Positions 1 to 64,000 of a DNA stretch of 64,000 nucleotides are shown in pieces. This DNA comes from Sphingomonas naasensis (GTDB taxonomy: Bacteria; Pseudomonadota; Alphaproteobacteria; Sphingomonadales; Sphingomonadaceae). The DNA lies in the NCBI RefSeq assembly GCF_004792695.1, contig NZ_SRXU01000003.1, positions 248,001 through 312,000 of the forward strand, read 5' to 3'. The translations under genes were made by a program, and so were the position numbers. The number at the start of each line of letters is the position of its first letter. The first letter of the stretch is position 1. The notes under the pieces are model-generated. The model saw only the letters and a list, made by a program, of their open reading frames with translations. It ran no database searches and was not told where the DNA came from.

Positions 1-1
1 G

Positions 2-52
2 TCGATCCTCGGGCGCACCTTCGCGCTCGGGCTGCGTTATTCGTTCGACTGA
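2..52 (+). CDS. TonB-dependent receptor, C-terminal end only (partial)
   Basis: The first 16 codons visible read SILGRTFALGLRYSFD and then stop at 50-52. A final amphipathic strand of the form GRTFALGLRYSF is the usual last beta-strand of TonB-dependent outer-membrane receptors, whose terminal aromatic residue is recognised by the BAM machinery. The rest of the gene lies outside the window. Its position directly upstream of an arabinanase and a sugar permease suggests it imports arabino-oligosaccharides, as in other sphingomonad polysaccharide-utilisation loci. The family call rests on one strand, so it is reasonable but not certain. Confidence 0.6.
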   Translation, partial: SILGRTFALGLRYSFD

Positions 53-71
53 CAAGCGCGGGGGAAGCGCC

Positions 72-1091
72 ATTCGCATCTCCCGCCTCGGCCTCCTGAT
101 CCCGGCGCTTCTCGCCGGGACGGCGGGGGAGCAGGCACCGGCGCAGACGACTTCGTCTGCGCCGGTCTCACTCAATACGCGCCTCGCCGGCGACATCGCG
201 CCCGTCCATGATCCGGCGATCATCCGGCGGGGCGACACCTTCTATCTGTTCACCACCACCAGCCAGGACCGCGACGGCAAGGGGCTGATCCATATCCGCA
301 CCTCGAAAGATCTGGTGACGTGGACGCACGCGCCGGCCGTGTTCGCGGCGTTGCCGGCCTGGACGAAGGATGCGGTGCCCGGCGCGCGCGGGATCTGGGC
401 GCCCGACGTGAGCTTCTCGCACGGCGAATACCGCGTCTATTACTCGGTCTCGACCTTCGGGAAGAACCGCTCGGCGATCGGGCTGGTGACGACGCCCTCG
501 CTCGAGAACCCCGTCTGGACCGACAAGGGATTGGTGATCGCGTCCGGCTCCAGCGACGCCTTCAACGCGATCGATCCCAATGCCTTCGAGGACGGTGAGG
601 GCCGGCAATGGCTGGCGTTCGGCAGCTTCTGGTCGGGACTCAAGCTGATCCGGCTCGATCCGAAGACCGGGCTGCGCTCGGCCGAGGACGGCAAGGTCCA
701 TGCGATCGCCGGCCGTTCCAGCCCCGGCGCGATCGAGGCGCCGTTCGTGATCCGCCGCGGCGGCTTCTACTATCTGTTCGCCTCGTTCGACTTTTGCTGC
801 CGCGGCGCGGCGAGCACCTATTACACCGTGGTGGGGCGCTCGAAGGACCCCAAAGGGCCCTATCTCGATCGCAAGGGCAAGAAGATGACCGACGGCGGCG
901 GCTTCCTCGTCCTCCACGCCGATCTCGATCCCGCGAAGCGCTTTGTCGGACCGGGACACATCGCGATCCTGCGCGAGCCGAAGCAGGATTACATCGTCTA
1001 CCACGCTTATGATACGCAAGCGCGCGGCGTGCCGACGCTCCGCATCCAGCCGCTCGGCTGGACGGACGATGGCTGGCCGGTCGCACTCTAG
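72..1091 (+). CDS. GH43 family glycosidase, probable secreted arabinan endo-1,5-alpha-L-arabinosidase
   Basis: A five-bladed beta-propeller GH43 enzyme that cleaves alpha-1,5-linked arabinan. The three catalytic acids are visible: base Asp47 in VHDPAII, pKa-modulating Asp168 in AIDPNAF and acid Glu222 in GAIEAPFV. The first in-frame GTG (315) would remove Asp47, so translation must begin upstream. No ATG, GTG or TTG exists in frame between the left edge and 315. The best start is ATT at 72, preceded by GGGGGAAG (about 60-67). It gives a signal peptide, MRISRLGLLIPALLAG, followed by a mature exported enzyme of about 320 residues. CTG at 96 is the alternative. The gene lies 20 bp after the receptor stop and 30 bp before the permease, so the three are probably co-transcribed. 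The family is secure and the exact substrate is inferred. Confidence 0.85.
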   Translation: MRISRLGLLIPALLAGTAGEQAPAQTTSSAPVSLNTRLAGDIAPVHDPAIIRRGDTFYLFTTTSQDRDGKGLIHIRTSKDLVTWTHAPAVFAALPAWTKDAVPGARGIWAPDVSFSHGEYRVYYSVSTFGKNRSAIGLVTTPSLENPVWTDKGLVIASGSSDAFNAIDPNAFEDGEGRQWLAFGSFWSGLKLIRLDPKTGLRSAEDGKVHAIAGRSSPGAIEAPFVIRRGGFYYLFASFDFCCRGAASTYYTVVGRSKDPKGPYLDRKGKKMTDGGGFLVLHADLDPAKRFVGPGHIAILREPKQDYIVYHAYDTQARGVPTLRIQPLGWTDDGWPVAL

Positions 1092-1121
1092 AACACGCCT
1101 TCGCAGGAGAAGAACAAGCCC

Positions 1122-2432
1122 ATGCCAGCCGTTTCCGCCCCACCCCAGCCCGGCGCCCCGTCGGTCGCCGGCGTACCGTACCGCGCCGCGCTATCGATGC
1201 TGGCCACCTTGTTCTTCATGTGGGGCTTCATCAGCGTCATCAACGGCACGCTGCTGCCCCACCTGCGCAGCGTGTTCGAGCTCAGCTATTTCGAGACCGG
1301 GCTGATCGAATCGGTCTGGTTCATCGGCTATCTGCTCGCGTCGATTCCCGCGGCGAAGCTGATCGAGCGGATCGGCTATCAGCGCGCGCTGACCGTCGGC
1401 CTGTCGGTCATGACGCTCGGGTCGCTCGGCATGATCCTCGCGGCGTATCTCATCTCCTACTTCGTGACGGTGGCGTCGCTGTTCGTCGTCTCGTGCGGCA
1501 TCGCGCTGCTGCAGGTCGCGGCCAACCCCTATGTCGCGGTGATCGGCCCGCCCGAGAGCGCCGAGCGGCGCCTCACTCTGGTGCAGGCGTTCAACACCAC
1601 CGGCGACGTGCTGGCGATCCTGTTCGGCAAGTATCTGATCCTCGCGCGCACCACCGCCGGCACCACGGCGCACGGCACCCAGCTCACCGCCGAGCAGCGG
1701 ATCGCCGACGCGCAGGCGACCCAGCTTCCCTATTTCATCGTCGCGATCGTGCTGGCCGCGCTCGCCGTGATGATCGCCCGCGCCAAGCTTCCTGCGCTGG
1801 GATCGGCGACCTCGCGCGTTTCGGCAGAGGCGCGCCGCGGCCTCTCGCTGTTCAACCACCGCAACCTGATCCTCGGCTGCGTCGGCATTGCGCTGTGCGT
1901 GCTCGCCGAGATCGGCGTGGGCAGCTATTTCATCAACTTCGCCTCGCAGCCCGACGTCGCCAATCTGACGCAGGAGCATGCGGCGACCTACCTCACGCTC
2001 TTCTGGGGCGGGATGATGGTCGGCCGGTTCGCCGGCGCGGCGCTGATGCAGCGGATCGCACCGGAGCGCGTGCTGGCGATCTTCGCGCTGATCGCGATCG
2101 CAGGCTCGCTGACCGCGGTGTTCGCGACCGGACCGGCCGCGATGTACGGCCTGATCGTCGTCGGGCTCGGCCTCTCGATCATGTTCCCCGCCATCTTCGC
2201 GCTGGCGATCCGTGGGCTCGGACCGCTGACCGAGGAAGGCTCGGGCCTGCTGATCATGTCGATCGCGGGCGGCGCGCTCGCCGCGTTCCAGGGCAAGATC
2301 GGCGACGCGTTCGGGCTGCACTGGGGCTTCCTGGTGACGGCGGCGTGCGCGGCCTATGTCCTGTTCTACGCGGTCTGGGGCTGCAAGGTGACCAACGCGG
2401 TCGCCGACGCGCCGGTGACCGCGGCCGGGTAA
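1122..2432 (+). CDS. MFS sugar permease, FucP family (probable arabinose or fucose:H+ symporter)
   Basis: A 436-residue, 12-helix major facilitator protein of the inner membrane. The FucP/glucose-galactose permease hallmarks are present: FFMWGFISVINGTLLPHL in helix 1 and the segment CGIALLQVAANPYVAVIG in helix 4, followed by the TLVQAFNTTGDV motif. FucP relatives take up L-fucose, L-arabinose or galactose with a proton. The gene follows the GH43 gene by 30 bp with an AGGAGA ribosome-binding site at about 1106. With an arabinanase upstream and an arabinofuranosidase operon converging on it, L-arabinose is the likeliest substrate. Sugar specificity cannot be read from sequence alone. Confidence 0.88.
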   Translation: MPAVSAPPQPGAPSVAGVPYRAALSMLATLFFMWGFISVINGTLLPHLRSVFELSYFETGLIESVWFIGYLLASIPAAKLIERIGYQRALTVGLSVMTLGSLGMILAAYLISYFVTVASLFVVSCGIALLQVAANPYVAVIGPPESAERRLTLVQAFNTTGDVLAILFGKYLILARTTAGTTAHGTQLTAEQRIADAQATQLPYFIVAIVLAALAVMIARAKLPALGSATSRVSAEARRGLSLFNHRNLILGCVGIALCVLAEIGVGSYFINFASQPDVANLTQEHAATYLTLFWGGMMVGRFAGAALMQRIAPERVLAIFALIAIAGSLTAVFATGPAAMYGLIVVGLGLSIMFPAIFALAIRGLGPLTEEGSGLLIMSIAGGALAAFQGKIGDAFGLHWGFLVTAACAAYVLFYAVWGCKVTNAVADAPVTAAG

Positions 2433-2440
2433 GGCTGACT

Positions 2441-2459
2441 CCCCTCCTGCAAGGAGGGG
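2441..2459. repeat. small GC-rich hairpin just after the permease stop
   Basis: CCCCTCCT, a three-base loop and AGGAGGGG form a perfect 8-bp stem 8 bp after the permease stop codon. It is followed by GCCGGAGGTGGG rather than a T-run, so it is not a classical terminator. It resembles the dispersed short palindromes common between genes in high-GC alphaproteobacteria. It may stabilise the 3' end of the message. Whether it is dispersed in this genome is not testable here. Confidence 0.5.
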
Positions 2460-2510
2460 CCGGAGGTGGGCGCGCGCGGAAGCGCCCATCGAACCGTCTG
2501 GAATACAGAA

Positions 2511-2540
2511 AGGCCGGGCATCGAGCCCGGCCTTTTTCTT
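2511..2540. terminator. Rho-independent terminator between convergent sugar operons
   Basis: AGGCCGGGC (2511-2519) pairs perfectly with GCCCGGCCT (2525-2533) around a five-base loop and is followed by a T-rich tract (TTTTCTT). On the minus strand the same stem is followed by TTTCTGTATT, so it can also stop transcription from the GntR-side operon. It sits between the permease and the converging regulator gene. Confidence 0.9.
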
Positions 2541-2566
2541 ACCCTACCCGCCCCGGGGAGGAGAAT

Positions 2567-3355
2567 TCATCCCGCCACAGTCTCGCCGCGGGAACCCCTT
2601 GCCAGTTTGAGCTTGGGCCCCTTGCTGCGCGTCGTGTCGAGGAACGCCATGTCGACGAGGTGCGCCATCGCCGCGTGGGCGCCCTCCGGATCTCCCGCGG
2701 CGATCGCGTCGAACACGCGCTGGTGATCGGGAACCGGATCGCGGCGCAGCGGGCTGTTGCGCTGCTTGAAGATCGTCGTCCACGCCACCGCGGCGCTGAC
2801 GCTGGTGGTGAGCGAGGTGATGAAGGGGTTGGCCGAAGCCTCGAGCAACGCGGCGTGGAAGTCCTGGTCGGCGATCCGCCCCTCCTCCACCGCGAGCGTG
2901 TGCTTCGCCATACCCTCCAGCGCCGCCGCCATGCGCTTCAATTGCGCATCGCTGCGCCGCTCGGCCGCCAGCGCCGCCGCCTCGGGCTCGAAGATCTTCC
3001 GCAGCTCGAACAGGCTGTAGAGCAACTCGTCATCGGGCTCGAACTCGAAGATCCACGACAGCACGTCGGGATCGAGCAGATGCCATTTCTCGCGGTCGCT
3101 GACCCGCGTGCCGGTGCGCGGACGGCTCTCGACCAGCCCCTTCGCGGCGAGGATCCGCAGCGCCTCGCGATAGGCGGTGCGCGAGACGTGGAGCCGATCG
3201 CTCGCCGCGACTTCGTTGTTGAGCACCTCGCCCGGCTTGTAGCGCCCCGACACGATCAGGATGCCGAGATCGCGCGCGATCGTGCCGTGAAGGCGTAGCG
3301 ACTTGCGCCGGGCGCGGACGTTGAGCGGTTTGGCAGTCTTGACCTTTGCAACCAT
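2567..3355 (-). CDS. GntR/FadR-type transcriptional regulator of the arabinose operon
   Basis: 262 residues. An N-terminal winged helix-turn-helix (about residues 20-90, with VSRTAYREALRILAAKGLVESRPRTG giving the recognition helix and wing) is followed by an all-helical FCD ligand domain (about 110-240), which defines the FadR subfamily. These proteins usually repress sugar or acid catabolic genes until a metabolite binds the FCD pocket, which often holds a metal. It is the last gene of the minus-strand operon, 44 bp after the GH51 gene, so it is likely autoregulated and controls the ABC importer and GH51 enzyme. The inducer (arabinose or a derivative) is inferred from context. Confidence 0.88.
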   Translation of the reverse strand: MVAKVKTAKPLNVRARRKSLRLHGTIARDLGILIVSGRYKPGEVLNNEVAASDRLHVSRTAYREALRILAAKGLVESRPRTGTRVSDREKWHLLDPDVLSWIFEFEPDDELLYSLFELRKIFEPEAAALAAERRSDAQLKRMAAALEGMAKHTLAVEEGRIADQDFHAALLEASANPFITSLTTSVSAAVAWTTIFKQRNSPLRRDPVPDHQRVFDAIAAGDPEGAHAAMAHLVDMAFLDTTRSKGPKLKLARGSRGETVAG

Positions 3356-3399
3356 CGCTCGATCCTAGCGCTGCGGAGGGGCCGGGTACAACTGGTCGA

Positions 3400-4908
3400 T
3401 CACGCGCTCCGGGTGACGAAAACGTTCCACGAGAGCGGTTTCAGGACAGCCTTGAGGACCCCGTCGGTAAAATCGGCCCGCGGATGCTGCGCCGGCGCGA
3501 CTTCGTCGGGGGCGTCGACGCTGTTGATCGCCTTGAGATCCGCATGGTGCAGCTCGAACGCCTCGGCCAACCGGCGGGTGCCGAGACCGCGCAGTTCGGC
3601 GGTCAGCGCCATCTCGGAATCGAGGCTGCGATTGAGCGCGAAGACCGTCACGTCGCCGGTCTCGGGATCGTGTACCACCGACTGGACGAGCAATGGCGCC
3701 TCGGTCTCGTCGCCGGCCGCGAAGCTGCCGGTGTCGACCGTCGCGCGCAACACATTGCCGCGGCCGTAGCGCGCCGCCTGCGCGAAGGGGTGGAAGATCG
3801 TCTGGCGCCAGGCCGGCCCGCCGGTTTGGGTCATGATCGGACCGATCACGTTGACCAGCTGGGCGATGCAGGCGGACTTCACGCGATCGGCATGGTTCAT
3901 CATCGTCAGCAGCACCCCGCCGACGATCAGTGCATCCTCGAAATTGTAGATTTCCTCGAGCAACGCCGGCGCCTCGGGCCAGCCGACACCGCGCAATTGC
4001 TCGCCCGCACGCGCGCGGTACCAGACGTTCCACTCGTCGACCGAGAGCATGATCCGCTTGGTGCTGCGGCGCCTGGCCGCGACCGCATCGGCGATCGCCG
4101 CGACCTCGACGATGAAGCGCTCGAGCCCGTCGATCGCGGTGAGGAAGCGCGCGACGTCGTTCTCGTGGTTGGTGAAATATTGGTGGAGCGAGATGAAGTC
4201 GACGTCCTCGAAGCAATGATCGAGCACGGTATATTCCCATGCGCCATAGGTCGGCATGTCGCGCGCCGACGAGCCGCAGACGGCGAGCTGGAGCCCGTCC
4301 GAGGTCCAACGCATCACCTTGGCGGTCTCCTTCGCCACCCGGCCATATTCCTGCGCGGTCTTGGCGCAGGTCTGCCACGGCCCGTCCATCTCGTTGCCGA
4401 GGCACCAGAATTTGATGTCGTGCGGCGCTTCATAGCCGTGGCTGCGGCGCAGGTCCGAGTAGTGCGTGCCGCCGGGGTGGTTGCAATATTCGATGAAGTT
4501 CTGCGCCTCGGCGGGGCCACGCGTGCCGAGATTGACCGCGAACATCGGCTCGAGCCCGGCGAGGCGGCACCAGTCGATGAACTCGTTGGTGCCGAACTGG
4601 TTGGTCTCGGTCGAGCCCCAGGCGAGATCGAGCCGGACAGGCCGCTCTTCCCTGGGCCCTACCCCGTCCTCCCAATCATAGCCCGAGACGAAATTGCCGC
4701 CCGGATAGCGGACGATCGTCACGCCGAGCTCGCGGGTGAGATCGAGCACGTCGCGGCGGAAGCCGTTCGCATCCGCCGTGGCGTGGCCGGGCTCATAGAT
4801 GCCGCCATACACGCAGCGTCCGAGATGCTCGACAAAGGTGCCGAAGATGCGCCGATCGAGCGGGGCGACGACGAAGTCGGGATCGGCGATTACACGGGAC
4901 GTGAGCAT
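3400..4908 (-). CDS. alpha-L-arabinofuranosidase, GH51
   Basis: 502 residues, the normal GH51 length, with no signal peptide, so it is a cytoplasmic enzyme that releases L-arabinose from short arabino-oligosaccharides. Acid/base Glu173 lies in LGNEMDGPW and nucleophile Glu292 in SVDEWNVWY, both at canonical positions. N-terminal landmarks FGTFVEHLGRCVYGGIYEP and RYPGGNFVSGYDWEDGVGP also fit. The reading frame is open further upstream, but the start at ATG 4908 (MLTSRVIADPDF) matches family N-termini. It begins 17 bp after the stop of the binding-protein gene, inside the same operon. It works with the ABC importer: imported oligomers are cleaved inside the cell. Confidence 0.95.
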   Translation of the reverse strand: MLTSRVIADPDFVVAPLDRRIFGTFVEHLGRCVYGGIYEPGHATADANGFRRDVLDLTRELGVTIVRYPGGNFVSGYDWEDGVGPREERPVRLDLAWGSTETNQFGTNEFIDWCRLAGLEPMFAVNLGTRGPAEAQNFIEYCNHPGGTHYSDLRRSHGYEAPHDIKFWCLGNEMDGPWQTCAKTAQEYGRVAKETAKVMRWTSDGLQLAVCGSSARDMPTYGAWEYTVLDHCFEDVDFISLHQYFTNHENDVARFLTAIDGLERFIVEVAAIADAVAARRRSTKRIMLSVDEWNVWYRARAGEQLRGVGWPEAPALLEEIYNFEDALIVGGVLLTMMNHADRVKSACIAQLVNVIGPIMTQTGGPAWRQTIFHPFAQAARYGRGNVLRATVDTGSFAAGDETEAPLLVQSVVHDPETGDVTVFALNRSLDSEMALTAELRGLGTRRLAEAFELHHADLKAINSVDAPDEVAPAQHPRADFTDGVLKAVLKPLSWNVFVTRSA

Positions 4909-4924
4909 GGTCGGCCTCTTGGGA

Positions 4925-6232
4925 TCACAGATTGTCGAGCACCGCGTTGACGCGGCGCTCCATGTCGGAAAGCGTCTGGTCGATCGGCTTGGCGCCCGAG
5001 ATTGCCGCCGCCGCTTCCGTACCGACGATCGTCTCGATCGGGAACTGGCGGCGCACGTCCTTGGGCAAGGGTTGCGCGGTGGTGGCGAGCGTCGCGAGAT
5101 TGTCGCGGTGCGGCAGCGCCCGCCATTCGGGGCTGTCGATGATCGCCTGAAACGCCGGCAGATGGCCGGTACGCGCCCAGTGCCTGGCGTGGCCGGCGAA
5201 GAACTTGAGGAAGCGCACCCCGGCCGCACGTTCCTCCGGGGTGCGGCGATTATTGCGTGGCATCACCCAATTGTGCCCGTCGGCGAAGGTCGTCTCGCGC
5301 GCGAACAGCTTCGGATACGGCACCACGGTATAGCCGCCATTGGCGAGTGCGCCGCTGGTCTTGCGCGATTCCGCGTCGAACGTGCCGACCATCCAGGTGC
5401 CGACGAGGAACACCCCGCCGTCGCCCTTGAGGAAGCCCGCCACCGCGGCGCTGTAATCCTGGTTCTTGGTGGTGAAATCGCGCTCGTAGATCGTGCGGAA
5501 GAGCTGGAGCGCATTGCGCCCCGCTGCCGTGCGGAAATTGGCGCGGCCACCCTCGAACGGCGCGGCATCCTGCTGCATCACGAAGGTGTAGAAGTTGCGG
5601 GTGAAGCCGGCATATTCGTTGGCGGTGCCCTGAACGAGATAGGGCTTGCCGGTGCGCGCGCGGAATTGCTGCGCCTGCGCGAACAGCTCCTGCGGCGAGC
5701 GCGGCAGCACCGGCTTGCCGCCCCGTACCAGCCCTGCCTTGCGGAACAGGTTCATGTTGATGTGCCAGAGCGGCGCCCAGGTATCGATCGGCAGACCCCA
5801 GGCATGGCCGTCGACGGTCACCGCGGCGCGCGCGGCGCTGGTGAAGCTCGCCGGCGGCGCGCCGATCGCGGTGAGGTCCGCGTCGAGCGGCTCGAGCAGG
5901 CCGCGCGCCTGATAGTCCGAGATCACCGATCCGTGCATCGTCACCAGATCGGGCGCGTCGTTGGCGGCGAGCTGCGCCGTGAGCTGGTCGTAGCCCGGCC
6001 AGAACACGATGTTCTCGACGACGTCGATATCGGGGTTCTCGGCCTCGAACCGATTGATCATCGCGGTCATGATGCCGCATTCGCCCTCGGCCGCGGCGAT
6101 ATCGGTGACACGGCCATATTCGGCCTCGCACGCGCCGAAGAAGCGCTGGATCACCAGCCGGGTCTTGTCCGGCTTCGCGTCCGAGCAGCCGGCGAGCAGC
6201 GCCGCCAGCGGCAATAGCCAACCCCATCTCAT
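4925..6232 (-). CDS. ABC sugar importer, substrate-binding lipoprotein
   Basis: 435 residues. The N-terminus MRWGWLLPLAALLAGC is a lipoprotein signal with lipobox LAGC (Cys16), so the protein is anchored in the periplasm. The remainder is a family-1 extracellular solute-binding protein. It contains NPDIDVVENIVFWPGYDQL, DLVTMHGSVISDY and a ligand-domain hinge near GHAWGLPIDTWAPLWHINM, like MalE/UgpB-type sugar binders. ATG 6232 was chosen because it supplies the lipoprotein signal and overlaps the upstream permease stop (ATGA), showing translational coupling. The likely ligand is an arabino-oligosaccharide, inferred from the adjacent GH51 gene. Confidence 0.9.
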   Translation of the reverse strand: MRWGWLLPLAALLAGCSDAKPDKTRLVIQRFFGACEAEYGRVTDIAAAEGECGIMTAMINRFEAENPDIDVVENIVFWPGYDQLTAQLAANDAPDLVTMHGSVISDYQARGLLEPLDADLTAIGAPPASFTSAARAAVTVDGHAWGLPIDTWAPLWHINMNLFRKAGLVRGGKPVLPRSPQELFAQAQQFRARTGKPYLVQGTANEYAGFTRNFYTFVMQQDAAPFEGGRANFRTAAGRNALQLFRTIYERDFTTKNQDYSAAVAGFLKGDGGVFLVGTWMVGTFDAESRKTSGALANGGYTVVPYPKLFARETTFADGHNWVMPRNNRRTPEERAAGVRFLKFFAGHARHWARTGHLPAFQAIIDSPEWRALPHRDNLATLATTAQPLPKDVRRQFPIETIVGTEAAAAISGAKPIDQTLSDMERRVNAVLDNL

Positions 6233-7044
6233 CGCCCGGCCGCCCCCGCCACCGCCTGGACGATGTATTTCTGGAAGAAGAGATAGACGATCAGCATCGG
6301 CGCGCCGGCGAACACCGCCTGCGCCATCAGGAAGCCGAGCCCTTCGGTCTGGGCGAAGTTCATCTGGGTCGAGGCGATGCCGACGGTGAGGGTGAACATG
6401 TCCTTGTTGGTCGCCGAGATCAGCGGCCACCAATAATCGTTCCATGCCGACAGGAAGGTGAAGATGCCCAAAGTCGCCTGCGCAGGGATCGTCAGCGGCA
6501 GCAGCAGCTTCCAGAAGATCGTGAAGCGCGAGGCACCGTCGAGCAGGGCCGCCTCATCGATGTCCCGCGGGATGGCGCGGAAATACTGCGTCATCAGGAA
6601 CACCCCGAACGGCGCCGAGAGACCCGGCAGGATCAGCGCCGGATAGCTGTTGTGCATGCCGAGCCAGCTGAACATCTGATGCCGCGCGATGATCACCGCC
6701 TGCTCGGGCACCGCGAGTCCGAGCAGCACCACGACGAAGAGCAGGTTGCGCCCGGGGAATTCGAGCCGCGCGAAGCCATAGCCGGCGAGCGACGCGAGCA
6801 TCAGCACGCCCGCGGTCATCCCGAACGAGACGATCAGGCTGTTGGCGATCCAGCGGAACACGTCGCCGTTGCCGAACAGATTGCGGTAATTCTCCAGCGT
6901 GAAGCGGCCGTTGAACACCGAGGCGGTGTCGGTCATCAGCTCGGCATTGTCCTTGAGCGACAGCGCGAGCACCCAGAGCAGCGGCACGAGCATCAGCACT
7001 GCCGCAAGGATGACGAGGCCGGTGGCGAGGCGGCTGCGGGTCAT
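6229..7044 (-). CDS. ABC sugar importer, permease (MalG/UgpE type)
   Basis: 271 residues with six predicted membrane helices. The cytoplasmic coupling (EAA) loop is present as DEAALLDGASRFTIFWKLLLP, the segment that docks on the ATPase. Start ATG 7044 gives MTRSRLATGLVILAAVLMLVP, a typical first helix. Its start overlaps the upstream permease stop by ATGA and its stop overlaps the binding-protein start in the same way, so the four transporter genes are translationally coupled. It forms the inner-membrane channel with the MalF-like partner. Confidence 0.92.
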   Translation of the reverse strand: MTRSRLATGLVILAAVLMLVPLLWVLALSLKDNAELMTDTASVFNGRFTLENYRNLFGNGDVFRWIANSLIVSFGMTAGVLMLASLAGYGFARLEFPGRNLLFVVVLLGLAVPEQAVIIARHQMFSWLGMHNSYPALILPGLSAPFGVFLMTQYFRAIPRDIDEAALLDGASRFTIFWKLLLPLTIPAQATLGIFTFLSAWNDYWWPLISATNKDMFTLTVGIASTQMNFAQTEGLGFLMAQAVFAGAPMLIVYLFFQKYIVQAVAGAAGR

Positions 7045-7960
7045 GCCGCTTCCTTCCCCGACGAAAGGCGATACTGGACCATCGCCGCGATCAGGATCAT
7101 CGCGAACAGCACCTGCGCCGCGGCGGCGGCATAGCCCAGCTCCCATTGCCGCCAGCCGGCCTCGTAGATGAACAGCACGATCGGGCGGGTGGAATTGTTC
7201 GGGCCGCCGAGCGTCATCAGCTGCGGCTGGCCGAACAGCTGGAATTGCAGGATCACTTCGATGATGATCACTAGGAAGAAGGTCCGCTTGATCGCAGGCA
7301 ACGTGATCCGCGTCAGCGTCGTCCAGCGCGAGGCATTGTCGAGCGCGGCGGCCTCGTAGAGATCGCGCGGCACTTGCTGGAGCGCGGCGAGGAACAGCAC
7401 CATCGGCAGCCCGATGCACCACCAGATGGTGGTCACCGCGATCGCCGGCATCGCCAGCCTCTCGTCATTGAGGAAGGCGATCGGCGTCTTGCCCAGCGCC
7501 TCCGCGGTCACGCCGAGCAACCCACCATCGGGCAGGAACACCAGCCGCCAGACCAGCGTGACCACCGTCACCGACAGCACGGTCGAGGCGAAGAAGATCG
7601 TCCGCAGCACCGCCGCCCAGCGCTCTTGCCGGTTGAGCACCAGCGCGAGACCGAGCCCTGCGAGCGTGAGGAACGGCACCGTCAGCAGCACGAAATAGAA
7701 GGTGTTTGCGACTGCCTTGAGGAAGATCGCGTCGCCGAACAACCGGACGAAATTGGCGAGGCCGACCCAGCGTTCGGTGCCGAACAGATCGCCTTTGGTG
7801 GTCGACAGCCACATCCCCATCGCCAGCGGCACGACGAGCATCGCGACGAAGACGAGCAGATAGGGCGCTACGAACAAGGCGCTGCGCCAATCCTGCCTGC
7901 CCCGCCCCCTCGGCACCGGCACGGTGAACGCTGCAGCGGGCTCGACGGCGACGCTCGGCA

Positions 7961-7961
<1 letters not shown>
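7041..7961 (-). CDS. ABC sugar importer, permease (MalF/UgpA type)
   Basis: 306 residues with a short cytoplasmic N-terminus and six membrane helices. The first is SALFVAPYLLVFVAMLVVPLAM. The EAA loop reads YEAAALDNASRWTTLTRITLP. Start ATG 7961 overlaps the stop of the ATPase gene by one base (TGATG). It pairs with the downstream MalG-like permease to form a heterodimeric channel. Confidence 0.92.
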
Positions 7962-9055
<1,094 letters not shown>

Positions 9056-9073
9056 GCACTCTCTCCTTTATGA

Positions 9074-9087
9074 ATTGTCTGATGAAT
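9074..9087. promoter_or_regulatory. candidate GntR/FadR operator upstream of the importer operon
   Basis: ATTGTCTGATGAAT lies 19 bases upstream of the ATPase start codon. The left half TTGTC matches the half-site of the TTGTC-GACAA type dyads bound by many FadR-subfamily regulators; the right half is degenerate. The operon's own last gene encodes such a regulator. This is a weak motif match and only a candidate. Confidence 0.25.
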
Positions 9088-9133
9088 GAGGGGAAAGCCG
9101 GCGGCTGTCAACGGCGCGCCGCAGACATCGCCG

Positions 9134-9161
9134 TTGACCGGTTTCACGGGCGCACTAGGCT
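9134..9161 (+). promoter_or_regulatory. candidate promoter for the IalB-family gene
   Basis: TTGACC (9134-9139), a 16-bp spacer and TAGGCT (9156-9161) resemble -35 and -10 boxes. They lie 25 bp before the start codon at 9186, and a strong GGAGG at 9176-9180 follows. The -10 box is a poor match, so confidence is modest. Confidence 0.35.
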
Positions 9162-9185
9162 GACCGAAACAGTTTGGAGGTTGCT

Positions 9186-9797
9186 ATGGAGACGATTGCA
9201 GCGCTGCTCGCCGCCGGCGCGAGCTGGATGGCCATCGCCCAGCAGGCGCAAACCGCGCCGGCTGCGCCGGCCGCGGCACCTGCGGCGCAGGCCGCGGGTC
9301 CGGCCTGGCAATTGGTCTGCAGCCCCGCCCCCGCCGCCTCCGGAACCCCCGCGACTGCGCCTGCCGCCTCCCAACCGTGCAGCCTCGTGCAGAATCTGCT
9401 CGCCGGCGAGCAGAAGCAGCGGCTGCTCACCGTGATCCTGCAGCGCACGCCGCAGGCCGGGCACAATATGACGATCGCGCTGCCGCACGGCGTACTGTTC
9501 CCCGCCGGCGTCAGCCTGCAGGTGGACGAGGCCGCCACCAAGCCGCTCGCGGTGCAGACCAGCGATCAGAACGGTGCCTATACCGGCACTCCGGTCGATG
9601 CGGTGCTGCTCGGGGCGTTGCGCGCCGGCAAGACGCTCAAGATCGGCTTCACCGCGGGCAATGGCCAGCGGATCGTCGTTCCGGTGACGCTGCGCGATTT
9701 CCCGACGGGGCTGGCCGCGCTCGACAAGAGCCCGCTTCCGCCTTCACCGCGGCCGGCTGCTCCCGCGACTCCCGCGCCGGCCTCCCCGCCCCGCTGA
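9186..9797 (+). CDS. invasion-associated locus B (IalB) family secreted protein
   Basis: 203 residues. The start ATG 9186 is set by GGAGG six bases upstream. A signal-like N-terminus (METIAALLAAGASWMAIAQQ) is followed by an Ala/Pro-rich linker. The folded domain starts near WQLVCSP and has a second Cys in SQPCSLVQ, probably a disulfide. It continues with RLLTVILQRTP and the typical IalB segment ALPHGVLFPAGVSLQVDE. The tail is Pro/Ala-rich. IalB relatives are small periplasmic or surface proteins of alphaproteobacteria with no settled biochemical role outside Bartonella. It is divergent from the ABC operon and convergent with the giant adhesin gene, from which it is separated by 36 bp. Confidence 0.8.
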   Translation: METIAALLAAGASWMAIAQQAQTAPAAPAAAPAAQAAGPAWQLVCSPAPAASGTPATAPAASQPCSLVQNLLAGEQKQRLLTVILQRTPQAGHNMTIALPHGVLFPAGVSLQVDEAATKPLAVQTSDQNGAYTGTPVDAVLLGALRAGKTLKIGFTAGNGQRIVVPVTLRDFPTGLAALDKSPLPPSPRPAAPATPAPASPPR

Positions 9798-9833
9798 CCG
9801 GCGGCGCGGACGCCGCCGCCGCGGGAACCGCGA

Positions 9834-12800
9834 TCAGGGCAGCGGGTTGGTCGGCGTCTGCGCGGTGCCTGCCAGCGGCGCCACCGCCGACCCCGTCAGG
9901 CTGACATTGACCGTGGCCGCGCTGGCGACTGGCGTGTTGCCCTTCGCGTTCCACGTCGCGACGGCATCGTCATCGGCGCCGGCACCCCCTTCGACGAAGC
10001 CGGTCAGGAAGAGCCGGTTGGTGTTGGTCACGTCGGAGACGCGCAGGCGCAGCACGTTGGTCGGCCCGCCGGCGGCGATCGTGTTGTTGGCGATGTCGGC
10101 ATAGACCTGGTTGGACTCGCCCGCGGTGGACGAGCCCGAGATGATGTTGATGTCCGCCACCGCGGTCGTATCGGAGTTGATCGTGTTGCCGTTCACCGTC
10201 GCGTCGAGCCGCGCGGTATTGAACCGCGCCTGCATGTCGATCATCGAGCTGCCGTTCGCCGCACCGGCGGTGATGTTGTTGTTGCTGATGGCGACGATCG
10301 TCTGCGAGGTCTCCTGCGCGACCACGCGCACGCCCGATCCGCCCGCGCCGCTGCCGTTCGCGGTGAGGGTGTTGCCGGCGATGCGGCCCATCACATTGGC
10401 GTCGAGGAAGGACGTGATGTTGATCGACGCCCCGCCGCGCGACTGGATGGTGTTGGTGTTGATGTTGAAATTGACGTTCGCGCTGTCGTTGCCGTTGATG
10501 TCGATGCCCGCGCCGATATCGGCCTGGCTGTCGATGACGTTGTTGACGATGTCGACATTCACCGTCGAGGTGTCCTCGCCGATGATCTGGATGCCCTGAG
10601 TCCGCAGGCGCAGGAAGTCGCTGTCGACGACGTCGATGTTCGTCGTGCCGGTGCCGAAGGCGCGGAACTGGAGGCCGCCTTCGCCAGTGCTGCTGACCGC
10701 GCCGCCCGACGACACGGTCTGGGTATCGCGGAAGATCACGTTGTTGAGCGTCAGATTGAGGCTCATATTGGTGTTGACGATGTCGAGGGTGTTGGTCTCC
10801 GAGAAGCGGATCTCGGTATTGGTCAGTGACGAAGTCCCCGACAGGTTGTTGAACTCGATGCCGCTCTCGTTCGCACCGTCGCCGGCGCCGTCGATCAGGC
10901 TGTTGTTGAGCTGGAAGTTGCTCACATTGATCCCGGTGATGCCGTTGTCGGCGATGGTGCCGGTGATGTTGATGTTCTCGAACACCGCAGTGGCGACCGT
11001 GCTCATATAGATTGCGCCGTTCGCCGTGGTCAGGTCGAGATCCTGCCCGGCCGCCTGGCCAGTGGTGCTGGCGCTGGTCAGGTTCAGATTGGCGATATTC
11101 ACTAGCGCGGTGTTGAGCAGTTCGATGCCGCGCTGGGTGATGTTCGTGATCGTGCCGCCCGAACCGTCGGTGGTGCCGGAGCCCGTGATGGCGAGCCCGG
11201 CGGCCGACCCGGTATTGTTGAGCACGATGCCGCGCGTGCCGCCGTTCGCCGAGACCGACAGGAAGTTGAGCCCGCCTACGGCGATGTTGGTGTTTACGAG
11301 GTTGAGCGCGATCCCGCCCACAGAGGTGATCGTGTTGTTGCTGCCGGTGATCGCCAGCGAGCCTGCGCCCGCGGTGGTCGAAGTCGCGGTGATGCCGCGT
11401 CCGGTCGTCGTATCGATGTCGAGATTGCCGCCGGTGAACGAAACGGCCGCGCCGGTGGCGTTGGTGTTGTCGAACTGGACCGCGTTGGTGATGCCGGTGC
11501 TGAGCGTCTTGGTCGCGCCCGAGAAGGCGATCGTCCCGCCGCTGTTGTTGTTGAGCAGGATGCCATTGGCGTTGCCGCCGGTCGCCGAGAGGCTGCCCGA
11601 GAAGGCAATTGCGCCGCCGGTATGGTTCGCGACTTCGACGACGTTGCCCGCGCTGGTCTTGCTGATCGCCGCCGCGACGGTGACGCTGCCACTGCCGCCG
11701 GTGATGTTGACACCATCGCCGCCGACGGTCGCCGCGATCGTGCCGCCGTTGATCGAGATCGCCCCGGTCGCGCCCGCCGCGCCGATGATCGACACACCGT
11801 GGCCGGTCGTGTTGTTGATCGTGACGGAGGCGAAGGTAACCGTGCCGTTGCCGGAGCCGTCGACCTCGATGCCGTCGCCGCTGATCGTGCCGGTGCCGAT
11901 CGTCGTCGCGCCGAAGCTGACATTGGCGGTGGAGCCGTTGCCGACGAAGATGCCGTCGTTGCCGCCGCTCGTGGCCGCGACGCTGGTCGTGCCGCCGCTG
12001 AACGCCCCGCCGCCGCTGCTGTCGAGATTGGTGAGGTTGATCGCGATGCCGGCCACCGTGCCGGTGTTCTGGAGCGAGGCGAAATTGATACCGCCCGCGC
12101 CCGCGAAGACGCCGCTCAGATTGGCGACCTGGCCAGTCGCGGTCTGGATGCTGTTGCCGGCACCCGTGACGACCACGGTGCCGCCGCCGGTCGCGCTGAA
12201 GCCCGTCCCGCTGGTGGTGACGATGTCGAGGCCGTTGCCGCCGGCGGCGGGCGCGAAGCTGATCGTCGCGCCGGTGTTGTTGGTGAGCGTTACCCCGTTG
12301 TTCGCGGTGGTGGTGAGGCTGATCGTCTGGCCAGTGAAGGCCAGGGTGCCACCGACGTTGTTCGACGCGCTGATGCCGAGGCTGGTATCGGTGATGTTGC
12401 CCGAAAGCGTCGCCGTGCCGCCGGTGCGGTTGGTCGCCTCGACCGAGCGCGATGCCGCGCCACTGGTGGTCACCGTGCCGCCATAGTTGAAGGTGAGCGC
12501 ATCGCCGGCGAGCGAGACGCCGCGGTTGGTCGCGGTGATCGCGCCGCCGGCGATGTTCACCGTGCCGCCGAGCGTGCCGGCGGTGCGCTGGACGGAGATG
12601 CCGTTCGCGCCACCGGTATTGCTCGCGCTGGCAAAGGCGAGATTGGCGGTGGTCGTCGTCGCGCCCGTATTGGTGACGCTGAGCAGCGTGCCGCTGGTCG
12701 TGACGATCGAGTTGCCGCTGCCCTGGACGTTCACCGTGCCGCCGCCGGTAATGAGCATGCCGGTGCCGGTGGTGCCCGTGATGTCGAGACCGGTCCCCCC

Positions 12801-15800
12801 CGCGTTGAACGTGATCGTCCCGCCATCATTGCCCGACAGGCTGACCACCGTCCCCGTGCTGGCGATGCTCATCTGCCCGTTGAAGGCGATCGCCCCGCCA
12901 TTGCTGTTGATGACCGAGATCACCGTGCTGGCATTGGAGAGGTTGCTGCTGATCGCGCCATTGAAGGTCGCGGTACCCGCATCATGTGCGTCGATCTCGA
13001 CCGCGGTGCCGTCATTGTCGGTGATCGTGCCGTCGAAGGTCAGGTTGGCGCTGCTCAGCAGCGAGAAGGCGTTGCCCGCGCCGTTGTGCGTGATCGCGGT
13101 GCCCGAGCCGAAGGCGAAGGTGCCGGTAGCGCCGTTGTAGATGTCGATGCCGGCATTGCCGCCGTTGAGCGTCGTCGTGCCGGTGAAGTTATAGGTACCG
13201 TCGGCATTGCTGAACTGCATGCCGGCGCCGCTCGTCGCGTTGATCGTGCCGGCATAAGCGACGGTGCCCAGCGTGTGATTGCCGGTGAAGTTGAGCACCA
13301 GCCCGCCTGCCGCCTGGGTGATCGAGCTCGCCGCATCGAAGTTGAAGCTCGCGGTGCCGCCGCCGATGGTGAGCGCCGACGCGGCCGCCCCCGCGACATC
13401 GACATTGGTCGCGTTGATCGTGCCGCCCGGCGTGGTGAAGGAAAGCCCGGTCGCCGCGCCGCTGATGTTGACGTTGGTCAGCGTGGTTGTTCCGGTGGCG
13501 TTGTTCAGCGTGATCGAGGTGCCGCTCGCGCCGGTCGCCGTCACGTTCGAGATCGTGCTGCCGGCGGCATTGAGCAGCACATCGTTGGTGTTGCCCGTGA
13601 AGGTGGCGTTGTCGATCGTCGTGTTGGTCGAGGGGGTGATCTCGACGCCATAGCCGCCGACCTGGTTGAAATTGCGGATCGTCATGAAGTCGACGAGCGT
13701 GCCGGTGGCGCCGGCCGTGTCGACGATGCCGCGCAGCGCCCCCGCCGGCGAACCATCGAGGATGAAGCCCGAGATCCGGTTGCCGCTCGCCCCGAGCGTG
13801 ATCACGTTCGCGCCCGCTGCCGAGGTGAGCGTCGCCGCGCCGGCGGCGGTGGGATCGGCGATGTTGATGGTGTTGCTCGACAGGATGATCGTCGAAGGCA
13901 CGGTGAGCACAAGTGCCAGTGGCCCCTGCCCGAAGCCGCGCACCTGGGTATCGGCGATCAGCGCGAGCGTGTCGTTGCCGTTCGATCCGGCGGCGCTGAT
14001 CGCATTGCCGTTGTTGATCAGCACGATCACGTCGGTGGACGCCAGCGCCAGTTCGGCAGCCGCGAGCGTCATCGGATTGGCGCCGTCGGCACCCGAGCCG
14101 TTGCCGCCGCCGGTCGCGCCGTTCGAATCGACGAACCAGGTGCGGCCAACCCCGAAGCCGAGGCCCGGGCTCGCACCGAAAGTGACGTCGGCGAAATTAT
14201 AGGTGCCGAGCGTCGGCGCCGCGGCCGCATTGATGCCGGTCCCCGCGGAGAGGGTGGACGTGCCGTCGGTCGCCGACTCGCCATCGCCATAAGTGAAGGT
14301 GGCGTTGGTCGTCGCATTGAGCCAGACGCCGGTGCCGACTCCCGAGATCGTGGCGCTGCCACCGCCGACGGCCGCATCACCGAGCCGGATCACTTGCGCG
14401 CCGGTGGCACCGCGCAGATCGACTGCGATCGTGCCGGCCGCCGAGGACGAGGTCACGTCGAAGTCGGTGGTGGTGATCGCCGCCGACAGCGCGGCGTTGT
14501 TGAGGTCGAGCGCAACGGCGCCGGCATTGGTAAGACCGATATCGAGATCGGTGATCGTCAGCGCCGCGCCGAGCGTGCCGTTGATGTCGATGCCGCGGGC
14601 CAACATACCCTGCAGGTTGACGGTGCCGAGCGTGATCGCGCCGCCGCCGCCGACGATGTTGGTGAGCCCGATACCGACGCTGGCGTTGGTCGAACTCACG
14701 CTCGCGAAGTTGATGCCGCTGGCGCCGATCGTCACGCCGTTCAGTTCGATGACCGAGTTTCCGGTAGCGCTGATCGTGTTGCCCGCACCGCTGATGTTGA
14801 GCACGCCACCACCGGTGGCGACGAGGCCGCTGACTCCGCTGGTGATCGCCAGCCCGCCATTGGTGAAGTTGATCGTCGCGCCGGCATTGTTGAACAGCTC
14901 GAGCGCGATCGCGCCCGGCGCGTTGATCGTCTTCGCGCCCGAGAAGGTGATTGTGCCGCCGCTGTTGCTGTTGAGGAACCAACCGCTGGCCGAGCCGCCC
15001 GAAGAGATGAATCCGCCAAAGTCGACACTGCCGCCGGTGCGGTTGCTGACCTCTACCGCGCGGGCCGCGGTGGTCTTGAGAATCCCGGCATTGATCGTGA
15101 TCGCGCCGCTGCCGCCGTCGACGACGACGCCGGTACCGGTCGGATCGTTGAGGTTGCCGATGTCGCCGCCGCTGACCGTCACCGTTCCGGTCGAACCGGT
15201 GATACGGATGCCGTCGCCGCCGGTATTGTCGATGTTGGTGCTCAGGAAGCTGATCGCGCCGTTCCCGGCGCCGTTGATCTCGAGCCCCTCGTCGCCGGTG
15301 CCGGCGATCGTCGCGGTGCCGAAGCTGATCGCCGAGCTCGAGCCGCCGCCGATCCAGATGCCGTCGCTGGTCGCGCCGCTGGTGCCGGCGATCGAGACGG
15401 TGCCGCCGTTGAACGCGCCGCCGTCGAGATTGTTGAGGTTGATCGCGGTGGCGCTCGCGACCACGCCGGTGCTCGCCATCGAGGCGAAGGCGATGCCGCC
15501 CGCCCCGGCGGTGACGCCGTCGACATTGGCGACTTGGCCGGTGGCGGTCTGAAGCGTGTTGCCGCTGCCGGCGAAGACGATCGTGCCGCCGCCACTGGCG
15601 GTGAGTGCCGCGCCGCTGGTGGTGACCACGTCGACGCCGGTCCCGCCGCCGGCGAAGCTGACCGTCGCGCCAGCATTGTTGGTGAACGACAACCCGGCGC
15701 CGCTGGTGTTGTTGATGCTGACCGTGCCGTTGAACAGCGCCGCGAGCGGCGTGGTCTGGGCAGTATTGTCCTGGATCGCGATGCCGGCGGTGGTGGCGCC

Positions 15801-18800
15801 GGTGACGTTCACGGCACCATTGACCGTGAAGCTGCCCTCGACCTGATCGAGCAGCACGCCATAGGCTCCGCCGCTCGCAGCGACGCTCGCCAACGTCATG
15901 TTGACCACCAGCGGGTCGAGGTCGACCGCGGTGCCGCTGGTCGTGTCGACCGAGCCGTCGAGCGTGGTGAGCAGGAAGTTGTTCGCCTTCGAGTTCGCGA
16001 CGCGCAGACCGGTGCCGCCATTGTTGGCGATGTCGATATCGGTGAAGGTCAGCGCGCCAAAGACGTTGGTGAGGCTGACGCCGTCGCCCTGGACGCGCGC
16101 GCCGGACGTGCCGACGGTGAAGGCACCGGCATTGACCGCCTGGATGCCCGCGGTGGCGAGGTCGCTGTCGAAGGTGACGGTGTTGAAGATCAGCCCGGCG
16201 GTCTCGCCGCCGCTGGTGTCGATCGCGAAGTTCGCCATGCCGGTGACGGTGAGCGTGCCGCCGGTGCCGTTGAGGTTGAGCAGCGCCCCGGCATTGTTGC
16301 CGGCGTTGCGCAGCGCGAGGTTCTGGAGGTCGACGACCCGCGCGAACGCGCCCGAGCGGATGTCGATTCCCGCGCCGCCGCCCGAGATCGCGCTGTTGCG
16401 GATCGTCGCGGTGCCGGCGCTGTTATTGCCGTAGATGGCGGCGCCCGTCCCCGTGTTCGAGACGACGACGCCGTCGATCAGGTTGGTGCCGCCGAGCTGG
16501 ATCGTGCCGGTGGCATCCGTCGAGGAAAGCAGCGGCGCGCCGGAACCGGCGAAGGGGTTTTCGATCGAGCCAGTCGTGATGTTGAACAGCTTGACGTTCG
16601 CGGGCGCGCCGCTCGCAACGCTGAAGCTGTCGACATTGCGGAAGGCGAGCACTGTCTGGCCGTCGGCGAGGGTGAGCGTGCCGGTAATCGTGTCGAACGC
16701 ACCCGCGCCGGCCTGGCTGTCGAGCAGCACGATGAACGCGGCGCCCGAGGCCTGCGCGGCGGCGAGGCTGCCGGGATTGGTCGCGCTGCCCACGCCGGTG
16801 GCGCCGTCCTGAACGAAGAAGGCGTCCGCCTCGAGCTGGCTGGTATCCCCGGTGAGGGTGACGTCGAGGAAGTCGTAATTGCCGGTGACGGCGAGGCCGG
16901 TGATGACGATCGGAATCGTGGCGTTGATCGACGAGGCTGCGAGATCGAAATCGACGTTCGAGCCGTCGCCATAGCGGAAGTTGGTGGTGCGGTTGGCGTT
17001 GCTGAGATCGACGCCGATGTCGACCCCGGTGATCGCACTGCTCTCGTTGACGGTGAACGCGCCGCCGCCATTGTTGCCCGAAAGATCGATGCCCACCGTG
17101 CCGACCGCCGAAGCGCCGGCGATGTCGAGCGTCTCGAAATAGGCGTTGCCGCTGCCCATCACGCGCGCATCGACCCCGCGGGCACCGGCCTGGAGCGCGG
17201 TGATGTCGATATTGCCGAAGTCGAGCAGGACGGTGTTGCCCGCGCCGATGACGATGCCCGCGGTGGTGGCGCCGTCGATCGTGCCGTCGCCGACGGTGAG
17301 CGTGCTGGTGAGCCCGCTGGCGGTGATGCCGACCGCGCTCGAGGCGATGTCGATCGCGCCGATCGTGGTGGCGCCGCTGTTGGCGTTGAGCGCGATGCCC
17401 GCGGCAGTCGCGCCCGAGACGGTGACGTCGCCGAGATCGACGATCACGCCGCTATTGTGGAGCGCAACGCCGTTGCCGCTCGACCCGGCGACGGTGATGC
17501 TGCCGAAGCTTAGGTCGCCGAAGCCGACGATGCCGCCGAGATCGACGCCGGCGCCGGAGGCAGTCGACGTCACCGCGCCGAAACTCAGATTGGCGCCGTC
17601 GATCAGCACGTCGTCGATCAGCAGCAGCGCGCCCGAGCCGCTGTGCGTCACGTCGATGCCCGAGCCGGCGAGCGTCAGCGATCCCGCACCCGCGCCACTC
17701 AGCTCGGCCGCGGCGTTGGCGCCACTGGCGGACAGGCTGAGATTGGTGAGCGTCGCGCTGGCCGAGGCGCCGCCGGAGAGCAGGCGAAGCGCCGTGCCCG
17801 CGCCCGAAAGCGTGGCGTTCGAGACGGTCGCGCCCACCGCGCCGCTGCCATAGATCGCGGCGAACCCGCTCGCGCTCTGCACGAACACGCCATCGACGCT
17901 ACTGCCGCTTGCCAGCGTCATGGTGTTGGCGGCGCCGGTGGTGGTCAGGATCGGCGCGCGCGTGGTCGGAGTCGTGGCCGAGGCGGCATAGGGATTGGTG
18001 ACCGATCCGGTCATCACGCCGGTAACGATCACATTGGCGGGCGCGCCGCCCGGAAGCGCGATCGCGTTGCCGTCGCGGAAGCTGCGCAGCGCCTGGTTGG
18101 CGTCGAGCACCAGCGTGTCGTTGCCGTTGGTGCCGAGCGCGTCGAGCACGTCCTGGCCGCCATTGGGATTGTTGAGCAGGATGATGAAGTCGACCGCGGC
18201 CGCTTCGGCGCCGGCGAGGCTGCCGGGATCGCTGAGCGTGCCGCTGCCGGTCGCCCCCGCAAGCACGTAATAGACCGTCGCGGAGGTCGCCAACGCGCTG
18301 GTGTCGCCGGTCAGCGCCACGTCGACGAAGTCGTACGTGCCGATCGCGCCGTTCAGTCCGGTGATGACGATCGGCACCGTGGCGCTGATCGACGAATTGA
18401 GCACCGTCGCGTCGCCGTCGCCATATTGGAAGAGGCCGGTGCGCGCCGCGTTGGTCAAATCGACGCCGGTGCCGACCCCGCTGATCGCGCTGCCGTTGGT
18501 GACGATGATATTGCCCGCGCCGGTATTGCCGGTCAGGTCGATGCCGCGCGTGCCGGTGACCGAAGCCCCGGTGATGTCGAGCGTCGCGAAGGTGATGTCG
18601 GCTGCGCCGACGTCACGCGCGTCGACGCCGCGGGCGGCGGTCGGCACACCGGTGATGTCGATGTTGCCGAAGCTGATCGTGCCGGTGTTGCCCGTGCCGA
18701 ACACGATGCCGGCGACGGTGGCGCCGTCGATCGTGCCGTCGCCCACGGTCAGCGTATTGGTCAGCCCGCCGGCGGAGATACCGGTGCCGCTGGTCGTGAT

Positions 18801-21800
18801 CGCGACGGTGCCGATGGTAGTGGCGCCGCTGTTCGAGGTCAGCGCGATCCCCGCGGAAGCCGCACTGGATACGGTGATGTTTCCGAGATTGACCGTCGCG
18901 CTCGAATTGTGAAGCGCGACGCCGGATCCCGTCGCGCCCGCGATCGTGATGTTGGCGAAGGAGAGCGTGCCGGCCCCGGCCACCGAGCCGAGTTCGACGC
19001 CGTTGCCCAGCGCGGTCGATACGACGTTGCCGAAGCCGAGCCCCGCGCCGCCGACCGCGATGTCCGCGATCGTGACCAGCGAACCCGTGCCCGCCTGCGA
19101 GATGTTGACCCCCGCCCCCGCCACGGTGAGCGTCCCCGCGCCGGCGCCCGAAAGGCCCAAAGCGGAGGTGGCGCTGGTGACCGAGATCGTCAGGTTGGTC
19201 AGCGTCGCCGAAGCCGCTGCGCCATTGTCGATCAGGCCGAGCCCGCCGCCCGCGCCGAACAGCGTCGAATTGGAAAGCGTGACGCCCGACACGCCCGAGC
19301 CGAACACCGCCGTGCCGGCCATCACGCTCTGCACGAACACGCCGTCGATGCCGCTGCCGTTCGCGAGGGTGACGGTGTTGGCCGCGCCGGTGGTGGTGAG
19401 GATCGGCGCGCGATCGGCAGCCGTGGGCGCCGAGCTGGCATAGGGATTGGTCACTTGCCCGCCCGTCACGCCGGTCAACATCACATTTGCCGGCGGGCCG
19501 CCGGGCAGCGCGATGACGTTGCTGTCGCGGAAGCTGCGCAGCAGCTGGTTGACGTCGAGAACGAGGCTGTCGTTGCCGTTGCTGCCGATCGCGTCGAGCA
19601 CATCCTGCCCGCCGGCCGGATTGTTGAGCAGGACGATGATGTCGGCGGTCGCCGCCTCGGCACCCGCGAGGCTGCCGGGATCGCTGAGCGTGCCGCTGCC
19701 GGTCGCTCCCGCGAGCACGTAATAGACCATCGCCGATGTCGCCAGCGCGCTGGTGTCGCCGGTCAGCGCCACGTCGACGAAGTCGTACGTGCCGATCGCG
19801 CCGTTCAGTCCGGTGATGACGATCGGCACCGTGGCGCCGATCGACGAATTGAGCACCGTCGCGTCGCCGTCGCCATATTGGAAGAGGCCGGTGCGCGCCG
19901 CGTTGGTCAAATCGACGCCGGTGCCGACCCCGCTGATCGCGCCGCCGTTGGTGACGATGATGTTGCCCGCGCCGGTATTGCCGGTCAGGTCGATGCCGCG
20001 CGTGCCGGTGACCGAAGCCCCGGTGATGTCGAGCGTGTTGAACGTGACGTCGCCGTTCGCCCCGGTCAGGTTCACCGCGGTCTGGCCGAGGCCGATTCCG
20101 GTGATGTCGACATCGCCGAAGGTCAGCGTGCCCGAGGATCCGTTCACCACCGTGATCGAGGCGCCGCCCGAGAGCGCGAACGCGCCGAAGCTGTAGGTCC
20201 CGTCGGCATCGTCGAAATTGAGCCCCAGGCCGTTGGTGATGTTCAGCGTCGCGGACGTCAGATCGACGGAACTCTGGTCGCCGACGGCGCTGAAGGCAGA
20301 GGGGATCCCCGGCATGCTCGCGGTCAGCGTGCCGGCATAGGTGACGTCCGCCGTCGAGCCGAGCAGCGAGAGGCCGGTCGTTGTCACGGTGACGCTGGTG
20401 GCGGCACCGAAATCGAAGGTGCCCGACGATCCGTTGGCGATGCGGATGCCTTCGGACCCGCCGGCGAGCGTCGTGGTGCCGGCGAAGTTGTAGGTGCCGT
20501 CGGCATTGTCGAAGCGGATGCCGGTCCCGTTGGTCGCGCCGATCGTACCGGTCTGGAAGGTGACCGTGCCGACCGAATGGTTGGCGACATTCACCGCGGC
20601 CTGGCCCGCGGTCGCATAGGTGAGGTCGCCCGAATAGGTGAGCGACGCGGTGGAGGAATCGATGTTGATCCCGGTGCCGCTCGGGCTGGTGATCGCAGTG
20701 CCGGCCCCGAAGGTGAAGATGCCGGCCGAGCCGTTGACGATATCGATTCCGGCATCGCCGCCGTTGAGCGTCGTCGTGCCGGTGAAGTTGTAGGTGCCGT
20801 CGGCATTGTCGAACTGCAGCCCGGTGCCGTTGGTCGCGCCGATCGTACCGGTCTGGAAGGTGACCGTGCCGACCGAATGGTTGGCCACATTCACCGCGGC
20901 CTGGCCCGCGGTCGCGTAGGTGAGGTCGCCCGAATAGGTGAGCGACGCGGTGGAGGAATCGATGTTGATCCCGGTGCCGCTCGGGCTGGTGATCGCAGTG
21001 CCGGCCCCGAAGGTGAAGGTGCCGGCCGAGCCGTTGACGATGTCGATCCCGGCATCGCCGCCGTTGAGCGTCGTCGTGCCGGTGAAGTTGTAGGTGCCGT
21101 CGGCATTGTCGAACTGCAGCCCGGTGCCGTTGGTCGCGCTGATCGCGCCGGTCTGGAAGGTGACCGTGCCGACCGAATGGTTGACCACCTCGATCGCCGC
21201 CTGGCCGGCGGTGGCGTAGGTCATGCTACCCGAATAGGTGACGGCCGCTGTCGAGTCGGCGATGCTGATCCCGGTGCCGCTCGGGCTGGTGATCGCAGTG
21301 CCGGTTCCGAACGTGAAGGTGCCGGCCGAGCCGTTGAAGATGTCGATGCCCGCGTCGCCGCCGTTGAGCGTCGTCGTGCCGGTGAAGCTGTAGGTGCCGT
21401 CGGCGTTGTCGAACTGCAGCCCGGTGCCGCCGGTCGCGTTGAGGCTCCCGGTGAAGGTCGCGGTGCCCGAATGGCCGAGGCCGGCGAGGACCAGCGCGCT
21501 GGCGGAGCTGGTGATGCTGCCGGCATAGGTGAAGGTGCCGGCACCGGTGTTGACCAGCTGGACCCCGCCCAAAGCGGTGATCGACGATCCCGCCCCGAAC
21601 CCGATATTGCCGCCGGTCGTGCCGTTCACCGAGACGCCCATCGTCGCGCCGCCGGCGACGGTAAGCGTAGTCACGTCGAGCGTGCGCCCGCCCGCGCCGA
21701 TCCCGGCGACGTTGTTCAGCAAGACCGCGATGTCGAGGCCCGCATAGCCGATGCTCGACAGCGTGACGTCGGCGGAGATGCCGTCGAGCATCAGCGCCTT

Positions 21801-24800
21801 GGACGTGAGGGTGCCGTTGATGGTGTCGATCGTGCCGCCGGTGAGCGCGAACGCGAAGCCCGGCGTGCCCGATGCGAAGACGCCGACTCCCTGGTCGTTG
21901 CGCACGTCGAGCGCCAGCGACAGCGCGCCGCTCGCCTGGCTGAGCGACAAGCCGTCCTGCGGGCGCGCGGTCCCGCCGATGGACAAGGAGCCGGCCACGG
22001 TCTGGATGCCGCCGGTGGCCAGATTGGCGTCGAAGGTCACCGTCTGGGCGTCGACACCCGCGCTGCCGCCATTGATCACCAGGTTGTTGAGCGCGGTCAC
22101 CGAAAGCTGACCGCCGCCGGTGCCGATCAACGACAGCACCGCGCCGGTGCTCGCGTTGAGCGTCAGGTTGCTCAGCGCGACGTCCGCCGCCACGCCGCCA
22201 TCGATGATCTGGATCGCGTTGACGCTGCCGAAGATCGTGCTGTTGCGGATCGCGACCCCGGTGACGCCTTGGCCAAACACGCCCTTCGCATCGAGATTGC
22301 CGATCTGGACGCCGTCGATCACGCTGCCCGATGCGACCGTGACCGTGTTCGCCCCGGCCTGGGTGGTGGTGAGCAGCGGTGCGCCCGAGCCGGCATAGGG
22401 ATTGGTCACCGTGCCGCCGGCGATGCCGAACAGCAGCAGGTTCGCCGGCGCGCCGCCGCCGACGGTTACCGTATCGCCGTTGAGGAATCCGAGCAGCCGC
22501 TGATTGGCCGCAAGGTCCAGCCCGCCGCCGGCCGAAGCGCCGTCGATCACGTCCTGACCCGCACCCTGCGTATCGAGCAGCAGGATGACGTCGGCGCCCG
22601 ACGCCTCGGCCGCCGCGAGGCTGCCCGGGTCGCTGCGCGTGCCCGTGCCGGCCGCGCCGGCCTGGACCCAGAAGATCGTGCTGCTGGTCTGGAGCGTGCT
22701 GGTGTCGCCGGTGAGGACGACATCGCGGAAATCATAGGTGCCGCCGGCATTGAGCCCGGTGATGACCAGCGGCGTGACCGCGCTGATCGTCGAGGCGGCG
22801 CCGTCGGCGTCGGTGCTCGAGCCGTCGCCATAGCGGAAAGTGCCGGTGATCGCGGCGTTGGTCAGATCGACCCCGATCCCCAGGCCGGTGATGCTGCTGC
22901 TTTCGCTGACGATGATGTTCGCGGCGGTGGTCGATCCGCTGAGATCGATGCCGGTGCCGCCGGTGCCCGAGATGTCGAGCGTCTGGAAGCTGACGTTGCC
23001 GGTCGCCCCGGTGAGGTTCACACCGGTCTGGCCGGCGCCGAGATCGGCGATGTCGACGTCGCCGAACGTGAACGCACCCGCCGAGCCGTTCAGGATCGCA
23101 ACGCCCGAACCGCCGGCAGTCGCGAAACTGCCGAAGTCGTAAACGCCGTCGGCGTTGTCGAAGCGGACGATCGTGCCGCCGTTCAGAGCGAGCGTCGCGG
23201 CGGAGAGATCGATCGTGCCGATGCTGTGATCGCTGACTTTGATCCCATTGCCGCCGGACGCGTAGGCGTAGCCGCGATAATCGATGCTCGCCGTCGAGCT
23301 CGAAACATCGATCGCCGCGCCGCCAGCGGTGACCACCGAAGCCGCCGAACTGAAATCGAAGGTGCCGGATGATCCGCCGCCGATCGCAATGCCGACAACG
23401 CTCGCATCGATGTCGATCGTGTTGGCGAAGCTGTAGGTGCCGTCGGCGTTGACGAAGCTGAGGCCGTTGCCGCCGGTGGTGGTGAGCGACCCGGCGCCGA
23501 AGGCGATCGTCCCGACCGCGTGGTTGGCGACATAGACCGCGGGCGTGACGGGCGCCGAATAGGTGATCGCCCCCGAATACGAGACCGAGGCCGTCGAATC
23601 CCGGACATCGAGCGCCGAAGCCGAAGGATTCGTGATCGCCATGTTGGTGAAGGTGAACGTGCCCGACGATCCGTTGCGGATCGCGATACCCGCCGCGAGA
23701 TCGGCGTTGCTGCTGAAATCATAGGTGCCGTCGGCATTGTCGAAGACCAGCCCGAGGCCGCTGGTGGCGGTCAGCGTGCCGAGATCGAAGGTGACGCTGC
23801 CGCTATGCCCGCCGCTGACGTTGAGCACCGCGTTGGCGCCGGCAAAATCCACGTCGCCGCTATAGGTGAAGCTGCTCGCGCCGCTGTTCGACAGCACGAT
23901 CGCCGAACCCGTGGTGGTGCCGATGCTCGAGCTCTGACCGAAGAGGAAGCTCCCGGTCGCGCTGCCGGTCATGGTGATGGCGCCGGCGGCGCCCGCGGCG
24001 ACGGTCAGATTGTCGACGATCAGCGCGTTTCCGCCCGCGCCGACCCCGGTCACGTTCTGGATGCCCACCCCGGTGCCGCCGGTCAGGCTGATCGAATCGA
24101 GCGCCACGAAGGACGAGAGGTCACGCAGGTACAGCCCGTAGCTGCCGGCGGCGTTGATCGCGTCGATCGTGCCGCCCGAGGTGCCCAGACGCATCCCGCC
24201 GGCGCCACCGGTGACGGAGAGGCCCGCGCCGCCGTCGGTCGCGATATCGACCGCAAAGTCGGCCGCGCCTTCGCTATTTTCGAGGATGACGCCAAAGCCG
24301 CCGATCCGCGCCGCGGCGGTGCCCACCTGCAGCGAACCCATCACCGTCTGGAAGCCGGCGGCCGCAAGGTCGGCGTCGAAGGTGACGCCATTGCCGCGAA
24401 TGCCGAAGAACTCGCCATTGCCGCCCCGGACGGTGATGTTGTCGAGCGTGGTGATGGTGAGCGTGCCGACATTGGTGCCGTCGAGATCGAGCACCGCACC
24501 GTTATGGCCGGTGAGCTGAAGGTTGCTGAGCGCGGCGCTGGCGTTGGCGGCGCCGTCGCTGAGCCGGATCGCGCTCTGGCTGCCGCTGACGATGCTGTTG
24601 CGGATCGTGACGTTGGCGGCCTGCACCGCGACGATGCCCGAGCCGTTCGACGCGTCGACGACGACGCCGTCGACCAGCGTGTTCGAGGCGAGGTTGAGCG
24701 TGTTGCCCGCCCCGGAATTGGTGAGCAGCGGCGCGCCCGAGCCGGTGAACGGATTGACGATCTGGCCGGGGGTGAGCCCGAAGAGGATGAGATTGCTCGG

Positions 24801-27800
24801 CCCGCCCGCAGGCAGCATCAGCGTATCGCCGTTGAGGAAACCGAGCAGTTGCTGGCCGGCGAAGAGATCGAATGCGCCGCCCGCGCTCGCCGCATCCAGC
24901 GTGTCCTGGCCGCCGGCCGGATCGTTGAGCAAGATGATGATCTGCGCGCCCGAGGCCTCGGCGCCGGACAGGCTGCCCGGATCGGCCATCGTGCCCGCGC
25001 CCGCAGCGCCCGCCGCGACGAAATAGGTCGTCGCGGAGGTCACCAGCCGGCTGGTGTCGCCGGTCAGCGTGACGTCGGCGAAATTATAGGTCCCGACCGC
25101 GCCGTTGAGGCCGGCGATCTCGATCGGCACTGCCGCGTTGATCGTCGAGGCAGCGCCGTCGGCGTCGGCGTTCGAGCCGTCACCAAAGCGGAAAGTGCCG
25201 GTGATCGCGGCGGTGGTCAGATCGACGCCGATCCCCAGGCCGGTGATGCTGCTGCTTTCGCTGACGATGATGTTCGCGGCGGTGGTCGATCCGCTGAGAT
25301 CGATGCCGGTGCCGCCGGTGCCCGAGATGTCGAGCGTCTGGAAGCTGACATTGCCGGTCGCCCCGGTCAGGTCGACCGCGGTCTGCCCGGCACTCACGCC
25401 GGTGATGTCGACATTGCCGAAGCTGATCGCGCCGGCCGAACCGCCGACGATGGCGATGCCCGCCCCGCCGGAGAGCTGGACATCGCCCAGCATGGTGGTG
25501 CCGTCGGCGTCGAGGAACAGCACGCCCGAACCCGCGCTCGCGCTGATCGTCGCCTGCGAGAAATCGAGCACGCCGCCGGTCTGGCCGGAGACGACGAAAT
25601 TGTCGGTAGTCAGGCCTTGGGTCAGGCTGCCGAGATAGGTGACGTTGGCATTCGAATTCTGCAGCACGAAGCCGGCGACCGCGCCGTTCGCGACGCTGGT
25701 CCCGGCGCCGAAGAAGAAATTGCCCGACGAATCATTGGCGACGTTGATCCCGGCGTCGCCGCCATGCAGCGTCGCCGTGCCGGTGAACGAATAGGTGCCG
25801 TCGGCATCGATGAACTGGAATCCGTCGCCATCGGTGACGTCGATCGTGCCGTCGTGGAAGCTGGCGGTGCCGGTGTGCCCGAACGCGACCACCGTGGCGC
25901 TCGCGCCGGTGCCGCTGGTGATGTCGCCGGCATAATCGAGATTGACCTGATCGCCGAACAGGACGGCGACGCCGACCGTGTCGGTGATCGTGGCATTGGC
26001 GAACACGTAATCGCCGCTGCCGCTCAGGATCAGCCCGCCATCGGTGAGATCGAGGCTGCCGACATTGAGCACCGGCATGCCGGCGTCGGCTGCGGTGCTG
26101 CCGATCATGAAGATGCCGCCATCGGTGGCGGTGATGCTGCCGAAATTGAGCGTCAGCGCGGCATTCTGCCCGGCCAGCGCGGTATTGCCGAGCGTGTCGA
26201 TGGTGCCGCCGCCGACGATCGCGGTGAGCGCGCCATTGCCGATCAGCGCGACGCCGACGTCATTGGCGTTGACCACGTTGAGGCTGGTGAGATCGAGGCT
26301 GCCGTCGCCGAACAGGCTGAAGCCGACTCCATCGACGCGCGCACCGGCAGCGCCGACGGCAACCGTGCCGGTCACGGTCTGCGCGCCCGCGGCCGCCAGA
26401 TCGGCGTCGAACAGCACTTCGTTGGCGGAGAAGCCGCCGGTCTCGCCATTGCCGCCTGCGATCGTGATGTCGTTGAGCGCCGTCACGGCCAGCGTGCCGG
26501 CGCCGCTGCCATCGAGATTCACGACGATGCCGCCGCTCGACGCGAGGCGCAGCCCGCTGAGCGCGACGCTCGCTGCGGCGCCGTTGTCGATCAGATGGAT
26601 CGCCCCGCCCTGCCCGGAAATATCACTGTCGCGGATCACGATGTTGGCGACGCCGCTGCCGAACACGCCGGCGCCACCGGCCGCGCCCGTCTGGACGACG
26701 ATGCCGGCAAGCGTGTTCGATCCGCCCAGCGTGACCGTGTTGGCGGCCGCGACGCTGGTGGTCAGGATCGGCGCGCCCGAGCCGGCGAAGGGATTGGTGA
26801 TCAGGCCCGGGGTGAGCCCGTACAGGATGAGATTGGCGGGGCCGCCCGCCGGCAGCGTGAGCGTGTCGCCGTTGAGGAAGCCGAACAGTTGCTGGCCCGA
26901 GGCGAGATCGAACGAGCCGCCCGCGCTCGCCGCGTCGAGCACGTCCTGGCCGCCGGCCGGGTTGTTGAGCAGCACGATGATCTGCGCGCCCGACGCCTCG
27001 GCGCCCGACAGACTGCCGGGGTTGGCCATCGTCCCCACGCCCGCGGCGCCCGCCGCGACGAAATAGGTCGTCGCCGAGGTCACCAGCCGGCTGGTGTCGC
27101 CGGTCAGGGCGACATCTGCGAAATTATAGGTCCCGACCGCGCCGTTGAGGCCGGTGATCTCGATCGGGATCAGCGCGCTGATCGTCGATGCGGCACCGTC
27201 GGCGTCGGTGCTCGAGCCGTCGCCGTCGCGGAAGCTGCCGGTGATCGCGGCGTTGGTCAGGTCGACGCCGATGCCGACGCCGGTGATGCTGCCGCTCTCG
27301 ACCGTGGTAATGCTGCCGGCAAAGGTCGCGCCGGTGAGATCGATGCCGCGCGTGCCCGTGGTCGAGCTGCCGGTGATGTCGAGCGTGTTGAAGCTGATCG
27401 TGCCCGAGGCCGCGCGCGCCATCACGCCGGTGCGGCCGGCACCGAGGCCGCTGATGTTGACGTCGCCGAAGCTGATCGTGCCGGTGCTGGCGGCGCCGAG
27501 CAAGATGCCCGAAGTGCCGACCCCCGAAATGTTGGTCGTGCCCGTGAAGGTGACACTGCCATCGACATCCGCGAGCGAGATGCCCAGGGTGCTCGTGCCG
27601 CTGATCGAGAGGGCGCCGATGGTCACGGCCCCGCCCGTGGCCACGCCGTCGACACCGACGCCCACGCCGCCAACCCCGCTGATCGCGCCGCCGCCAATCG
27701 TCACCGCGCCAAGGCTGTTCTCGATCGCAAGCCCGGTGTTGCCGGCGCCGCTCACGGTCAGATTGCCGATCGTCACCGCGCCGTTGCCGGTCAGCTGGAC

Positions 27801-30800
27801 ACCGTCGCCACCAGCGCCGCTCGCGCTGATCGCGCCGATGTTGATCGCGCCGCTGTTGTTCACCAGCCGGACCGCATCGGCGGCGCTGCCGCTCACGCTG
27901 ATCGATTGCACGCTGATCGCGCTGCTGCTGTCGCTGATCGACACGCCTTCGCCGACGGTGGTCCCGCCGACTGCGATGCTGCCGAAGACGAGGTTCCCGC
28001 CGGTGACGTTCTGCACGGCCACCGCGCCAGTGGCCGAGGTGGCGGTCGACACCGAGCCGAAGCCGAGCCCGCCCGAGGTGACGTCGGTCAGCGCCAGCGC
28101 CGCGCTCGTGCCGGTCGCGGCGATGTCGATATCGGCGCCCGAGACGGTCAACGTGCCGGCGCCCGCGCCGCTCAGCGCGAGCGTCGTGCCCGAGGCCGAG
28201 GCGAGGTCGAGATGCGTCAGCTGGACCGAGCTGGTCGCGCCGCCGTCGCTGATCGCGATCGCGCCGGTCGCGCCGGCGATGTCCGAATTCTGGATGCGAA
28301 CGTTGCTAACGCCGCTGCCCTCGACGCCGACATCGCCGCCGGCATTGCGGATGACGAGGCCGTCGATCGCGCTGTTGCTGGCGAGGTTGATCGTCGCCGC
28401 GCCGGCGGTGCTGGTGGTGAGCACCGCCGCGCCCGAGCCGGCATAGACATTGGTGATGCCGGCGGGGCCGACACCGCTCACGGTCAGATTGGCGGGCATG
28501 CCTGCCCCGGTGACGGCGAAGAAATCACCATTGAGGAAGCTGACCAGCGACTGTCCGGCGGCGAGATCGAACGATCCGCCCGCGCTCGCCGCATCGAACA
28601 CGTCCTGCCCGCCGGCAGGATTGTTGAGCAGCACAATATATTGCGCGGTGGAGGCGTCCGCCCCGGCGAGGCTGCCCGGATCGTTGCGCGTGCCCGCCCC
28701 GGTCGCGCCGACCGCCGCATAATAGGCCGTGAAGCCGGCGCCGGTGAGGTTCGTGGTGTCGCCCACCAGATTGGCATCGGCGAAGTTATAGCTTCCGTTG
28801 GAAGCGTTCATCAGCGCGATGACGATCGGAATCGCGGCGCTGATCGTGCTGTTCATCGGCGTCGCGCTGCCGTCGCCGAAGCGGAACTGCCCGGTCATAT
28901 TGGCCTGGGTCAGATCGACGCCGATGGCCACGCCCTGGATCGCGCTGCCGGCGATCGTCATCACGTTGCCGGCGTTGGTCGATCCGGTGACGTTGATGCC
29001 GGTGCCCGTACCGCTGCCGTCGCCGGTGATGTCGAGCGTGTTGAACAGCACCGTGCCGTGCGTGTTGCGCACGTCGACACCGTTGAAGTTGCCGAGCCCG
29101 GTGATGTCGACGTCGCCGAAGGTGACGCCACCCGGCACGGTGCCGATGACGATGCCGTTGGCGCCTGGATTGGCGATCGTCACCAGCCCGGCGAAGTTGA
29201 TCGAGCCGGCCAGCCGGTCGAGCACGATCGCGTCGCCCGCGGTGCCGGTGAGCGTGATCGCGCCGAAGCTGATCGCCGATCCGGCCAGCGTATCCTGAAC
29301 GACGATGCCGCCGCTGCCGCTGATCGGGCCGGTGAAGTTGATCGTACCGGCCGCATTGAAGATCGCGACGATCGGCGCGGCGCCGCTGCTGTCGGTGATC
29401 GACCCGGCGAAGGTCAAATTGACGGTGCCGCCGCTGCCGGCGACTCCCTGCTCGCCGATCTGGACCGAGTTGCCGCCGCTGTTGGTGATCGTGCCGCCGT
29501 TGATGCGGACCAGCCCGGTCGAGTTGAGGATGACGAGGCCACCCCCGCCGCTGTTCGAGACGGTCAGCGTGCCGATCGTCAGCGCGTTGCCGCCGGTGCC
29601 GCCGCCCTGCACGGTGTTGAGGATCACGCCCGGGCCGGCCGCGCCGGCCGAACCGACGGTCGCGAAGGTCAGGTTGATCACCAGCGGATCGAGATCCGCA
29701 GCGGTGCCGCCCACCGTATCGATCGTGCCGTCGAGCGTGGCCAGCGTGAAGCCGTTGACCTTGGAATTGACGACGTAAAGACCGGTGGCGCCGCTGTTCA
29801 CGATATCGAGATCGGTGAAGCTCAGGCTGCCGGTGACGTCGGTGAGGAAGACGCCCTGCCCGTTCACACGCGCCGCGGTGGTGCCGACTTCCATCCGGCC
29901 GGCATTGACCGCCTGGATGCCCGCGGTGGCGGTGCTCGCGTCGAAGGCCGCCGAGCGGACGCTGACCCCGCCGGTCTCGCCGGCGCCGCCGCGGATCGTG
30001 ATGCCCGAAAGCCCGGTGACGGTGACCGTGCCGGCGCCCGAGCCGTCGATGTCGAGCACGTTGCCGCCGGTCGCCGACAGCGTCAGGTTCGACAGCGCGG
30101 TGGTGAGGTCTGCGCCGCCATCGTTGATGTCGATCGCGCCGGCACCCCCCGAGATCGTCGAGTTGGCGATCGAGACGTTGCTGCCGCCGTTGACCAGCAC
30201 GCCCGCGCCCGCGCCGCCGCGCACGGTGAGGCCGGTCAACGCCACATTGCCGAGCGTGTTGGTGAGCGCGATGCCCGCGCCGCCGGTGTTCTCGACGATC
30301 ACGCGCTCGATCGCGAAGCCGCCGACCCCGTTCGCGGCGATGCCGGTGCCGGCGCCGCGCACCGTGACGTCGCGGATCACCGAGCCTTGGCCGAGCGTCA
30401 CCGCCGCGCCGGCGGCGCTGGTGCCGACGACGACGCCGTTGGTGCCGCCCAAGCCATATTGGACCGTGCTGCCGTCGACCAGCCGCACATCGACCGCGCT
30501 GGCGCCGCCGAGCAGATATTGGTCGGTCGCGAGAGTCACGCCGGCGGTGTTGATGGTGCCGGCGTTACCGAGCGCGACGACCACGCCGTTCGCACCCGCC
30601 CGCGAGACGGCGTCCGCGATCGTCGTCGGCGCGGCGAGCGTGCCCGCCGCGCCGGTGACGCCGGCGCCGTTGGCATAATAGAAGCCGCCGAACTGGTTGC
30701 CGGTCCGCGCATCGACCGCGAAGCGCGTGGTCGTCAGATCGGAGTAGCGGCTGCCCGAGCGCGCGACATAGTCGCGACGCACCCGGTCGCCCATCTGGCG

Positions 30801-31640
30801 ATCGAGGCCGGTCGGCGCGGCACCGCGGTCGCCCGCGCGGCCGCCGAACGGAATCGACAGCCGGACATGCGCGCGGGCATCGGTGCCGAAACGATTGTCG
30901 TGCTCGACGACGCCGCCAAAGGTGAAGCGCGCGCCGCTGTCCTTGTCCTCGATGTCGAGCTCGAGCCCGCCGCGGACGCCGCGATAGCTCTCGTCGGCCC
31001 TGCGATCCCAATAGTCGAACCCGCCGACCGAGCCGCGGATGCTGGCATTGTCGCCGACCGGCAGGCGCACGCCCGCCTCGCCATTGAAGCCCTGCAACGG
31101 GATCGCCTCGAGCCGGAAGCCGCTGCGGCGCTCGATCAGCCGATTGTTCTCGAGCACCAGCGCCGCCGCACCGGTCGTCGCGTTGGGGTCGATGAAGCCG
31201 ATCGTCTGGACCTTGCTCAGCGGCAGGCGATAATTGACCCGCACGTCGAAGACCGAGGAGAAGCCCTCGAGCCCCATCGACACCGCCGCCTGATCGCGCG
31301 AGCCGATGTCCGATCGATAGAAATCGGCGCCGACATTGACGCCGATCGCGGTGTCCTCGCCGGTGCGGAAGCGGGCGCCGACCGTCGCCGAGCCGTTGCG
31401 GTCGAAGCGCTGGTCATAGCCGATGCGGCCGTCGACATAGACGAGACCCGAGTCGTTCTGCGCGACGGGGGCGAACAGCGAGGTCGATACGCCGATGTCC
31501 TTGCCGGCCTGCGCCTCGGCCTCGGCACGGGGTTTCCAGACCGGGGCATCGTTCGTCTGCCCCCAGGCCGGCGCCGACGCCGCGAGGATAGCTCCCGTCA
31601 GGCACGTCGAAAAAAGCCGCGCCTTGCTGGACTTAAGCAT
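9834..31640 (-). CDS. giant inverse autotransporter adhesin (7,268 residues) with beta-helix passenger
   Basis: A single uninterrupted 21.8-kb frame. Residues 1-28 are a signal peptide (SKARLFSTCLTGAILAASAP). Residues about 50-266 alternate short polar and aromatic strands (VYVDGRIGYDQRF, AIGVNVGADFYRSDIG, FDVRVNYRLPL, AHVRLSIPF), as in the intimin/invasin outer-membrane barrel. Then comes a helix-like RQMGDRVRRDYV (281-292), which in this family plugs the pore. Everything after residue about 320 is Gly/Ala/Ser/Thr/Asn-rich right-handed beta-helix sequence with short turns such as GDVDITGLG. The C-terminus (TAQTPTNPLP) has no barrel, so export must be by the N-terminal one (type Ve). There are no Ig-like or LysM domains, unlike intimin. 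The start is ATG 31640, with GGGGGAA seven bases upstream. It probably acts in adhesion or biofilm formation; that role is inferred. Confidence 0.88.
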   Translation of the reverse strand: MLKSSKARLFSTCLTGAILAASAPAWGQTNDAPVWKPRAEAEAQAGKDIGVSTSLFAPVAQNDSGLVYVDGRIGYDQRFDRNGSATVGARFRTGEDTAIGVNVGADFYRSDIGSRDQAAVSMGLEGFSSVFDVRVNYRLPLSKVQTIGFIDPNATTGAAALVLENNRLIERRSGFRLEAIPLQGFNGEAGVRLPVGDNASIRGSVGGFDYWDRRADESYRGVRGGLELDIEDKDSGARFTFGGVVEHDNRFGTDARAHVRLSIPFGGRAGDRGAAPTGLDRQMGDRVRRDYVARSGSRYSDLTTTRFAVDARTGNQFGGFYYANGAGVTGAAGTLAAPTTIADAVSRAGANGVVVALGNAGTINTAGVTLATDQYLLGGASAVDVRLVDGSTVQYGLGGTNGVVVGTSAAGAAVTLGQGSVIRDVTVRGAGTGIAANGVGGFAIERVIVENTGGAGIALTNTLGNVALTGLTVRGGAGAGVLVNGGSNVSIANSTISGGAGAIDINDGGADLTTALSNLTLSATGGNVLDIDGSGAGTVTVTGLSGITIRGGAGETGGVSVRSAAFDASTATAGIQAVNAGRMEVGTTAARVNGQGVFLTDVTGSLSFTDLDIVNSGATGLYVVNSKVNGFTLATLDGTIDTVGGTAADLDPLVINLTFATVGSAGAAGPGVILNTVQGGGTGGNALTIGTLTVSNSGGGGLVILNSTGLVRINGGTITNSGGNSVQIGEQGVAGSGGTVNLTFAGSITDSSGAAPIVAIFNAAGTINFTGPISGSGGIVVQDTLAGSAISFGAITLTGTAGDAIVLDRLAGSINFAGLVTIANPGANGIVIGTVPGGVTFGDVDITGLGNFNGVDVRNTHGTVLFNTLDITGDGSGTGTGINVTGSTNAGNVMTIAGSAIQGVAIGVDLTQANMTGQFRFGDGSATPMNSTISAAIPIVIALMNASNGSYNFADANLVGDTTNLTGAGFTAYYAAVGATGAGTRNDPGSLAGADASTAQYIVLLNNPAGGQDVFDAASAGGSFDLAAGQSLVSFLNGDFFAVTGAGMPANLTVSGVGPAGITNVYAGSGAAVLTTSTAGAATINLASNSAIDGLVIRNAGGDVGVEGSGVSNVRIQNSDIAGATGAIAISDGGATSSVQLTHLDLASASGTTLALSGAGAGTLTVSGADIDIAATGTSAALALTDVTSGGLGFGSVSTATSATGAVAVQNVTGGNLVFGSIAVGGTTVGEGVSISDSSSAISVQSISVSGSAADAVRLVNNSGAINIGAISASGAGGDGVQLTGNGAVTIGNLTVSGAGNTGLAIENSLGAVTIGGGAISGVGGVGVGVDGVATGGAVTIGALSISGTSTLGISLADVDGSVTFTGTTNISGVGTSGILLGAASTGTISFGDVNISGLGAGRTGVMARAASGTISFNTLDITGSSTTGTRGIDLTGATFAGSITTVESGSITGVGIGVDLTNAAITGSFRDGDGSSTDADGAASTISALIPIEITGLNGAVGTYNFADVALTGDTSRLVTSATTYFVAAGAAGVGTMANPGSLSGAEASGAQIIVLLNNPAGGQDVLDAASAGGSFDLASGQQLFGFLNGDTLTLPAGGPANLILYGLTPGLITNPFAGSGAPILTTSVAAANTVTLGGSNTLAGIVVQTGAAGGAGVFGSGVANIVIRDSDISGQGGAIHLIDNGAAASVALSGLRLASSGGIVVNLDGSGAGTLAVTALNDITIAGGNGETGGFSANEVLFDADLAAAGAQTVTGTVAVGAAGARVDGVGFSLFGDGSLDLTSLNVVNANDVGVALIGNGALTAIVGGGTIDTLGNTALAGQNAALTLNFGSITATDGGIFMIGSTAADAGMPVLNVGSLDLTDGGLILSGSGDYVFANATITDTVGVAVLFGDQVNLDYAGDITSGTGASATVVAFGHTGTASFHDGTIDVTDGDGFQFIDADGTYSFTGTATLHGGDAGINVANDSSGNFFFGAGTSVANGAVAGFVLQNSNANVTYLGSLTQGLTTDNFVVSGQTGGVLDFSQATISASAGSGVLFLDADGTTMLGDVQLSGGAGIAIVGGSAGAISFGNVDITGVSAGQTAVDLTGATGNVSFQTLDISGTGGTGIDLSGSTTAANIIVSESSSITGLGIGVDLTTAAITGTFRFGDGSNADADGAASTINAAVPIEIAGLNGAVGTYNFADVTLTGDTSRLVTSATTYFVAAGAAGAGTMADPGSLSGAEASGAQIIILLNDPAGGQDTLDAASAGGAFDLFAGQQLLGFLNGDTLMLPAGGPSNLILFGLTPGQIVNPFTGSGAPLLTNSGAGNTLNLASNTLVDGVVVDASNGSGIVAVQAANVTIRNSIVSGSQSAIRLSDGAANASAALSNLQLTGHNGAVLDLDGTNVGTLTITTLDNITVRGGNGEFFGIRGNGVTFDADLAAAGFQTVMGSLQVGTAAARIGGFGVILENSEGAADFAVDIATDGGAGLSVTGGAGGMRLGTSGGTIDAINAAGSYGLYLRDLSSFVALDSISLTGGTGVGIQNVTGVGAGGNALIVDNLTVAAGAAGAITMTGSATGSFLFGQSSSIGTTTGSAIVLSNSGASSFTYSGDVDFAGANAVLNVSGGHSGSVTFDLGTLTATSGLGLVFDNADGTYDFSSNADLAAGIAIRNGSSGTFTFTNMAITNPSASALDVRDSTASVSYSGAITYSAPVTPAVYVANHAVGTIAFGAGSLTTTGGNGLSFVNADGTYSFANTIDIDASVVGIAIGGGSSGTFDFSSAASVVTAGGAAIDVSSSTASIDYRGYAYASGGNGIKVSDHSIGTIDLSAATLALNGGTIVRFDNADGVYDFGSFATAGGSGVAILNGSAGAFTFGDVDIADLGAGQTGVNLTGATGNVSFQTLDISGTGGTGIDLSGSTTAANIIVSESSSITGLGIGVDLTNAAITGTFRYGDGSSTDADGAASTISAVTPLVITGLNAGGTYDFRDVVLTGDTSTLQTSSTIFWVQAGAAGTGTRSDPGSLAAAEASGADVILLLDTQGAGQDVIDGASAGGGLDLAANQRLLGFLNGDTVTVGGGAPANLLLFGIAGGTVTNPYAGSGAPLLTTTQAGANTVTVASGSVIDGVQIGNLDAKGVFGQGVTGVAIRNSTIFGSVNAIQIIDGGVAADVALSNLTLNASTGAVLSLIGTGGGQLSVTALNNLVINGGSAGVDAQTVTFDANLATGGIQTVAGSLSIGGTARPQDGLSLSQASGALSLALDVRNDQGVGVFASGTPGFAFALTGGTIDTINGTLTSKALMLDGISADVTLSSIGYAGLDIAVLLNNVAGIGAGGRTLDVTTLTVAGGATMGVSVNGTTGGNIGFGAGSSITALGGVQLVNTGAGTFTYAGSITSSASALVLAGLGHSGTATFTGSLNATGGTGLQFDNADGTYSFTGTTTLNGGDAGIDIFNGSAGTFTFGTGTAITSPSGTGISIADSTAAVTYSGSMTYATAGQAAIEVVNHSVGTVTFQTGAISATNGTGLQFDNADGTYNFTGTTTLNGGDAGIDIVNGSAGTFTFGAGTAITSPSGTGINIDSSTASLTYSGDLTYATAGQAAVNVANHSVGTVTFQTGTIGATNGTGLQFDNADGTYNFTGTTTLNGGDAGIDIVNGSAGIFTFGAGTAITSPSGTGINIDSSTASLTYSGDLTYATAGQAAVNVANHSVGTVTFQTGTIGATNGTGIRFDNADGTYNFAGTTTLAGGSEGIRIANGSSGTFDFGAATSVTVTTTGLSLLGSTADVTYAGTLTASMPGIPSAFSAVGDQSSVDLTSATLNITNGLGLNFDDADGTYSFGAFALSGGASITVVNGSSGTLTFGDVDITGIGLGQTAVNLTGANGDVTFNTLDITGASVTGTRGIDLTGNTGAGNIIVTNGGAISGVGTGVDLTNAARTGLFQYGDGDATVLNSSIGATVPIVITGLNGAIGTYDFVDVALTGDTSALATSAMVYYVLAGATGSGTLSDPGSLAGAEAATADIIVLLNNPAGGQDVLDAIGSNGNDSLVLDVNQLLRSFRDSNVIALPGGPPANVMLTGVTGGQVTNPYASSAPTAADRAPILTTTGAANTVTLANGSGIDGVFVQSVMAGTAVFGSGVSGVTLSNSTLFGAGGGLGLIDNGAAASATLTNLTISVTSATSALGLSGAGAGTLTVAGAGVNISQAGTGSLVTIADIAVGGAGLGFGNVVSTALGNGVELGSVAGAGTLSFANITIAGATGSGVALHNSSATVNLGNITVSSAASAGIALTSNSGATTIGTVAITTSGTGISAGGLTNTLTVGDGTIDGATVAGIVFGTGNTGTISFGNIDITGVPTAARGVDARDVGAADITFATLDITGASVTGTRGIDLTGNTGAGNIIVTNGSAISGVGTGVDLTNAARTGLFQYGDGDATVLNSSISATVPIVITGLNGAIGTYDFVDVALTGDTSALATSATVYYVLAGATGSGTLSDPGSLAGAEAAAVDFIILLNNPNGGQDVLDALGTNGNDTLVLDANQALRSFRDGNAIALPGGAPANVIVTGVMTGSVTNPYAASATTPTTRAPILTTTGAANTMTLASGSSVDGVFVQSASGFAAIYGSGAVGATVSNATLSGAGTALRLLSGGASASATLTNLSLSASGANAAAELSGAGAGSLTLAGSGIDVTHSGSGALLLIDDVLIDGANLSFGAVTSTASGAGVDLGGIVGFGDLSFGSITVAGSSGNGVALHNSGVIVDLGDVTVSGATAAGIALNANSGATTIGAIDIASSAVGITASGLTSTLTVGDGTIDGATTAGIVIGAGNTVLLDFGNIDITALQAGARGVDARVMGSGNAYFETLDIAGASAVGTVGIDLSGNNGGGAFTVNESSAITGVDIGVDLSNANRTTNFRYGDGSNVDFDLAASSINATIPIVITGLAVTGNYDFLDVTLTGDTSQLEADAFFVQDGATGVGSATNPGSLAAAQASGAAFIVLLDSQAGAGAFDTITGTLTLADGQTVLAFRNVDSFSVASGAPANVKLFNITTGSIENPFAGSGAPLLSSTDATGTIQLGGTNLIDGVVVSNTGTGAAIYGNNSAGTATIRNSAISGGGAGIDIRSGAFARVVDLQNLALRNAGNNAGALLNLNGTGGTLTVTGMANFAIDTSGGETAGLIFNTVTFDSDLATAGIQAVNAGAFTVGTSGARVQGDGVSLTNVFGALTFTDIDIANNGGTGLRVANSKANNFLLTTLDGSVDTTSGTAVDLDPLVVNMTLASVAASGGAYGVLLDQVEGSFTVNGAVNVTGATTAGIAIQDNTAQTTPLAALFNGTVSINNTSGAGLSFTNNAGATVSFAGGGTGVDVVTTSGAALTASGGGTIVFAGSGNTLQTATGQVANVDGVTAGAGGIAFASMASTGVVASATAINLNNLDGGAFNGGTVSIAGTSGATSDGIWIGGGSSSAISFGTATIAGTGDEGLEINGAGNGAISFLSTNIDNTGGDGIRITGSTGTVTVSGGDIGNLNDPTGTGVVVDGGSGAITINAGILKTTAARAVEVSNRTGGSVDFGGFISSGGSASGWFLNSNSGGTITFSGAKTINAPGAIALELFNNAGATINFTNGGLAITSGVSGLVATGGGVLNISGAGNTISATGNSVIELNGVTIGASGINFASVSSTNASVGIGLTNIVGGGGAITLGTVNLQGMLARGIDINGTLGAALTITDLDIGLTNAGAVALDLNNAALSAAITTTDFDVTSSSAAGTIAVDLRGATGAQVIRLGDAAVGGGSATISGVGTGVWLNATTNATFTYGDGESATDGTSTLSAGTGINAAAAPTLGTYNFADVTFGASPGLGFGVGRTWFVDSNGATGGGNGSGADGANPMTLAAAELALASTDVIVLINNGNAISAAGSNGNDTLALIADTQVRGFGQGPLALVLTVPSTIILSSNTINIADPTAAGAATLTSAAGANVITLGASGNRISGFILDGSPAGALRGIVDTAGATGTLVDFMTIRNFNQVGGYGVEITPSTNTTIDNATFTGNTNDVLLNAAGSTISNVTATGASGTSITLNNATGTTTLTNVNISGAATGLSFTTPGGTINATNVDVAGAAASALTIGGGTASFNFDAASSITQAAGGLVLNFTGNHTLGTVAYAGTINATSGAGMQFSNADGTYNFTGTTTLNGGNAGIDIYNGATGTFAFGSGTAITHNGAGNAFSLLSSANLTFDGTITDNDGTAVEIDAHDAGTATFNGAISSNLSNASTVISVINSNGGAIAFNGQMSIASTGTVVSLSGNDGGTITFNAGGTGLDITGTTGTGMLITGGGTVNVQGSGNSIVTTSGTLLSVTNTGATTTTANLAFASASNTGGANGISVQRTAGTLGGTVNIAGGAITATNRGVSLAGDALTFNYGGTVTTSGAASRSVEATNRTGGTATLSGNITDTSLGISASNNVGGTLAFTGQTISLTTTANNGVTLTNNTGATISFAPAAGGNGLDIVTTSGTGFSATGGGTVVVTGAGNSIQTATGQVANLSGVFAGAGGINFASLQNTGTVAGIAINLTNLDSSGGGAFSGGTTSVAATSGGNDGIFVGNGSTANVSFGATTIGTGTISGDGIEVDGSGNGTVTFASVTINNTTGHGVSIIGAAGATGAISINGGTIAATVGGDGVNITGGSGSVTVAAAISKTSAGNVVEVANHTGGAIAFSGSLSATGGNANGILLNNNSGGTIAFSGATKTLSTGITNAVQFDNTNATGAAVSFTGGNLDIDTTTGRGITATSTTAGAGSLAITGSNNTITSVGGIALNLVNTNIAVGGLNFLSVSANGGTRGIVLNNTGSAAGLAITGSGTTDGSGGTITNITQRGIELLNTALVNIANLNLTSASTTGQAAGQDLDLTTANGAIYMSTVATAVFENINITGTIADNGITGINVSNFQLNNSLIDGAGDGANESGIEFNNLSGTSSLTNTEIRFSETNTLDIVNTNMSLNLTLNNVIFRDTQTVSSGGAVSSTGEGGLQFRAFGTGTTNIDVVDSDFLRLRTQGIQIIGEDTSTVNVDIVNNVIDSQADIGAGIDINGNDSANVNFNINTNTIQSRGGASINITSFLDANVMGRIAGNTLTANGSGAGGSGVRVVAQETSQTIVAISNNNITAGAANGSSMIDMQARFNTARLDATVNGNTINSDTTAVADINIISGSSTAGESNQVYADIANNTIAAGGPTNVLRLRVSDVTNTNRLFLTGFVEGGAGADDDAVATWNAKGNTPVASAATVNVSLTGSAVAPLAGTAQTPTNPLP
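18301..18585 (-). repeat. direct repeat, copy 1 of a recent 1,452-bp segmental duplication in the adhesin
   Basis: This stretch is nearly identical to 19753-20037, with three mismatches seen by eye. The offset is 1,452 bp, equal to 484 codons. Flanking sequence in both directions is clearly related but more diverged. The pattern points to a module-sized duplication followed by divergence or gene conversion. Confidence 0.85.
19753..20037 (-). repeat. direct repeat, copy 2 of the 1,452-bp segmental duplication
   Basis: Partner of 18301-18585. The offset is a multiple of three, so recombination between the copies would delete or add 484 residues in frame. Confidence 0.85.
20551..21450 (-). repeat. 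three tandem 300-bp (100-residue) repeats inside the adhesin
   Basis: Blocks 20551-20850, 20851-21150 and 21151-21450 align with an exact 300-bp period. The first two differ at only a handful of positions; the third is more diverged towards its end. Each encodes one 100-residue unit containing TTTLNGGDAGIDIVNGSAG and YATAGQAAVNVANHSVGTV. A partial unit precedes them (20460-20550). The high identity implies recent unequal crossing-over. Loss or gain of units would keep the reading frame. Confidence 0.9.
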
Positions 31641-31923
31641 CGATGTTCCCCCGTCCGCCGGACCGTGATCAGCGGTCGGCGCTCCCGTTAAGCGTGCGCG
31701 TTTGCAGCCTCCGTTCGAGCGGAAACAGTCAAACCCCTCGGCGACACCATGTTGAGGGGTAGCACAGGGCGTCCCACGCAACAAGCGAGAGCTCCGTAGA
31801 AATACGTTGGGGCGTAGAGGAGAAAGCGCGATTTTCAGTCATGGCGGGCGCCGTTTATTTTGGCGCTTCTTGTTTGCTTCAGATCATTGGAGTCGAACCT
31901 TTTTCGATCTCACGTCGCGGCGA
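31641..31923. promoter_or_regulatory. intergenic region upstream of the giant adhesin
   Basis: 283 bp between the adhesin start and the 3' end of the quinone-reductase gene; both are minus-strand genes, so this holds the adhesin promoter and leader. A ribosome-binding site GGGGGAA (minus strand) lies just before the start. ACCCCTC (31733-31739) and GAGGGGT (31754-31760) form a 7-bp inverted repeat with a 14-base loop, possibly a leader hairpin or protein site. The part beyond 31,800 is relatively AT-rich. I see no gene, and no convincing terminator for the upstream operon. Confidence 0.45.
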
Positions 31924-32898
31924 TCACGGTAGCAGAAGCGTGGCGCCGGTCGTCTTGCCCGATTCCAGCGCGCGATGCGCCTCTGCGACCTGCTCGAGCG
32001 CGAAGCGCTGGCCGATCGTGGCGCGCACGGCCCCGCTCTCCAGCATCGCGAACAGCCGCGCCGCGCCCGCCACGCGCTCCTCCGGTGTGGCATAATAGTC
32101 GAACAGGGTTGGACGGCTGACGAACAGCGAACCATGGCTGGAAAGCGCGCCGAGGCGGACGCCCTCGACCGGTCCGCTGGCATTGCCATAGCTGACGATC
32201 AGCCCGCGCCGCCGGGTCGCCGCGAGCGAAGCCTCCCATGTCGCCTTGCCGACCCCGTCGAATGCCACCGCGACACCCGCGCCGCCGGTGATCGCCCGCG
32301 CCCGGGCGGCGACGTCATCGGTGCGCGACAGCAGCACGTGATCGGCCCCCGCTGCGCGTGCCACCGCAACCTTGGCGTCATCGCCCACCGTGCCGATCAC
32401 CTCGGCGCCGATGGCCTTCAGCCATTGCACGAGGATCTGCCCCACGCCCCCCGCAGCGGCATGGACCAGCACCGTCCAGCCCGGCTGCACCCGGGCGCAG
32501 CGCTCGACGAGGAACTCGGCGGTGCAGCCCTTGAGCAGCATCGCCGCGGCGGTCTCGTCGTCGACGGCGTCGGGGAGTTTGAACAGCGAGGCCGCAGGCA
32601 AATTGCGCGCGGTGGCGTACGCGCCGATCGGCGGACCGAAGCTCGCCACCCGATCGCCGACAGCGAACCCGGAGACGCCTTGGCCGACCGCCTCGACCAC
32701 GCCCGCGGCTTCCTGCCCCAGCCCGCTCGGCAGCTGCATCGGATAGAGGCCCGAGCGGAAATAGGTGTCGATGAAGTTGAGCCCGACCGCGCGGTTGCGC
32801 ATCCGCACCTCGCCAGCGCCGGGCGGCGGCAGCACCACATCGTGCCAGCCGATGACATCGGGCCCGCCGGTCCGTTCGATCCTCGCGACGCGTTCCAT
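31924..32898 (-). CDS. quinone oxidoreductase, zeta-crystallin-like (NADPH-dependent)
   Basis: 324 residues of the zinc-free medium-chain dehydrogenase family. An N-terminal GroES-like domain contains GLNFIDTYFRSGLYP and GQEAAGVVEAVGQGVSGFAVGDRV. The nucleotide-binding Rossmann domain starts at VLVHAAAGGVGQILVQWLKA, whose AxxGGVG motif binds NADPH. Structural-zinc cysteines are absent, as expected for quinone reductases (QOR type). Such enzymes reduce quinones or reactive carbonyls and act in redox defence. It starts 9 bp after the stop of the transporter gene, so the two are probably co-transcribed. Confidence 0.9.
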   Translation of the reverse strand: MERVARIERTGGPDVIGWHDVVLPPPGAGEVRMRNRAVGLNFIDTYFRSGLYPMQLPSGLGQEAAGVVEAVGQGVSGFAVGDRVASFGPPIGAYATARNLPAASLFKLPDAVDDETAAAMLLKGCTAEFLVERCARVQPGWTVLVHAAAGGVGQILVQWLKAIGAEVIGTVGDDAKVAVARAAGADHVLLSRTDDVAARARAITGGAGVAVAFDGVGKATWEASLAATRRRGLIVSYGNASGPVEGVRLGALSSHGSLFVSRPTLFDYYATPEERVAGAARLFAMLESGAVRATIGQRFALEQVAEAHRALESGKTTGATLLLP

Positions 32899-32907
32899 GA
32901 CAGCCTC

Positions 32908-34677
32908 CTAGACCGGCCAGACCCACAGGATGAGCGGTGTTCCGATCGCCAGCACCAGCAGCGACAGCGGCGCGCCCAGCCGCGCATAGTCGCCGAACCG
33001 GTAGCCGCCCGGCCCCATCACCAGCGTGTTGCACTGGTGGCCGATCGGCGTGAGGAAATCGCATCCGGCGCCCACCGCGGTGGCCATCAGAAACGCCTCG
33101 GGCCGATAGTGGAGCCCGGTCGCGAAGGTCGCGGCGATCGGCGCCATCACCAGCACCGTCGCAGCGTTGTTGAGGAATGGCGTCACCGCCATCGCCGCGG
33201 CGAGGATCAGCGCCACGGCGCCCCAGGGCGGCAAGGTCGCGGCGAAATGGCTGAGCCAGTCGCCGATCAGCTCGGTGGTGCCGGTCGTGCGCAGGCTGTC
33301 GCTGACCGGGATCAGCGCACCGAGCATGACGAGGATCGGCCATTCGATATGGTCATAGGCCTCGCGCACCGGCAGCGCGCCGCTCAGGATCGTCAGCGCG
33401 GCGGCGGCGAAGAAGGCCACCGCCACCGGGACATGGCCTGTCGCGGTGGCGCACATCGCCACCGCGAGGATCGCCAGCGGCAACAGCCCCTTGCGCGCGC
33501 TGCCCAGACGCAGCGTGCGCTCGGCGAGCGGCAGGCAGCCGAGCTCGCCCAACCGTTCGAACAGCAAATCGAGCGGGCCCTGCAGCACGATCACGTCGCC
33601 GGCGCTGAGCTCGATGTCGCCGAGCCGGGTCGCCAGCCGCTCGCCCTGGCGCGAGACCGCGATGAGATTGACTCCGAAGCGCTCGTGCAGCCCGAGCCGG
33701 CCGGCGGTGCGGCCGATCAGCGCGCTGTCGGTGCCGATCACCGCCTCGAGCACGCCGACCTCGCGGCCCGAGCCCTCGGGCCGGTCGCGATGCTGCCCTT
33801 CTAGCTCGAGCCCGTCCGCGGCGATGACGCGCTCGAGCGCGTCGGGCGCGCCGGCGAGGATCAGCAGGTCCTCGGGCTTGAGCGTCGTGTCGGGGAAGGG
33901 CGTGCTGCGGATGCCGGCGCGCAGGATCGCAGTGACGGTGACCTCGTGCTCGTGACGGGTGCGGAACTCGGCGACGGTCTCGTCGACCGCGGGCGATCCG
34001 GCGGGGATCTCGGCCTCGGTGACATAGTCCTGGATGTCCATCGCCTCGCCGAGCGTCGGGGTGGCGCGGCGCTCGCGCGGGAGAAGGCGGTACGCGAAGC
34101 GCAGGAAGACGAGCCCGACCAATGTCAGCCCGAGCCCGACCGGCGCATAGTCGAACATGCCAAACGGATGCCCGGTCATCTCCTCGCGCACCCGGCTGAC
34201 GATGATGTTCGGCGAGGTGCCGATCAGCGTGATCAGCCCGCCGAGCAGCGAGGCGAAGGACATCGGCATCAGGAACACCGCGGGGCTGGTGTTCGAGCGC
34301 TTGGCCATCTGGAACGCGACCGGCATCATCATCGCGAGCGCGCCGATATTCTTGACCAGCGCCGAGGCGAAGCCGACCGAGGCGCTGAGCAGCAGCAATT
34401 GCGAGCGCACCCGGCGCACCCGGCGCTGGAGCACCAGCATCGCGCTCTCGATCACCCCCGAGCGCTGCACCGCGCCCGACAGCACCAGCGCCGAGGCGAC
34501 GATGACGACGATATCGTCCGAAAAGCCGCTGAACGCGTGTTTGGGATCGACGATGCCGAGCGCCAGCGCCGCGAGCAGCGCCATCACCGCGACGAGATCG
34601 TAGCGAAACCGCCCCCAGATGAAGAGCAACATCATGCCGGTCAGCACGGCGACCGACAAAATCTGGGGAAGCGTCAT
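32908..34677 (-). CDS. SLC13-family (DASS) permease with two RCK-C (TrkA-C) domains
   Basis: 589 residues. Membrane helices occupy about 1-200 and 400-589 and carry the divalent-anion/Na+ symporter signatures LLGGLITLIGTSPNIIVSRV and, in the second half, FLNNAATVLVMAPIA. Between them are two RCK-C domains (about 210-300 and 300-385; for example LKPEDLLILAGAPDALERV and LSAGDVIVLQGPLDLLFERL), which regulate by binding small ligands. Bacterial relatives carry sulfate or dicarboxylates. The ATG at 34677 (MTLPQILSVAVLTGMMLLF) begins directly with the first helix. The frame is open further upstream, but that stretch has no membrane or signal character. It is first in a two-gene operon with the quinone reductase. 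The substrate is unknown. Confidence 0.88.
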   Translation of the reverse strand: MTLPQILSVAVLTGMMLLFIWGRFRYDLVAVMALLAALALGIVDPKHAFSGFSDDIVVIVASALVLSGAVQRSGVIESAMLVLQRRVRRVRSQLLLLSASVGFASALVKNIGALAMMMPVAFQMAKRSNTSPAVFLMPMSFASLLGGLITLIGTSPNIIVSRVREEMTGHPFGMFDYAPVGLGLTLVGLVFLRFAYRLLPRERRATPTLGEAMDIQDYVTEAEIPAGSPAVDETVAEFRTRHEHEVTVTAILRAGIRSTPFPDTTLKPEDLLILAGAPDALERVIAADGLELEGQHRDRPEGSGREVGVLEAVIGTDSALIGRTAGRLGLHERFGVNLIAVSRQGERLATRLGDIELSAGDVIVLQGPLDLLFERLGELGCLPLAERTLRLGSARKGLLPLAILAVAMCATATGHVPVAVAFFAAAALTILSGALPVREAYDHIEWPILVMLGALIPVSDSLRTTGTTELIGDWLSHFAATLPPWGAVALILAAAMAVTPFLNNAATVLVMAPIAATFATGLHYRPEAFLMATAVGAGCDFLTPIGHQCNTLVMGPGGYRFGDYARLGAPLSLLVLAIGTPLILWVWPV

Positions 34678-35091
34678 GGGTGGATAGGATACCTTGCGAG
34701 GGACATTCTCAACCCCTGACCCGGCGATAGGCTCCCGCAGCCGAGTCGGAACCTGCCTGCTGCAGGATTTGCCGCGCCCAGGTTCGCACTTGTCGCGATA
34801 GAATGACTGTAGAATTGTGCGGCGGCGATATTTTGTTGCGCCTGGCATGTTGGAAATCGGACGCGTCAGAAACGGCCACAGAACCACCGCGCCTCTGTCA
34901 GTACATCACGCCAAATCCTACATCGCAAGCCGAACAACATCCACAATGGAGTTCGACGAATTAATAACGCAAAAAGCATTTTGAGATGTTGCATCGCCCC
35001 GCACCCTGGGGTTCACTTGGATCACGATCCGCGATTCGCCGAGGGAAAAGGGCGCGCTGATCCTGCAGCATTTTGTCTTGGGAGGGGCGTC
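34678..35091. other. 414-bp intergenic region between divergent genes
   Basis: It lies between the SLC13 permease (minus) and the YD mini-protein (plus), so it must contain both promoters. An AT-rich patch (about 34,950-34,985, including ATTAATAACGCAAAAAGCATTTT) is the likeliest promoter zone for the Rhs side. Short frames here lack coding character and ribosome-binding sites. I see no RNA gene or terminator. Confidence 0.4.
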
Positions 35092-35316
35092 ATGCGCGTG
35101 ATTTTGCCGAGCTTTCTCGCCGCCGCGTGCGTATTCGCCGCGATGCCGGCCAGCGCCGCCGAGACGATCACCTACACCTATGACGCCAAAGGCCGACTGG
35201 TGAAGGTCGAGCGCGCGGGCGCCGTGAACAACGGCGTGAAATACGAATATACCCACGACAAGGCCAACAACCGGCGCAACCTCAAGGTGACCGGCTCGTC
35301 CAATCCGGTGCCCTGA
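35092..35316 (+). CDS. secreted mini-protein with a single YD (Rhs) repeat
   Basis: 74 residues. The ATG at 35092 is preceded by GGGAGG. Residues 1-22 are a signal peptide (MRVILPSFLAAACVFAAMPA) cut after ASA. The mature part begins ETITYTYDAKGRLVKVER, a textbook YD repeat, then continues with VKYEYTHDKANNRRNLKV, a second half-repeat. Rhs proteins use dozens of such repeats to build a beta-cage; here only one or two occur in an exported peptide. It sits 67 bp upstream of the full Rhs gene, in the same direction and with a similarly placed ribosome-binding site. A role as a cap or accessory to the large Rhs protein is inferred from position only. Confidence 0.75.
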   Translation: MRVILPSFLAAACVFAAMPASAAETITYTYDAKGRLVKVERAGAVNNGVKYEYTHDKANNRRNLKVTGSSNPVP

Positions 35317-35383
35317 GCGGGGCGTGCGCTGCCCATTCGGCAAGCAGGGCATATTTTTCTGACATTTCAATCGGGGGAAATAG

Positions 35384-38300
35384 ATGTTGGACAATGTCGG
35401 GGCGTCGCGCCCGGGCAACGGCAATGCCGCGGCCAAATTCCTGATCCGTTCGCTGCTCGCATCTGCCTCCCTGCTCACGCTGACGATACCGACGGCGCAG
35501 GCGCAGCAGATCATCGCGCCACCGGTGCGCCCGTCGATCGACGGGAACGGCGTCGACCTGTTCACCGGCACGTTGCAGATCAGCTCGCCCTCGATCAGCG
35601 CGGGCCAGCAGAGCAACGGGCTCGCCTATGCGCGGTTCTGGCGCGGCTTCGGCTGGTCCGACGATTTCTCGCTGGCGCTCGACAAGAGCGGCAGCACCGT
35701 GACCGTCAATCTCAATCGTGTCGCCGACAGCTTCACCGACAGCGGCGGTAGCTACACGCCGACAGAAGGCAATGGCGCGACGCTGACGTTCAACAGCGGC
35801 ACCAACATCTACACCTACACGCGCTCTGACGGCACGGTCGCGCGCTTCAGCAAGAATCTCAAGAGCAATGCCTATTCGGGTTCGAGCGAAGGGCGGGCGC
35901 TGGATATCACCAGCCCCTCGGGCGAGAAGGTCACCTTCGGCCACGAAACCGCAAACTACTGCCTGACATGGAAGCAGACCTCGGGTGATCCGGTCTGCCT
36001 GACCAGCACGCCGGTTTTCCGCCTGACCTCGGCGACCAATGCCTATGGCTATCAGCTGAACATCACCTACCAGGACGAGTTCCTCGAGGGGTACCCCAAC
36101 AATCTCGAGGGCTGGATGACGGTCACCGGTGCTACGATCAGCAACCTCGCAAGGCCGTCGTCCCCCGTGGTCGCCACGCTCTACCATAGCGTCAGCGCGA
36201 GCGGCGGTTATTCGTACCAGACATATCAGGACACTGCCGGTCGCCAGACCGTCTATCGCACCAACGGCGCCCAGATGCTGGGGATCAAGCGCCCCGGCAG
36301 CAGCAGCGAGGACGTGACCTTCACCTATAGCGGCAGCCGCGTCGCCAGCGTCACGACTGCGGCGGGGACGACGAACTATTCGGCGTCGGATGCGGGCGGG
36401 GCCCGGACGGTGACGGTGACCGACACGGGCTCGCATGCCACGACCTACGTGTTCGACATCGCCAAGGCGCGTATGACCTCGATGACCGACCCGCTCAGCC
36501 GGACGACCAGCTGGCAATATGACGCGAACGGCCGGCTCACGCGCACCACCCTCCCCGAGGGCAACTACACCCAGATCACCTATGACGGCCGCGGCAATGT
36601 GACCGAGCGCCGCGACGTGGCGAAGGCCGGCTCCGGACTGGCGGATATCGTGACCTCGGCGACCTTCGCCGCGAGCTGCAGCAATCCGGCAACCTGCAAC
36701 AAGCCGATCACGACGACCGACGCGCGCGGCAACGTCACCAACTACAGTTACGACGCGACGCATGGCGGCGTCACTGCGGTCACCGCGCCGGCGGCCACCT
36801 CCGGCGCGGTCCGCCCGGAAGTCCGCTACGGCTACTCGACGCTGCAGGCCTATTTCAACACGAGCGGCTCGATGGCTGCGTCGGGGCAGCCGGTAACGTT
36901 GCTTACCAGCACATCGACCTGTCAGACGACTGCGAGCTGCGCCGGCACGTCCGACGAGATCGTGGCGAGCATCACCTATGGTCCCCAGGTCGCCGGCACG
37001 GGAAACAACCTGCTCCCGGTTTCCGTGATCAAGGGCTCGGGTAGCTTCTCGCTGCTCGCCACGACCAGCTATACTTATGACGATTCTGGCGACCTGCTGA
37101 CGGTCGATGGTCCGATGGCGGGAAGCGCCGACACGACGCGCTATCGCTACGACAATCTCCGGCGTCGGATCGGCGTAACGAGTCCGGATCCAGATGGTGC
37201 GGGCCCACTCAAGCCACGTGCCCAGAAAATCACCTATGATCCGAAGGGCCGGGCGACGCAGCTCGAGATCGGCAACGTCAACAGCCAGAGCGATGCCGAC
37301 TGGGTCGGCTTCGTCAGCGCGCAGCAGGTTACCACCAGCTATGATGGCGTCGACCGCAAGGTGCAGGAGACGCTGGCCGCCGGCGGCGGCACCTACGGCG
37401 TCACGCAATATAGCTATGACAGCGACGGGCGGCTCGACTGCACGGCGGTGCGGATGAACAGCGCGACCTGGAGCGCGCTGCCAAGCGCATGTACCCTCTC
37501 GACCACGGGTGCCGCCGGACCCGACCGGATCACGCGAAACTTTTATGACTCTGCTGACCAGCTGACCAAGGTCCAGACTGCCTATGGCACTGCCGACCAG
37601 TCGGACGAGGTGGCGAACAGCTACACCAGCAACGGCAAGATCGCGAGCGTCACGGACGGCGAGGGTAACAGGACCAGCTACGACTACGACGGCTTCGATC
37701 GGCTGCTCAAGACGCGCTACCCGGTGACGGCCGTGGGTGCCGGCACGAGCTCAGCGGGCACGCCGCCAGGCGATTATGAGGAGCTCGGCTATGACCCCGC
37801 GAGCAACGTCACGAGCCGACGCCTGCGCGACGGACAGACGATCACCTACGGCTATGACAATCTGAGCCGCTTGACGAGCAAGGTCACGCCCGGAAGCGCC
37901 TATCAGGACTGGGACGTGACGTACGGCTATGATCTGCTCGGCCAGGTCAAAACCGCAACGGGGAATGGCTGGGCTGTCAATGCCTTCAGCTACGACGCGC
38001 TGGGACGGATCACGATCGAGCAGAACTATGGCGGCACTACCTCCAACGTCTGGGATCTTGCAGGTCGGCGCACGCGGCTGATCTGGAGCGACAGCTTCTA
38101 TGTCGACTACGACTACAACCTCACCGGCGACGTGACGGCGATCCGCGAGAACGGCGCGACTTCGGGTGTGGGGCTGCTGGCGACTTATGGCTATGACGAT
38201 CTCGGGCGCCGCACGAGCATCACCCGGGGCAATGGCACGACGACGAGCTATGGCTATGACGCGGCGTCGCGGCTCGGCTCGCTGAGCCAGGATCTGGTGG

Positions 38301-39718
38301 GCAGCGCGCAGGATTTCACGCATTCGTTCAGTTACAATCCCGCGGGACAAATCGCGTCGCTGACGCGGAACAATGACAGTTATGCGTGGACCGGTCATTA
38401 CAATGTCGACCGTCCCTATGGCGTCAACGGTCGCAACCAGCTGACGACGGCGGGAGCCACGAGCCTCGGCTATGACGGCCGCGGCAACCTTACGAGCTCG
38501 GGCGCGTCGATCTACGCTTATACGTCCGAGAACCGCATGTATTCGGCGCCCGGTGGCGTGGCCATGGCCTATGAACCGGCCGGGGGCCAGTTGCTCCAGC
38601 TCTACACCGGTGCCGGCGTTGACACGCGTTTCGTCTGGTCGGGCTCGCAAATGGTGGGCGAGATCGTAGTTCCTTCCGGAGCTATGACGCGCCGCTATGT
38701 GCCGGGCCCAGGCACCGACGAGCCGGTCGTCTGGTACGAAGGTTCGGGCACGAGCGACCGGCGCTGGCTGCACGCCGACGAGCGCGGCTCGATAGTGGCG
38801 GTGAGCGATGGGTCGGGCAATGCGATCGGCATCAACCGCTACGACGAATATGGCATTCCCGCCGCGACCAATATCGGCCGTTTCCAATATACCGGCCAAG
38901 CGTGGTTGCCCGATCTCGGCATGTATTACTACAAGGCGCGCATCTACTCGCCGTCGCTGGGCCGATTCATGCAGACCGATCCGATCGGGTACGGCGACGG
39001 GATGAATCTGTACAACTATGTGGCGGGCGATCCAGTGAACCATGCGGATCCTACAGGAACCGAACTCGATAAAAGCGCGTGGAGATGCTACGGCAACTGC
39101 GGTGGCGGCTACGCGAATAGCAGCCTCTGGCCCGCGGAGGGCACAGCGAAGGTTGCCGTTGAAGGAGGCAGTTGGGCATCGGCCAGCAGTACAACGAACG
39201 TTATTTCAAATGGCGGTGGATGCGGACCTGTAGAAAAGGGCGAATTCGGCATTTGCAGAACCAAAGAATCGTCGTCCGGGGTATTCTTTGACTTTAGTCA
39301 CTTCCGCGATGCATTCGGCAATATCTACGAGGGAGAAGTTGCAGTGATCGCGGCGAAGCCGCAAAATAGGCAGAGCATGACTGCCAAAATGAGCGAGGAT
39401 GAGCAGGAAGCCGAGAACGAGAAAGATGAGGCCATCTGCCGATCTTTGCCTACTGTTGGTCAACGCGGTCGCTGTTGGGCTAGTGCAGGAGACCGGCGCG
39501 GTGCCCGTGCAGATGGCCGTCCGTTGCCGCCATTGGTGACTTGGCGCACGTCGGTGCCAGGACCTACGCTTCCTCGCCCTTCCGCACCAAATCCTTGGGT
39601 GACTGGAGGATTGATCTTGGGCGGCGCTGGCGTCGTATGCGTTATTGTCGAGCCTTGTGGAGCTGCGGCCTTGGGCGTTCTTGGGCTTGGAAGCCTCGGC
39701 TTGCTTGGGGCACAATGA
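35384..39718 (+). CDS. Rhs/YD-repeat protein with signal peptide and variable C-terminal tip
   Basis: 1,444 residues. An N-terminal signal (RSLLASASLLTLTIPTAQAQ, about 22-41) predicts Sec export. This is followed by RHS/YD repeats through about residue 1190 (such as TTSYGYDAASRLGSL and YDGFDRLLKTRYPV) and the Rhs-associated core, which ends in DPIGYGDGMNLYNYVAGDP and a terminal DPTG (about residues 1199-1224). The last about 220 residues are the variable tip. They have lower GC, several cysteines and a Gly-rich hydrophobic end (GGLILGGAGVVCVIVEPCG). I recognise no catalytic toxin motif in the tip. Rhs proteins commonly deliver C-terminal toxins against neighbouring cells, but this one lacks VgrG/PAAR context, so it is better viewed as a secreted or surface wall-associated-type Rhs. 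The start ATG follows GGGGGAAA. Confidence 0.9.
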   Translation: MLDNVGASRPGNGNAAAKFLIRSLLASASLLTLTIPTAQAQQIIAPPVRPSIDGNGVDLFTGTLQISSPSISAGQQSNGLAYARFWRGFGWSDDFSLALDKSGSTVTVNLNRVADSFTDSGGSYTPTEGNGATLTFNSGTNIYTYTRSDGTVARFSKNLKSNAYSGSSEGRALDITSPSGEKVTFGHETANYCLTWKQTSGDPVCLTSTPVFRLTSATNAYGYQLNITYQDEFLEGYPNNLEGWMTVTGATISNLARPSSPVVATLYHSVSASGGYSYQTYQDTAGRQTVYRTNGAQMLGIKRPGSSSEDVTFTYSGSRVASVTTAAGTTNYSASDAGGARTVTVTDTGSHATTYVFDIAKARMTSMTDPLSRTTSWQYDANGRLTRTTLPEGNYTQITYDGRGNVTERRDVAKAGSGLADIVTSATFAASCSNPATCNKPITTTDARGNVTNYSYDATHGGVTAVTAPAATSGAVRPEVRYGYSTLQAYFNTSGSMAASGQPVTLLTSTSTCQTTASCAGTSDEIVASITYGPQVAGTGNNLLPVSVIKGSGSFSLLATTSYTYDDSGDLLTVDGPMAGSADTTRYRYDNLRRRIGVTSPDPDGAGPLKPRAQKITYDPKGRATQLEIGNVNSQSDADWVGFVSAQQVTTSYDGVDRKVQETLAAGGGTYGVTQYSYDSDGRLDCTAVRMNSATWSALPSACTLSTTGAAGPDRITRNFYDSADQLTKVQTAYGTADQSDEVANSYTSNGKIASVTDGEGNRTSYDYDGFDRLLKTRYPVTAVGAGTSSAGTPPGDYEELGYDPASNVTSRRLRDGQTITYGYDNLSRLTSKVTPGSAYQDWDVTYGYDLLGQVKTATGNGWAVNAFSYDALGRITIEQNYGGTTSNVWDLAGRRTRLIWSDSFYVDYDYNLTGDVTAIRENGATSGVGLLATYGYDDLGRRTSITRGNGTTTSYGYDAASRLGSLSQDLVGSAQDFTHSFSYNPAGQIASLTRNNDSYAWTGHYNVDRPYGVNGRNQLTTAGATSLGYDGRGNLTSSGASIYAYTSENRMYSAPGGVAMAYEPAGGQLLQLYTGAGVDTRFVWSGSQMVGEIVVPSGAMTRRYVPGPGTDEPVVWYEGSGTSDRRWLHADERGSIVAVSDGSGNAIGINRYDEYGIPAATNIGRFQYTGQAWLPDLGMYYYKARIYSPSLGRFMQTDPIGYGDGMNLYNYVAGDPVNHADPTGTELDKSAWRCYGNCGGGYANSSLWPAEGTAKVAVEGGSWASASSTTNVISNGGGCGPVEKGEFGICRTKESSSGVFFDFSHFRDAFGNIYEGEVAVIAAKPQNRQSMTAKMSEDEQEAENEKDEAICRSLPTVGQRGRCWASAGDRRGARADGRPLPPLVTWRTSVPGPTLPRPSAPNPWVTGGLILGGAGVVCVIVEPCGAAALGVLGLGSLGLLGAQ

Positions 39719-39753
39719 GCCCCTCGTCCGCATAGTATTAATGGAGCTGTGAA

Positions 39754-40140
39754 GTGGCAGATGAGGTTTTGGAAAATCCAATAGCGATGCGCGATCTCTA
39801 TTTGGACAATGAGTGCAAAGCCACGATTGCGATAGGCGCACCCTTTCCTGTGGATGAAGCAAACGAAGAGTTTTGGTGTCATTATCAAATCGTTGGATTT
39901 GGTAAGGGGCGGATTAAAAAGGGCATTGGGATTGATGCTCTTCAAGCGCTTTGCATTGCTCTCTACAATGCTAGTAATGATTTATACTTTTCGGATGAAT
40001 ATCGAGAGGGCAAGCTGAAATGGGAAGGCGGCATAACGATCGCAGACCTTGGGCTCCCTGTGTCTGACGGTATGCTGGAAAATGTTCGAGAGATTAGATC
40101 TCAGATCGAGGCATCGAGGCATCGAGGCAGCAATAGCTGA
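39754..40140 (+). CDS. small acidic protein in the Rhs immunity position
   Basis: 128 residues, no signal peptide, GTG start with GGAG about 8 bases upstream. Landmarks are PFPVDEANEEFWCHYQIVGFG, then GIDALQALCIALYNASNDLY and a conserved-looking KLKWEGG. This layout resembles, from memory, a widespread family of unknown function (DUF6968). The coding sequence is much more AT-rich than the surrounding genome, as expected for an exchangeable cassette gene. It starts 35 bp after the Rhs stop, where cognate immunity genes normally sit. Function as an immunity protein is inferred from position. Confidence 0.65.
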   Translation: MADEVLENPIAMRDLYLDNECKATIAIGAPFPVDEANEEFWCHYQIVGFGKGRIKKGIGIDALQALCIALYNASNDLYFSDEYREGKLKWEGGITIADLGLPVSDGMLENVREIRSQIEASRHRGSNS

Positions 40141-40159
40141 TCGGCCCCCACCGAGTGGA

Positions 40160-40261
40160 ATTACGAGTTACGGTGACAGCGAATTACGGTGGAATTACGG
40201 AATTACGGTGACAGTGCACTAATTGACGGGCCGTCGGGATTACGGTGACAGTGCACTAATT
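40160..40261. repeat. cluster of RAYT-element end sequences, left of copy A
   Basis: The 23-bp element end (starting ATTACGGTGACA and ending CACTAATT) occurs complete at 40202-40224 and 40239-40261. Truncated versions lie at about 40160, 40168, 40183 and 40194. Together they form a cluster of head-to-tail copies about 100 bp long, without intervening transposase sequence. This suggests repeated insertion or excision at the element's own end. Confidence 0.85.
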
Positions 40262-40980
40262 GACGGGCGATCGGCGGCTGCCTAGCCTCCTCCGCATGGC
40301 CCGTCTGGCACGTTCCGTCTTCGCGGGGCACCCGCACCATGTCACGCAGCGTGGCAACGGCCGCGCGCAGACCTTCTTCGATGCGGAGGACTATGCGGCA
40401 TACCGGGATCTGCTCGCCACGCATTGTGCGGCGGCGGGCGTCGCGGTCTGGGCATGGGTGCTGATGCCCAACCATGTCCATCTGATCCTGTGTCCCGGGG
40501 ATGCGGACGGCATCCGCCGCGCGCTGGCGCCGGTGCACCGCCGCTATGCGGGACGGGTGCATGCGCGACTGCGGCGCACCGGGCATTTCTGGCAGGGCCG
40601 CTTCGGCTGCGCGGCGATGGACGAGGCGCACCTTTCCGCAGCGATCGGTTATGTGCTGCTGAACCCCGTGCGGGCGCGGCTGGTGGCGCGGGCGGAAGAC
40701 TGGCCGTGGTCGAGCGTGCACGCCCATCTCGGCGCCGCAGATGGCGTGACCGACACCGCCCCGGTTGCCGCGCGGGCGCCGGACCTCTCCGCGCTGCTGC
40801 GTGCCGGCGAGGACGTCGAACGCATCGCGCGCTTGCGCCGCGCCGAAACCATCGGGCGGCCGATCGGCGACAGCGGATTTCTGGCGAGGCTGGAACGCGA
40901 GAGCGGCCGAAAGCTCGCACCGCAAAAGCGAGGCCGCAAACCGCGCGATGCGGGCAAAATTAGTGCACTGTCACCGTAAT
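40239..40980 (+). mobile_element. RAYT-like IS200-related element, copy A (complete)
   Basis: 742 bp bounded by perfect 23-bp inverted repeats (40239-40261 and 40958-40980). It contains one HUH transposase gene that fills the element; the transposase stop codon lies within the right repeat. No target duplication is seen, as expected for HUH/Y1 enzymes. It lies between the Rhs immunity-position gene and an orphan Rhs tip. Confidence 0.88.
40296..40979 (+). CDS. REP-associated tyrosine transposase (RAYT, Y1/HUH), copy A
   Basis: 227 residues. The N-terminal RAYT landmark GHPHHVTQRGNGRAQTFF (11-28) is followed by the metal-binding HUH motif in MPNHVHLILC (His60, His62) and the nucleophile Tyr119 in AAIGYVLLNPVRARLV. 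A basic tail (RKLAPQKRGRKPR) follows. RAYTs cut and rejoin single-stranded DNA at palindromic ends. The start at ATG 40296 is the first methionine after the element's left end. The reading frame ends in TAA within the right inverted repeat. All catalytic residues are present, so the enzyme looks functional. Confidence 0.9.
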   Translation: MARLARSVFAGHPHHVTQRGNGRAQTFFDAEDYAAYRDLLATHCAAAGVAVWAWVLMPNHVHLILCPGDADGIRRALAPVHRRYAGRVHARLRRTGHFWQGRFGCAAMDEAHLSAAIGYVLLNPVRARLVARAEDWPWSSVHAHLGAADGVTDTAPVAARAPDLSALLRAGEDVERIARLRRAETIGRPIGDSGFLARLERESGRKLAPQKRGRKPRDAGKISALSP

Positions 40981-40981
40981 T

Positions 40982-41233
40982 CAAGAGAATCCCTATTATG
41001 AGCGGCCTTGGTATGACATCGGACTTGATGGAATAGTTGCCTTTGAGGTCGCGGCATATGGATTGGCATTGGCCCCCGGGGTTTCGGCGCTCACCGCGCG
41101 TGGAACTGGCTTGCTCAACAGCAACAACTACCTGAGAATGGGTTATGCTTGGAGAGGCACCGCTGAGGGTGGGGAGACAGTGTACAGAATTGGCATTGGG
41201 AGGAAGTGGGCACATATTGACTTACTTCCATGA
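40982..41233 (+). pseudogene. orphan Rhs C-terminal tip (toxin fragment, no start)
   Basis: An open frame of 83 codons with no start and no Rhs core before it begins right at the right end of RAYT copy A and ends at TGA 41231-41233. It reads QENPYYERPWYDIGLDG, a hydrophobic helix (IVAFEVAAYGLALAPGVSAL), then NNYLRMGYAWRG and ends YRIGIGRKWAHIDLLP. The closing pattern (LRxGW/Y..., FRIG..., HIDL) is typical of a common Rhs/polymorphic-toxin tip family. It is relatively AT-rich. It is interpreted as a displaced or silent alternative tip beheaded by the element. It could be brought into use only by recombination into an intact Rhs gene. Confidence 0.65.
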
Positions 41234-41262
41234 TCGTATTGGTCAATTATTAAAGGTGAGAG

Positions 41263-41505
41263 ATGTTTGGTCTAGATCCGGAAACTGAGCGCGATTTAAC
41301 TGTTAAATCCATCAGGGACTTCTTGGATGGCACGGGTGGCGACAGAGATTGGGATATTTATACGAGCATCTCGTTGAAAAACACCGTCCTGAACGATATC
41401 AGGAAAAAGGCTTTATCTATAGACCTGCCACTTGCCGCAGAGGATCGTCCGATTTTAGAAGCCCTGTTGAAGGAGGCACAGGATCTCCCTCTCCGATTAC
41501 GGTGA
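41263..41505 (+). CDS. probable immunity protein for the orphan Rhs tip, 3' end altered by a repeat
   Basis: 80 residues (MFGLDPETERDLTVKSIRDF...), with no signal peptide, low GC and a good AAGGTGA ribosome-binding site. It starts 29 bp after the orphan tip, the usual place for the cognate immunity gene. The last three codons and stop (CGA TTA CGG TGA) come from the first of the element-end repeats beginning at 41496. The native C-terminus may therefore have been replaced or shortened. I do not recognise the family. Confidence 0.6.
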   Translation: MFGLDPETERDLTVKSIRDFLDGTGGDRDWDIYTSISLKNTVLNDIRKKALSIDLPLAAEDRPILEALLKEAQDLPLRLR

Positions 41506-41591
41506 CAGATTACGGTGACAATTACGGTGACAGGACAATTACGGTGACAGTGCACTAATTGACGCGGAATTACGGTGACAGTGCACTAATT
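41496..41591. repeat. cluster of RAYT-element end sequences, left of copy B
   Basis: ATTACGGTGACA occurs five times, at 41496, 41509, 41521, 41538 and 41569. The copies at 41538 and 41569 continue to the full 23-bp end. Spacing is irregular (12-31 bp) and no transposase sequence lies between. It mirrors the cluster left of copy A. Confidence 0.88.
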
Positions 41592-41922
41592 GACGGGCGA
41601 TCGGCGGCTGCCTAGCCTCCTCCGCATGGCCCGTCTGGCACGTTCCGTCTTCGCGGGGCACCCGCACCATGTCACGCAGCGTGGCAACGGCCGCGCGCAG
41701 ACCTTCTTCGATGCGGAGGACTATGCGGCATACCGGGATCTGCTCGCCACGCATTGTGCGGCGGCGGGCGTCGCGGTCGGGGCATGGGTGCTGATGCCCA
41801 ACCATGTCCATCTGATCCTGTGTCCCGGGGATGCGGACGGCATCCGCCGCGCGCTGGCGCCGGTGCACCGCCGCTATGCGGGACGGGTGCATGCGCGACT
41901 GCGGCGCACCGGGCATTTCTGG
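41569..41922 (+). mobile_element. RAYT-like element, copy B (5' half only)
   Basis: It starts with the 23-bp end at 41569 and matches copy A almost base for base up to the codons for GHFW. There it is interrupted by the left end of copy C. Its 3' half, including the right inverted repeat, is not found after copy C. Confidence 0.85.
41626..41922 (+). pseudogene. RAYT transposase copy B, truncated, in frame with copy C
   Basis: 99 residues corresponding to positions 1-99 of copy A. It keeps the HUH motif (MPNHVHL) but lacks the nucleophile Tyr119. The reading frame does not stop at the junction: it reads through the left repeat of copy C (as ITVTVHQ) and continues into the whole copy C protein. 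A fused 345-residue product (41626-42663) with two HUH domains and one Tyr is therefore possible. Confidence 0.8.
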
Positions 41923-42664
41923 ATTACGGTGACAGTGCACCAATTGACGGGCGATCGGCGGCTGCCTAGCCTCCTCCGCATGGCCCGTCTGGCACGTTCC
42001 GTCTTCGCGGGGCACCCGCACCATGTCACGCAGCGTGGCAACGGCCGCGCGCAGACCTTCTTCGATGCGGAGGACTATGCCGCTTACCGGGATCTGCTTG
42101 GCGTGCATTGTGCGGCGGCGGGCGTCGCGGTCTGGGCGTGGGTGCTGATGCCCAACCATGTCCATCTGATCCTGTGTCCCGGGGATGCGGACGGCATCCG
42201 CCGCGCGCTGGCACCGGTGCACCGCCGCTATGCCGGACGGGTGCATGCGCGACTGCGGCGCACCGGGCATTTCTGGCAGGGCCGCTTCGGCTGCGCGGCG
42301 ATGGACGAGGCGCACCTTTCCGCAGCGATCGGTTATGTGCTGCTGAACCCCGTGCGGGCGCGGCTGGTGGCGCGGGCGGAAGACTGGCCGTGGTCGAGCG
42401 TGCACGCCCATCTCGGCGCCGCAGATGGCGTGACCGACACCGCCCCGGTTGCCGCGCGGGCGCCGGACCTCTCCGCGCTGCTGCGTGCCGGCGAGGACGT
42501 CGAACGCATCGCGCGCTTGCGCCGCGCCGAAACCATCGGGCGGCCGATCGGCGATAGCGGATTTCTGGCGAGGCTGGAACGCGAGAGCGGCCGAAAGCTC
42601 GCGCCGCGAAAGCGAGGCCGCAAACCGCGCGATGCGGGCAAAATTAGTGCACTGTCACCGTAAT
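41923..42664 (+). mobile_element. RAYT-like element, copy C (complete, nested in copy B)
   Basis: 742 bp, the same length as copy A. The left repeat 41923-41945 carries one mismatch (CACC for CACT); the right repeat 42642-42664 is perfect. Inserted within the copy B transposase gene. Confidence 0.87.
41980..42663 (+). CDS. REP-associated tyrosine transposase (RAYT), copy C
   Basis: 227 residues, nearly identical to copy A. Visible changes are GVHC for ATHC (residues 41-44) and RKRG for QKRG near the tail. The HUH motif and Tyr119 are intact. The frame is continuous with truncated copy B upstream, so translation may also begin at 41626. The stop codon lies in the right inverted repeat, as in copy A. 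Confidence 0.88.
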   Translation: MARLARSVFAGHPHHVTQRGNGRAQTFFDAEDYAAYRDLLGVHCAAAGVAVWAWVLMPNHVHLILCPGDADGIRRALAPVHRRYAGRVHARLRRTGHFWQGRFGCAAMDEAHLSAAIGYVLLNPVRARLVARAEDWPWSSVHAHLGAADGVTDTAPVAARAPDLSALLRAGEDVERIARLRRAETIGRPIGDSGFLARLERESGRKLAPRKRGRKPRDAGKISALSP

Positions 42665-42666
42665 TC

Positions 42667-42834
42667 CCAGCGTGGCAATGGCCGCGCGCAGACCTTCTTC
42701 GATGCGGAGGACTATGCCGCTTACCGGGATCTGCTTGGCGTGCATTGTGCGGCGGCGGGCGTCGCGGTCCGGGCGTGGGTGCTGATGCTTATGGCCGTCT
42801 GATCCTCTGCGCCGAGGATCGCGACGGCACCGGC
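42667..42834 (+). pseudogene. RAYT transposase fragment D
   Basis: From CAGCGTGGCAATGG at 42667 to about 42789 the sequence matches RAYT codons 18-57 (QRGNGRAQTFF to AWVLM) and carries the copy C variant GVHC. Similarity then continues weakly and frameshifted (LILC-ED-DG) to about 42834. It lacks both ends. It is not the missing half of copy B, because it covers an earlier part of the gene. The right edge is uncertain. Confidence 0.7.
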
Positions 42835-43047
42835 CTAGTGCACCGTCCCCACCGCGCGCGGGATCGACAGCAGCAGCACCAGCCGCTCGATCTGGCGCCA
42901 GCGGCAGAAATGGATGTGGTTGCCGAGATCGCGGCTGCGATCGGCGCGCGCGGCGGCCTCGGAGCCGGCATCGTCGCCGAACGAACGGATCAGCTCCGCG
43001 GCGTCGGCCACTTCGCGGCGATCGGCGAGATAGGGCAGATGTTCCAT
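42835..43047 (-). CDS. small conserved sphingomonad-type protein of unknown function
   Basis: 70 residues starting at ATG 43047 (GGAG five bases upstream): MEHLPYLADRREVADAAEL. The core RADRSRDLGNHIHFCRWRQI is strikingly dense in Arg, His, Cys and aromatics, and the C-terminus is VGTVH. I recall similar short proteins in sphingomonads, without a known function. A GTG six bases upstream is an alternative start. Its stop codon abuts the RAYT remnant, which marks the edge of the rearranged Rhs region. Confidence 0.65.
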   Translation of the reverse strand: MEHLPYLADRREVADAAELIRSFGDDAGSEAAARADRSRDLGNHIHFCRWRQIERLVLLLSIPRAVGTVH

Positions 43048-43205
43048 GCACACTCCGGCTACGCGCGGCCGCTGCGGACCGACGAGGCTTCCTATCCCAC
43101 AGGAATCTAAAGCTTTCGCGGCGCATCAAGGTGAAGCGCCGCTAACCATTTTCGGCAGGGTAGCAGGTGGTGGCGTGCCGCGGCAGGAGACGATAGAGGA
43201 CGGCG

Positions 43206-43388
43206 ATGGCGAATCCCCCTTCCCGCGCGCCGATGGCCGGCGGCTTCCTGCTCGCGCTCAGCCTGATCGTCGGCACCGTGCTCGGCGCCGGCCAGGGCCA
43301 GGCCTCGATCGGCTTCGTCGCGGGGCTCGGCGTGGGGCTGGCGCTGGCGATCGGCATCTGGGCGATCGACCGCCTCCGCACGCGCTGA
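43206..43388 (+). CDS. small membrane protein, unknown function
   Basis: 60 residues. AGAGGA five bases before ATG 43206. Two hydrophobic helices, AGGFLLALSLIVGTVLGAG and IGFVAGLGVGLALAIGIWAI, are joined by a short Gly/Gln loop and followed by a basic tail (DRLRTR). This predicts a hairpin in the inner membrane. No family recognised. Confidence 0.6.
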   Translation: MANPPSRAPMAGGFLLALSLIVGTVLGAGQGQASIGFVAGLGVGLALAIGIWAIDRLRTR

Positions 43389-43438
43389 CGCGGCACGCTT
43401 CAGCTTGCGTTCACGCACGATGTGGCAGAGCATGGCGC

Positions 43439-43843
43439 ATGCCTAAGCTCATCCCCAGCTTGATTTTGGGCGCCGCCATCGCCGTCGCGCCCGCTTCCGC
43501 AATCGCCCGGGACACCCCCGAGGTGCAGCTCGCCAGGCTGCTCGAGGGCCGCGTCGCCGGGCAGCCGACCGACTGCATAAGCCTGACCAGCGCGCGATCG
43601 AGCCATGTCATCCCCGGCAAGGCGATCGTCTACGAGGTCGGCGGCCGGCTCTACGTCAACGAGCCGCGCTCGGGCGCGAGCTCGCTGCGCGACGACGATC
43701 TGCTGGTGACCAGGACGATCGGATCGCAATTGTGCCGGCTCGACTCGGTCAACCTCGTCGATCGCACCGCGCGCTTCCCGCGCGGCTTCGTGACGCTCGG
43801 CCAGTTCGTGCCTTATTCGAAGGTCAAGGCCGAGGCGCGCTGA
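43439..43843 (+). CDS. conserved secreted protein, unknown function
   Basis: 134 residues with a signal peptide (MPKLIPSLILGAAIAVAPASA) cut before IARDTPEV. The mature part has two cysteines (PTDCISL and SQLCRLD), likely a disulfide, and a compact fold ending GFVTLGQFVPYSK. The segment with RSSHVIPGKAIVYEVGGRLYV suggests a small beta-rich periplasmic domain. It resembles hypothetical proteins common in sphingomonads. No enzymatic motif is visible. Confidence 0.7.
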   Translation: MPKLIPSLILGAAIAVAPASAIARDTPEVQLARLLEGRVAGQPTDCISLTSARSSHVIPGKAIVYEVGGRLYVNEPRSGASSLRDDDLLVTRTIGSQLCRLDSVNLVDRTARFPRGFVTLGQFVPYSKVKAEAR

Positions 43844-43850
43844 GCCCGGG

Positions 43851-44186
43851 TCAGCCGCGCTGCACGCGCGCCGCGCGGACCTTGCCCGCCGCATCATATT
43901 CGATGCGATAGGTCTCGAAGCTCGGGCCCGTCGCGCTGCGCCCGAGATAATAGATGTCGGCCGCGGGACCGCTCGAATCGGGTTCGCCGAGCTGGGCGCG
44001 CACGCTCTCGCGCGAAGCTCCGGGGACGATCCCCGCCTCGTCGAGCGTGGTCACCATCGCGCCGCGACGGCTTTCCCCGTCATAATTGCCGCGCTCGGCC
44101 GCCCAGCCCGCCTTGTCGAAACCCCCTCCGCAACCGGCCAGCGCCAGCGCCAATGCGATCTCCAGAGGCACCGCGCCGCGCCTCAC
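43851..44186 (-). CDS. small lipoprotein, BamE/SmpA-like
   Basis: 111 residues from GTG 44186. The N-terminus MRRGAVPLEIALALALAGC is a lipoprotein signal with Cys19 in LAGC. The mature part contains GIVPGASRESVRAQLGEPD, the helix and turn typical of BamE/OmlA-like domains (G-x-T-x-x-x-V-x-x-x-LG-x-P), then strands FETYRIEYDAAGKVRAARV. Such lipoproteins sit on the periplasmic face of the outer membrane. No ribosome-binding site is obvious, and the frame is open upstream into a decayed gene, so the start is chosen on the lipobox. Whether it is a true BAM component is doubtful. Confidence 0.6.
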   Translation of the reverse strand: MRRGAVPLEIALALALAGCGGGFDKAGWAAERGNYDGESRRGAMVTTLDEAGIVPGASRESVRAQLGEPDSSGPAADIYYLGRSATGPSFETYRIEYDAAGKVRAARVQRG

Positions 44187-44780
44187 GAACCGTTGGCGCT
44201 CGCATCGCCCCTTCGACGTCGCGATGACGCGGCTCGCCGGTGTCGGATCGGCCATGCCGTGCCGGCCACGTGCGACATCGTCGCTGCGATCGACCACTAT
44301 CCGCCCGCCCTTGTCGAGCGCCTTCTGGACGAGACCGGCGAGCGCCTCGGGCGAGGCGTTCGGCTGCTCGACCGCGATGCGGCGACCGACTTCGTTATTG
44401 TACAAGTCCATCGCCTCCTGCACCGCGCCGTTGCCGGGCAGCCCTTCATGCGCCGTAGTGCGCCGCTTCGTCCAGTTCTCGCCGAACTCCGCGGTGAGCC
44501 GGGCGGGGGACCGCGCTGCCCGGAGGCCGAAAAGGCCTCGTCGGCGATGCCATTGAAGGGTTGCGCCCGACGAATCCGCGATCGCGGGGCGAGCTTGTCG
44601 CGCAGCTTGCCTTCGGCCTCGGTGATCGTCCGCGGGCCGCCCGGTCGAGCGGGATCTTGCCGAACAGGGGCTCCACGCGATCACCTGTCGTCGGCGCCGC
44701 GGCGAAGGCCGGGAGGAACATGCCGGGTCGATTCAGGCCGGGGACCCGTGAACGACCGCTTTCGGCACAAGGGCTGAACA
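44187..44780 (-). pseudogene. decayed gene with DUF6973-like C-terminal segment
   Basis: Reading 44,480 to 44,250 on the minus strand gives TTAHEGLPGNGAVQEAMDLY, then NNEVGRRIAVEQPNASPEAL and KALDKGGRIVVDRS. The AHE-GN-MDLYNN-VGR pattern matches the end of a domain I know as DUF6973, found in secreted proteins and some toxin tips. The expected upstream part appears only in other frames (for example KLRDKLAPRSRIRRAQPFNG), implying at least one or two frameshifts. No start with a ribosome-binding site is evident. The plus strand shows no convincing gene. Confidence 0.5.
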
Positions 44781-44794
44781 TCCGCGAGGCGTGA

Positions 44795-45139
44795 TTAGCT
44801 GCCGTTCCTGGGCGGCCCGATGGGACCAGTATCAGCCCGGACTTCAGTCTTTACGAGCTTAAACCCCGCACGAACCGCCGAACGACGGGCAATCTTGACG
44901 CATCGAGTTGGTGTGTTTGCGGCGTGCGAAATGATGATTGCGCCTCGCCGATCAAACCGGCTTTCGAGGTCCTTCTGGAACTCAAGCGCTGTTAGTCCGA
45001 CATCCCCGGTCCAAAACCAACATTTGCCATCTGAGAAAGTCGCTGCCGCGCCATAGGTGATTTCATGGTTCTGCGCGGATGGAACCGCAGAGGCACTCGA
45101 AAGCAACCCCATTAAAGAAAATGCGGAGACGAAGCCCAT
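44795..45139 (-). CDS. secreted protein of unknown function
   Basis: 114 residues with a signal peptide (MGFVSAFSLMGLLSSASA) and a small mature domain. The region LTALEFQKDLESRFDRRGAI, then IISHAANTPTRCVKIARRSA and VRAGFKLVKTEVRADTG has the beta-alpha-beta rhythm of ExbD/TolR-like periplasmic domains. The membrane anchor of ExbD is absent, and no firm family can be assigned. Two cysteines are present (GKCWFW and TRCVKI). It lies alone between the decayed gene and the S24 repressor. Confidence 0.6.
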   Translation of the reverse strand: MGFVSAFSLMGLLSSASAVPSAQNHEITYGAAATFSDGKCWFWTGDVGLTALEFQKDLESRFDRRGAIIISHAANTPTRCVKIARRSAVRAGFKLVKTEVRADTGPIGPPRNGS

Positions 45140-45215
45140 GGCCGAGGCTTTCCGTCATTTTGGCGACGTCCGCAATCGAGACGCCAGCGGACGGGCCGCT
45201 TTGTGAGTCCACGGC

Positions 45216-45839
45216 CTAGCGCAAAGCCCGCCCCAGCCACGCCACCCGGCCGATCACCTCGACCTCGTCGGCGCGGGCGAGCTGCACCGGCCAGGCGGGG
45301 TTGTCGCTGACCAGCTCGAGCCCACCGACCGCGGTGCGGAGCCGCTTGACCATCAGCACGCCATCGAGCCGGATCACGAAGATCCCGCCCTTGCCGCGCA
45401 CCTCGCGCCGATCGCGGTCGACGAGGATCTCGTCGCCGTCGGACAGGGTCGGCTCCATCGACTCGCCGTCGACGCGGATCATCGAGGCGGCGGCGGGGCG
45501 CACCCCGAGCTCGCGCAGCAGCGCCTGCGACAGCGCGCCCGGCCGCCGCCGCGCCTCGTCCTCGGCGATCCGGCCCGGGCCGGCCGAGGCGCCGATGTTC
45601 AGCCGGGCGATCTCGACCACCCCCTCCGCCTCGCGCCCGCCGAGCCGCGCCTCGGGCACGCCGAAGAAGCGCGCGAGCAGCGCGCGATCACGCTCGGCGA
45701 GTTCGCGCGGGCTCCCGCGCCGGACATATTGCTGGAGATAGGCCGGGTTGCGCCCGATCACGCGCGACAGCTCGGCGAAGCTGGCGCCCTGCTCCGCCAT
45801 CAGCGCTTCCAGCGCGGCACGTTGCGCAGCCGGTTCCAT
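45216..45839 (-). CDS. S24-family repressor/peptidase (LexA/cI-like)
   Basis: 207 residues. An N-terminal helix-turn-helix (about 5-60: SFAELSRVIGRNPAYLQQYV) is joined to an S24 LexA-like protease domain with Ser127 in VDGESMEPTLSDGDEILVD and Lys165 in LMVKRL, the catalytic dyad used for self-cleavage. No clear Ala-Gly cleavage site is seen in the linker, so it may sense stress differently or not cleave. It is divergent from a small two-gene operon, with an operator-like dyad between. By analogy with phage-type repressors it probably represses itself and its neighbour. Confidence 0.85.
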   Translation of the reverse strand: MEPAAQRAALEALMAEQGASFAELSRVIGRNPAYLQQYVRRGSPRELAERDRALLARFFGVPEARLGGREAEGVVEIARLNIGASAGPGRIAEDEARRRPGALSQALLRELGVRPAAASMIRVDGESMEPTLSDGDEILVDRDRREVRGKGGIFVIRLDGVLMVKRLRTAVGGLELVSDNPAWPVQLARADEVEVIGRVAWLGRALR

Positions 45840-45855
45840 GGCCTTCTCATACCCG

Positions 45856-45882
45856 TAGGATTTTTCCTAGACAAGTAGGAAA
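45856..45882. promoter_or_regulatory. operator-like inverted repeat between the S24 repressor and the divergent operon
   Basis: TTTCCTA (45863-45869) and TAGGAAA (45876-45882) form a perfect 7-bp dyad with a 6-bp spacer. A third half-site TAGGA lies at 45856-45860. It is 24 bp from the repressor start and 51 bp from the divergent start. The arrangement fits a dimeric cI/LexA-like repressor site controlling both directions. Confidence 0.6.
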
Positions 45883-45932
45883 TGAAGAACAAAACAAGAT
45901 CATATTGAGCGACTCGCGTGAGGAGAAGGGCC

Positions 45933-46115
45933 ATGTCGGTGCATCGCAAGATCGAGAAATTCCTGCGGCGGACGAACATGCCCGCCACCAAGTTCGGCCG
46001 GCTGGCACTACGCGATCCACGCCTCGTCCATGATCTGCGCAACGGGCGCGAATTGCGTCCACCGACCGAGGCGCGGATCGAGGCGTTCCTCGCCGCGCTG
46101 GAGGCGCAGCAATGA
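45933..46115 (+). CDS. small basic protein, probable DNA-binding (helix-turn-helix-like)
   Basis: 60 residues from ATG 45933, with AGGAGA nine bases upstream. MSVHRKIEKFLRRTNMPATK, FGRLALRDPRLVHDLRNGRE and a helical acidic tail resemble a short one-domain HTH (the PATKFGRLALRDPRLV helices). It overlaps the next gene by four bases (ATGA), so the two are coupled. Its position opposite an S24 repressor, behind a shared operator-like dyad, suggests it is under that repressor's control. Its target is unknown. Confidence 0.7.
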   Translation: MSVHRKIEKFLRRTNMPATKFGRLALRDPRLVHDLRNGRELRPPTEARIEAFLAALEAQQ

Positions 46116-46426
46116 GCCGGGGGCCCGACGCCGCGACCCAGCTCGAGCGCGCGCTGGTGGCCGCGGCCGCGGCGGCGGGCTGCCCGATCGCCGTCACCGC
46201 CGCCGACTGGACGCGCTGGGCGAGCGCGACCTTCACCGGCGCGCGGCATTCGTTGACGCTCACCGCCGGGGCGAGCCCGTTGCTCGAGCAATGGCTGGTC
46301 GGGCTGAGCGACGCCGAGTTCGCGCTGCGCGGCACGCTGGTCGCCGACATCCATGTCGTGCGGATGACGCGCGAGGACGGAGTGGTGACGGTCGCGCTCG
46401 AGGCGCTGACCGTGGAGGAGCGCTAG
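46112..46426 (+). CDS. small protein of unknown function, coupled to the upstream HTH gene
   Basis: 104 residues, Ala-rich, with no signal or membrane segment. Residues PIAVTAADWTRWASATFTGA and ADIHVVRMTREDGVVTVALE suggest an alpha/beta fold with repeated strands. It starts inside the last codons of the upstream gene (ATGA overlap) and its stop overlaps the convergent membrane-protein gene. I recognise no family. Confidence 0.65.
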   Translation: MSRGPDAATQLERALVAAAAAAGCPIAVTAADWTRWASATFTGARHSLTLTAGASPLLEQWLVGLSDAEFALRGTLVADIHVVRMTREDGVVTVALEALTVEER

Positions 46427-47319
46427 GCGCGCTGGGCGAGGTTGCGCAGCGTGACCAGCGTATCCTCGAGACCGCGCGGGCGCGCGCGGCGCTCGACGCG
46501 GGGCGCCGGCACGGAGATCGGCATCGGCGTCGGCGTGACCTCGGGCATGGCCTCCGTCGTCGCGGCAGTCGCCTTGCGGACGACACCGCGCTCGAGCCGC
46601 TCGAGCAGGGCATGGATCGTGGCGTCGGTCTCGGGGCGGGTGATCGCCTCTTCGCGCGGTGCGGGTGCCGGCTCGGCGTCGACGACGAGCGAGGGCGTGG
46701 GGCGAACCGGCGGAGTCAGCTCGAACACTTCGAAACGCTCGGACTCGTCGAACACCGCGGGCCGCTGGGCGCGCTGGAGCGAGGGCAGCGCCTCGGGCGC
46801 GGGCATCGGCACATCGGGGACCGCGGCGGGATCATAGGCCGAGAGCGGCTGATCGAGGTCCTTGGGCAGATCCTGCTCGACCGTGACGACGATCAGCGGC
46901 GCGGGCTCTTCGATTTCCAGAGGTTCGGGATCGGCGGCGACCGGGCGCGGATCGAGGAACGGCGCGCCGAGATCGCGGGTGGCGAGCAGCGGCGGGCGCG
47001 GCGGCGCATCGGGATGCGCATCGGCCCGGCGGATCACCGGGGCGACGGCGCGCCGGGCGAACGTTTCGTCTTGCGGGCGCCGCGCGTCGAGCCACGAAGC
47101 GAGCCCGAACCACGCGGCGAGGCCGACCGCGCCCCCCGCCGCGAGCGCGACGAGGAGATGCGCGGTGAAGCCGAGCGGCGGTTCGGCCGCGGCGAAGATC
47201 GCAGGCAGGCCGCTGGCCATCACCATCGACTCGAGCGTCGCGGTCGGCACCGCCAGCGCGACGAGCGCGACGGCACCACCGAGCACGCCACCGACCAAGG
47301 GTGCGCCGGGCAGTTTCAT
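46423..47319 (-). CDS. membrane protein with long Pro/Glu-rich cytoplasmic tail, coupled to exosortase-type glycosyltransferase
   Basis: 298 residues. Two N-terminal membrane helices (LVGGVLGGAVALVALAVP and HLLVALAAGGAVGLAAWFGL) are followed by about 200 residues of low-complexity Pro/Ala/Glu/Arg sequence without recognisable domains. A short helical end reads LEDTLVTLRNLAQRA. The start ATG overlaps the glycosyltransferase stop (ATGA), so the two are made together. This points to a role in exopolysaccharide or surface-glycan assembly, perhaps as a scaffold. The function is inferred from coupling only. Confidence 0.7.
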   Translation of the reverse strand: MKLPGAPLVGGVLGGAVALVALAVPTATLESMVMASGLPAIFAAAEPPLGFTAHLLVALAAGGAVGLAAWFGLASWLDARRPQDETFARRAVAPVIRRADAHPDAPPRPPLLATRDLGAPFLDPRPVAADPEPLEIEEPAPLIVVTVEQDLPKDLDQPLSAYDPAAVPDVPMPAPEALPSLQRAQRPAVFDESERFEVFELTPPVRPTPSLVVDAEPAPAPREEAITRPETDATIHALLERLERGVVRKATAATTEAMPEVTPTPMPISVPAPRVERRARPRGLEDTLVTLRNLAQRA

Positions 47320-48557
47320 GCGTTCACCGGAGAGGCGTGCGACCGCGAGTCCTTCATGGCGCGTGACCCTGCCAGATGTTGGTAAACAGATTGATAGCGC
47401 GCGACGTTGACCGCCCAGTTGCGTTCTTCCTCGACGAACGCGCGGCCGCGCGCGCGCCGCGCCTCCCATTGCGCGCGATCGGCGAAGAGCCGCGCCAAGG
47501 CAGCGGCGAGCGCCGCGGGATCGTCGGGCGCGAACAGGGTGCCGGTGTCGCCGTCGCGGATCAGCTCGCGATGTCCGCCGACGTCCGATGCGGCGACCAG
47601 CCGGCGCTGCGCCATCGCCTCGAGCGGTTTGAGCGGGGTGACCAGATCGGTGAGGCGCATATGCTTGCGCGGATAGACCAGCACGTCGATCACGCTGTAG
47701 TAGCGCTCGACCAGCTGGTGCGGCACGCGGCCGACGAAATGGATGCACTCGGCGACCGGCGAGGCCGCGGCCTGCGCGCGCAGCGCCGCCTCCATCGGGC
47801 CGCCGCCGACGAGGACGAGATGGAGCGCGGGTCGCGCGGCGATCAGCGCCGGCATCGCCTCGATCAGCACGTCGAGGCCCTCATAATCGTAGAAGCTGCC
47901 GATGAAGCCCATCGTCTCGGCGCCGGCGATGCCGAGCTGTTCGGCGAGCGCCATATCGTACGGCAGCGGCTCGCCGAACAGGCCCAGATCGACGCCGTTG
48001 GGCGAGATCAGGATCTTGTCCGCATCGGCGCCGCGCGCGACGAGATCGCGCTTCAGCCCCTCGCAGATCACCGCGACGGCATTGGCCTTGCGCACCGCAC
48101 GGGTCTCGAGTGCGCGGATGGCGCGGTATTTGAGGCTGCCCTCGCGCCCGGTCCCGTTGCCGACCGCGGCGTCTTCCCAGAAGGCGCGGATCTCGTAGAG
48201 CAGCGGCAGGCCGAGCCGATCGGCGACGCGCTGCGCCGCCATCGCGTCGAGCACCGGCGAATGGGCGTGGAGGATGTCGGGGCGCCAGGCCCGCGCCACC
48301 GCCTCGATCCGGCGGGCAAAGGCGGCGACCTCGCGCAGCTCACCGATCACCGGCGGGCCCGAATTGACGCGCGGGGTGCGATAGAAGCGGATGCCGTCGA
48401 TCGTCTCCTCGTCGGCGTCGAACTTGCCATGCCGACACCCCGTCACCGCCGCCACCTCCCAGCCGCGCGCCATCTGCGCGGTGAGGATCGCCCGGGTTCG
48501 GAAGGTATAGCCGCTGTGCAGCGGCAGGCCGTGATCGAGGATGTGGAGGATCCGCAT
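47316..48557 (-). CDS. GT4 glycosyltransferase, exosortase A system-associated
   Basis: 413 residues with the two Rossmann-like halves of GT-B enzymes. The N-terminal signature MRILHILDHGLPLHSGYTFR with RAILTAQMARGWEVAAVT matches the glycosyltransferases named for co-occurrence with exosortase A (TIGR04063). The donor-binding end contains GHRELIRDGDTGTLFAPDDP, with the conserved acidic and Gly residues of GT4. It acts at the cytoplasmic face in exopolysaccharide synthesis. It is followed by a coupled membrane protein, and a second exosortase-A-associated gene (the O-ligase) lies about 5 kb away. No exosortase gene is in the window. Confidence 0.88.
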   Translation of the reverse strand: MRILHILDHGLPLHSGYTFRTRAILTAQMARGWEVAAVTGCRHGKFDADEETIDGIRFYRTPRVNSGPPVIGELREVAAFARRIEAVARAWRPDILHAHSPVLDAMAAQRVADRLGLPLLYEIRAFWEDAAVGNGTGREGSLKYRAIRALETRAVRKANAVAVICEGLKRDLVARGADADKILISPNGVDLGLFGEPLPYDMALAEQLGIAGAETMGFIGSFYDYEGLDVLIEAMPALIAARPALHLVLVGGGPMEAALRAQAAASPVAECIHFVGRVPHQLVERYYSVIDVLVYPRKHMRLTDLVTPLKPLEAMAQRRLVAASDVGGHRELIRDGDTGTLFAPDDPAALAAALARLFADRAQWEARRARGRAFVEEERNWAVNVARYQSVYQHLAGSRAMKDSRSHASPVNA

Positions 48558-48612
48558 CCCCCTCCCCTGCCACCCGAGCGGTTAAAGGCGCGTCAACCGA
48601 GGTTCCGGGGCG

Positions 48613-50124
48613 TCAGGGCCGGGCCGGGCCGGGCGGCTTCGCGCGGACGAAGTGGAGCGGCGGACCGCCCTCGACGATGTCGAAGCTGGCAAAGTCGGGC
48701 GCGAATTGCACGACGATGCCGCGCGCCTCGCTGGCGAAGCGCGTGGCGGAGAGCGCCAGCAGCCGCTCGGGACGCGGATCGCCGGTCTCGGCGAAGAGCC
48801 CGTCGGGTCGCGCTTCGAGCGTGACCGCGAGGCCGTCGGCCTCGAAGGCACCGGCGGCGCGGGCGCGCTGGGCGGGAGACAGCAGCTGCTCCTCGACGGC
48901 CGGCGCGGCGATATCGGTCCAGCCATAGTCGGTGGCGACGGCGCGGACGATCTCGTCGATCAGCCGCCGGCCCTGCCCGCCATTGACGAGCACGACGATG
49001 CCTTCGCCCCTGTCGGCATAGGCCATCATGTAGGACTGGAAGCCTTCGTTCAGCCCGTCATGCCCGAAGCGGCGGGCACCGTCCGGGTAGACCGCGGGTC
49101 CGAGGCCCCAATTGCCCTTGACCGGCGCGAGCATCGCGCGCGCCATCGCCGGCGACAGGCGGTGGCCGGGCCGGCCCGCAACGGCGCCCTGCACGTCGAT
49201 CAGCAGCCGCGCGAGATCGGCGGCGCTCGTCCACAGCCCCGCGGGGCCGAGCTCGGGATAGACATGATAGTTTCCGGGGATCGGCGCGCCTTGGGCATGG
49301 GCGAAAGCGATGTCGGCGCCGAGCGCCGGCGACGGCGGCTGGGCGTAGCCGCTGCGCGTCATCCCCAGCGGCCGCAGCAATTCGCGCTCCGCCAGCGCAG
49401 CGAAGGGTAGCCCGCTGACATCGGACAGCGCGAGCTGGACCAGCACATAGCCGCCGCCCGAATAGACCCATTGCGCGCCCGCCGCCCCGGTGCTGCGAAC
49501 CGCGGCGCTGTTGGCCGGTGGCGTGCCATCGAGAATTTGGGCGGGCGTCGGCAGCGGGGCATCGGGGCGATAGCCGGCAAAGCCATGGACGCCGAGCCCG
49601 GCGGTGTGGCTCAGCAGCTGGCGGAGCGTCACGCCGTCGGGCGCCAGCTTCGCGTCGCGCGGGAGCTGCCACGAACGCAGGAACGCGTTGATGTCGCGAT
49701 CGAGCGCGAGCTTTCCCTGCTCGACCAGCCGCAGCGCGACCATCGCCGTGGCGACCTTGCTGATCGAGGCGGCCTGAAAGGCGGTGTCGGGCGTGACCGG
49801 CGCGCAGGTCGCGGCGTCGCGCAGCCCCCAGCCGCGCGCCCAATCGAGCTTGCCGCGGTGGATCACCGCGACGCCGACGCCCGGCACGTCGTAGCTTCGC
49901 ATCCGTTCGGCGAGGGTGTAAGGCCTCCCTCCGTGCTGGATCACCGGCGGGCGCAATTGGGTTTCGACAAGGCGCGTATGCGCATTGCTCGGTCCTCCGG
50001 CCGCGGCAGGCGGCGTCGCGCAGCGCTGACCGGCGGGCTGCGCGGCGGCGCCGCCGGCCAGCAGGGCCGCGGCGGCGGCCAATCCGCCCAATAGCGCGCG
50101 GCGGCGCGGATGTGCCTTGGACAT
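48613..50124 (-). CDS. class C beta-lactamase-like serine hydrolase, exported
   Basis: 503 residues. A Tat-like or Sec signal (SKAHPRRRALLGGLAAAAAL, with an RRR before the hydrophobic core) is followed by the beta-lactamase/transpeptidase-like domain. Ser120 and Lys123 are in AASISKVAT, Tyr221 in WVYSGGGYV, and a third motif with His-Asp-Gly lies in RFGHDGLNEGF. After about residue 400 comes a C-terminal beta-rich extension, as in esterase/D-aminopeptidase members of this family. The Tyr motif is Y-S-G rather than Y-x-N, which favours esterase or peptidase activity over beta-lactam hydrolysis. The natural substrate is unknown. Confidence 0.85.
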   Translation of the reverse strand: MSKAHPRRRALLGGLAAAAALLAGGAAAQPAGQRCATPPAAAGGPSNAHTRLVETQLRPPVIQHGGRPYTLAERMRSYDVPGVGVAVIHRGKLDWARGWGLRDAATCAPVTPDTAFQAASISKVATAMVALRLVEQGKLALDRDINAFLRSWQLPRDAKLAPDGVTLRQLLSHTAGLGVHGFAGYRPDAPLPTPAQILDGTPPANSAAVRSTGAAGAQWVYSGGGYVLVQLALSDVSGLPFAALAERELLRPLGMTRSGYAQPPSPALGADIAFAHAQGAPIPGNYHVYPELGPAGLWTSAADLARLLIDVQGAVAGRPGHRLSPAMARAMLAPVKGNWGLGPAVYPDGARRFGHDGLNEGFQSYMMAYADRGEGIVVLVNGGQGRRLIDEIVRAVATDYGWTDIAAPAVEEQLLSPAQRARAAGAFEADGLAVTLEARPDGLFAETGDPRPERLLALSATRFASEARGIVVQFAPDFASFDIVEGGPPLHFVRAKPPGPARP

Positions 50125-50176
50125 GCGTTGTCACTCCTGTTGTCGCAGGGGAAAGGTTCGGTGCGGGCGCGCGGGG

Positions 50177-50821
50177 CTAGCGGGCGGGTTCTTCGGCGCG
50201 GGGCGGGAAAAGCTGGGCGTGCCAGCGCGCCACGACCGATACGGTCGCCAGCTCGATCGCGAGGATCATCGCCTGCAACAGCGCCTGGCTGCCGTCGAGG
50301 AACAGCGCGGCCATGAACAGGATCAGCGTCGCCGCGGCGGCGAGACTGAGCGATCCCATGCGCGTGACCCGCGACCAATCGCGCTCGAGCATCGCCCAGG
50401 CGATGCGGAGATGCCCCACCCCGACGAGCAGCAGCAGAACCGACAGCGACGGCACCGCCGCCTGATAGACGCCGCGCAATAGAAGCTCCTGCGTACCGCC
50501 GTCGAGCAGCGCGCCGCGAAGCCCGTTCTGCCCCGCATAGAGATAAGGCAGGCCGAGCACCGCGCAGCCGATCTGCAGCGCGGCCATCGGGAGCATCAGC
50601 CCCAGGGCCAGCGCGTAGCTGGTGAGGACAAAGCGCCCCTCCTCGCGGGTCAGCAGCTCGCGCCAAGCGGCCGCGAGGCAGCCGAGCGCGAACAACAACG
50701 GCCGGCCGTCCGCCGCCGCCGCCTCGAACTCGGCCCGCATCGCGCGCGCCCATTCGCGGCGACTCTCGCCAAAGCAGCAGACTGCCAACGCCATCACCGC
50801 GCGCGCCACGCCGGCCTTCAT
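50177..50821 (-). CDS. membrane protein of unknown function, coupled to PadR regulator
   Basis: 214 residues with a helical, acidic N-terminal stretch (GESRREWARAMRAEFEAAAA) and about four membrane helices (SYALALGLMLPMAALQIGC, SLSVLLLLVGVGHLRIAW, LSLAAAATLILFMAALF and ALLQAMILAIELATVSVV). The R-E-W-A-x-A-M-x-A-E motif is typical of small membrane proteins found next to PadR regulators. The start (ATG 50821) overlaps the PadR stop by ATGA. Likely a PadR-controlled envelope protein; its role is unknown. Confidence 0.75.
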   Translation of the reverse strand: MKAGVARAVMALAVCCFGESRREWARAMRAEFEAAAADGRPLLFALGCLAAAWRELLTREEGRFVLTSYALALGLMLPMAALQIGCAVLGLPYLYAGQNGLRGALLDGGTQELLLRGVYQAAVPSLSVLLLLVGVGHLRIAWAMLERDWSRVTRMGSLSLAAAATLILFMAALFLDGSQALLQAMILAIELATVSVVARWHAQLFPPRAEEPAR

Positions 50822-51120
50822 GCGAAGGCTCCGTCGGACGGAAGATCGCCGCGCCCCTGCGCCAGCCCGAGGGCGAGCGCGAAGCCGGCGGCGGTCAGCC
50901 GATAGGCGTGCCGCGCCGGCCGGCCGGGCTGCGCCGGCTCGTGCCATTCCGCCTCGACCAGCCCCTGATCGGTCATCCGCATCAACAGCGGATAGAGCGT
51001 GCCCGACAACAGGCCGGTCTCCTTCATGAGATCATAGCCGTGCCGCCATTGCTGGCGCTGCGCCGACATCGCCTCGAGGAGGACACGCATCTGCGTCGAG
51101 GGTTGCCGCTTTCGCACCAT
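50818..51120 (-). CDS. PadR-family transcriptional regulator
   Basis: 100 residues, the short PadR-s1 type. The winged helix contains HGYDLMKETGLLSGTLYPLL, then MRMTDQGLVEAEWHEPAQPG and RPARHAYRLTAAG, the typical YxLT-x-G wing. There is almost no C-terminal dimerisation extension. It is translationally coupled to a membrane protein, the usual PadR arrangement in which the regulator controls its partner in response to envelope or small-molecule stress. Two palindromes upstream may be its operators. Confidence 0.88.
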   Translation of the reverse strand: MVRKRQPSTQMRVLLEAMSAQRQQWRHGYDLMKETGLLSGTLYPLLMRMTDQGLVEAEWHEPAQPGRPARHAYRLTAAGFALALGLAQGRGDLPSDGAFA

Positions 51121-51132
51121 GGGACTAATGCA

Positions 51133-51165
51133 ACATATGTAGATTTAAGAGTCAACCCGGGTTGA
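51133..51165. promoter_or_regulatory. two palindromes upstream of padR-like gene (candidate operator)
   Basis: ACATATGT (51133-51140), 13 bp before the PadR start, contains the ATGT/ACAT half-sites favoured by PadR proteins. TCAACCCGGGTTGA (51152-51165) is a perfect 14-bp palindrome overlapping TTGACT, a possible minus-strand -35 box. Both lie in the only non-coding gap upstream of the gene pair. Confidence 0.45.
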
Positions 51166-51176
51166 GCAGGCGGGTT

Positions 51177-51719
51177 TCAGCGCCCCTGCGCGGCGCGGCA
51201 GCGGAGAAGCGCATCACGCGACGGGGCGTCCCAATAGCTGTTGGTGACGATCACCATGCCGGTCCACGCGCCTTGCGGACGATCGGCGATCGCCGCGGCG
51301 AACCAGGCATCGCCGTTCCGCCACGCGCCGGCGCGCGTCAAAGGCGGCGCGGCGGACTCGACCGGCTTCCAGCCCGCCTCAAGCTGCGTCCGATAGCGCG
51401 AAAGGGCGTCGCCGGCATCGGCTGCGGGCACGCGCAGGAAACGCGCCTCGACGCATTCGGCGCCCTGTGCCCGCGCGGCGCGCAGCAAATGATCGGCGCT
51501 CTGCACCAGATCGGTACGATAGGGATCGGCGAAAGGGATCCGCGCGTCGGCCACCGCGCCGGGCGGATCGCGCGGAGAGGCGATCGGCGCGGCCTGGGAG
51601 CATGCCGCGCCGATCAGTGCCAGGCCGAGCGCCGCGATGGCGCTACGGCTTGGCGTTGGCCGAGACGAAGTTGAGCGTCGACAGGAAGGCCGAGCGCGAA
51701 TTGGAGAGCGAGGAGTCAT
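51177..51719 (-). CDS. small lipoprotein, unknown function
   Basis: 180 residues from ATG 51719, the only ordinary start in frame. A long basic N-region precedes a hydrophobic core and lipobox IAALGLALIGAAC. The mature part (AECVEARFLRVPAADAGDAL and AWTGMVIVTNSYWDAPSRDA) has no recognised family. The start overlaps the 3' end of the unknown 527-residue gene by 77 bp, which is unusual. An internal non-ATG start is possible, since the lipobox lies almost at the end of the overlap. Confidence 0.6.
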   Translation of the reverse strand: MTPRSPIRARPSCRRSTSSRPTPSRSAIAALGLALIGAACSQAAPIASPRDPPGAVADARIPFADPYRTDLVQSADHLLRAARAQGAECVEARFLRVPAADAGDALSRYRTQLEAGWKPVESAAPPLTRAGAWRNGDAWFAAAIADRPQGAWTGMVIVTNSYWDAPSRDALLRCRAAQGR

Positions 51720-53226
51720 TGCCGGCAGCGTCGGTCGGAAGCGCCGCGTCGGTCAAGGCCTGGGTGGGATCGGTCGCACCGGCGCCGTTGAGCGAGGTCG
51801 TCGCGGTGCGGACCCAGTCCTTGGCGACCGCGGCGACCTTGGCGGCGATGCCGAACTTGTCGAGCAGGGTCAGCCCCGATGCCAGCGTGTTGCCGATCAG
51901 CTGGTTCTGTTCGGCATTGTCGGTCTTGATCTGCCGGGCCGCGGCGGAGGCCGCGCCGATGAAATAGCCGAGCCCGGTGGCGGTGCGATACTGGCCATCC
52001 ACGGCATGATCGAAGGCGGCGTCGCGCGTCGGCTGGCCCTCGCTGCCGGCGGCGACCAGCGCCATCTGCGCGCCGAGCCGGCCCTGCGGCCCCTCGCCGC
52101 TTTCGAGCATCACCCGCGCATAGCTGGAAAGCGCGTTGCCATTGGCGGTGGCGACGTCGCCCGAGCCGGCCGGCGGCTGGCGGAATTGCGAGAGATCGTT
52201 GACGATTCCGCTCGGATCGCTGTCGAGGATGGTGCCGAGCGCCGCCGCCATTTCCTGCATCGCGCGCTGGGGCTCGCTGGTGTTCTGGCCGGTGAGCACC
52301 GCGGCGTTCCCCGGACGCTCGCCGCGCATCACCTCGGCGCCGACCGCGAAGGCCTGCGCCTTCTGGTGCGCGTCGGGCATCGTCGCCAGCGCGGTGGTGA
52401 TCTCGCCGAACAGGCGGGTATCGTAACCCGGCGTCCAATTGGCCGATTGCTGGCCGGTATAATGCGTCGAGGTCTCGCCGATCGCGGCCTGGAACACCGC
52501 GCGCTGCTGGTTACTGTCGAGCGCGTTGAACGCCTCCTGCGCCTGCGCGCCGCGCAGCGAGCTGAGCACCTCGCCGACCGCGACCGCCTGCGGATTGCCG
52601 TAGTAGCTGGTGCGGCTGAGCAGGCCGTTGTCGAACTGCGAGTCCTTGCCCGCCGCGACGGTGTCGGGCGCGAGCGCGCGAACGAAGTCGATCTTGGTCT
52701 GCGCGCTCGAATGCGCCGCCACCGCATTGGCGAGATCCTGGACATAGCCGGCGCCTTCGCGGCCATTGTCGCCGCCGATCGTATCGAAGGCGCGGCTGAG
52801 ATGGGCGAGATTGGTGCCATCGAGCTTGCCGGCCATATCGGTGAAGAACTGCTTGCGCTCGTCGGCGGAGAGCGCGCCGGTGAACAGGCTGCCCGAGGTG
52901 ACGGTATCGGCGAGGTCGTCGAGCTTGCCGGCGGCCTGGAGGTCGGCGATCACCGCATTGGCGTCGCTCGGCGAAAGCCCGGCGAGCGTGCTGGCGATCG
53001 CCTGATCGTCGCCATGCGTCTGGACCCCGAACGTCCCGGTGCCGTCGAGGCGGCGATCGATCTCGGCGCGCGCGGCCTGCGCCTGCGGCGTGAGGCCGCC
53101 CGGCGTGGCGGGAACCTGCGCGGGCGCCTGGGCGAGCTGCGCCGGGCGCTGCGCCTGCGTCGTCGGCGGCGGAGGCGGCGGCGCGGTTCGCGTTCCGGCG
53201 CTATCGACGGCCAGGGCCATGTCCAT
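51643..53226 (-). CDS. Ala-rich helical protein of unknown function (527 residues)
   Basis: It begins MDMALAVDSAGTRT, then a polyproline run (seven Pro) and a Gln/Ala/Pro linker to about residue 50. The rest is helical, with loosely repeating motifs such as LAGLSPSDANAVIADLQAAG and LSADERKQFFTDMAGKLDG. A hydrophobic stretch occurs near GLGYFIGAASAAARQ. There is no signal peptide or known catalytic motif. The Pro/Gln leader followed by helical domains resembles secreted effector-like proteins of plant-associated bacteria, but I cannot name a family. It is divergent from the exosortase-associated ligase unit. Confidence 0.75.
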   Translation of the reverse strand: MDMALAVDSAGTRTAPPPPPPTTQAQRPAQLAQAPAQVPATPGGLTPQAQAARAEIDRRLDGTGTFGVQTHGDDQAIASTLAGLSPSDANAVIADLQAAGKLDDLADTVTSGSLFTGALSADERKQFFTDMAGKLDGTNLAHLSRAFDTIGGDNGREGAGYVQDLANAVAAHSSAQTKIDFVRALAPDTVAAGKDSQFDNGLLSRTSYYGNPQAVAVGEVLSSLRGAQAQEAFNALDSNQQRAVFQAAIGETSTHYTGQQSANWTPGYDTRLFGEITTALATMPDAHQKAQAFAVGAEVMRGERPGNAAVLTGQNTSEPQRAMQEMAAALGTILDSDPSGIVNDLSQFRQPPAGSGDVATANGNALSSYARVMLESGEGPQGRLGAQMALVAAGSEGQPTRDAAFDHAVDGQYRTATGLGYFIGAASAAARQIKTDNAEQNQLIGNTLASGLTLLDKFGIAAKVAAVAKDWVRTATTSLNGAGATDPTQALTDAALPTDAAGNDSSLSNSRSAFLSTLNFVSANAKP

Positions 53227-53374
53227 TTCTCGCTGCTGTTGGGCTCTCGGAGAAAATAGGCGTAGCGGCCGATTCTGTCGGTAATCGGATCGACTATCGA
53301 TCTTCGAATTCCGGTTTACGCCGCGTCAACCGGACCCGCGCTACACCGCCACCGGAAGGAGCGCGCGGGCGAAC
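53227..53374. promoter_or_regulatory. divergent intergenic region before the ligase operon
   Basis: 148 bp between the unknown 527-residue gene (minus) and the small ORF preceding the O-ligase (plus). A direct repeat-like ATCGGATCGACTATCGATC (about 53283-53301) and the ribosome-binding site GGAAGGAG (53353-53360) are visible. No strong promoter boxes can be assigned. Confidence 0.3.
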
Positions 53375-53527
53375 ATGATCGACAATTTTGCGCTCGGGCT
53401 CTCGCATGGGCTGATGCTGCTCGCCGCGTTGCTGCTGCTGCGCCGGCCGGATCTCGACCACGAGCCCGGGCCGCGCGATCAGGCGGGCAATCCGAAGAAG
53501 CGCCGCTGGGGCAAGCCCGGTGCGTGA
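53375..53527 (+). CDS. 50-residue membrane-anchored protein overlapping the O-ligase gene
   Basis: ATG 53375 gives MIDNFALGLSHGLMLLAALL, one hydrophobic helix. It is followed by RRPDLDHEPGPRDQAGNPKK and RRWGKPGA, a strongly basic C-terminus. GGAAGGAG lies about 14 bases upstream. Its stop overlaps the GTG start of the ligase by 8 bp, implying translational coupling. I recall similar short proteins beside this ligase in sphingomonads. It was probably made to support the ligase or the exosortase-A glycan machinery; the function is not established. Confidence 0.7.
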   Translation: MIDNFALGLSHGLMLLAALLLLRRPDLDHEPGPRDQAGNPKKRRWGKPGA

Positions 53528-54872
53528 TCTCGCCTTCATCGCCTTCCTCGCGGCGTTGCTCGCCACCGGCTTTCGCCGGCCGTTCCTGTTCGTGCTCGCC
53601 TATGCCTATATCGACATCGTCTCGCCGCAGCGGCTGACCTATCTGCTGCTCAACTCGGTGCCGATCTCGATGATCGCGGTGGCGCTGGCGGTGCTCGGCT
53701 GGCTCGCCTTCGACGACAAGCGCGACGTCCGCGTCGCGCCGCGCCAATTCCTGATCCTGCTGCTGCTCGGCTATTGCTTCTACACCACGCTCCACGCCGA
53801 TTTCCCGATCGAGGCGAGGGATAAATGGGAATGGGTGTGGAAAGCGCTGGTCTTCGCCGCCTTCCTGCCGCTGACCTTGCGCACCCGCCTGCGCATCGAA
53901 TCGCTGCTGCTGTTCATGATCCTCTCGGCCGCGTCGATCATCATCGTCGGCGGGATCAAGACGCTCGGCTCGGGCGGCGGATATGGCGAGCTCAACCTGA
54001 TGGTGACCAACAATTCGGGGCTCTACGAAGGCTCGACGATCTCGACCGTGGCGATCGCGATCATCCCGCTGATCGTCTGGTTCACCCGCTTCGGCACGAT
54101 CTTCGCCCCCGACTGGCGCGTGAAGGGCTTCAGCTATGCGCTGATCTTCGCCTGCCTGCTGATCCCGGTCGGCACCTCGACGCGCACCGGGCTGCTCTGC
54201 ATCGGGCTGCTCGCGCTGCTGATGATCCGCGATACCAGGCGCAAGTTCGTCTACCTCACCGCGCTCGGCTGCCTCGGGCTCGCGGCGATCCCCCTCCTCC
54301 CCTCGTCGTTCACCGAGCGGATGGGGACGATCAAGACCTATCAGGCCGATGCCTCGGCCTCGACCCGTATCGCCGTCTGGCAGTGGACGATGGACTATGT
54401 GAAGACCCACCCGATGGGCGGCGGCTTCGAGGCCTATCGCCAGAACCGCATCCGCTACGAGAAGGTGGCGGTGGAAGGCGAAGGCGGCGGCGTCGCCAAG
54501 GTCGAGCGCAACCTCGAGGTCGACAAGGCCCGCGCCTATCACAGCGCCTATTTCGAGATGCTCGGCGAGCAGGGCTATCCGGGGCTGGCGATCTGGCTGC
54601 TGATCAACCTTGCCGGGCTGTTCCGCATGGAAGTGCTGCGCCGGCGCTATCGCAAGCCCGAGCCCGGGCAGGAATGGATCGCGCCGCTCGCCTCGGCGCT
54701 GCAGAACGCGCATTTCGTCTACATGCTCGGCGCGACCTTCATCGCGATCGCCTTCCAGCCCTTCGTCTACATGCTGATCGGCGCGCAGATCGGGCTCGAC
54801 ACCTATTGCGCGCGCAAGCGGGCCGAGAGCGCGTGGCGGCCGCTGCGCAAGGCGCGGACGGCGATCGCGTGA
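53520..54872 (+). CDS. putative O-glycosylation ligase, exosortase A system-associated
   Basis: 450 residues, GTG start, about ten membrane helices and a Wzy_C-type (O-antigen ligase) core. The large periplasmic loop contains FTERMGTIKTYQADASASTR and ends HSAYFEMLGEQGYPGLAIWL, the conserved ligase segment with the essential His. The N-terminus (RDLAFIAFLAALLATGFRRP and FVLAYAYIDIVSPQRLTYLL) is characteristic of TIGR03097 members found with exosortase A. It transfers lipid-linked glycans to acceptor molecules at the periplasmic face. It is coupled to a small protein upstream and an acyltransferase downstream. Confidence 0.9.
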   Translation: MRDLAFIAFLAALLATGFRRPFLFVLAYAYIDIVSPQRLTYLLLNSVPISMIAVALAVLGWLAFDDKRDVRVAPRQFLILLLLGYCFYTTLHADFPIEARDKWEWVWKALVFAAFLPLTLRTRLRIESLLLFMILSAASIIIVGGIKTLGSGGGYGELNLMVTNNSGLYEGSTISTVAIAIIPLIVWFTRFGTIFAPDWRVKGFSYALIFACLLIPVGTSTRTGLLCIGLLALLMIRDTRRKFVYLTALGCLGLAAIPLLPSSFTERMGTIKTYQADASASTRIAVWQWTMDYVKTHPMGGGFEAYRQNRIRYEKVAVEGEGGGVAKVERNLEVDKARAYHSAYFEMLGEQGYPGLAIWLLINLAGLFRMEVLRRRYRKPEPGQEWIAPLASALQNAHFVYMLGATFIAIAFQPFVYMLIGAQIGLDTYCARKRAESAWRPLRKARTAIA

Positions 54873-55960
54873 AGAGCGAGCTCAGGGCGCTGACCTCGGT
54901 CCGCGGTATCGCGGCGTGGCTGGTGGTGCTCTACCATGTCCGCCTGTCGATCGCCGGGCTGCCGCCCGCGGCCGAGGCGGTGCTCGCCAAGGGTTATCTG
55001 GCGGTCGACTTCTTCTTCCTGCTTTCGGGCTTCGTGATCTGGATGAGCTGGTCCGCGCGGGTGCGCGGCGGCGGGATGGCCGCGATCCCCGAATTCCTCC
55101 GGCGGCGCGTCGCGCGGATCTGGCCGCTGCATCTGTTCATGCTCGGCGTCGCGCTGGCACTGGCGCTGGCGCTACGCGCGACCGGGCGCGAGACGCCGCA
55201 ATTCCCGCTCGCCGAGCTGCCGCTGCACGTTGCGCTGCTCCAGAATTGGGGCTTCACCCGGACGCTCGCATGGAACGACCCCGCCTGGTCGATCTCGTGC
55301 GAGCTCGCCGCCTATCTGCTGTTCCCGCTGCTGGTGCTGACGATCGACTGGCGGCGGGTGCCGACGGCAGCCGTGCTCGGGGCGATCGCCGCGCTGCTGG
55401 TGCTGCTCCATTTCATCTTCGACCGCTTCGGCGCGGCGACGCTCGGCGCGCAGATTCCGCGGCTCGGGCTGATCCGCTGCATCCTCGAATTCGCCTGCGG
55501 CACCGCGATCGGCGCGCTGTGGCTGCGCTGGCGCGCGCGGTGGCGCGTGCCAGCGCTGGCCGCCGCGGGTATCGCGGCGCTCGCGTTCGCCGGCTGGACC
55601 GCGGGCGCGCCCGAAACGCTGGCGGTGCCCGTCGCCTTCGCCGCGCTGCTGCTGGCGCTCGCGCTGAGCGCCGGTCGTGCCCGCAACCCGCTCGAGGCTG
55701 CGCCGCTCCATTATCTCGGCGAGATCAGCTACGCGACCTATCTCGGCCACTTCCTGCTGTGGGTCGCCTTCAAGCTCGCCTTTGTCGACGCCAGCCACCG
55801 CATCGGCTGGCCGTTCGTCGCGCTCTATTGCGCGCTCGTTCTCGCCGGCTCGGCGGCACTCTACCATTTGGTCGAGCGGCCGGCGCAGCGCTGGCTGAAC
55901 GGGCTGGCGTTCAGGCGGTCACCAACTCGCTCTCGAGGCACTGGATCAGCGCCCGGTTGA
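54869..55960 (+). CDS. acyltransferase 3 (OafA/YrhL-type) membrane protein
   Basis: 363 residues from GTG 54869, overlapping the ligase stop (GTGA). About ten membrane helices. The active-site region RGIAAWLVVLYHVRLSIAG (His23) and the conserved FLRRRVARIWPLHLFML define the AT3 family, which moves acetyl or other acyl groups onto surface sugars. It likely decorates the glycan built by the adjacent ligase. The last 50 bp overlap the convergent PfpI-family gene. Confidence 0.88.
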   Translation: MKSELRALTSVRGIAAWLVVLYHVRLSIAGLPPAAEAVLAKGYLAVDFFFLLSGFVIWMSWSARVRGGGMAAIPEFLRRRVARIWPLHLFMLGVALALALALRATGRETPQFPLAELPLHVALLQNWGFTRTLAWNDPAWSISCELAAYLLFPLLVLTIDWRRVPTAAVLGAIAALLVLLHFIFDRFGAATLGAQIPRLGLIRCILEFACGTAIGALWLRWRARWRVPALAAAGIAALAFAGWTAGAPETLAVPVAFAALLLALALSAGRARNPLEAAPLHYLGEISYATYLGHFLLWVAFKLAFVDASHRIGWPFVALYCALVLAGSAALYHLVERPAQRWLNGLAFRRSPTRSRGTGSAPG

Positions 55961-56462
55961 ACATCGGGATGTCGTCGGGCTTGCGGCTGGTGATCAGCTT
56001 GCCGTCGACCACCACGGCCTCGTCGAGCACGCTCGCCCCGGCGTTGGCGAGATCGGTGCGCAGCGACGGCCAGCTCGTCGCGCGCTTGCCGTCGACGACA
56101 TCGGCCTCGACCAGCAGCCACGGCGCATGGCAGATCGCCGCGACGATCTTGTCGGCATCGACGAACTCGCGGACGATCTCCACCGCGCGCTTGTTCATGC
56201 GGAGCTTGTCGGGATTGGCGACGCCGCCGGGCAGCACCAGCGCCTGATAGTCGCCGGTATCGACCCGATCGATCACCGTGTCGGGGGTGATGCTCTCACC
56301 TTTCTCCCCGCCTTTCTCGCCGGTGATCGGATCGGGCGTGAGCGATGCCAGCGTCACCTCCGCGCCCGCATCGCGCAACGCCTGGCGTGGCTCGAACAGC
56401 TCGGACTGTTCGAAACCGTTGGTGGCAAGCATCAGCACACGCGCCTTGGACAAGTCGACCAT
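55911..56462 (-). CDS. PfpI/DJ-1-family protein (glutamine-amidotransferase-like, deglycase or chaperone)
   Basis: 183 residues. The nucleophile Cys111-His112 in VAAICHAPWLL and partner Glu18 in GFEQSEL are intact, as is VLPGGVANPDKLR. Members of this family (YhbO, PfpI) repair glycated proteins or act as stress chaperones or peptidases. The start at ATG 56462 (MVDLSKARVLMLATNGFEQS) has GAGGAA upstream; an upstream in-frame start would add a non-family N-terminus. It converges with the acyltransferase gene. Confidence 0.9.
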   Translation of the reverse strand: MVDLSKARVLMLATNGFEQSELFEPRQALRDAGAEVTLASLTPDPITGEKGGEKGESITPDTVIDRVDTGDYQALVLPGGVANPDKLRMNKRAVEIVREFVDADKIVAAICHAPWLLVEADVVDGKRATSWPSLRTDLANAGASVLDEAVVVDGKLITSRKPDDIPMFNRALIQCLESELVTA

Positions 56463-56575
56463 CGAGGGGTTCCTCTTTTTCCCGGGGGAGTTCGCCGCCA
56501 AACATCTTCACCCCCTCGCAGGTTCCGGAACGAAGCGGCGGGCCGCGCATTCAGCGGGGCGAGCGAGGAGGCCGG

Positions 56576-57592
56576 ATGTCGCGCGACGCCATCGTCTATG
56601 TCGATGATCAGGAAGCAGGAATCACGCGGCGCAAGGTGCGCCACGGCTGGGGCTATTGGGGCCCGGACGGCGCGCGGATCACCGATCGCGACGAGATCGA
56701 CCGGCTGAACAAGATCGGCCTTCCCCCCGCCTATCGCGACGCCTGGTTCTGTCCCGATCCCCATGGCCATATCCAGGCGGTGGGCTGGGACGATCGCGGG
56801 CGGAAGCAATATCGCTATCACACCGAATTCCGCGAGGCGCAGGAAGCGGCGAAATATGATCGCTGCGCCGGCTTCGGGCACAAGCTGCCGAAGCTGCGCG
56901 CGCAGGTCGAGGCCGATCTCAAGCTCCGCGGGCTGTGCAAGGCCAAGGCGGTCGCGGCGGTGGTGCGGCTGCTCGATCTCGGCACGATCCGCGTCGGCAA
57001 CGAAGCCTATGCGCAGGAGAACAAGAGCTTCGGCGCCACCACGCTGCGCAAGCGCCACGCCAAGGTGCGGGGGCAGACGCTCAAGCTCCAGTTCCGCGCC
57101 AAATCGGGCAAGCTGCGGGTGATGACGATCACCGACCGGTCGCTGTCCCGCTTCGTCAAGCGCTGCCAGGACCTGCCCGGCCAGCATCTCTTCCGCTGGC
57201 TCGACGAGGCCGGCGAGGCGCATCCGGTCACCTCGACCGACGTCAACGCCTATATCCGCGAGGCGATGGCGGACGATTTCACCGCCAAGCACTTCCGCAC
57301 CTGGGGCGCCAGCGTGATCGCCTTCGCCGCGCTCGCCAGCGCCGACGAATATCTCGGCATCAAGACGATGCTCGAGCCGGTGACCGAGGCGCTGGGCAAC
57401 ACGCCCTCGATCGCGCGCAAATCCTATGTCCATCCGCGGCTGATCGAGCTGGCCAAGGACAAGGCGGCGCAGGCCGAATTCCGCGATCGCTTGCACCTGC
57501 CGCGCGCCACCCGCTACCTCAATCGTTACGAACGCGGTCTGATCGCCTTTCTCGAAGAGGACGTCGCCGCCCCCCGAGCCAAGGCAGCCTGA
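56576..57592 (+). CDS. DNA topoisomerase IB (eukaryotic-like)
   Basis: 338 residues. The N-terminal domain (GLPPAYRDAWFCPDPHGHIQ) is followed by the catalytic domain with the conserved TIRVGNEAYAQENKSFGATT, the KHFRTWGA motif and nucleophile Tyr284 in ARKSYVHP. It relaxes supercoiled DNA by a single-strand break with a 3'-phosphotyrosyl link. The family is sporadic in bacteria and well represented in sphingomonads. It is followed after 7 bp by an MscS gene. Confidence 0.93.
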   Translation: MSRDAIVYVDDQEAGITRRKVRHGWGYWGPDGARITDRDEIDRLNKIGLPPAYRDAWFCPDPHGHIQAVGWDDRGRKQYRYHTEFREAQEAAKYDRCAGFGHKLPKLRAQVEADLKLRGLCKAKAVAAVVRLLDLGTIRVGNEAYAQENKSFGATTLRKRHAKVRGQTLKLQFRAKSGKLRVMTITDRSLSRFVKRCQDLPGQHLFRWLDEAGEAHPVTSTDVNAYIREAMADDFTAKHFRTWGASVIAFAALASADEYLGIKTMLEPVTEALGNTPSIARKSYVHPRLIELAKDKAAQAEFRDRLHLPRATRYLNRYERGLIAFLEEDVAAPRAKAA

Positions 57593-57599
57593 GTACCGC

Positions 57600-58724
57600 A
57601 TGACCAACAAGACCTCCCCGCTTCTCCCCGACTATGATCTCCAGACGCAGACCGAGGTTCTGGTTCGGGATTCGTCGATCTGGGTCCAGTCGCACTGGCT
57701 CAATATCCTGATCGCGGCCGGCATCGCCACCGCGATCATCCTCGCGCTCTATGCGGCGCGCAGCTGGGGCCTGCGGCTGTGCAAGCGCGGCGAAGGCGTC
57801 GCCAACTGGTATTCGATCTTCGGCCGCGCGGTGGCCAAGACCGGCACCTTCTTCATCATCATGGTCGCGCTGCGGCTGGTCTCCAAATATTCGGGGGCGC
57901 CGCCGATCGTCGAGAGCACGATCCAGTTCCTCTTCACCATCGCCGCGGTGTTCCAGGCGGCGATCTGGGTGCGCGAGGTGATCTTCGGACTGGTCGAGCA
58001 CCGCACCCATGGCGACGATGCCGGGACCGGCCTCGCCAGCGCGCTCGGCATCATCCGCCTGCTCGTCACCATCGTGCTGTTCGCGATCGCGCTGGTGATG
58101 GTGCTGAGCAATCTCGGCGTGAACGTCACCGGCCTCGTCGCCGGCCTCGGCATCGGCGGCATCGCGATCGGCCTTGCCGCGCAGGGCATCTTCGGCGACC
58201 TGATCGCGGCGCTGTCGATCATCTTCGACCGGCCGTTCCGGCTCGGCGACAACATCAAGTTCGGACCGAGCGAAGGCGTGGTCGAGCAGATCGGGCTCAA
58301 ATCGACCCGGCTGCGCGGCGCCGCCGGCGAGCTGCGCATCGTCTCGAACCGCAAGCTGCTCGACAACGAGATCCTCAACACCAGCGATCGCATCCGCAAC
58401 CGCTTCAAATTCGTCTTCAACCTCGGCTTCGATACGCCGCCCGAAGTGGTGGATTCGCTTCCCGGGCTGCTCCGCGACGCCGTCGAGGGCCAAGGCTACA
58501 AGCTCAATCATGGCGGGATCACCGGGTTCAGCGCGAGCGGCCTCGATTATGACGTCGAGTTCGAATCGAACGGCATCGATTTCCCCGCCGACGCCCGCGA
58601 CAAGGTCGCCGCGGCGATCCTCGCGCGGTTCCGCGATCACAAGATCACTTTCGCCTATCCGACCCAGCTCAACATGATCGCGCCCGAACGCCCGTTCCCG
58701 CCGATCCAGGAGAAGGAGGAATAG
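57600..58724 (+). CDS. MscS-family mechanosensitive ion channel
   Basis: 374 residues. About four membrane helices precede the pore helix, which with the start of the beta domain reads VTGLVAGLGIGGIAIGLAAQ, then GIFGDLIAALSIIFDRPFRL and GDNIKF. The beta domain continues EGVVEQIGLKSTRLRGAAGE, and the C-terminal alpha/beta domain ends near YPTQLNMI. It opens under membrane tension to release solutes during osmotic downshock. It is probably co-transcribed with the topoisomerase and the VOC gene downstream. Confidence 0.93.
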   Translation: MTNKTSPLLPDYDLQTQTEVLVRDSSIWVQSHWLNILIAAGIATAIILALYAARSWGLRLCKRGEGVANWYSIFGRAVAKTGTFFIIMVALRLVSKYSGAPPIVESTIQFLFTIAAVFQAAIWVREVIFGLVEHRTHGDDAGTGLASALGIIRLLVTIVLFAIALVMVLSNLGVNVTGLVAGLGIGGIAIGLAAQGIFGDLIAALSIIFDRPFRLGDNIKFGPSEGVVEQIGLKSTRLRGAAGELRIVSNRKLLDNEILNTSDRIRNRFKFVFNLGFDTPPEVVDSLPGLLRDAVEGQGYKLNHGGITGFSASGLDYDVEFESNGIDFPADARDKVAAAILARFRDHKITFAYPTQLNMIAPERPFPPIQEKEE

Positions 58725-58726
58725 CC

Positions 58727-59104
58727 GTGCTCAAGGACAAGACCTCGGCCGCGATCGTCGCGTGCAGCGACATCGATGCGGCAAAGCGCTTCTACACGGA
58801 GACGCTCGGCCTGCCGCTCGCCGCCGATCATGGCGACGTGTTCACCGTCACTACCGGCGAGAGCCTGCTCAACATCTATCGCAGCGACTTCGCCGGCACC
58901 AACAAGGCCAATGCGGCGGTATGGGGCGCCGGCGGAGATGTCGAAGCGATCGCCGCCGAGCTGCGCGGCGCCGGAGTGACGCTCGACGAATATCCCGACG
59001 GGTTCGACGCGGTCCGCGACGGCGTGCATGTGAAGGGCGATTTCCGCGCGATCTGGTTCAAGGATCCCGACGGCAACATCCTCCACGTCAACGGCGGCGG
59101 CTGA
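58727..59104 (+). CDS. VOC-family (glyoxalase-like) protein
   Basis: 125 residues, GTG start with AAGGAGGA upstream and only 2 bp after the MscS stop. Paired beta-alpha-beta-beta-beta units: AAIVACSDIDAAKRFYTETL with GLPLAADHGDVFTV, and FRAIWFKDPDGNILHV. The metal-ligand pattern is incomplete, so it may bind small molecules rather than catalyse a lyase reaction. Function unknown. Confidence 0.85.
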   Translation: MLKDKTSAAIVACSDIDAAKRFYTETLGLPLAADHGDVFTVTTGESLLNIYRSDFAGTNKANAAVWGAGGDVEAIAAELRGAGVTLDEYPDGFDAVRDGVHVKGDFRAIWFKDPDGNILHVNGGG

Positions 59105-59107
59105 GCC

Positions 59108-59587
59108 TCACGCGTTCGCCATCCCGACCGAGGCGAGGAAACCGTTCCAGCCGGCGACGGTCATCGTCGCGCGATATTCGGCCTGCATCTCGGGGGTGAG
59201 CACCTCGATCATCCGGCTGCCCTCGATCCACAGCTCGAGCACCCCGAACGCGCCGCCGCGCTTGCGGTACTTGGCGGGCCAGCCCTCGCGCTTCGCAATC
59301 GCCAGCACCTGCTCGACGCCCATCGCGGTCGCCATCGCGAAGTGCGTCGACGAATGGCGGCCATTGCCTCCGATCGCGCCGACCGCATCGGCGTCTCCCT
59401 CGGCTTCGACCAGCTCGGTGCCGCGCGGGTAGACCTCGACCGCGGTGTTGCGATCGTCGCCCGCCATCGCGATCCAGCTGCCGTCGATCACGGGCGGAAA
59501 CGGACTGGCGACTCCACCCCACAGCTCGGCGATCACTTGTGCCACGCGTCGCGGATCATCGGCATCGATCGAAAGATGAAACAGCAT
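59108..59587 (-). CDS. VOC-family protein, TetR-linked
   Basis: 159 residues. FHLSIDADDPRRVAQVIAEL opens the first VOC half; SSTHFAMATAMGVEQVLAIA, then LELWIEGSRMIEVLTPEMQA make the second, with His and Glu at metal-ligand positions. Such proteins are often dioxygenases or resistance/binding proteins. It is divergent from a TetR regulator with shared dyads and probably its target; the 3' end converges with another VOC gene. Confidence 0.83.
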   Translation of the reverse strand: MLFHLSIDADDPRRVAQVIAELWGGVASPFPPVIDGSWIAMAGDDRNTAVEVYPRGTELVEAEGDADAVGAIGGNGRHSSTHFAMATAMGVEQVLAIAKREGWPAKYRKRGGAFGVLELWIEGSRMIEVLTPEMQAEYRATMTVAGWNGFLASVGMANA

Positions 59588-59639
59588 TGCACACTCCCTG
59601 TTGCGTGTATGGCGCCGCTAATACGCATGGCACAAATCG

Positions 59640-59670
59640 TGTCAATTCGCATTTGACACATTTTGTGTCG
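59640..59670. promoter_or_regulatory. overlapping dyads and face-to-face -35 boxes between the VOC gene and the TetR gene
   Basis: GTGTCAA (59640-59646) pairs with TTGACAC (59654-59660), and GACACA-TTT-TGTGTC (59656-59670) is a second dyad sharing half a site. TTGACA -35 boxes face each way. Leftward, TTGACA (59641-59646) has TATTAG at 59619-59624 with a 16-bp spacer. Rightward, TTGACA (59654-59659) has only a weak -10. A TetR dimer bound here would block both genes. Confidence 0.6.
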
Positions 59671-59687
59671 CATCTATTGGGAGTCCC

Positions 59688-60308
59688 ATGCACAAACGGA
59701 AATTCCTGCTCGCCGACCCGGCAAAGCCCGAGGGCCCGGACAATGCCCATACCCGCGCGAAGATCGGCGATGCGCTGGTGGCGCTGCTGGCGGAGGATGT
59801 GCGGGTGAATCATGACGCGGTCGCGACGCGCTCCGGAGTGTCGCGCCGCACCGTCTACCGCTATTATCCCGATCAGGAATCGCTGCTGCGCGCGTTGCGC
59901 GAACGGGTGACCGCGCTGGCCGGGCCGGGCGTCCATTATCCTGGCTCGACCGACGAACTGCTCGCCACTCTGCCCGCGATCTACGAGGGGTTCGACCGGA
60001 TCGCGCCGGTCGCCACGGTGATCCGCTCGACTCCGCAGGGCCGCGCCGCCCGGCTCGCCGACCGCGAGGCGCGGGTCGCTGCCTATGCCGCCGCCACGCG
60101 CGACGCGGTCGCGGCGCTGCCCGAGGAGGATCGGGTGCGCGCGACCGCGATGCTGCAATTCCTCCACACCTCGGCATGGCTCGAGATGCGCGACCAATGG
60201 GGCCTTTCCGGAGGCGATATCGCCCGCACCTGCGACTGGGCGATCCGCGCGCTGCTCGCCGACCTCGCAGCGCGCGGCGACAAGCCGCTCGCGGAGGGGC
60301 CGGCCTAG
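59688..60308 (+). CDS. TetR-family transcriptional regulator
   Basis: 206 residues. The N-terminal helix-turn-helix (about 22-70) includes VNHDAVATRSGVSRRTVYRY and YPDQESLLRAL. The C-terminal helical ligand domain ends ARTCDWAIRALLADLAARGD. Divergent from the VOC gene, with dyads in the shared promoter, it likely represses both in the absence of a ligand. The ligand is unknown. Confidence 0.87.
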   Translation: MHKRKFLLADPAKPEGPDNAHTRAKIGDALVALLAEDVRVNHDAVATRSGVSRRTVYRYYPDQESLLRALRERVTALAGPGVHYPGSTDELLATLPAIYEGFDRIAPVATVIRSTPQGRAARLADREARVAAYAAATRDAVAALPEEDRVRATAMLQFLHTSAWLEMRDQWGLSGGDIARTCDWAIRALLADLAARGDKPLAEGPA

Positions 60309-61240
60309 ATCGTCTCTTCGTCCTTGCGGCCGAAGAATTTGCGCACCGCGCCCCATGCGGCGGCACCGAACGCGGCGACGCCGAGCAGGATCACCTTGCC
60401 GAATTTGAGGAAGATCGCGAGCAGCCCGACCTTCTTGGCGACGCCGACCGCGACACCGCCGGCGACGAGCCCGGCAAGGCCGTATTCGGCGGCCTTGTCG
60501 GTCGACGCGTTGAAGTCGCTATAGCCGCCGCCCGGCTCGAAGCTCACCGAACGCCCGAAGCTCTGCGCCGCCGAACGGACGTCGCCGATATCCTTCATCG
60601 AGGCGAGCATGTTGAGGCTGAGCACCCCGGTGCGGCCGAGCAGGCGGACGTCGTAGTTGAGGCCGTTGGCCGGATCGCCCTCGACGGCGAGCTCGCGCGC
60701 CCAGATCAGCGAATGGTTGACGCCGTCATAGGAGGGCGGCTGCGCCCAGCCGACGAGGTGCATCGCGGGATAGCCGGCCTGTTTGCGATCGGCGTTCTGC
60801 TGCTCGGTGCCGTCCTGCATGCCCTTGAGCACGGTGCCGTAATCCTGGCTCCGCGCATCGGCATCGTCGACATGGCCGGTGTCCTCATAGCTGATCACCG
60901 CCCCCCAGACATTGTCGAAGATCGTCGTGTCCTTCGCGAGCACGAGCCCGAGCACGCCGTCCCCGGTCTCGGGCGGATTGTGCCACGCCTCGACCAGCAC
61001 GCGCTTCGCCTCGGCGGCGGGCAGGAAATAATAGCGATCGCCGAGGTGCAGCACCGCCTTGGCCTCGGGGATGCGCACGTCGCCGCTCTGCGGATGCAGG
61101 CTCTTCTCGAGCGCCACCATCGCCGGCGGCAGCCCGGGCGACGCCGCGGCTGCCTCGCCTTTCGGCGTGTCCTTCGCGGCCAGCGGCACCGCGACGCACA
61201 TCAATGCCAGCGCCGCCGCGCTGCTCCCCCATTTCACCAT
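60305..61240 (-). CDS. DUF2167 membrane-anchored protein
   Basis: 311 residues. A signal peptide (MVKWGSSAAALALMCVAVPLAA) is followed by the DUF2167 domain: IPEAKAVLHLGDRYYFLPAA, GLVLAKDTTIFDNVWGAVIS and the conserved LVGWAQPPSYDGVNHSLIWA. Two C-terminal helices (LAGLVAGGVAVGVAKKVGLL and FGKVILLGVAAFGAAAWGAV) anchor it. Widespread in Gram-negatives, with no established role. It lies 48 bp downstream of the PutA stop... on the opposite side it converges with the TetR gene by a 4-bp overlap. Start ATG 61240 has GGGGGAA upstream. Confidence 0.88.
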   Translation of the reverse strand: MVKWGSSAAALALMCVAVPLAAKDTPKGEAAAASPGLPPAMVALEKSLHPQSGDVRIPEAKAVLHLGDRYYFLPAAEAKRVLVEAWHNPPETGDGVLGLVLAKDTTIFDNVWGAVISYEDTGHVDDADARSQDYGTVLKGMQDGTEQQNADRKQAGYPAMHLVGWAQPPSYDGVNHSLIWARELAVEGDPANGLNYDVRLLGRTGVLSLNMLASMKDIGDVRSAAQSFGRSVSFEPGGGYSDFNASTDKAAEYGLAGLVAGGVAVGVAKKVGLLAIFLKFGKVILLGVAAFGAAAWGAVRKFFGRKDEETI

Positions 61241-61288
61241 GCCCTTCCCCCTTGGGCCGGGAATCGGCCCCGGGGGGAATTTGGCACG

Positions 61289-64000
61289 TCAGATGCCGCC
61301 TTCGTCAAGCGAAAGCAGCGTCGCATTGCCGCCGGCGCTGGTCGTGTCGACCGAGACCGAGCGCTCGGCGCAGAAGCGCTGGAGATAGTGCGGGCCGCCG
61401 GCCTTGGGGCCGGTGCCCGACAGGCCCTCGCCGCCGAAGGGCTGCGAGCCAACCACCGCACCGATCATCGAGCGGTTGATATAGAGATTGCCCACCCGCG
61501 CGCGCGCCTCGGCGATCTCGCCCGAGCGGGCGATGCGGCTGTGCAGCCCCATCGTCAGGCCGAAGCCCTTGGCATTGACCCGGGCAATCGTCTCCTCGAG
61601 TTGGCCGGCTTTCCACGTCGCGACATGGAGGATCGGGCCGAACCATTCGCGGTCCAGCGCCTCCAGCGAGTCGAGCCGGAGCATCGTTGGCGGTACGAAC
61701 AAGCCTTGGGCCGGCACCGGCAGGGTCTTGAGCCACTTGCCCTTGCTGCTCTCGCGATAGGCCATCAGCCTGTCATAGGCCGGCTGGTCGATCACCGGGC
61801 CGACGTCGGTGGCGGGATCGCCGGGATCGCCGATCACCAGCGTCTCCATCGCGCCGCGCAACATCGCAATCACCGTGTCGGCGATCTCCTCCTGCAGGAG
61901 CAGCAGACGCAGCGCCGAGCAGCGCTGACCGGCCGAGCGGAACGACGAGGTCAGCACATCGGCGACGACCTGTTCGGGCAGCGCGGTCGAGTCGACGATC
62001 ATCGCGTTGATCCCGCCGGTCTCGGCGATCAGCGGCACGATCGGGCGATCCTCGCCTTCGAGCAGCGCGCGCGCGATCTTCTTCGCAGTCGGGGTCGAGC
62101 CGGTGAAGGCGACGCCGGCGATGCGCGGATCGGCGGTGATCGCTGCACCGACCTCGGGCCCGCCGGGGACGAGAATCAGCGCGTCCTCGGGCACGCCGGC
62201 TTCCCAAGCCAGCTTGACCGCGAGCGCCGCGATCTGGGGAGTCTGCGGGGCGGGCTTGGCGACCACGGTGTTGCCCGTCACCAGCGCCGCGACTGTCTGC
62301 CCGAGGAAGATCGCCAGCGGGAAGTTCCACGGCGCGATCGTGGCCCAGACGCCGCGGCCCTCCATCCGCAGCTCGTTGCGCTCGCCGGTCGGCCCCGGCA
62401 GCGTCACCGTCGCCAGATCGGCGCGGGCGCGGGCGGCGTAATAGCGGCAGAAATCGGCGGCCTCGCGCACTTCGCCCAGCGCGTCGGGGATCGTCTTGAA
62501 CGCTTCTTTCACCGCCAGCGCCATCAGCTCGATGCGATTGTGCTCGAGGCTGTCGGCAAGGCGCTCGAGGATCGCGGCGCGGTGTTCGATTGACGTGGCC
62601 GACCATTCGGGGACCGCCGCGGCTGCGCGATCGATCGCGGCCTTCGCATCCGCAGCGCTCGCACTGGCGACCGTGAGCGTGGTCGGCGTGATGTCGATCG
62701 CCGCGGCGGTGTCGCGCAGCGTGCCCCGCTCCTGCAAGTCGATCCCGCCGCTGTTCTTCCACGTACCGAACAGATCGACCGGCAGCGGGATGCTCGGATG
62801 CCGCGAACCGCCCAGCGCGGCGATCTTCTCGGCCGGATCGGCGAGCAGCTCGGCCTCGCTCAGATGCTCGTCGGCGAGCTGGTGGACGAAGCTCGAATTG
62901 GCGCCGTTCTCGAGCAGCCGACGGACGAGATAGGCGAGCAGATCCCGGTGCCCGCCGACCGGCGCGTAGATCCGGCAATGATAGCCTTCCTCGCGGACCA
63001 GCCGCTCATACAGCCCCTCGCCCATGCCGTGGAGCCGCTGGAACTCGAAATCGCGGCTCTCGCCCGCCCATTCGAGGATCGTCGCGACGGTGAGCGCATT
63101 GTGGCTCGCGAAAGCGGGAACGATGTTCTTCGCGTCGAGCATGTCGCGCGCGCAGGCGAGGTACGAGACGTCGGTCGCCGCCTTGCGGGTGAACAGCGGA
63201 TAGTCGGGCAGGCCCTCGACCTGGGTGCGCTTGATCTCACTGTCCCAATAGGCGCCCTTGACGAGGCGGACGTGCATCGGCCGGCCGAGCTGATCGGCCC
63301 AGCCGATCACCGCGCGGGCGCGCTTGCCATAGGCCTGCACCGCCATGCCGAACCCGTCCCAGCCCTTCAATTCGGGCCGCTTCGCCACTGCGCCGATGAT
63401 GTCGAGGCTCATCTCGAGCCGCTCGCTCTCCTCGGCATCGACCGTCAGCGGAATCCGCTGGCTGCACGCCTCCGAAGCGAGTTGCGCCAGCATGTCGATG
63501 AGCTCGGGGACGCATTTATCGTATTGGGCGACTTCGTAGCGCGGGTGGAGCGCGCTGAGCTTGACCGAGATCGAATGCCCCGCCTTGGGATCGCGCCCGA
63601 CCGCGCGGATCGCCTCGAAATAGGCCTCGAAATACCGTTCGGCATCGGCCTTGGTCCGCGCCGCCTCGCCGAGCATGTCGAAGCTCGCGGTGAAGCCCTG
63701 ATGCTCGGGTTTCTTCATCCGCTTCATCGCCTCGTCGATGGTGCGGCCCATCACGAAGACCTCGCCCATCATCTTCATCGCCGCGCCCACCGCCTGGCGC
63801 ACGAAAGGCTCGCCGGCGCGGCTGATCAGCCGGCGCAGCGCGCCTTCCTTGTCGCCGACCACCGCGCGGCCGAGCATCAGCCCCCAGGTCGCCGAATTGA
63901 CCAGCGCCGAGTTCGACCGGCCAGCATGCGCCTTCCAGTCGGCGTCGCCCAATTTGTCGGCGATCAGCAGGTCGGCGGTCTCGGGATCGGGAACGCGCAG
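61289..64000 (-). CDS. putA: bifunctional proline dehydrogenase / L-glutamate gamma-semialdehyde dehydrogenase (PutA), partial
   Basis: At least 904 residues are visible; the N-terminus lies beyond the right edge. The proline dehydrogenase barrel comes first (SVKLSALHPRYEVAQYDKCV, VRLVKGAYWDSEIKRTQVEG, ASHNALTVATILEWA, with the FAD-binding YAPVGGHRDLLAYLVRRLLE). The aldehyde dehydrogenase half follows, with general base Glu in ETGGINAMIVDS and nucleophile Cys in SFRSAGQRCSALRLLLLQ. The end is GPHYLQRFCAERSVSVDTTS. It oxidises proline to glutamate. The C-terminus stops soon after the dehydrogenase, so the short PutA form is expected. Confidence 0.95.
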   Translation of the reverse strand: MRVPDPETADLLIADKLGDADWKAHAGRSNSALVNSATWGLMLGRAVVGDKEGALRRLISRAGEPFVRQAVGAAMKMMGEVFVMGRTIDEAMKRMKKPEHQGFTASFDMLGEAARTKADAERYFEAYFEAIRAVGRDPKAGHSISVKLSALHPRYEVAQYDKCVPELIDMLAQLASEACSQRIPLTVDAEESERLEMSLDIIGAVAKRPELKGWDGFGMAVQAYGKRARAVIGWADQLGRPMHVRLVKGAYWDSEIKRTQVEGLPDYPLFTRKAATDVSYLACARDMLDAKNIVPAFASHNALTVATILEWAGESRDFEFQRLHGMGEGLYERLVREEGYHCRIYAPVGGHRDLLAYLVRRLLENGANSSFVHQLADEHLSEAELLADPAEKIAALGGSRHPSIPLPVDLFGTWKNSGGIDLQERGTLRDTAAAIDITPTTLTVASASAADAKAAIDRAAAAVPEWSATSIEHRAAILERLADSLEHNRIELMALAVKEAFKTIPDALGEVREAADFCRYYAARARADLATVTLPGPTGERNELRMEGRGVWATIAPWNFPLAIFLGQTVAALVTGNTVVAKPAPQTPQIAALAVKLAWEAGVPEDALILVPGGPEVGAAITADPRIAGVAFTGSTPTAKKIARALLEGEDRPIVPLIAETGGINAMIVDSTALPEQVVADVLTSSFRSAGQRCSALRLLLLQEEIADTVIAMLRGAMETLVIGDPGDPATDVGPVIDQPAYDRLMAYRESSKGKWLKTLPVPAQGLFVPPTMLRLDSLEALDREWFGPILHVATWKAGQLEETIARVNAKGFGLTMGLHSRIARSGEIAEARARVGNLYINRSMIGAVVGSQPFGGEGLSGTGPKAGGPHYLQRFCAERSVSVDTTSAGGNATLLSLDEGGI

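Follow-up and report, generated by a model that had tools for sequence, protein, structure and literature searches.

The 7,268-residue product of a single Sphingomonas naasensis gene is, we think quite probably, a secreted protein of the type Ve kind: an N-terminal barrel would export a passenger of nine modules, likely forming one long adhesive fibre at the cell surface. This is the best explanation for the reading frame, barrel homology, module count, purifying selection and gene family that we observed, together with the predicted barrel and beta-helix folds. The gene occupies 9834..31640 (minus strand) of the window, by which we mean the whole 64,000-nucleotide stretch of DNA that was analysed; the genome comprises 4.34 Mb in 19 contigs.

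The gene is one unbroken frame of 21.8 kb, read from an ATG at 31640 to a stop codon at 9834-9836 (included). These limits are those of the original prediction, to which the strand can now be added. A purine-rich GGGGGA stands immediately 5' of the start codon, and a signal peptide (residues about 1-27; 31560..31640, minus), read by eye, is conserved in relatives. The computed product has a mass of 697 kDa, a pI of 4.05 and a net charge of -320 (K, R, D and E counted), with its sole cysteine at residue 13. Its claimed richness in small residues was borne out (G 17.5, A 13.8, T 12.7 and S 9.0 %, values for the frame that begins at the upstream TTG). Further 5', 110-150 bases from the start codon, the element GCTTGTTGC...TGTGCTA (31760-31786, minus) is conserved among the clade-1 upstream regions, as judged by eye from an alignment, and could be a candidate promoter. 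A sigma-70 consensus scan 5' of the gene listed no promoter, and an Rfam scan of the same region gave two matches, both below the gathering score.

Residues 36-264 (30849..31535, minus) are predicted with moderate confidence to fold as a 12-stranded barrel, close to the residues (about 50-266) expected beforehand. The AlphaFold2 model, built on 11 sequences and numbered +26 relative to the protein, shows 12 strands of at least 9 residues in this region and four shorter ones between the seventh and eighth (mean pLDDT 61.3, pTM 0.43). In a Foldseek search of the PDB the top three entries were 4e1s (intimin, 2.8e-9), 5g26 (3.8e-9), whose title names no protein but which we take to be intimin, and 4e1t (invasin, 7.4e-9), with OmpG next at 1.2e-7. 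VIA-align, on the other hand, fails to separate intimin and invasin (16.3 and 16.1) from unrelated barrels, which score level with or above intimin (KdgM 18.3, FapF 16.6, NalP 15.9), and PDB sequence searches with the barrel, as single sequence and as profile, returned nothing relevant. Behind the barrel a helix carrying a conserved QMGDRVRRD motif is predicted at residues 278-290 (30771..30809, minus). It lies near the supposed helix plug (281-292) and has a pLDDT of only about 25-27. The start of a beta-helix follows, with a block pLDDT of 69-89.

Profile comparisons are more discriminating. The inverse autotransporter (IAT) barrel profile IAT_beta (PF11924) matches residues 52-194 of the giant at E 2.8e-4, and its 21.0-21.7 bits remain just under the cut-off of 22.3; it was not listed when residues 1-2400 were scanned together, nor did a six-frame search of the own genome give a match. 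Of eight N-termini from the family, seven are matched by IAT_beta with E values of 1 or less (best 4.4e-6), so that the anticipated match holds for the family while the giant itself narrowly misses it. We compared a profile of eight family members (A1) with one of seven IATs, taken from 10 loci found with Pfam. Their alignment spans the barrel and extends into the VRR motif behind it (95.6 %, E 1.2e-8); one of the seven IATs (L084) comes from a genome (G672) that is also hit weakly by A1, the other six genomes not being among the A1 hits. The control comparison used seven barrels of classical autotransporters from the genus (10 loci, eight of them read and one of these dropped for a doubtful frame end) and gave 3.2 % and E 0.014. 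The profile test thus separates IAT from classical barrels where VIA-align does not, and on this sequence evidence the N-terminal barrel is homologous to IAT_beta barrels. Classical barrels do occur in the genus: PF03797 is matched five times in the own genome, four times over the cut-off, and in another genome one lies in a 6,149-codon open frame (G150:C27:249214-249984).

The passenger (residues 318-7268; 9837..30689, minus) falls into nine modules, every one headed by a conserved cap (first residues 320, 973, 1526, 2206, 2990, 3973, 4457, 4941 and 5836), with a period of 25 residues. Residues 900-1600 (26841..28943, minus), which cover the end of module 1, module 2 and the start of module 3, were modelled as a right-handed beta-helix, and chains of pertactin and Ag43 are among the structural matches listed for the modelled passenger segment. 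The model agrees with the beta-helix passenger originally proposed, and all nine modules are predicted to be right-handed beta-helices. A scan of the entire protein, in three parts and at E <= 0.1, found neither an Ig-like nor a lectin profile, again as proposed for the Ig-like domains, and it gave no LysM domain. The NCBIfam scan yielded two matches only, both far below their cut-offs.

The C-terminus bears on another route of export, in one step by type I secretion or another such system using a C-terminal signal, with the resemblance of the barrel being incidental. Giant adhesins of other bacteria are often secreted by type I systems, and the C-termini of the homologues are conserved, with many PLP-type endings. 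Against this stand the signal peptide and barrel at the N-terminus, the profile link of that barrel to IATs and the lack of an RTX or other T1SS-type profile in the Pfam and NCBIfam scans (though many T1SS signals have no profile), and we regard such export as extremely unlikely. A C-terminal translocator, which would equally have spoken against the original prediction, did not appear in these scans: the Autotransporter barrel (PF03797) is matched neither in residues 4801-7268 nor elsewhere in the giant.

The protein belongs to a family with 38 homologues of 4,053-7,313 aa, which carry 5-9 caps, and seven further proteins of 1,332-3,673 aa, including partial or truncated ones and an identical prefix of the giant. 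Over all 46 proteins, query included, the cap number (2-9) tracks length with an r of 0.93, and conservation across the family is strong between QMGDRVRRD and the end of the first cap. The named relatives are from Sphingomonas, with one from Sphingosinithalassobacter; their database names include hypothetical, S-layer family and beta-helix repeat protein. In our genus sample 14 of 201 genomes have a match (own included), with frames of 5,060-7,766 codons in 12 of them. The other two frames have 2,800 codons (a named copy of the same gene sits on a 13,244-base contig) and 1,731 codons (G235, a single-contig genome of 88 % completeness). The family-level sample gave a match in 2 of 149 genomes, again including the own one, the other being weak and extending over 82 residues.

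Outside these genera, six Aminobacter plasmids encode a relative with 33-34 % identity over the whole query (barrel and first cap); in the two loci fetched it is a protein of 4,158 aa (WP_263008247.1). Its first 400 residues match the family profile at E 2.6e-58 and IAT_beta with 31.6 bits, whereas the whole protein gives no IAT_beta match at E 0.01 and is missed by the family profile at default filters. The HMMER filters thus lose barrels that precede long repetitive passengers. Barrel matches in frames of 4,120-4,457 codons were also found in four genomes of one other genus of the class. Directly 3' of the Aminobacter giant gene, three phage-tail-collar-type proteins are encoded (L034, 32595-35680), one of which was scanned.

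The size of the gene deserves scrutiny, since a tandem array of near-identical 300-bp units (3.3 copies) lies within module 5 (20458..21438, minus) and makes the exact gene length dependent on the assembly. One could argue that the real protein is smaller and that errors of assembly or gene calling account for part of the 7,268 residues: the database protein identical to residues 1-3,673 stops at the array, shorter or partial homologues exist, and the single-contig genome G235 has its frame of 1,731 codons only. Nonetheless, collinear relatives reach 7,190 and 7,313 aa at 69 and 73 % identity over their full length, and of the four matching genomes of the genus that consist of a single contig, three have frames of 5,470-6,195 codons. 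Selection also speaks against an artefact. Overall dN/dS amounts to 0.31 (0.169/0.542) against the collinear relative G248 (7,190 aa) and to 0.37 (0.173/0.471) against G259 (7,745 aa). Per block of 400 residues, pN/pS ranges over 0.23-0.61 and 0.25-0.68 for the two relatives and stays below 0.7 in all blocks, even though repeats are possibly misaligned in places and single blocks should not be over-read. The gene is under purifying selection along its length, in line with the earlier argument that the protein is selected, and we consider an artefact very unlikely.

Downstream of the giant gene, and convergent with it, lies an IalB-family gene (PF06776; 9186..9797, plus), a possible partner; a second IalB match, weaker, is located elsewhere in the same genome. 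Among the clade-1 loci, including the window, all six whose sequence covers that side have IalB next to the giant gene, and so do both Aminobacter loci (L034 and L035; 19059-19607, minus), where it is upstream and divergent. It is found beside none of the six clade-2 giant genes. A further 14 genomes of the class that A1 matches, several of them with short contigs, have no IalB match within 100 kb of the hit on the same contig. IalB is accordingly not supported as a general partner; in clade 1 and Aminobacter it may be one. Upstream are alcohol-dehydrogenase-like and citrate-transporter-like genes, the former present in 12 other fetched loci at 79-87 % identity (several of these loci being one genome under two identifiers). 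TamB is present in the own genome. Elsewhere in the window we noted an arabinoside-use cluster (1-9055; GH43, MFS, GntR, arabinofuranosidase and a sugar-type ABC transporter) and an RHS-repeat protein of 1,444 aa (35384-39718, plus) with an IS200-like transposase gene downstream (40260-40979).

Alternatively, the barrel might be an anchor only and the passenger might surface by another route, as an anchored S-layer-like or adhesin protein. The IalB gene next to the giant in clade 1 and Aminobacter could then act as an accessory factor. The S-layer family name of some database entries and a passenger far exceeding the typical type Ve length fit such an arrangement as well. We nevertheless consider it unlikely: no secretion partner is conserved beside the gene across all lineages, and the barrel falls among those of IATs, which in the known cases translocate what follows them (PMC6555100).

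In the class as a whole, A1 matches 25 of the 385 genomes, the own one among them. Frames were sought in 29 loci plus L034 and L002 (E 1e-2, default filters). We obtained 29 frames, a few of which represent a single gene present in two loci. In 19 the match reaches at least position 300 of the profile and so enters the cap; in the other 10 it stops short, either where the available stretch ends or where another C-terminal part follows. Four loci gave no frame at default filters. With filters off, three of them match beyond position 300 (L034 at E 4e-56, L056 at 1.6e-25, L073 at 1.1e-18) and L002 matches weakly (9e-5). Ten selected proteins were scanned (538-849 residues, one cut by the locus end); nine match IAT_beta, eight Beta_helix and seven both over the cut-offs. 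A phylum-wide search with a single-module profile hit 14 of 398 genomes, own included: eight others belong to the same class, and in the five outside it barrel segments only match. Within the class, then, the barrel is commonly paired with a single beta-helix, and the giants seem to have arisen from this ordinary-sized branch by tandem expansion, an order suggested by the sizes.

In two respects the original prediction needs correcting: the design is no one-off, and giant size does not set the protein apart either. IAT_beta occurs in 44 of the 385 class genomes, and a 1.86-Mb, complete-looking alphaproteobacterial genome (G544:C1, L090-L093) has IAT-barrel frames of 12,720, 9,595 and 10,334 codons; two barrels scanned there are over the IAT_beta cut-off, one of them followed by a Calx-beta match. 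At the other extreme, several short IAT_beta proteins (about 300-365 codons; L080-L087, L089) end soon after the barrel and are thus barrels without a passenger of their own; some of these genes are directly followed by a second small gene.

For the type Ve-like giant we propose the following course of export. The chain would cross the inner membrane via Sec, the BAM complex would insert the barrel, and the passenger would exit as a hairpin with its barrel-proximal end leading. Given the conservation from QMGDRVRRD through the first cap, we infer that this cap, directly behind the barrel, nucleates beta-helix folding outside. Folding from N to C would then pull out the remaining passenger, in the reverse direction to type Va beta-helix passengers. 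A beta-helix rises 0.48 nm per turn; with the 25-residue period, modules stacked end to end would form a fibre roughly 130 nm long, and its reach would be set by gain or loss of whole modules. Surface display and N-to-C folding are part of this proposal, and family precedent suggests an adhesive role. More broadly, we lean towards the view that the Alphaproteobacteria hold a distinct IAT branch with beta-helices that fold from N to C and a first cap acting as N-terminal autochaperone, and that module duplication in Sphingomonas and Aminobacter has produced fibres of at least 100 nm whose reach changes by module gain and loss.

In the literature, Ig-like or lectin-like domains are the typical inverse autotransporter passenger (PMC6555100, PMC7697752), and the folding of Ig-like domains drives type Ve passengers out in the N-to-C direction, in the form of a hairpin (PMC6555100, PMC8151025). 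Type Va beta-helix passengers often carry an autochaperone at the barrel-proximal C-terminus (PMC5767081), whereas according to PMC8151025 none has been identified in inverted autotransporters. IATs were called almost exclusively gammaproteobacterial in 2019 (PMC6714894), with which the class-wide occurrence of IAT_beta, including one branch with beta-helices, contrasts. Alphaproteobacterial inverse autotransporters as such are not new, one having been reported from a sponge symbiont (PMC10947273). A beta-helix passenger on an IAT barrel would be a new design within the family: our literature search, whose reach did not extend to the main family papers, found no inverse autotransporter with such a passenger, no paper containing both 'inverse autotransporter' and 'Sphingomonas', and none on single-module IAT_beta plus Beta_helix proteins. 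If true, the proposal explains the Sphingomonas proteins of 4,000-7,300 residues now named hypothetical, S-layer family or beta-helix repeat, and raises a testable question: can vectorial beta-helix folding drive N-to-C secretion, or is a C-terminal nucleus of the type Va kind needed?

With intimin and invasin (type Ve, PF11924) the giant shares a homologous barrel and the order signal peptide, N-terminal 12-stranded barrel and C-terminal passenger, with a putative helix or linker behind the barrel. In the giant the order of signal peptide, barrel and passenger is seen from sequence and models, the signal peptide by eye. It differs from them in its tandem beta-helix modules (against Ig-like and lectin-like domains), its length, the absence of a detected LysM domain and its alphaproteobacterial host. 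Type Va proteins such as pertactin and Ag43 likewise combine a beta-helix passenger and a 12-stranded barrel in one chain, but their barrel is C-terminal, the barrel profiles remain unmatched (the 3.2 % above) and the direction of folding would be reversed. The G544 proteins share giant size and an N-terminal IAT_beta over the cut-off; their composition and the one Calx-beta match point to Ig-like or Calx-beta repeats rather than a beta-helix, the scanned part of the passenger being mostly without any profile match. The single-module alphaproteobacterial proteins (e.g. L052, L055 and L060) have the same barrel, a post-barrel RRM..RD motif and a beta-helix passenger, but one beta-helix region against the nine modules of the giant. 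The Aminobacter protein aligns over barrel and first cap and also has IalB adjacent, yet it is shorter, is annotated as hypothetical and resides on large plasmids, with IalB upstream and divergent instead of downstream and convergent as in Sphingomonas.
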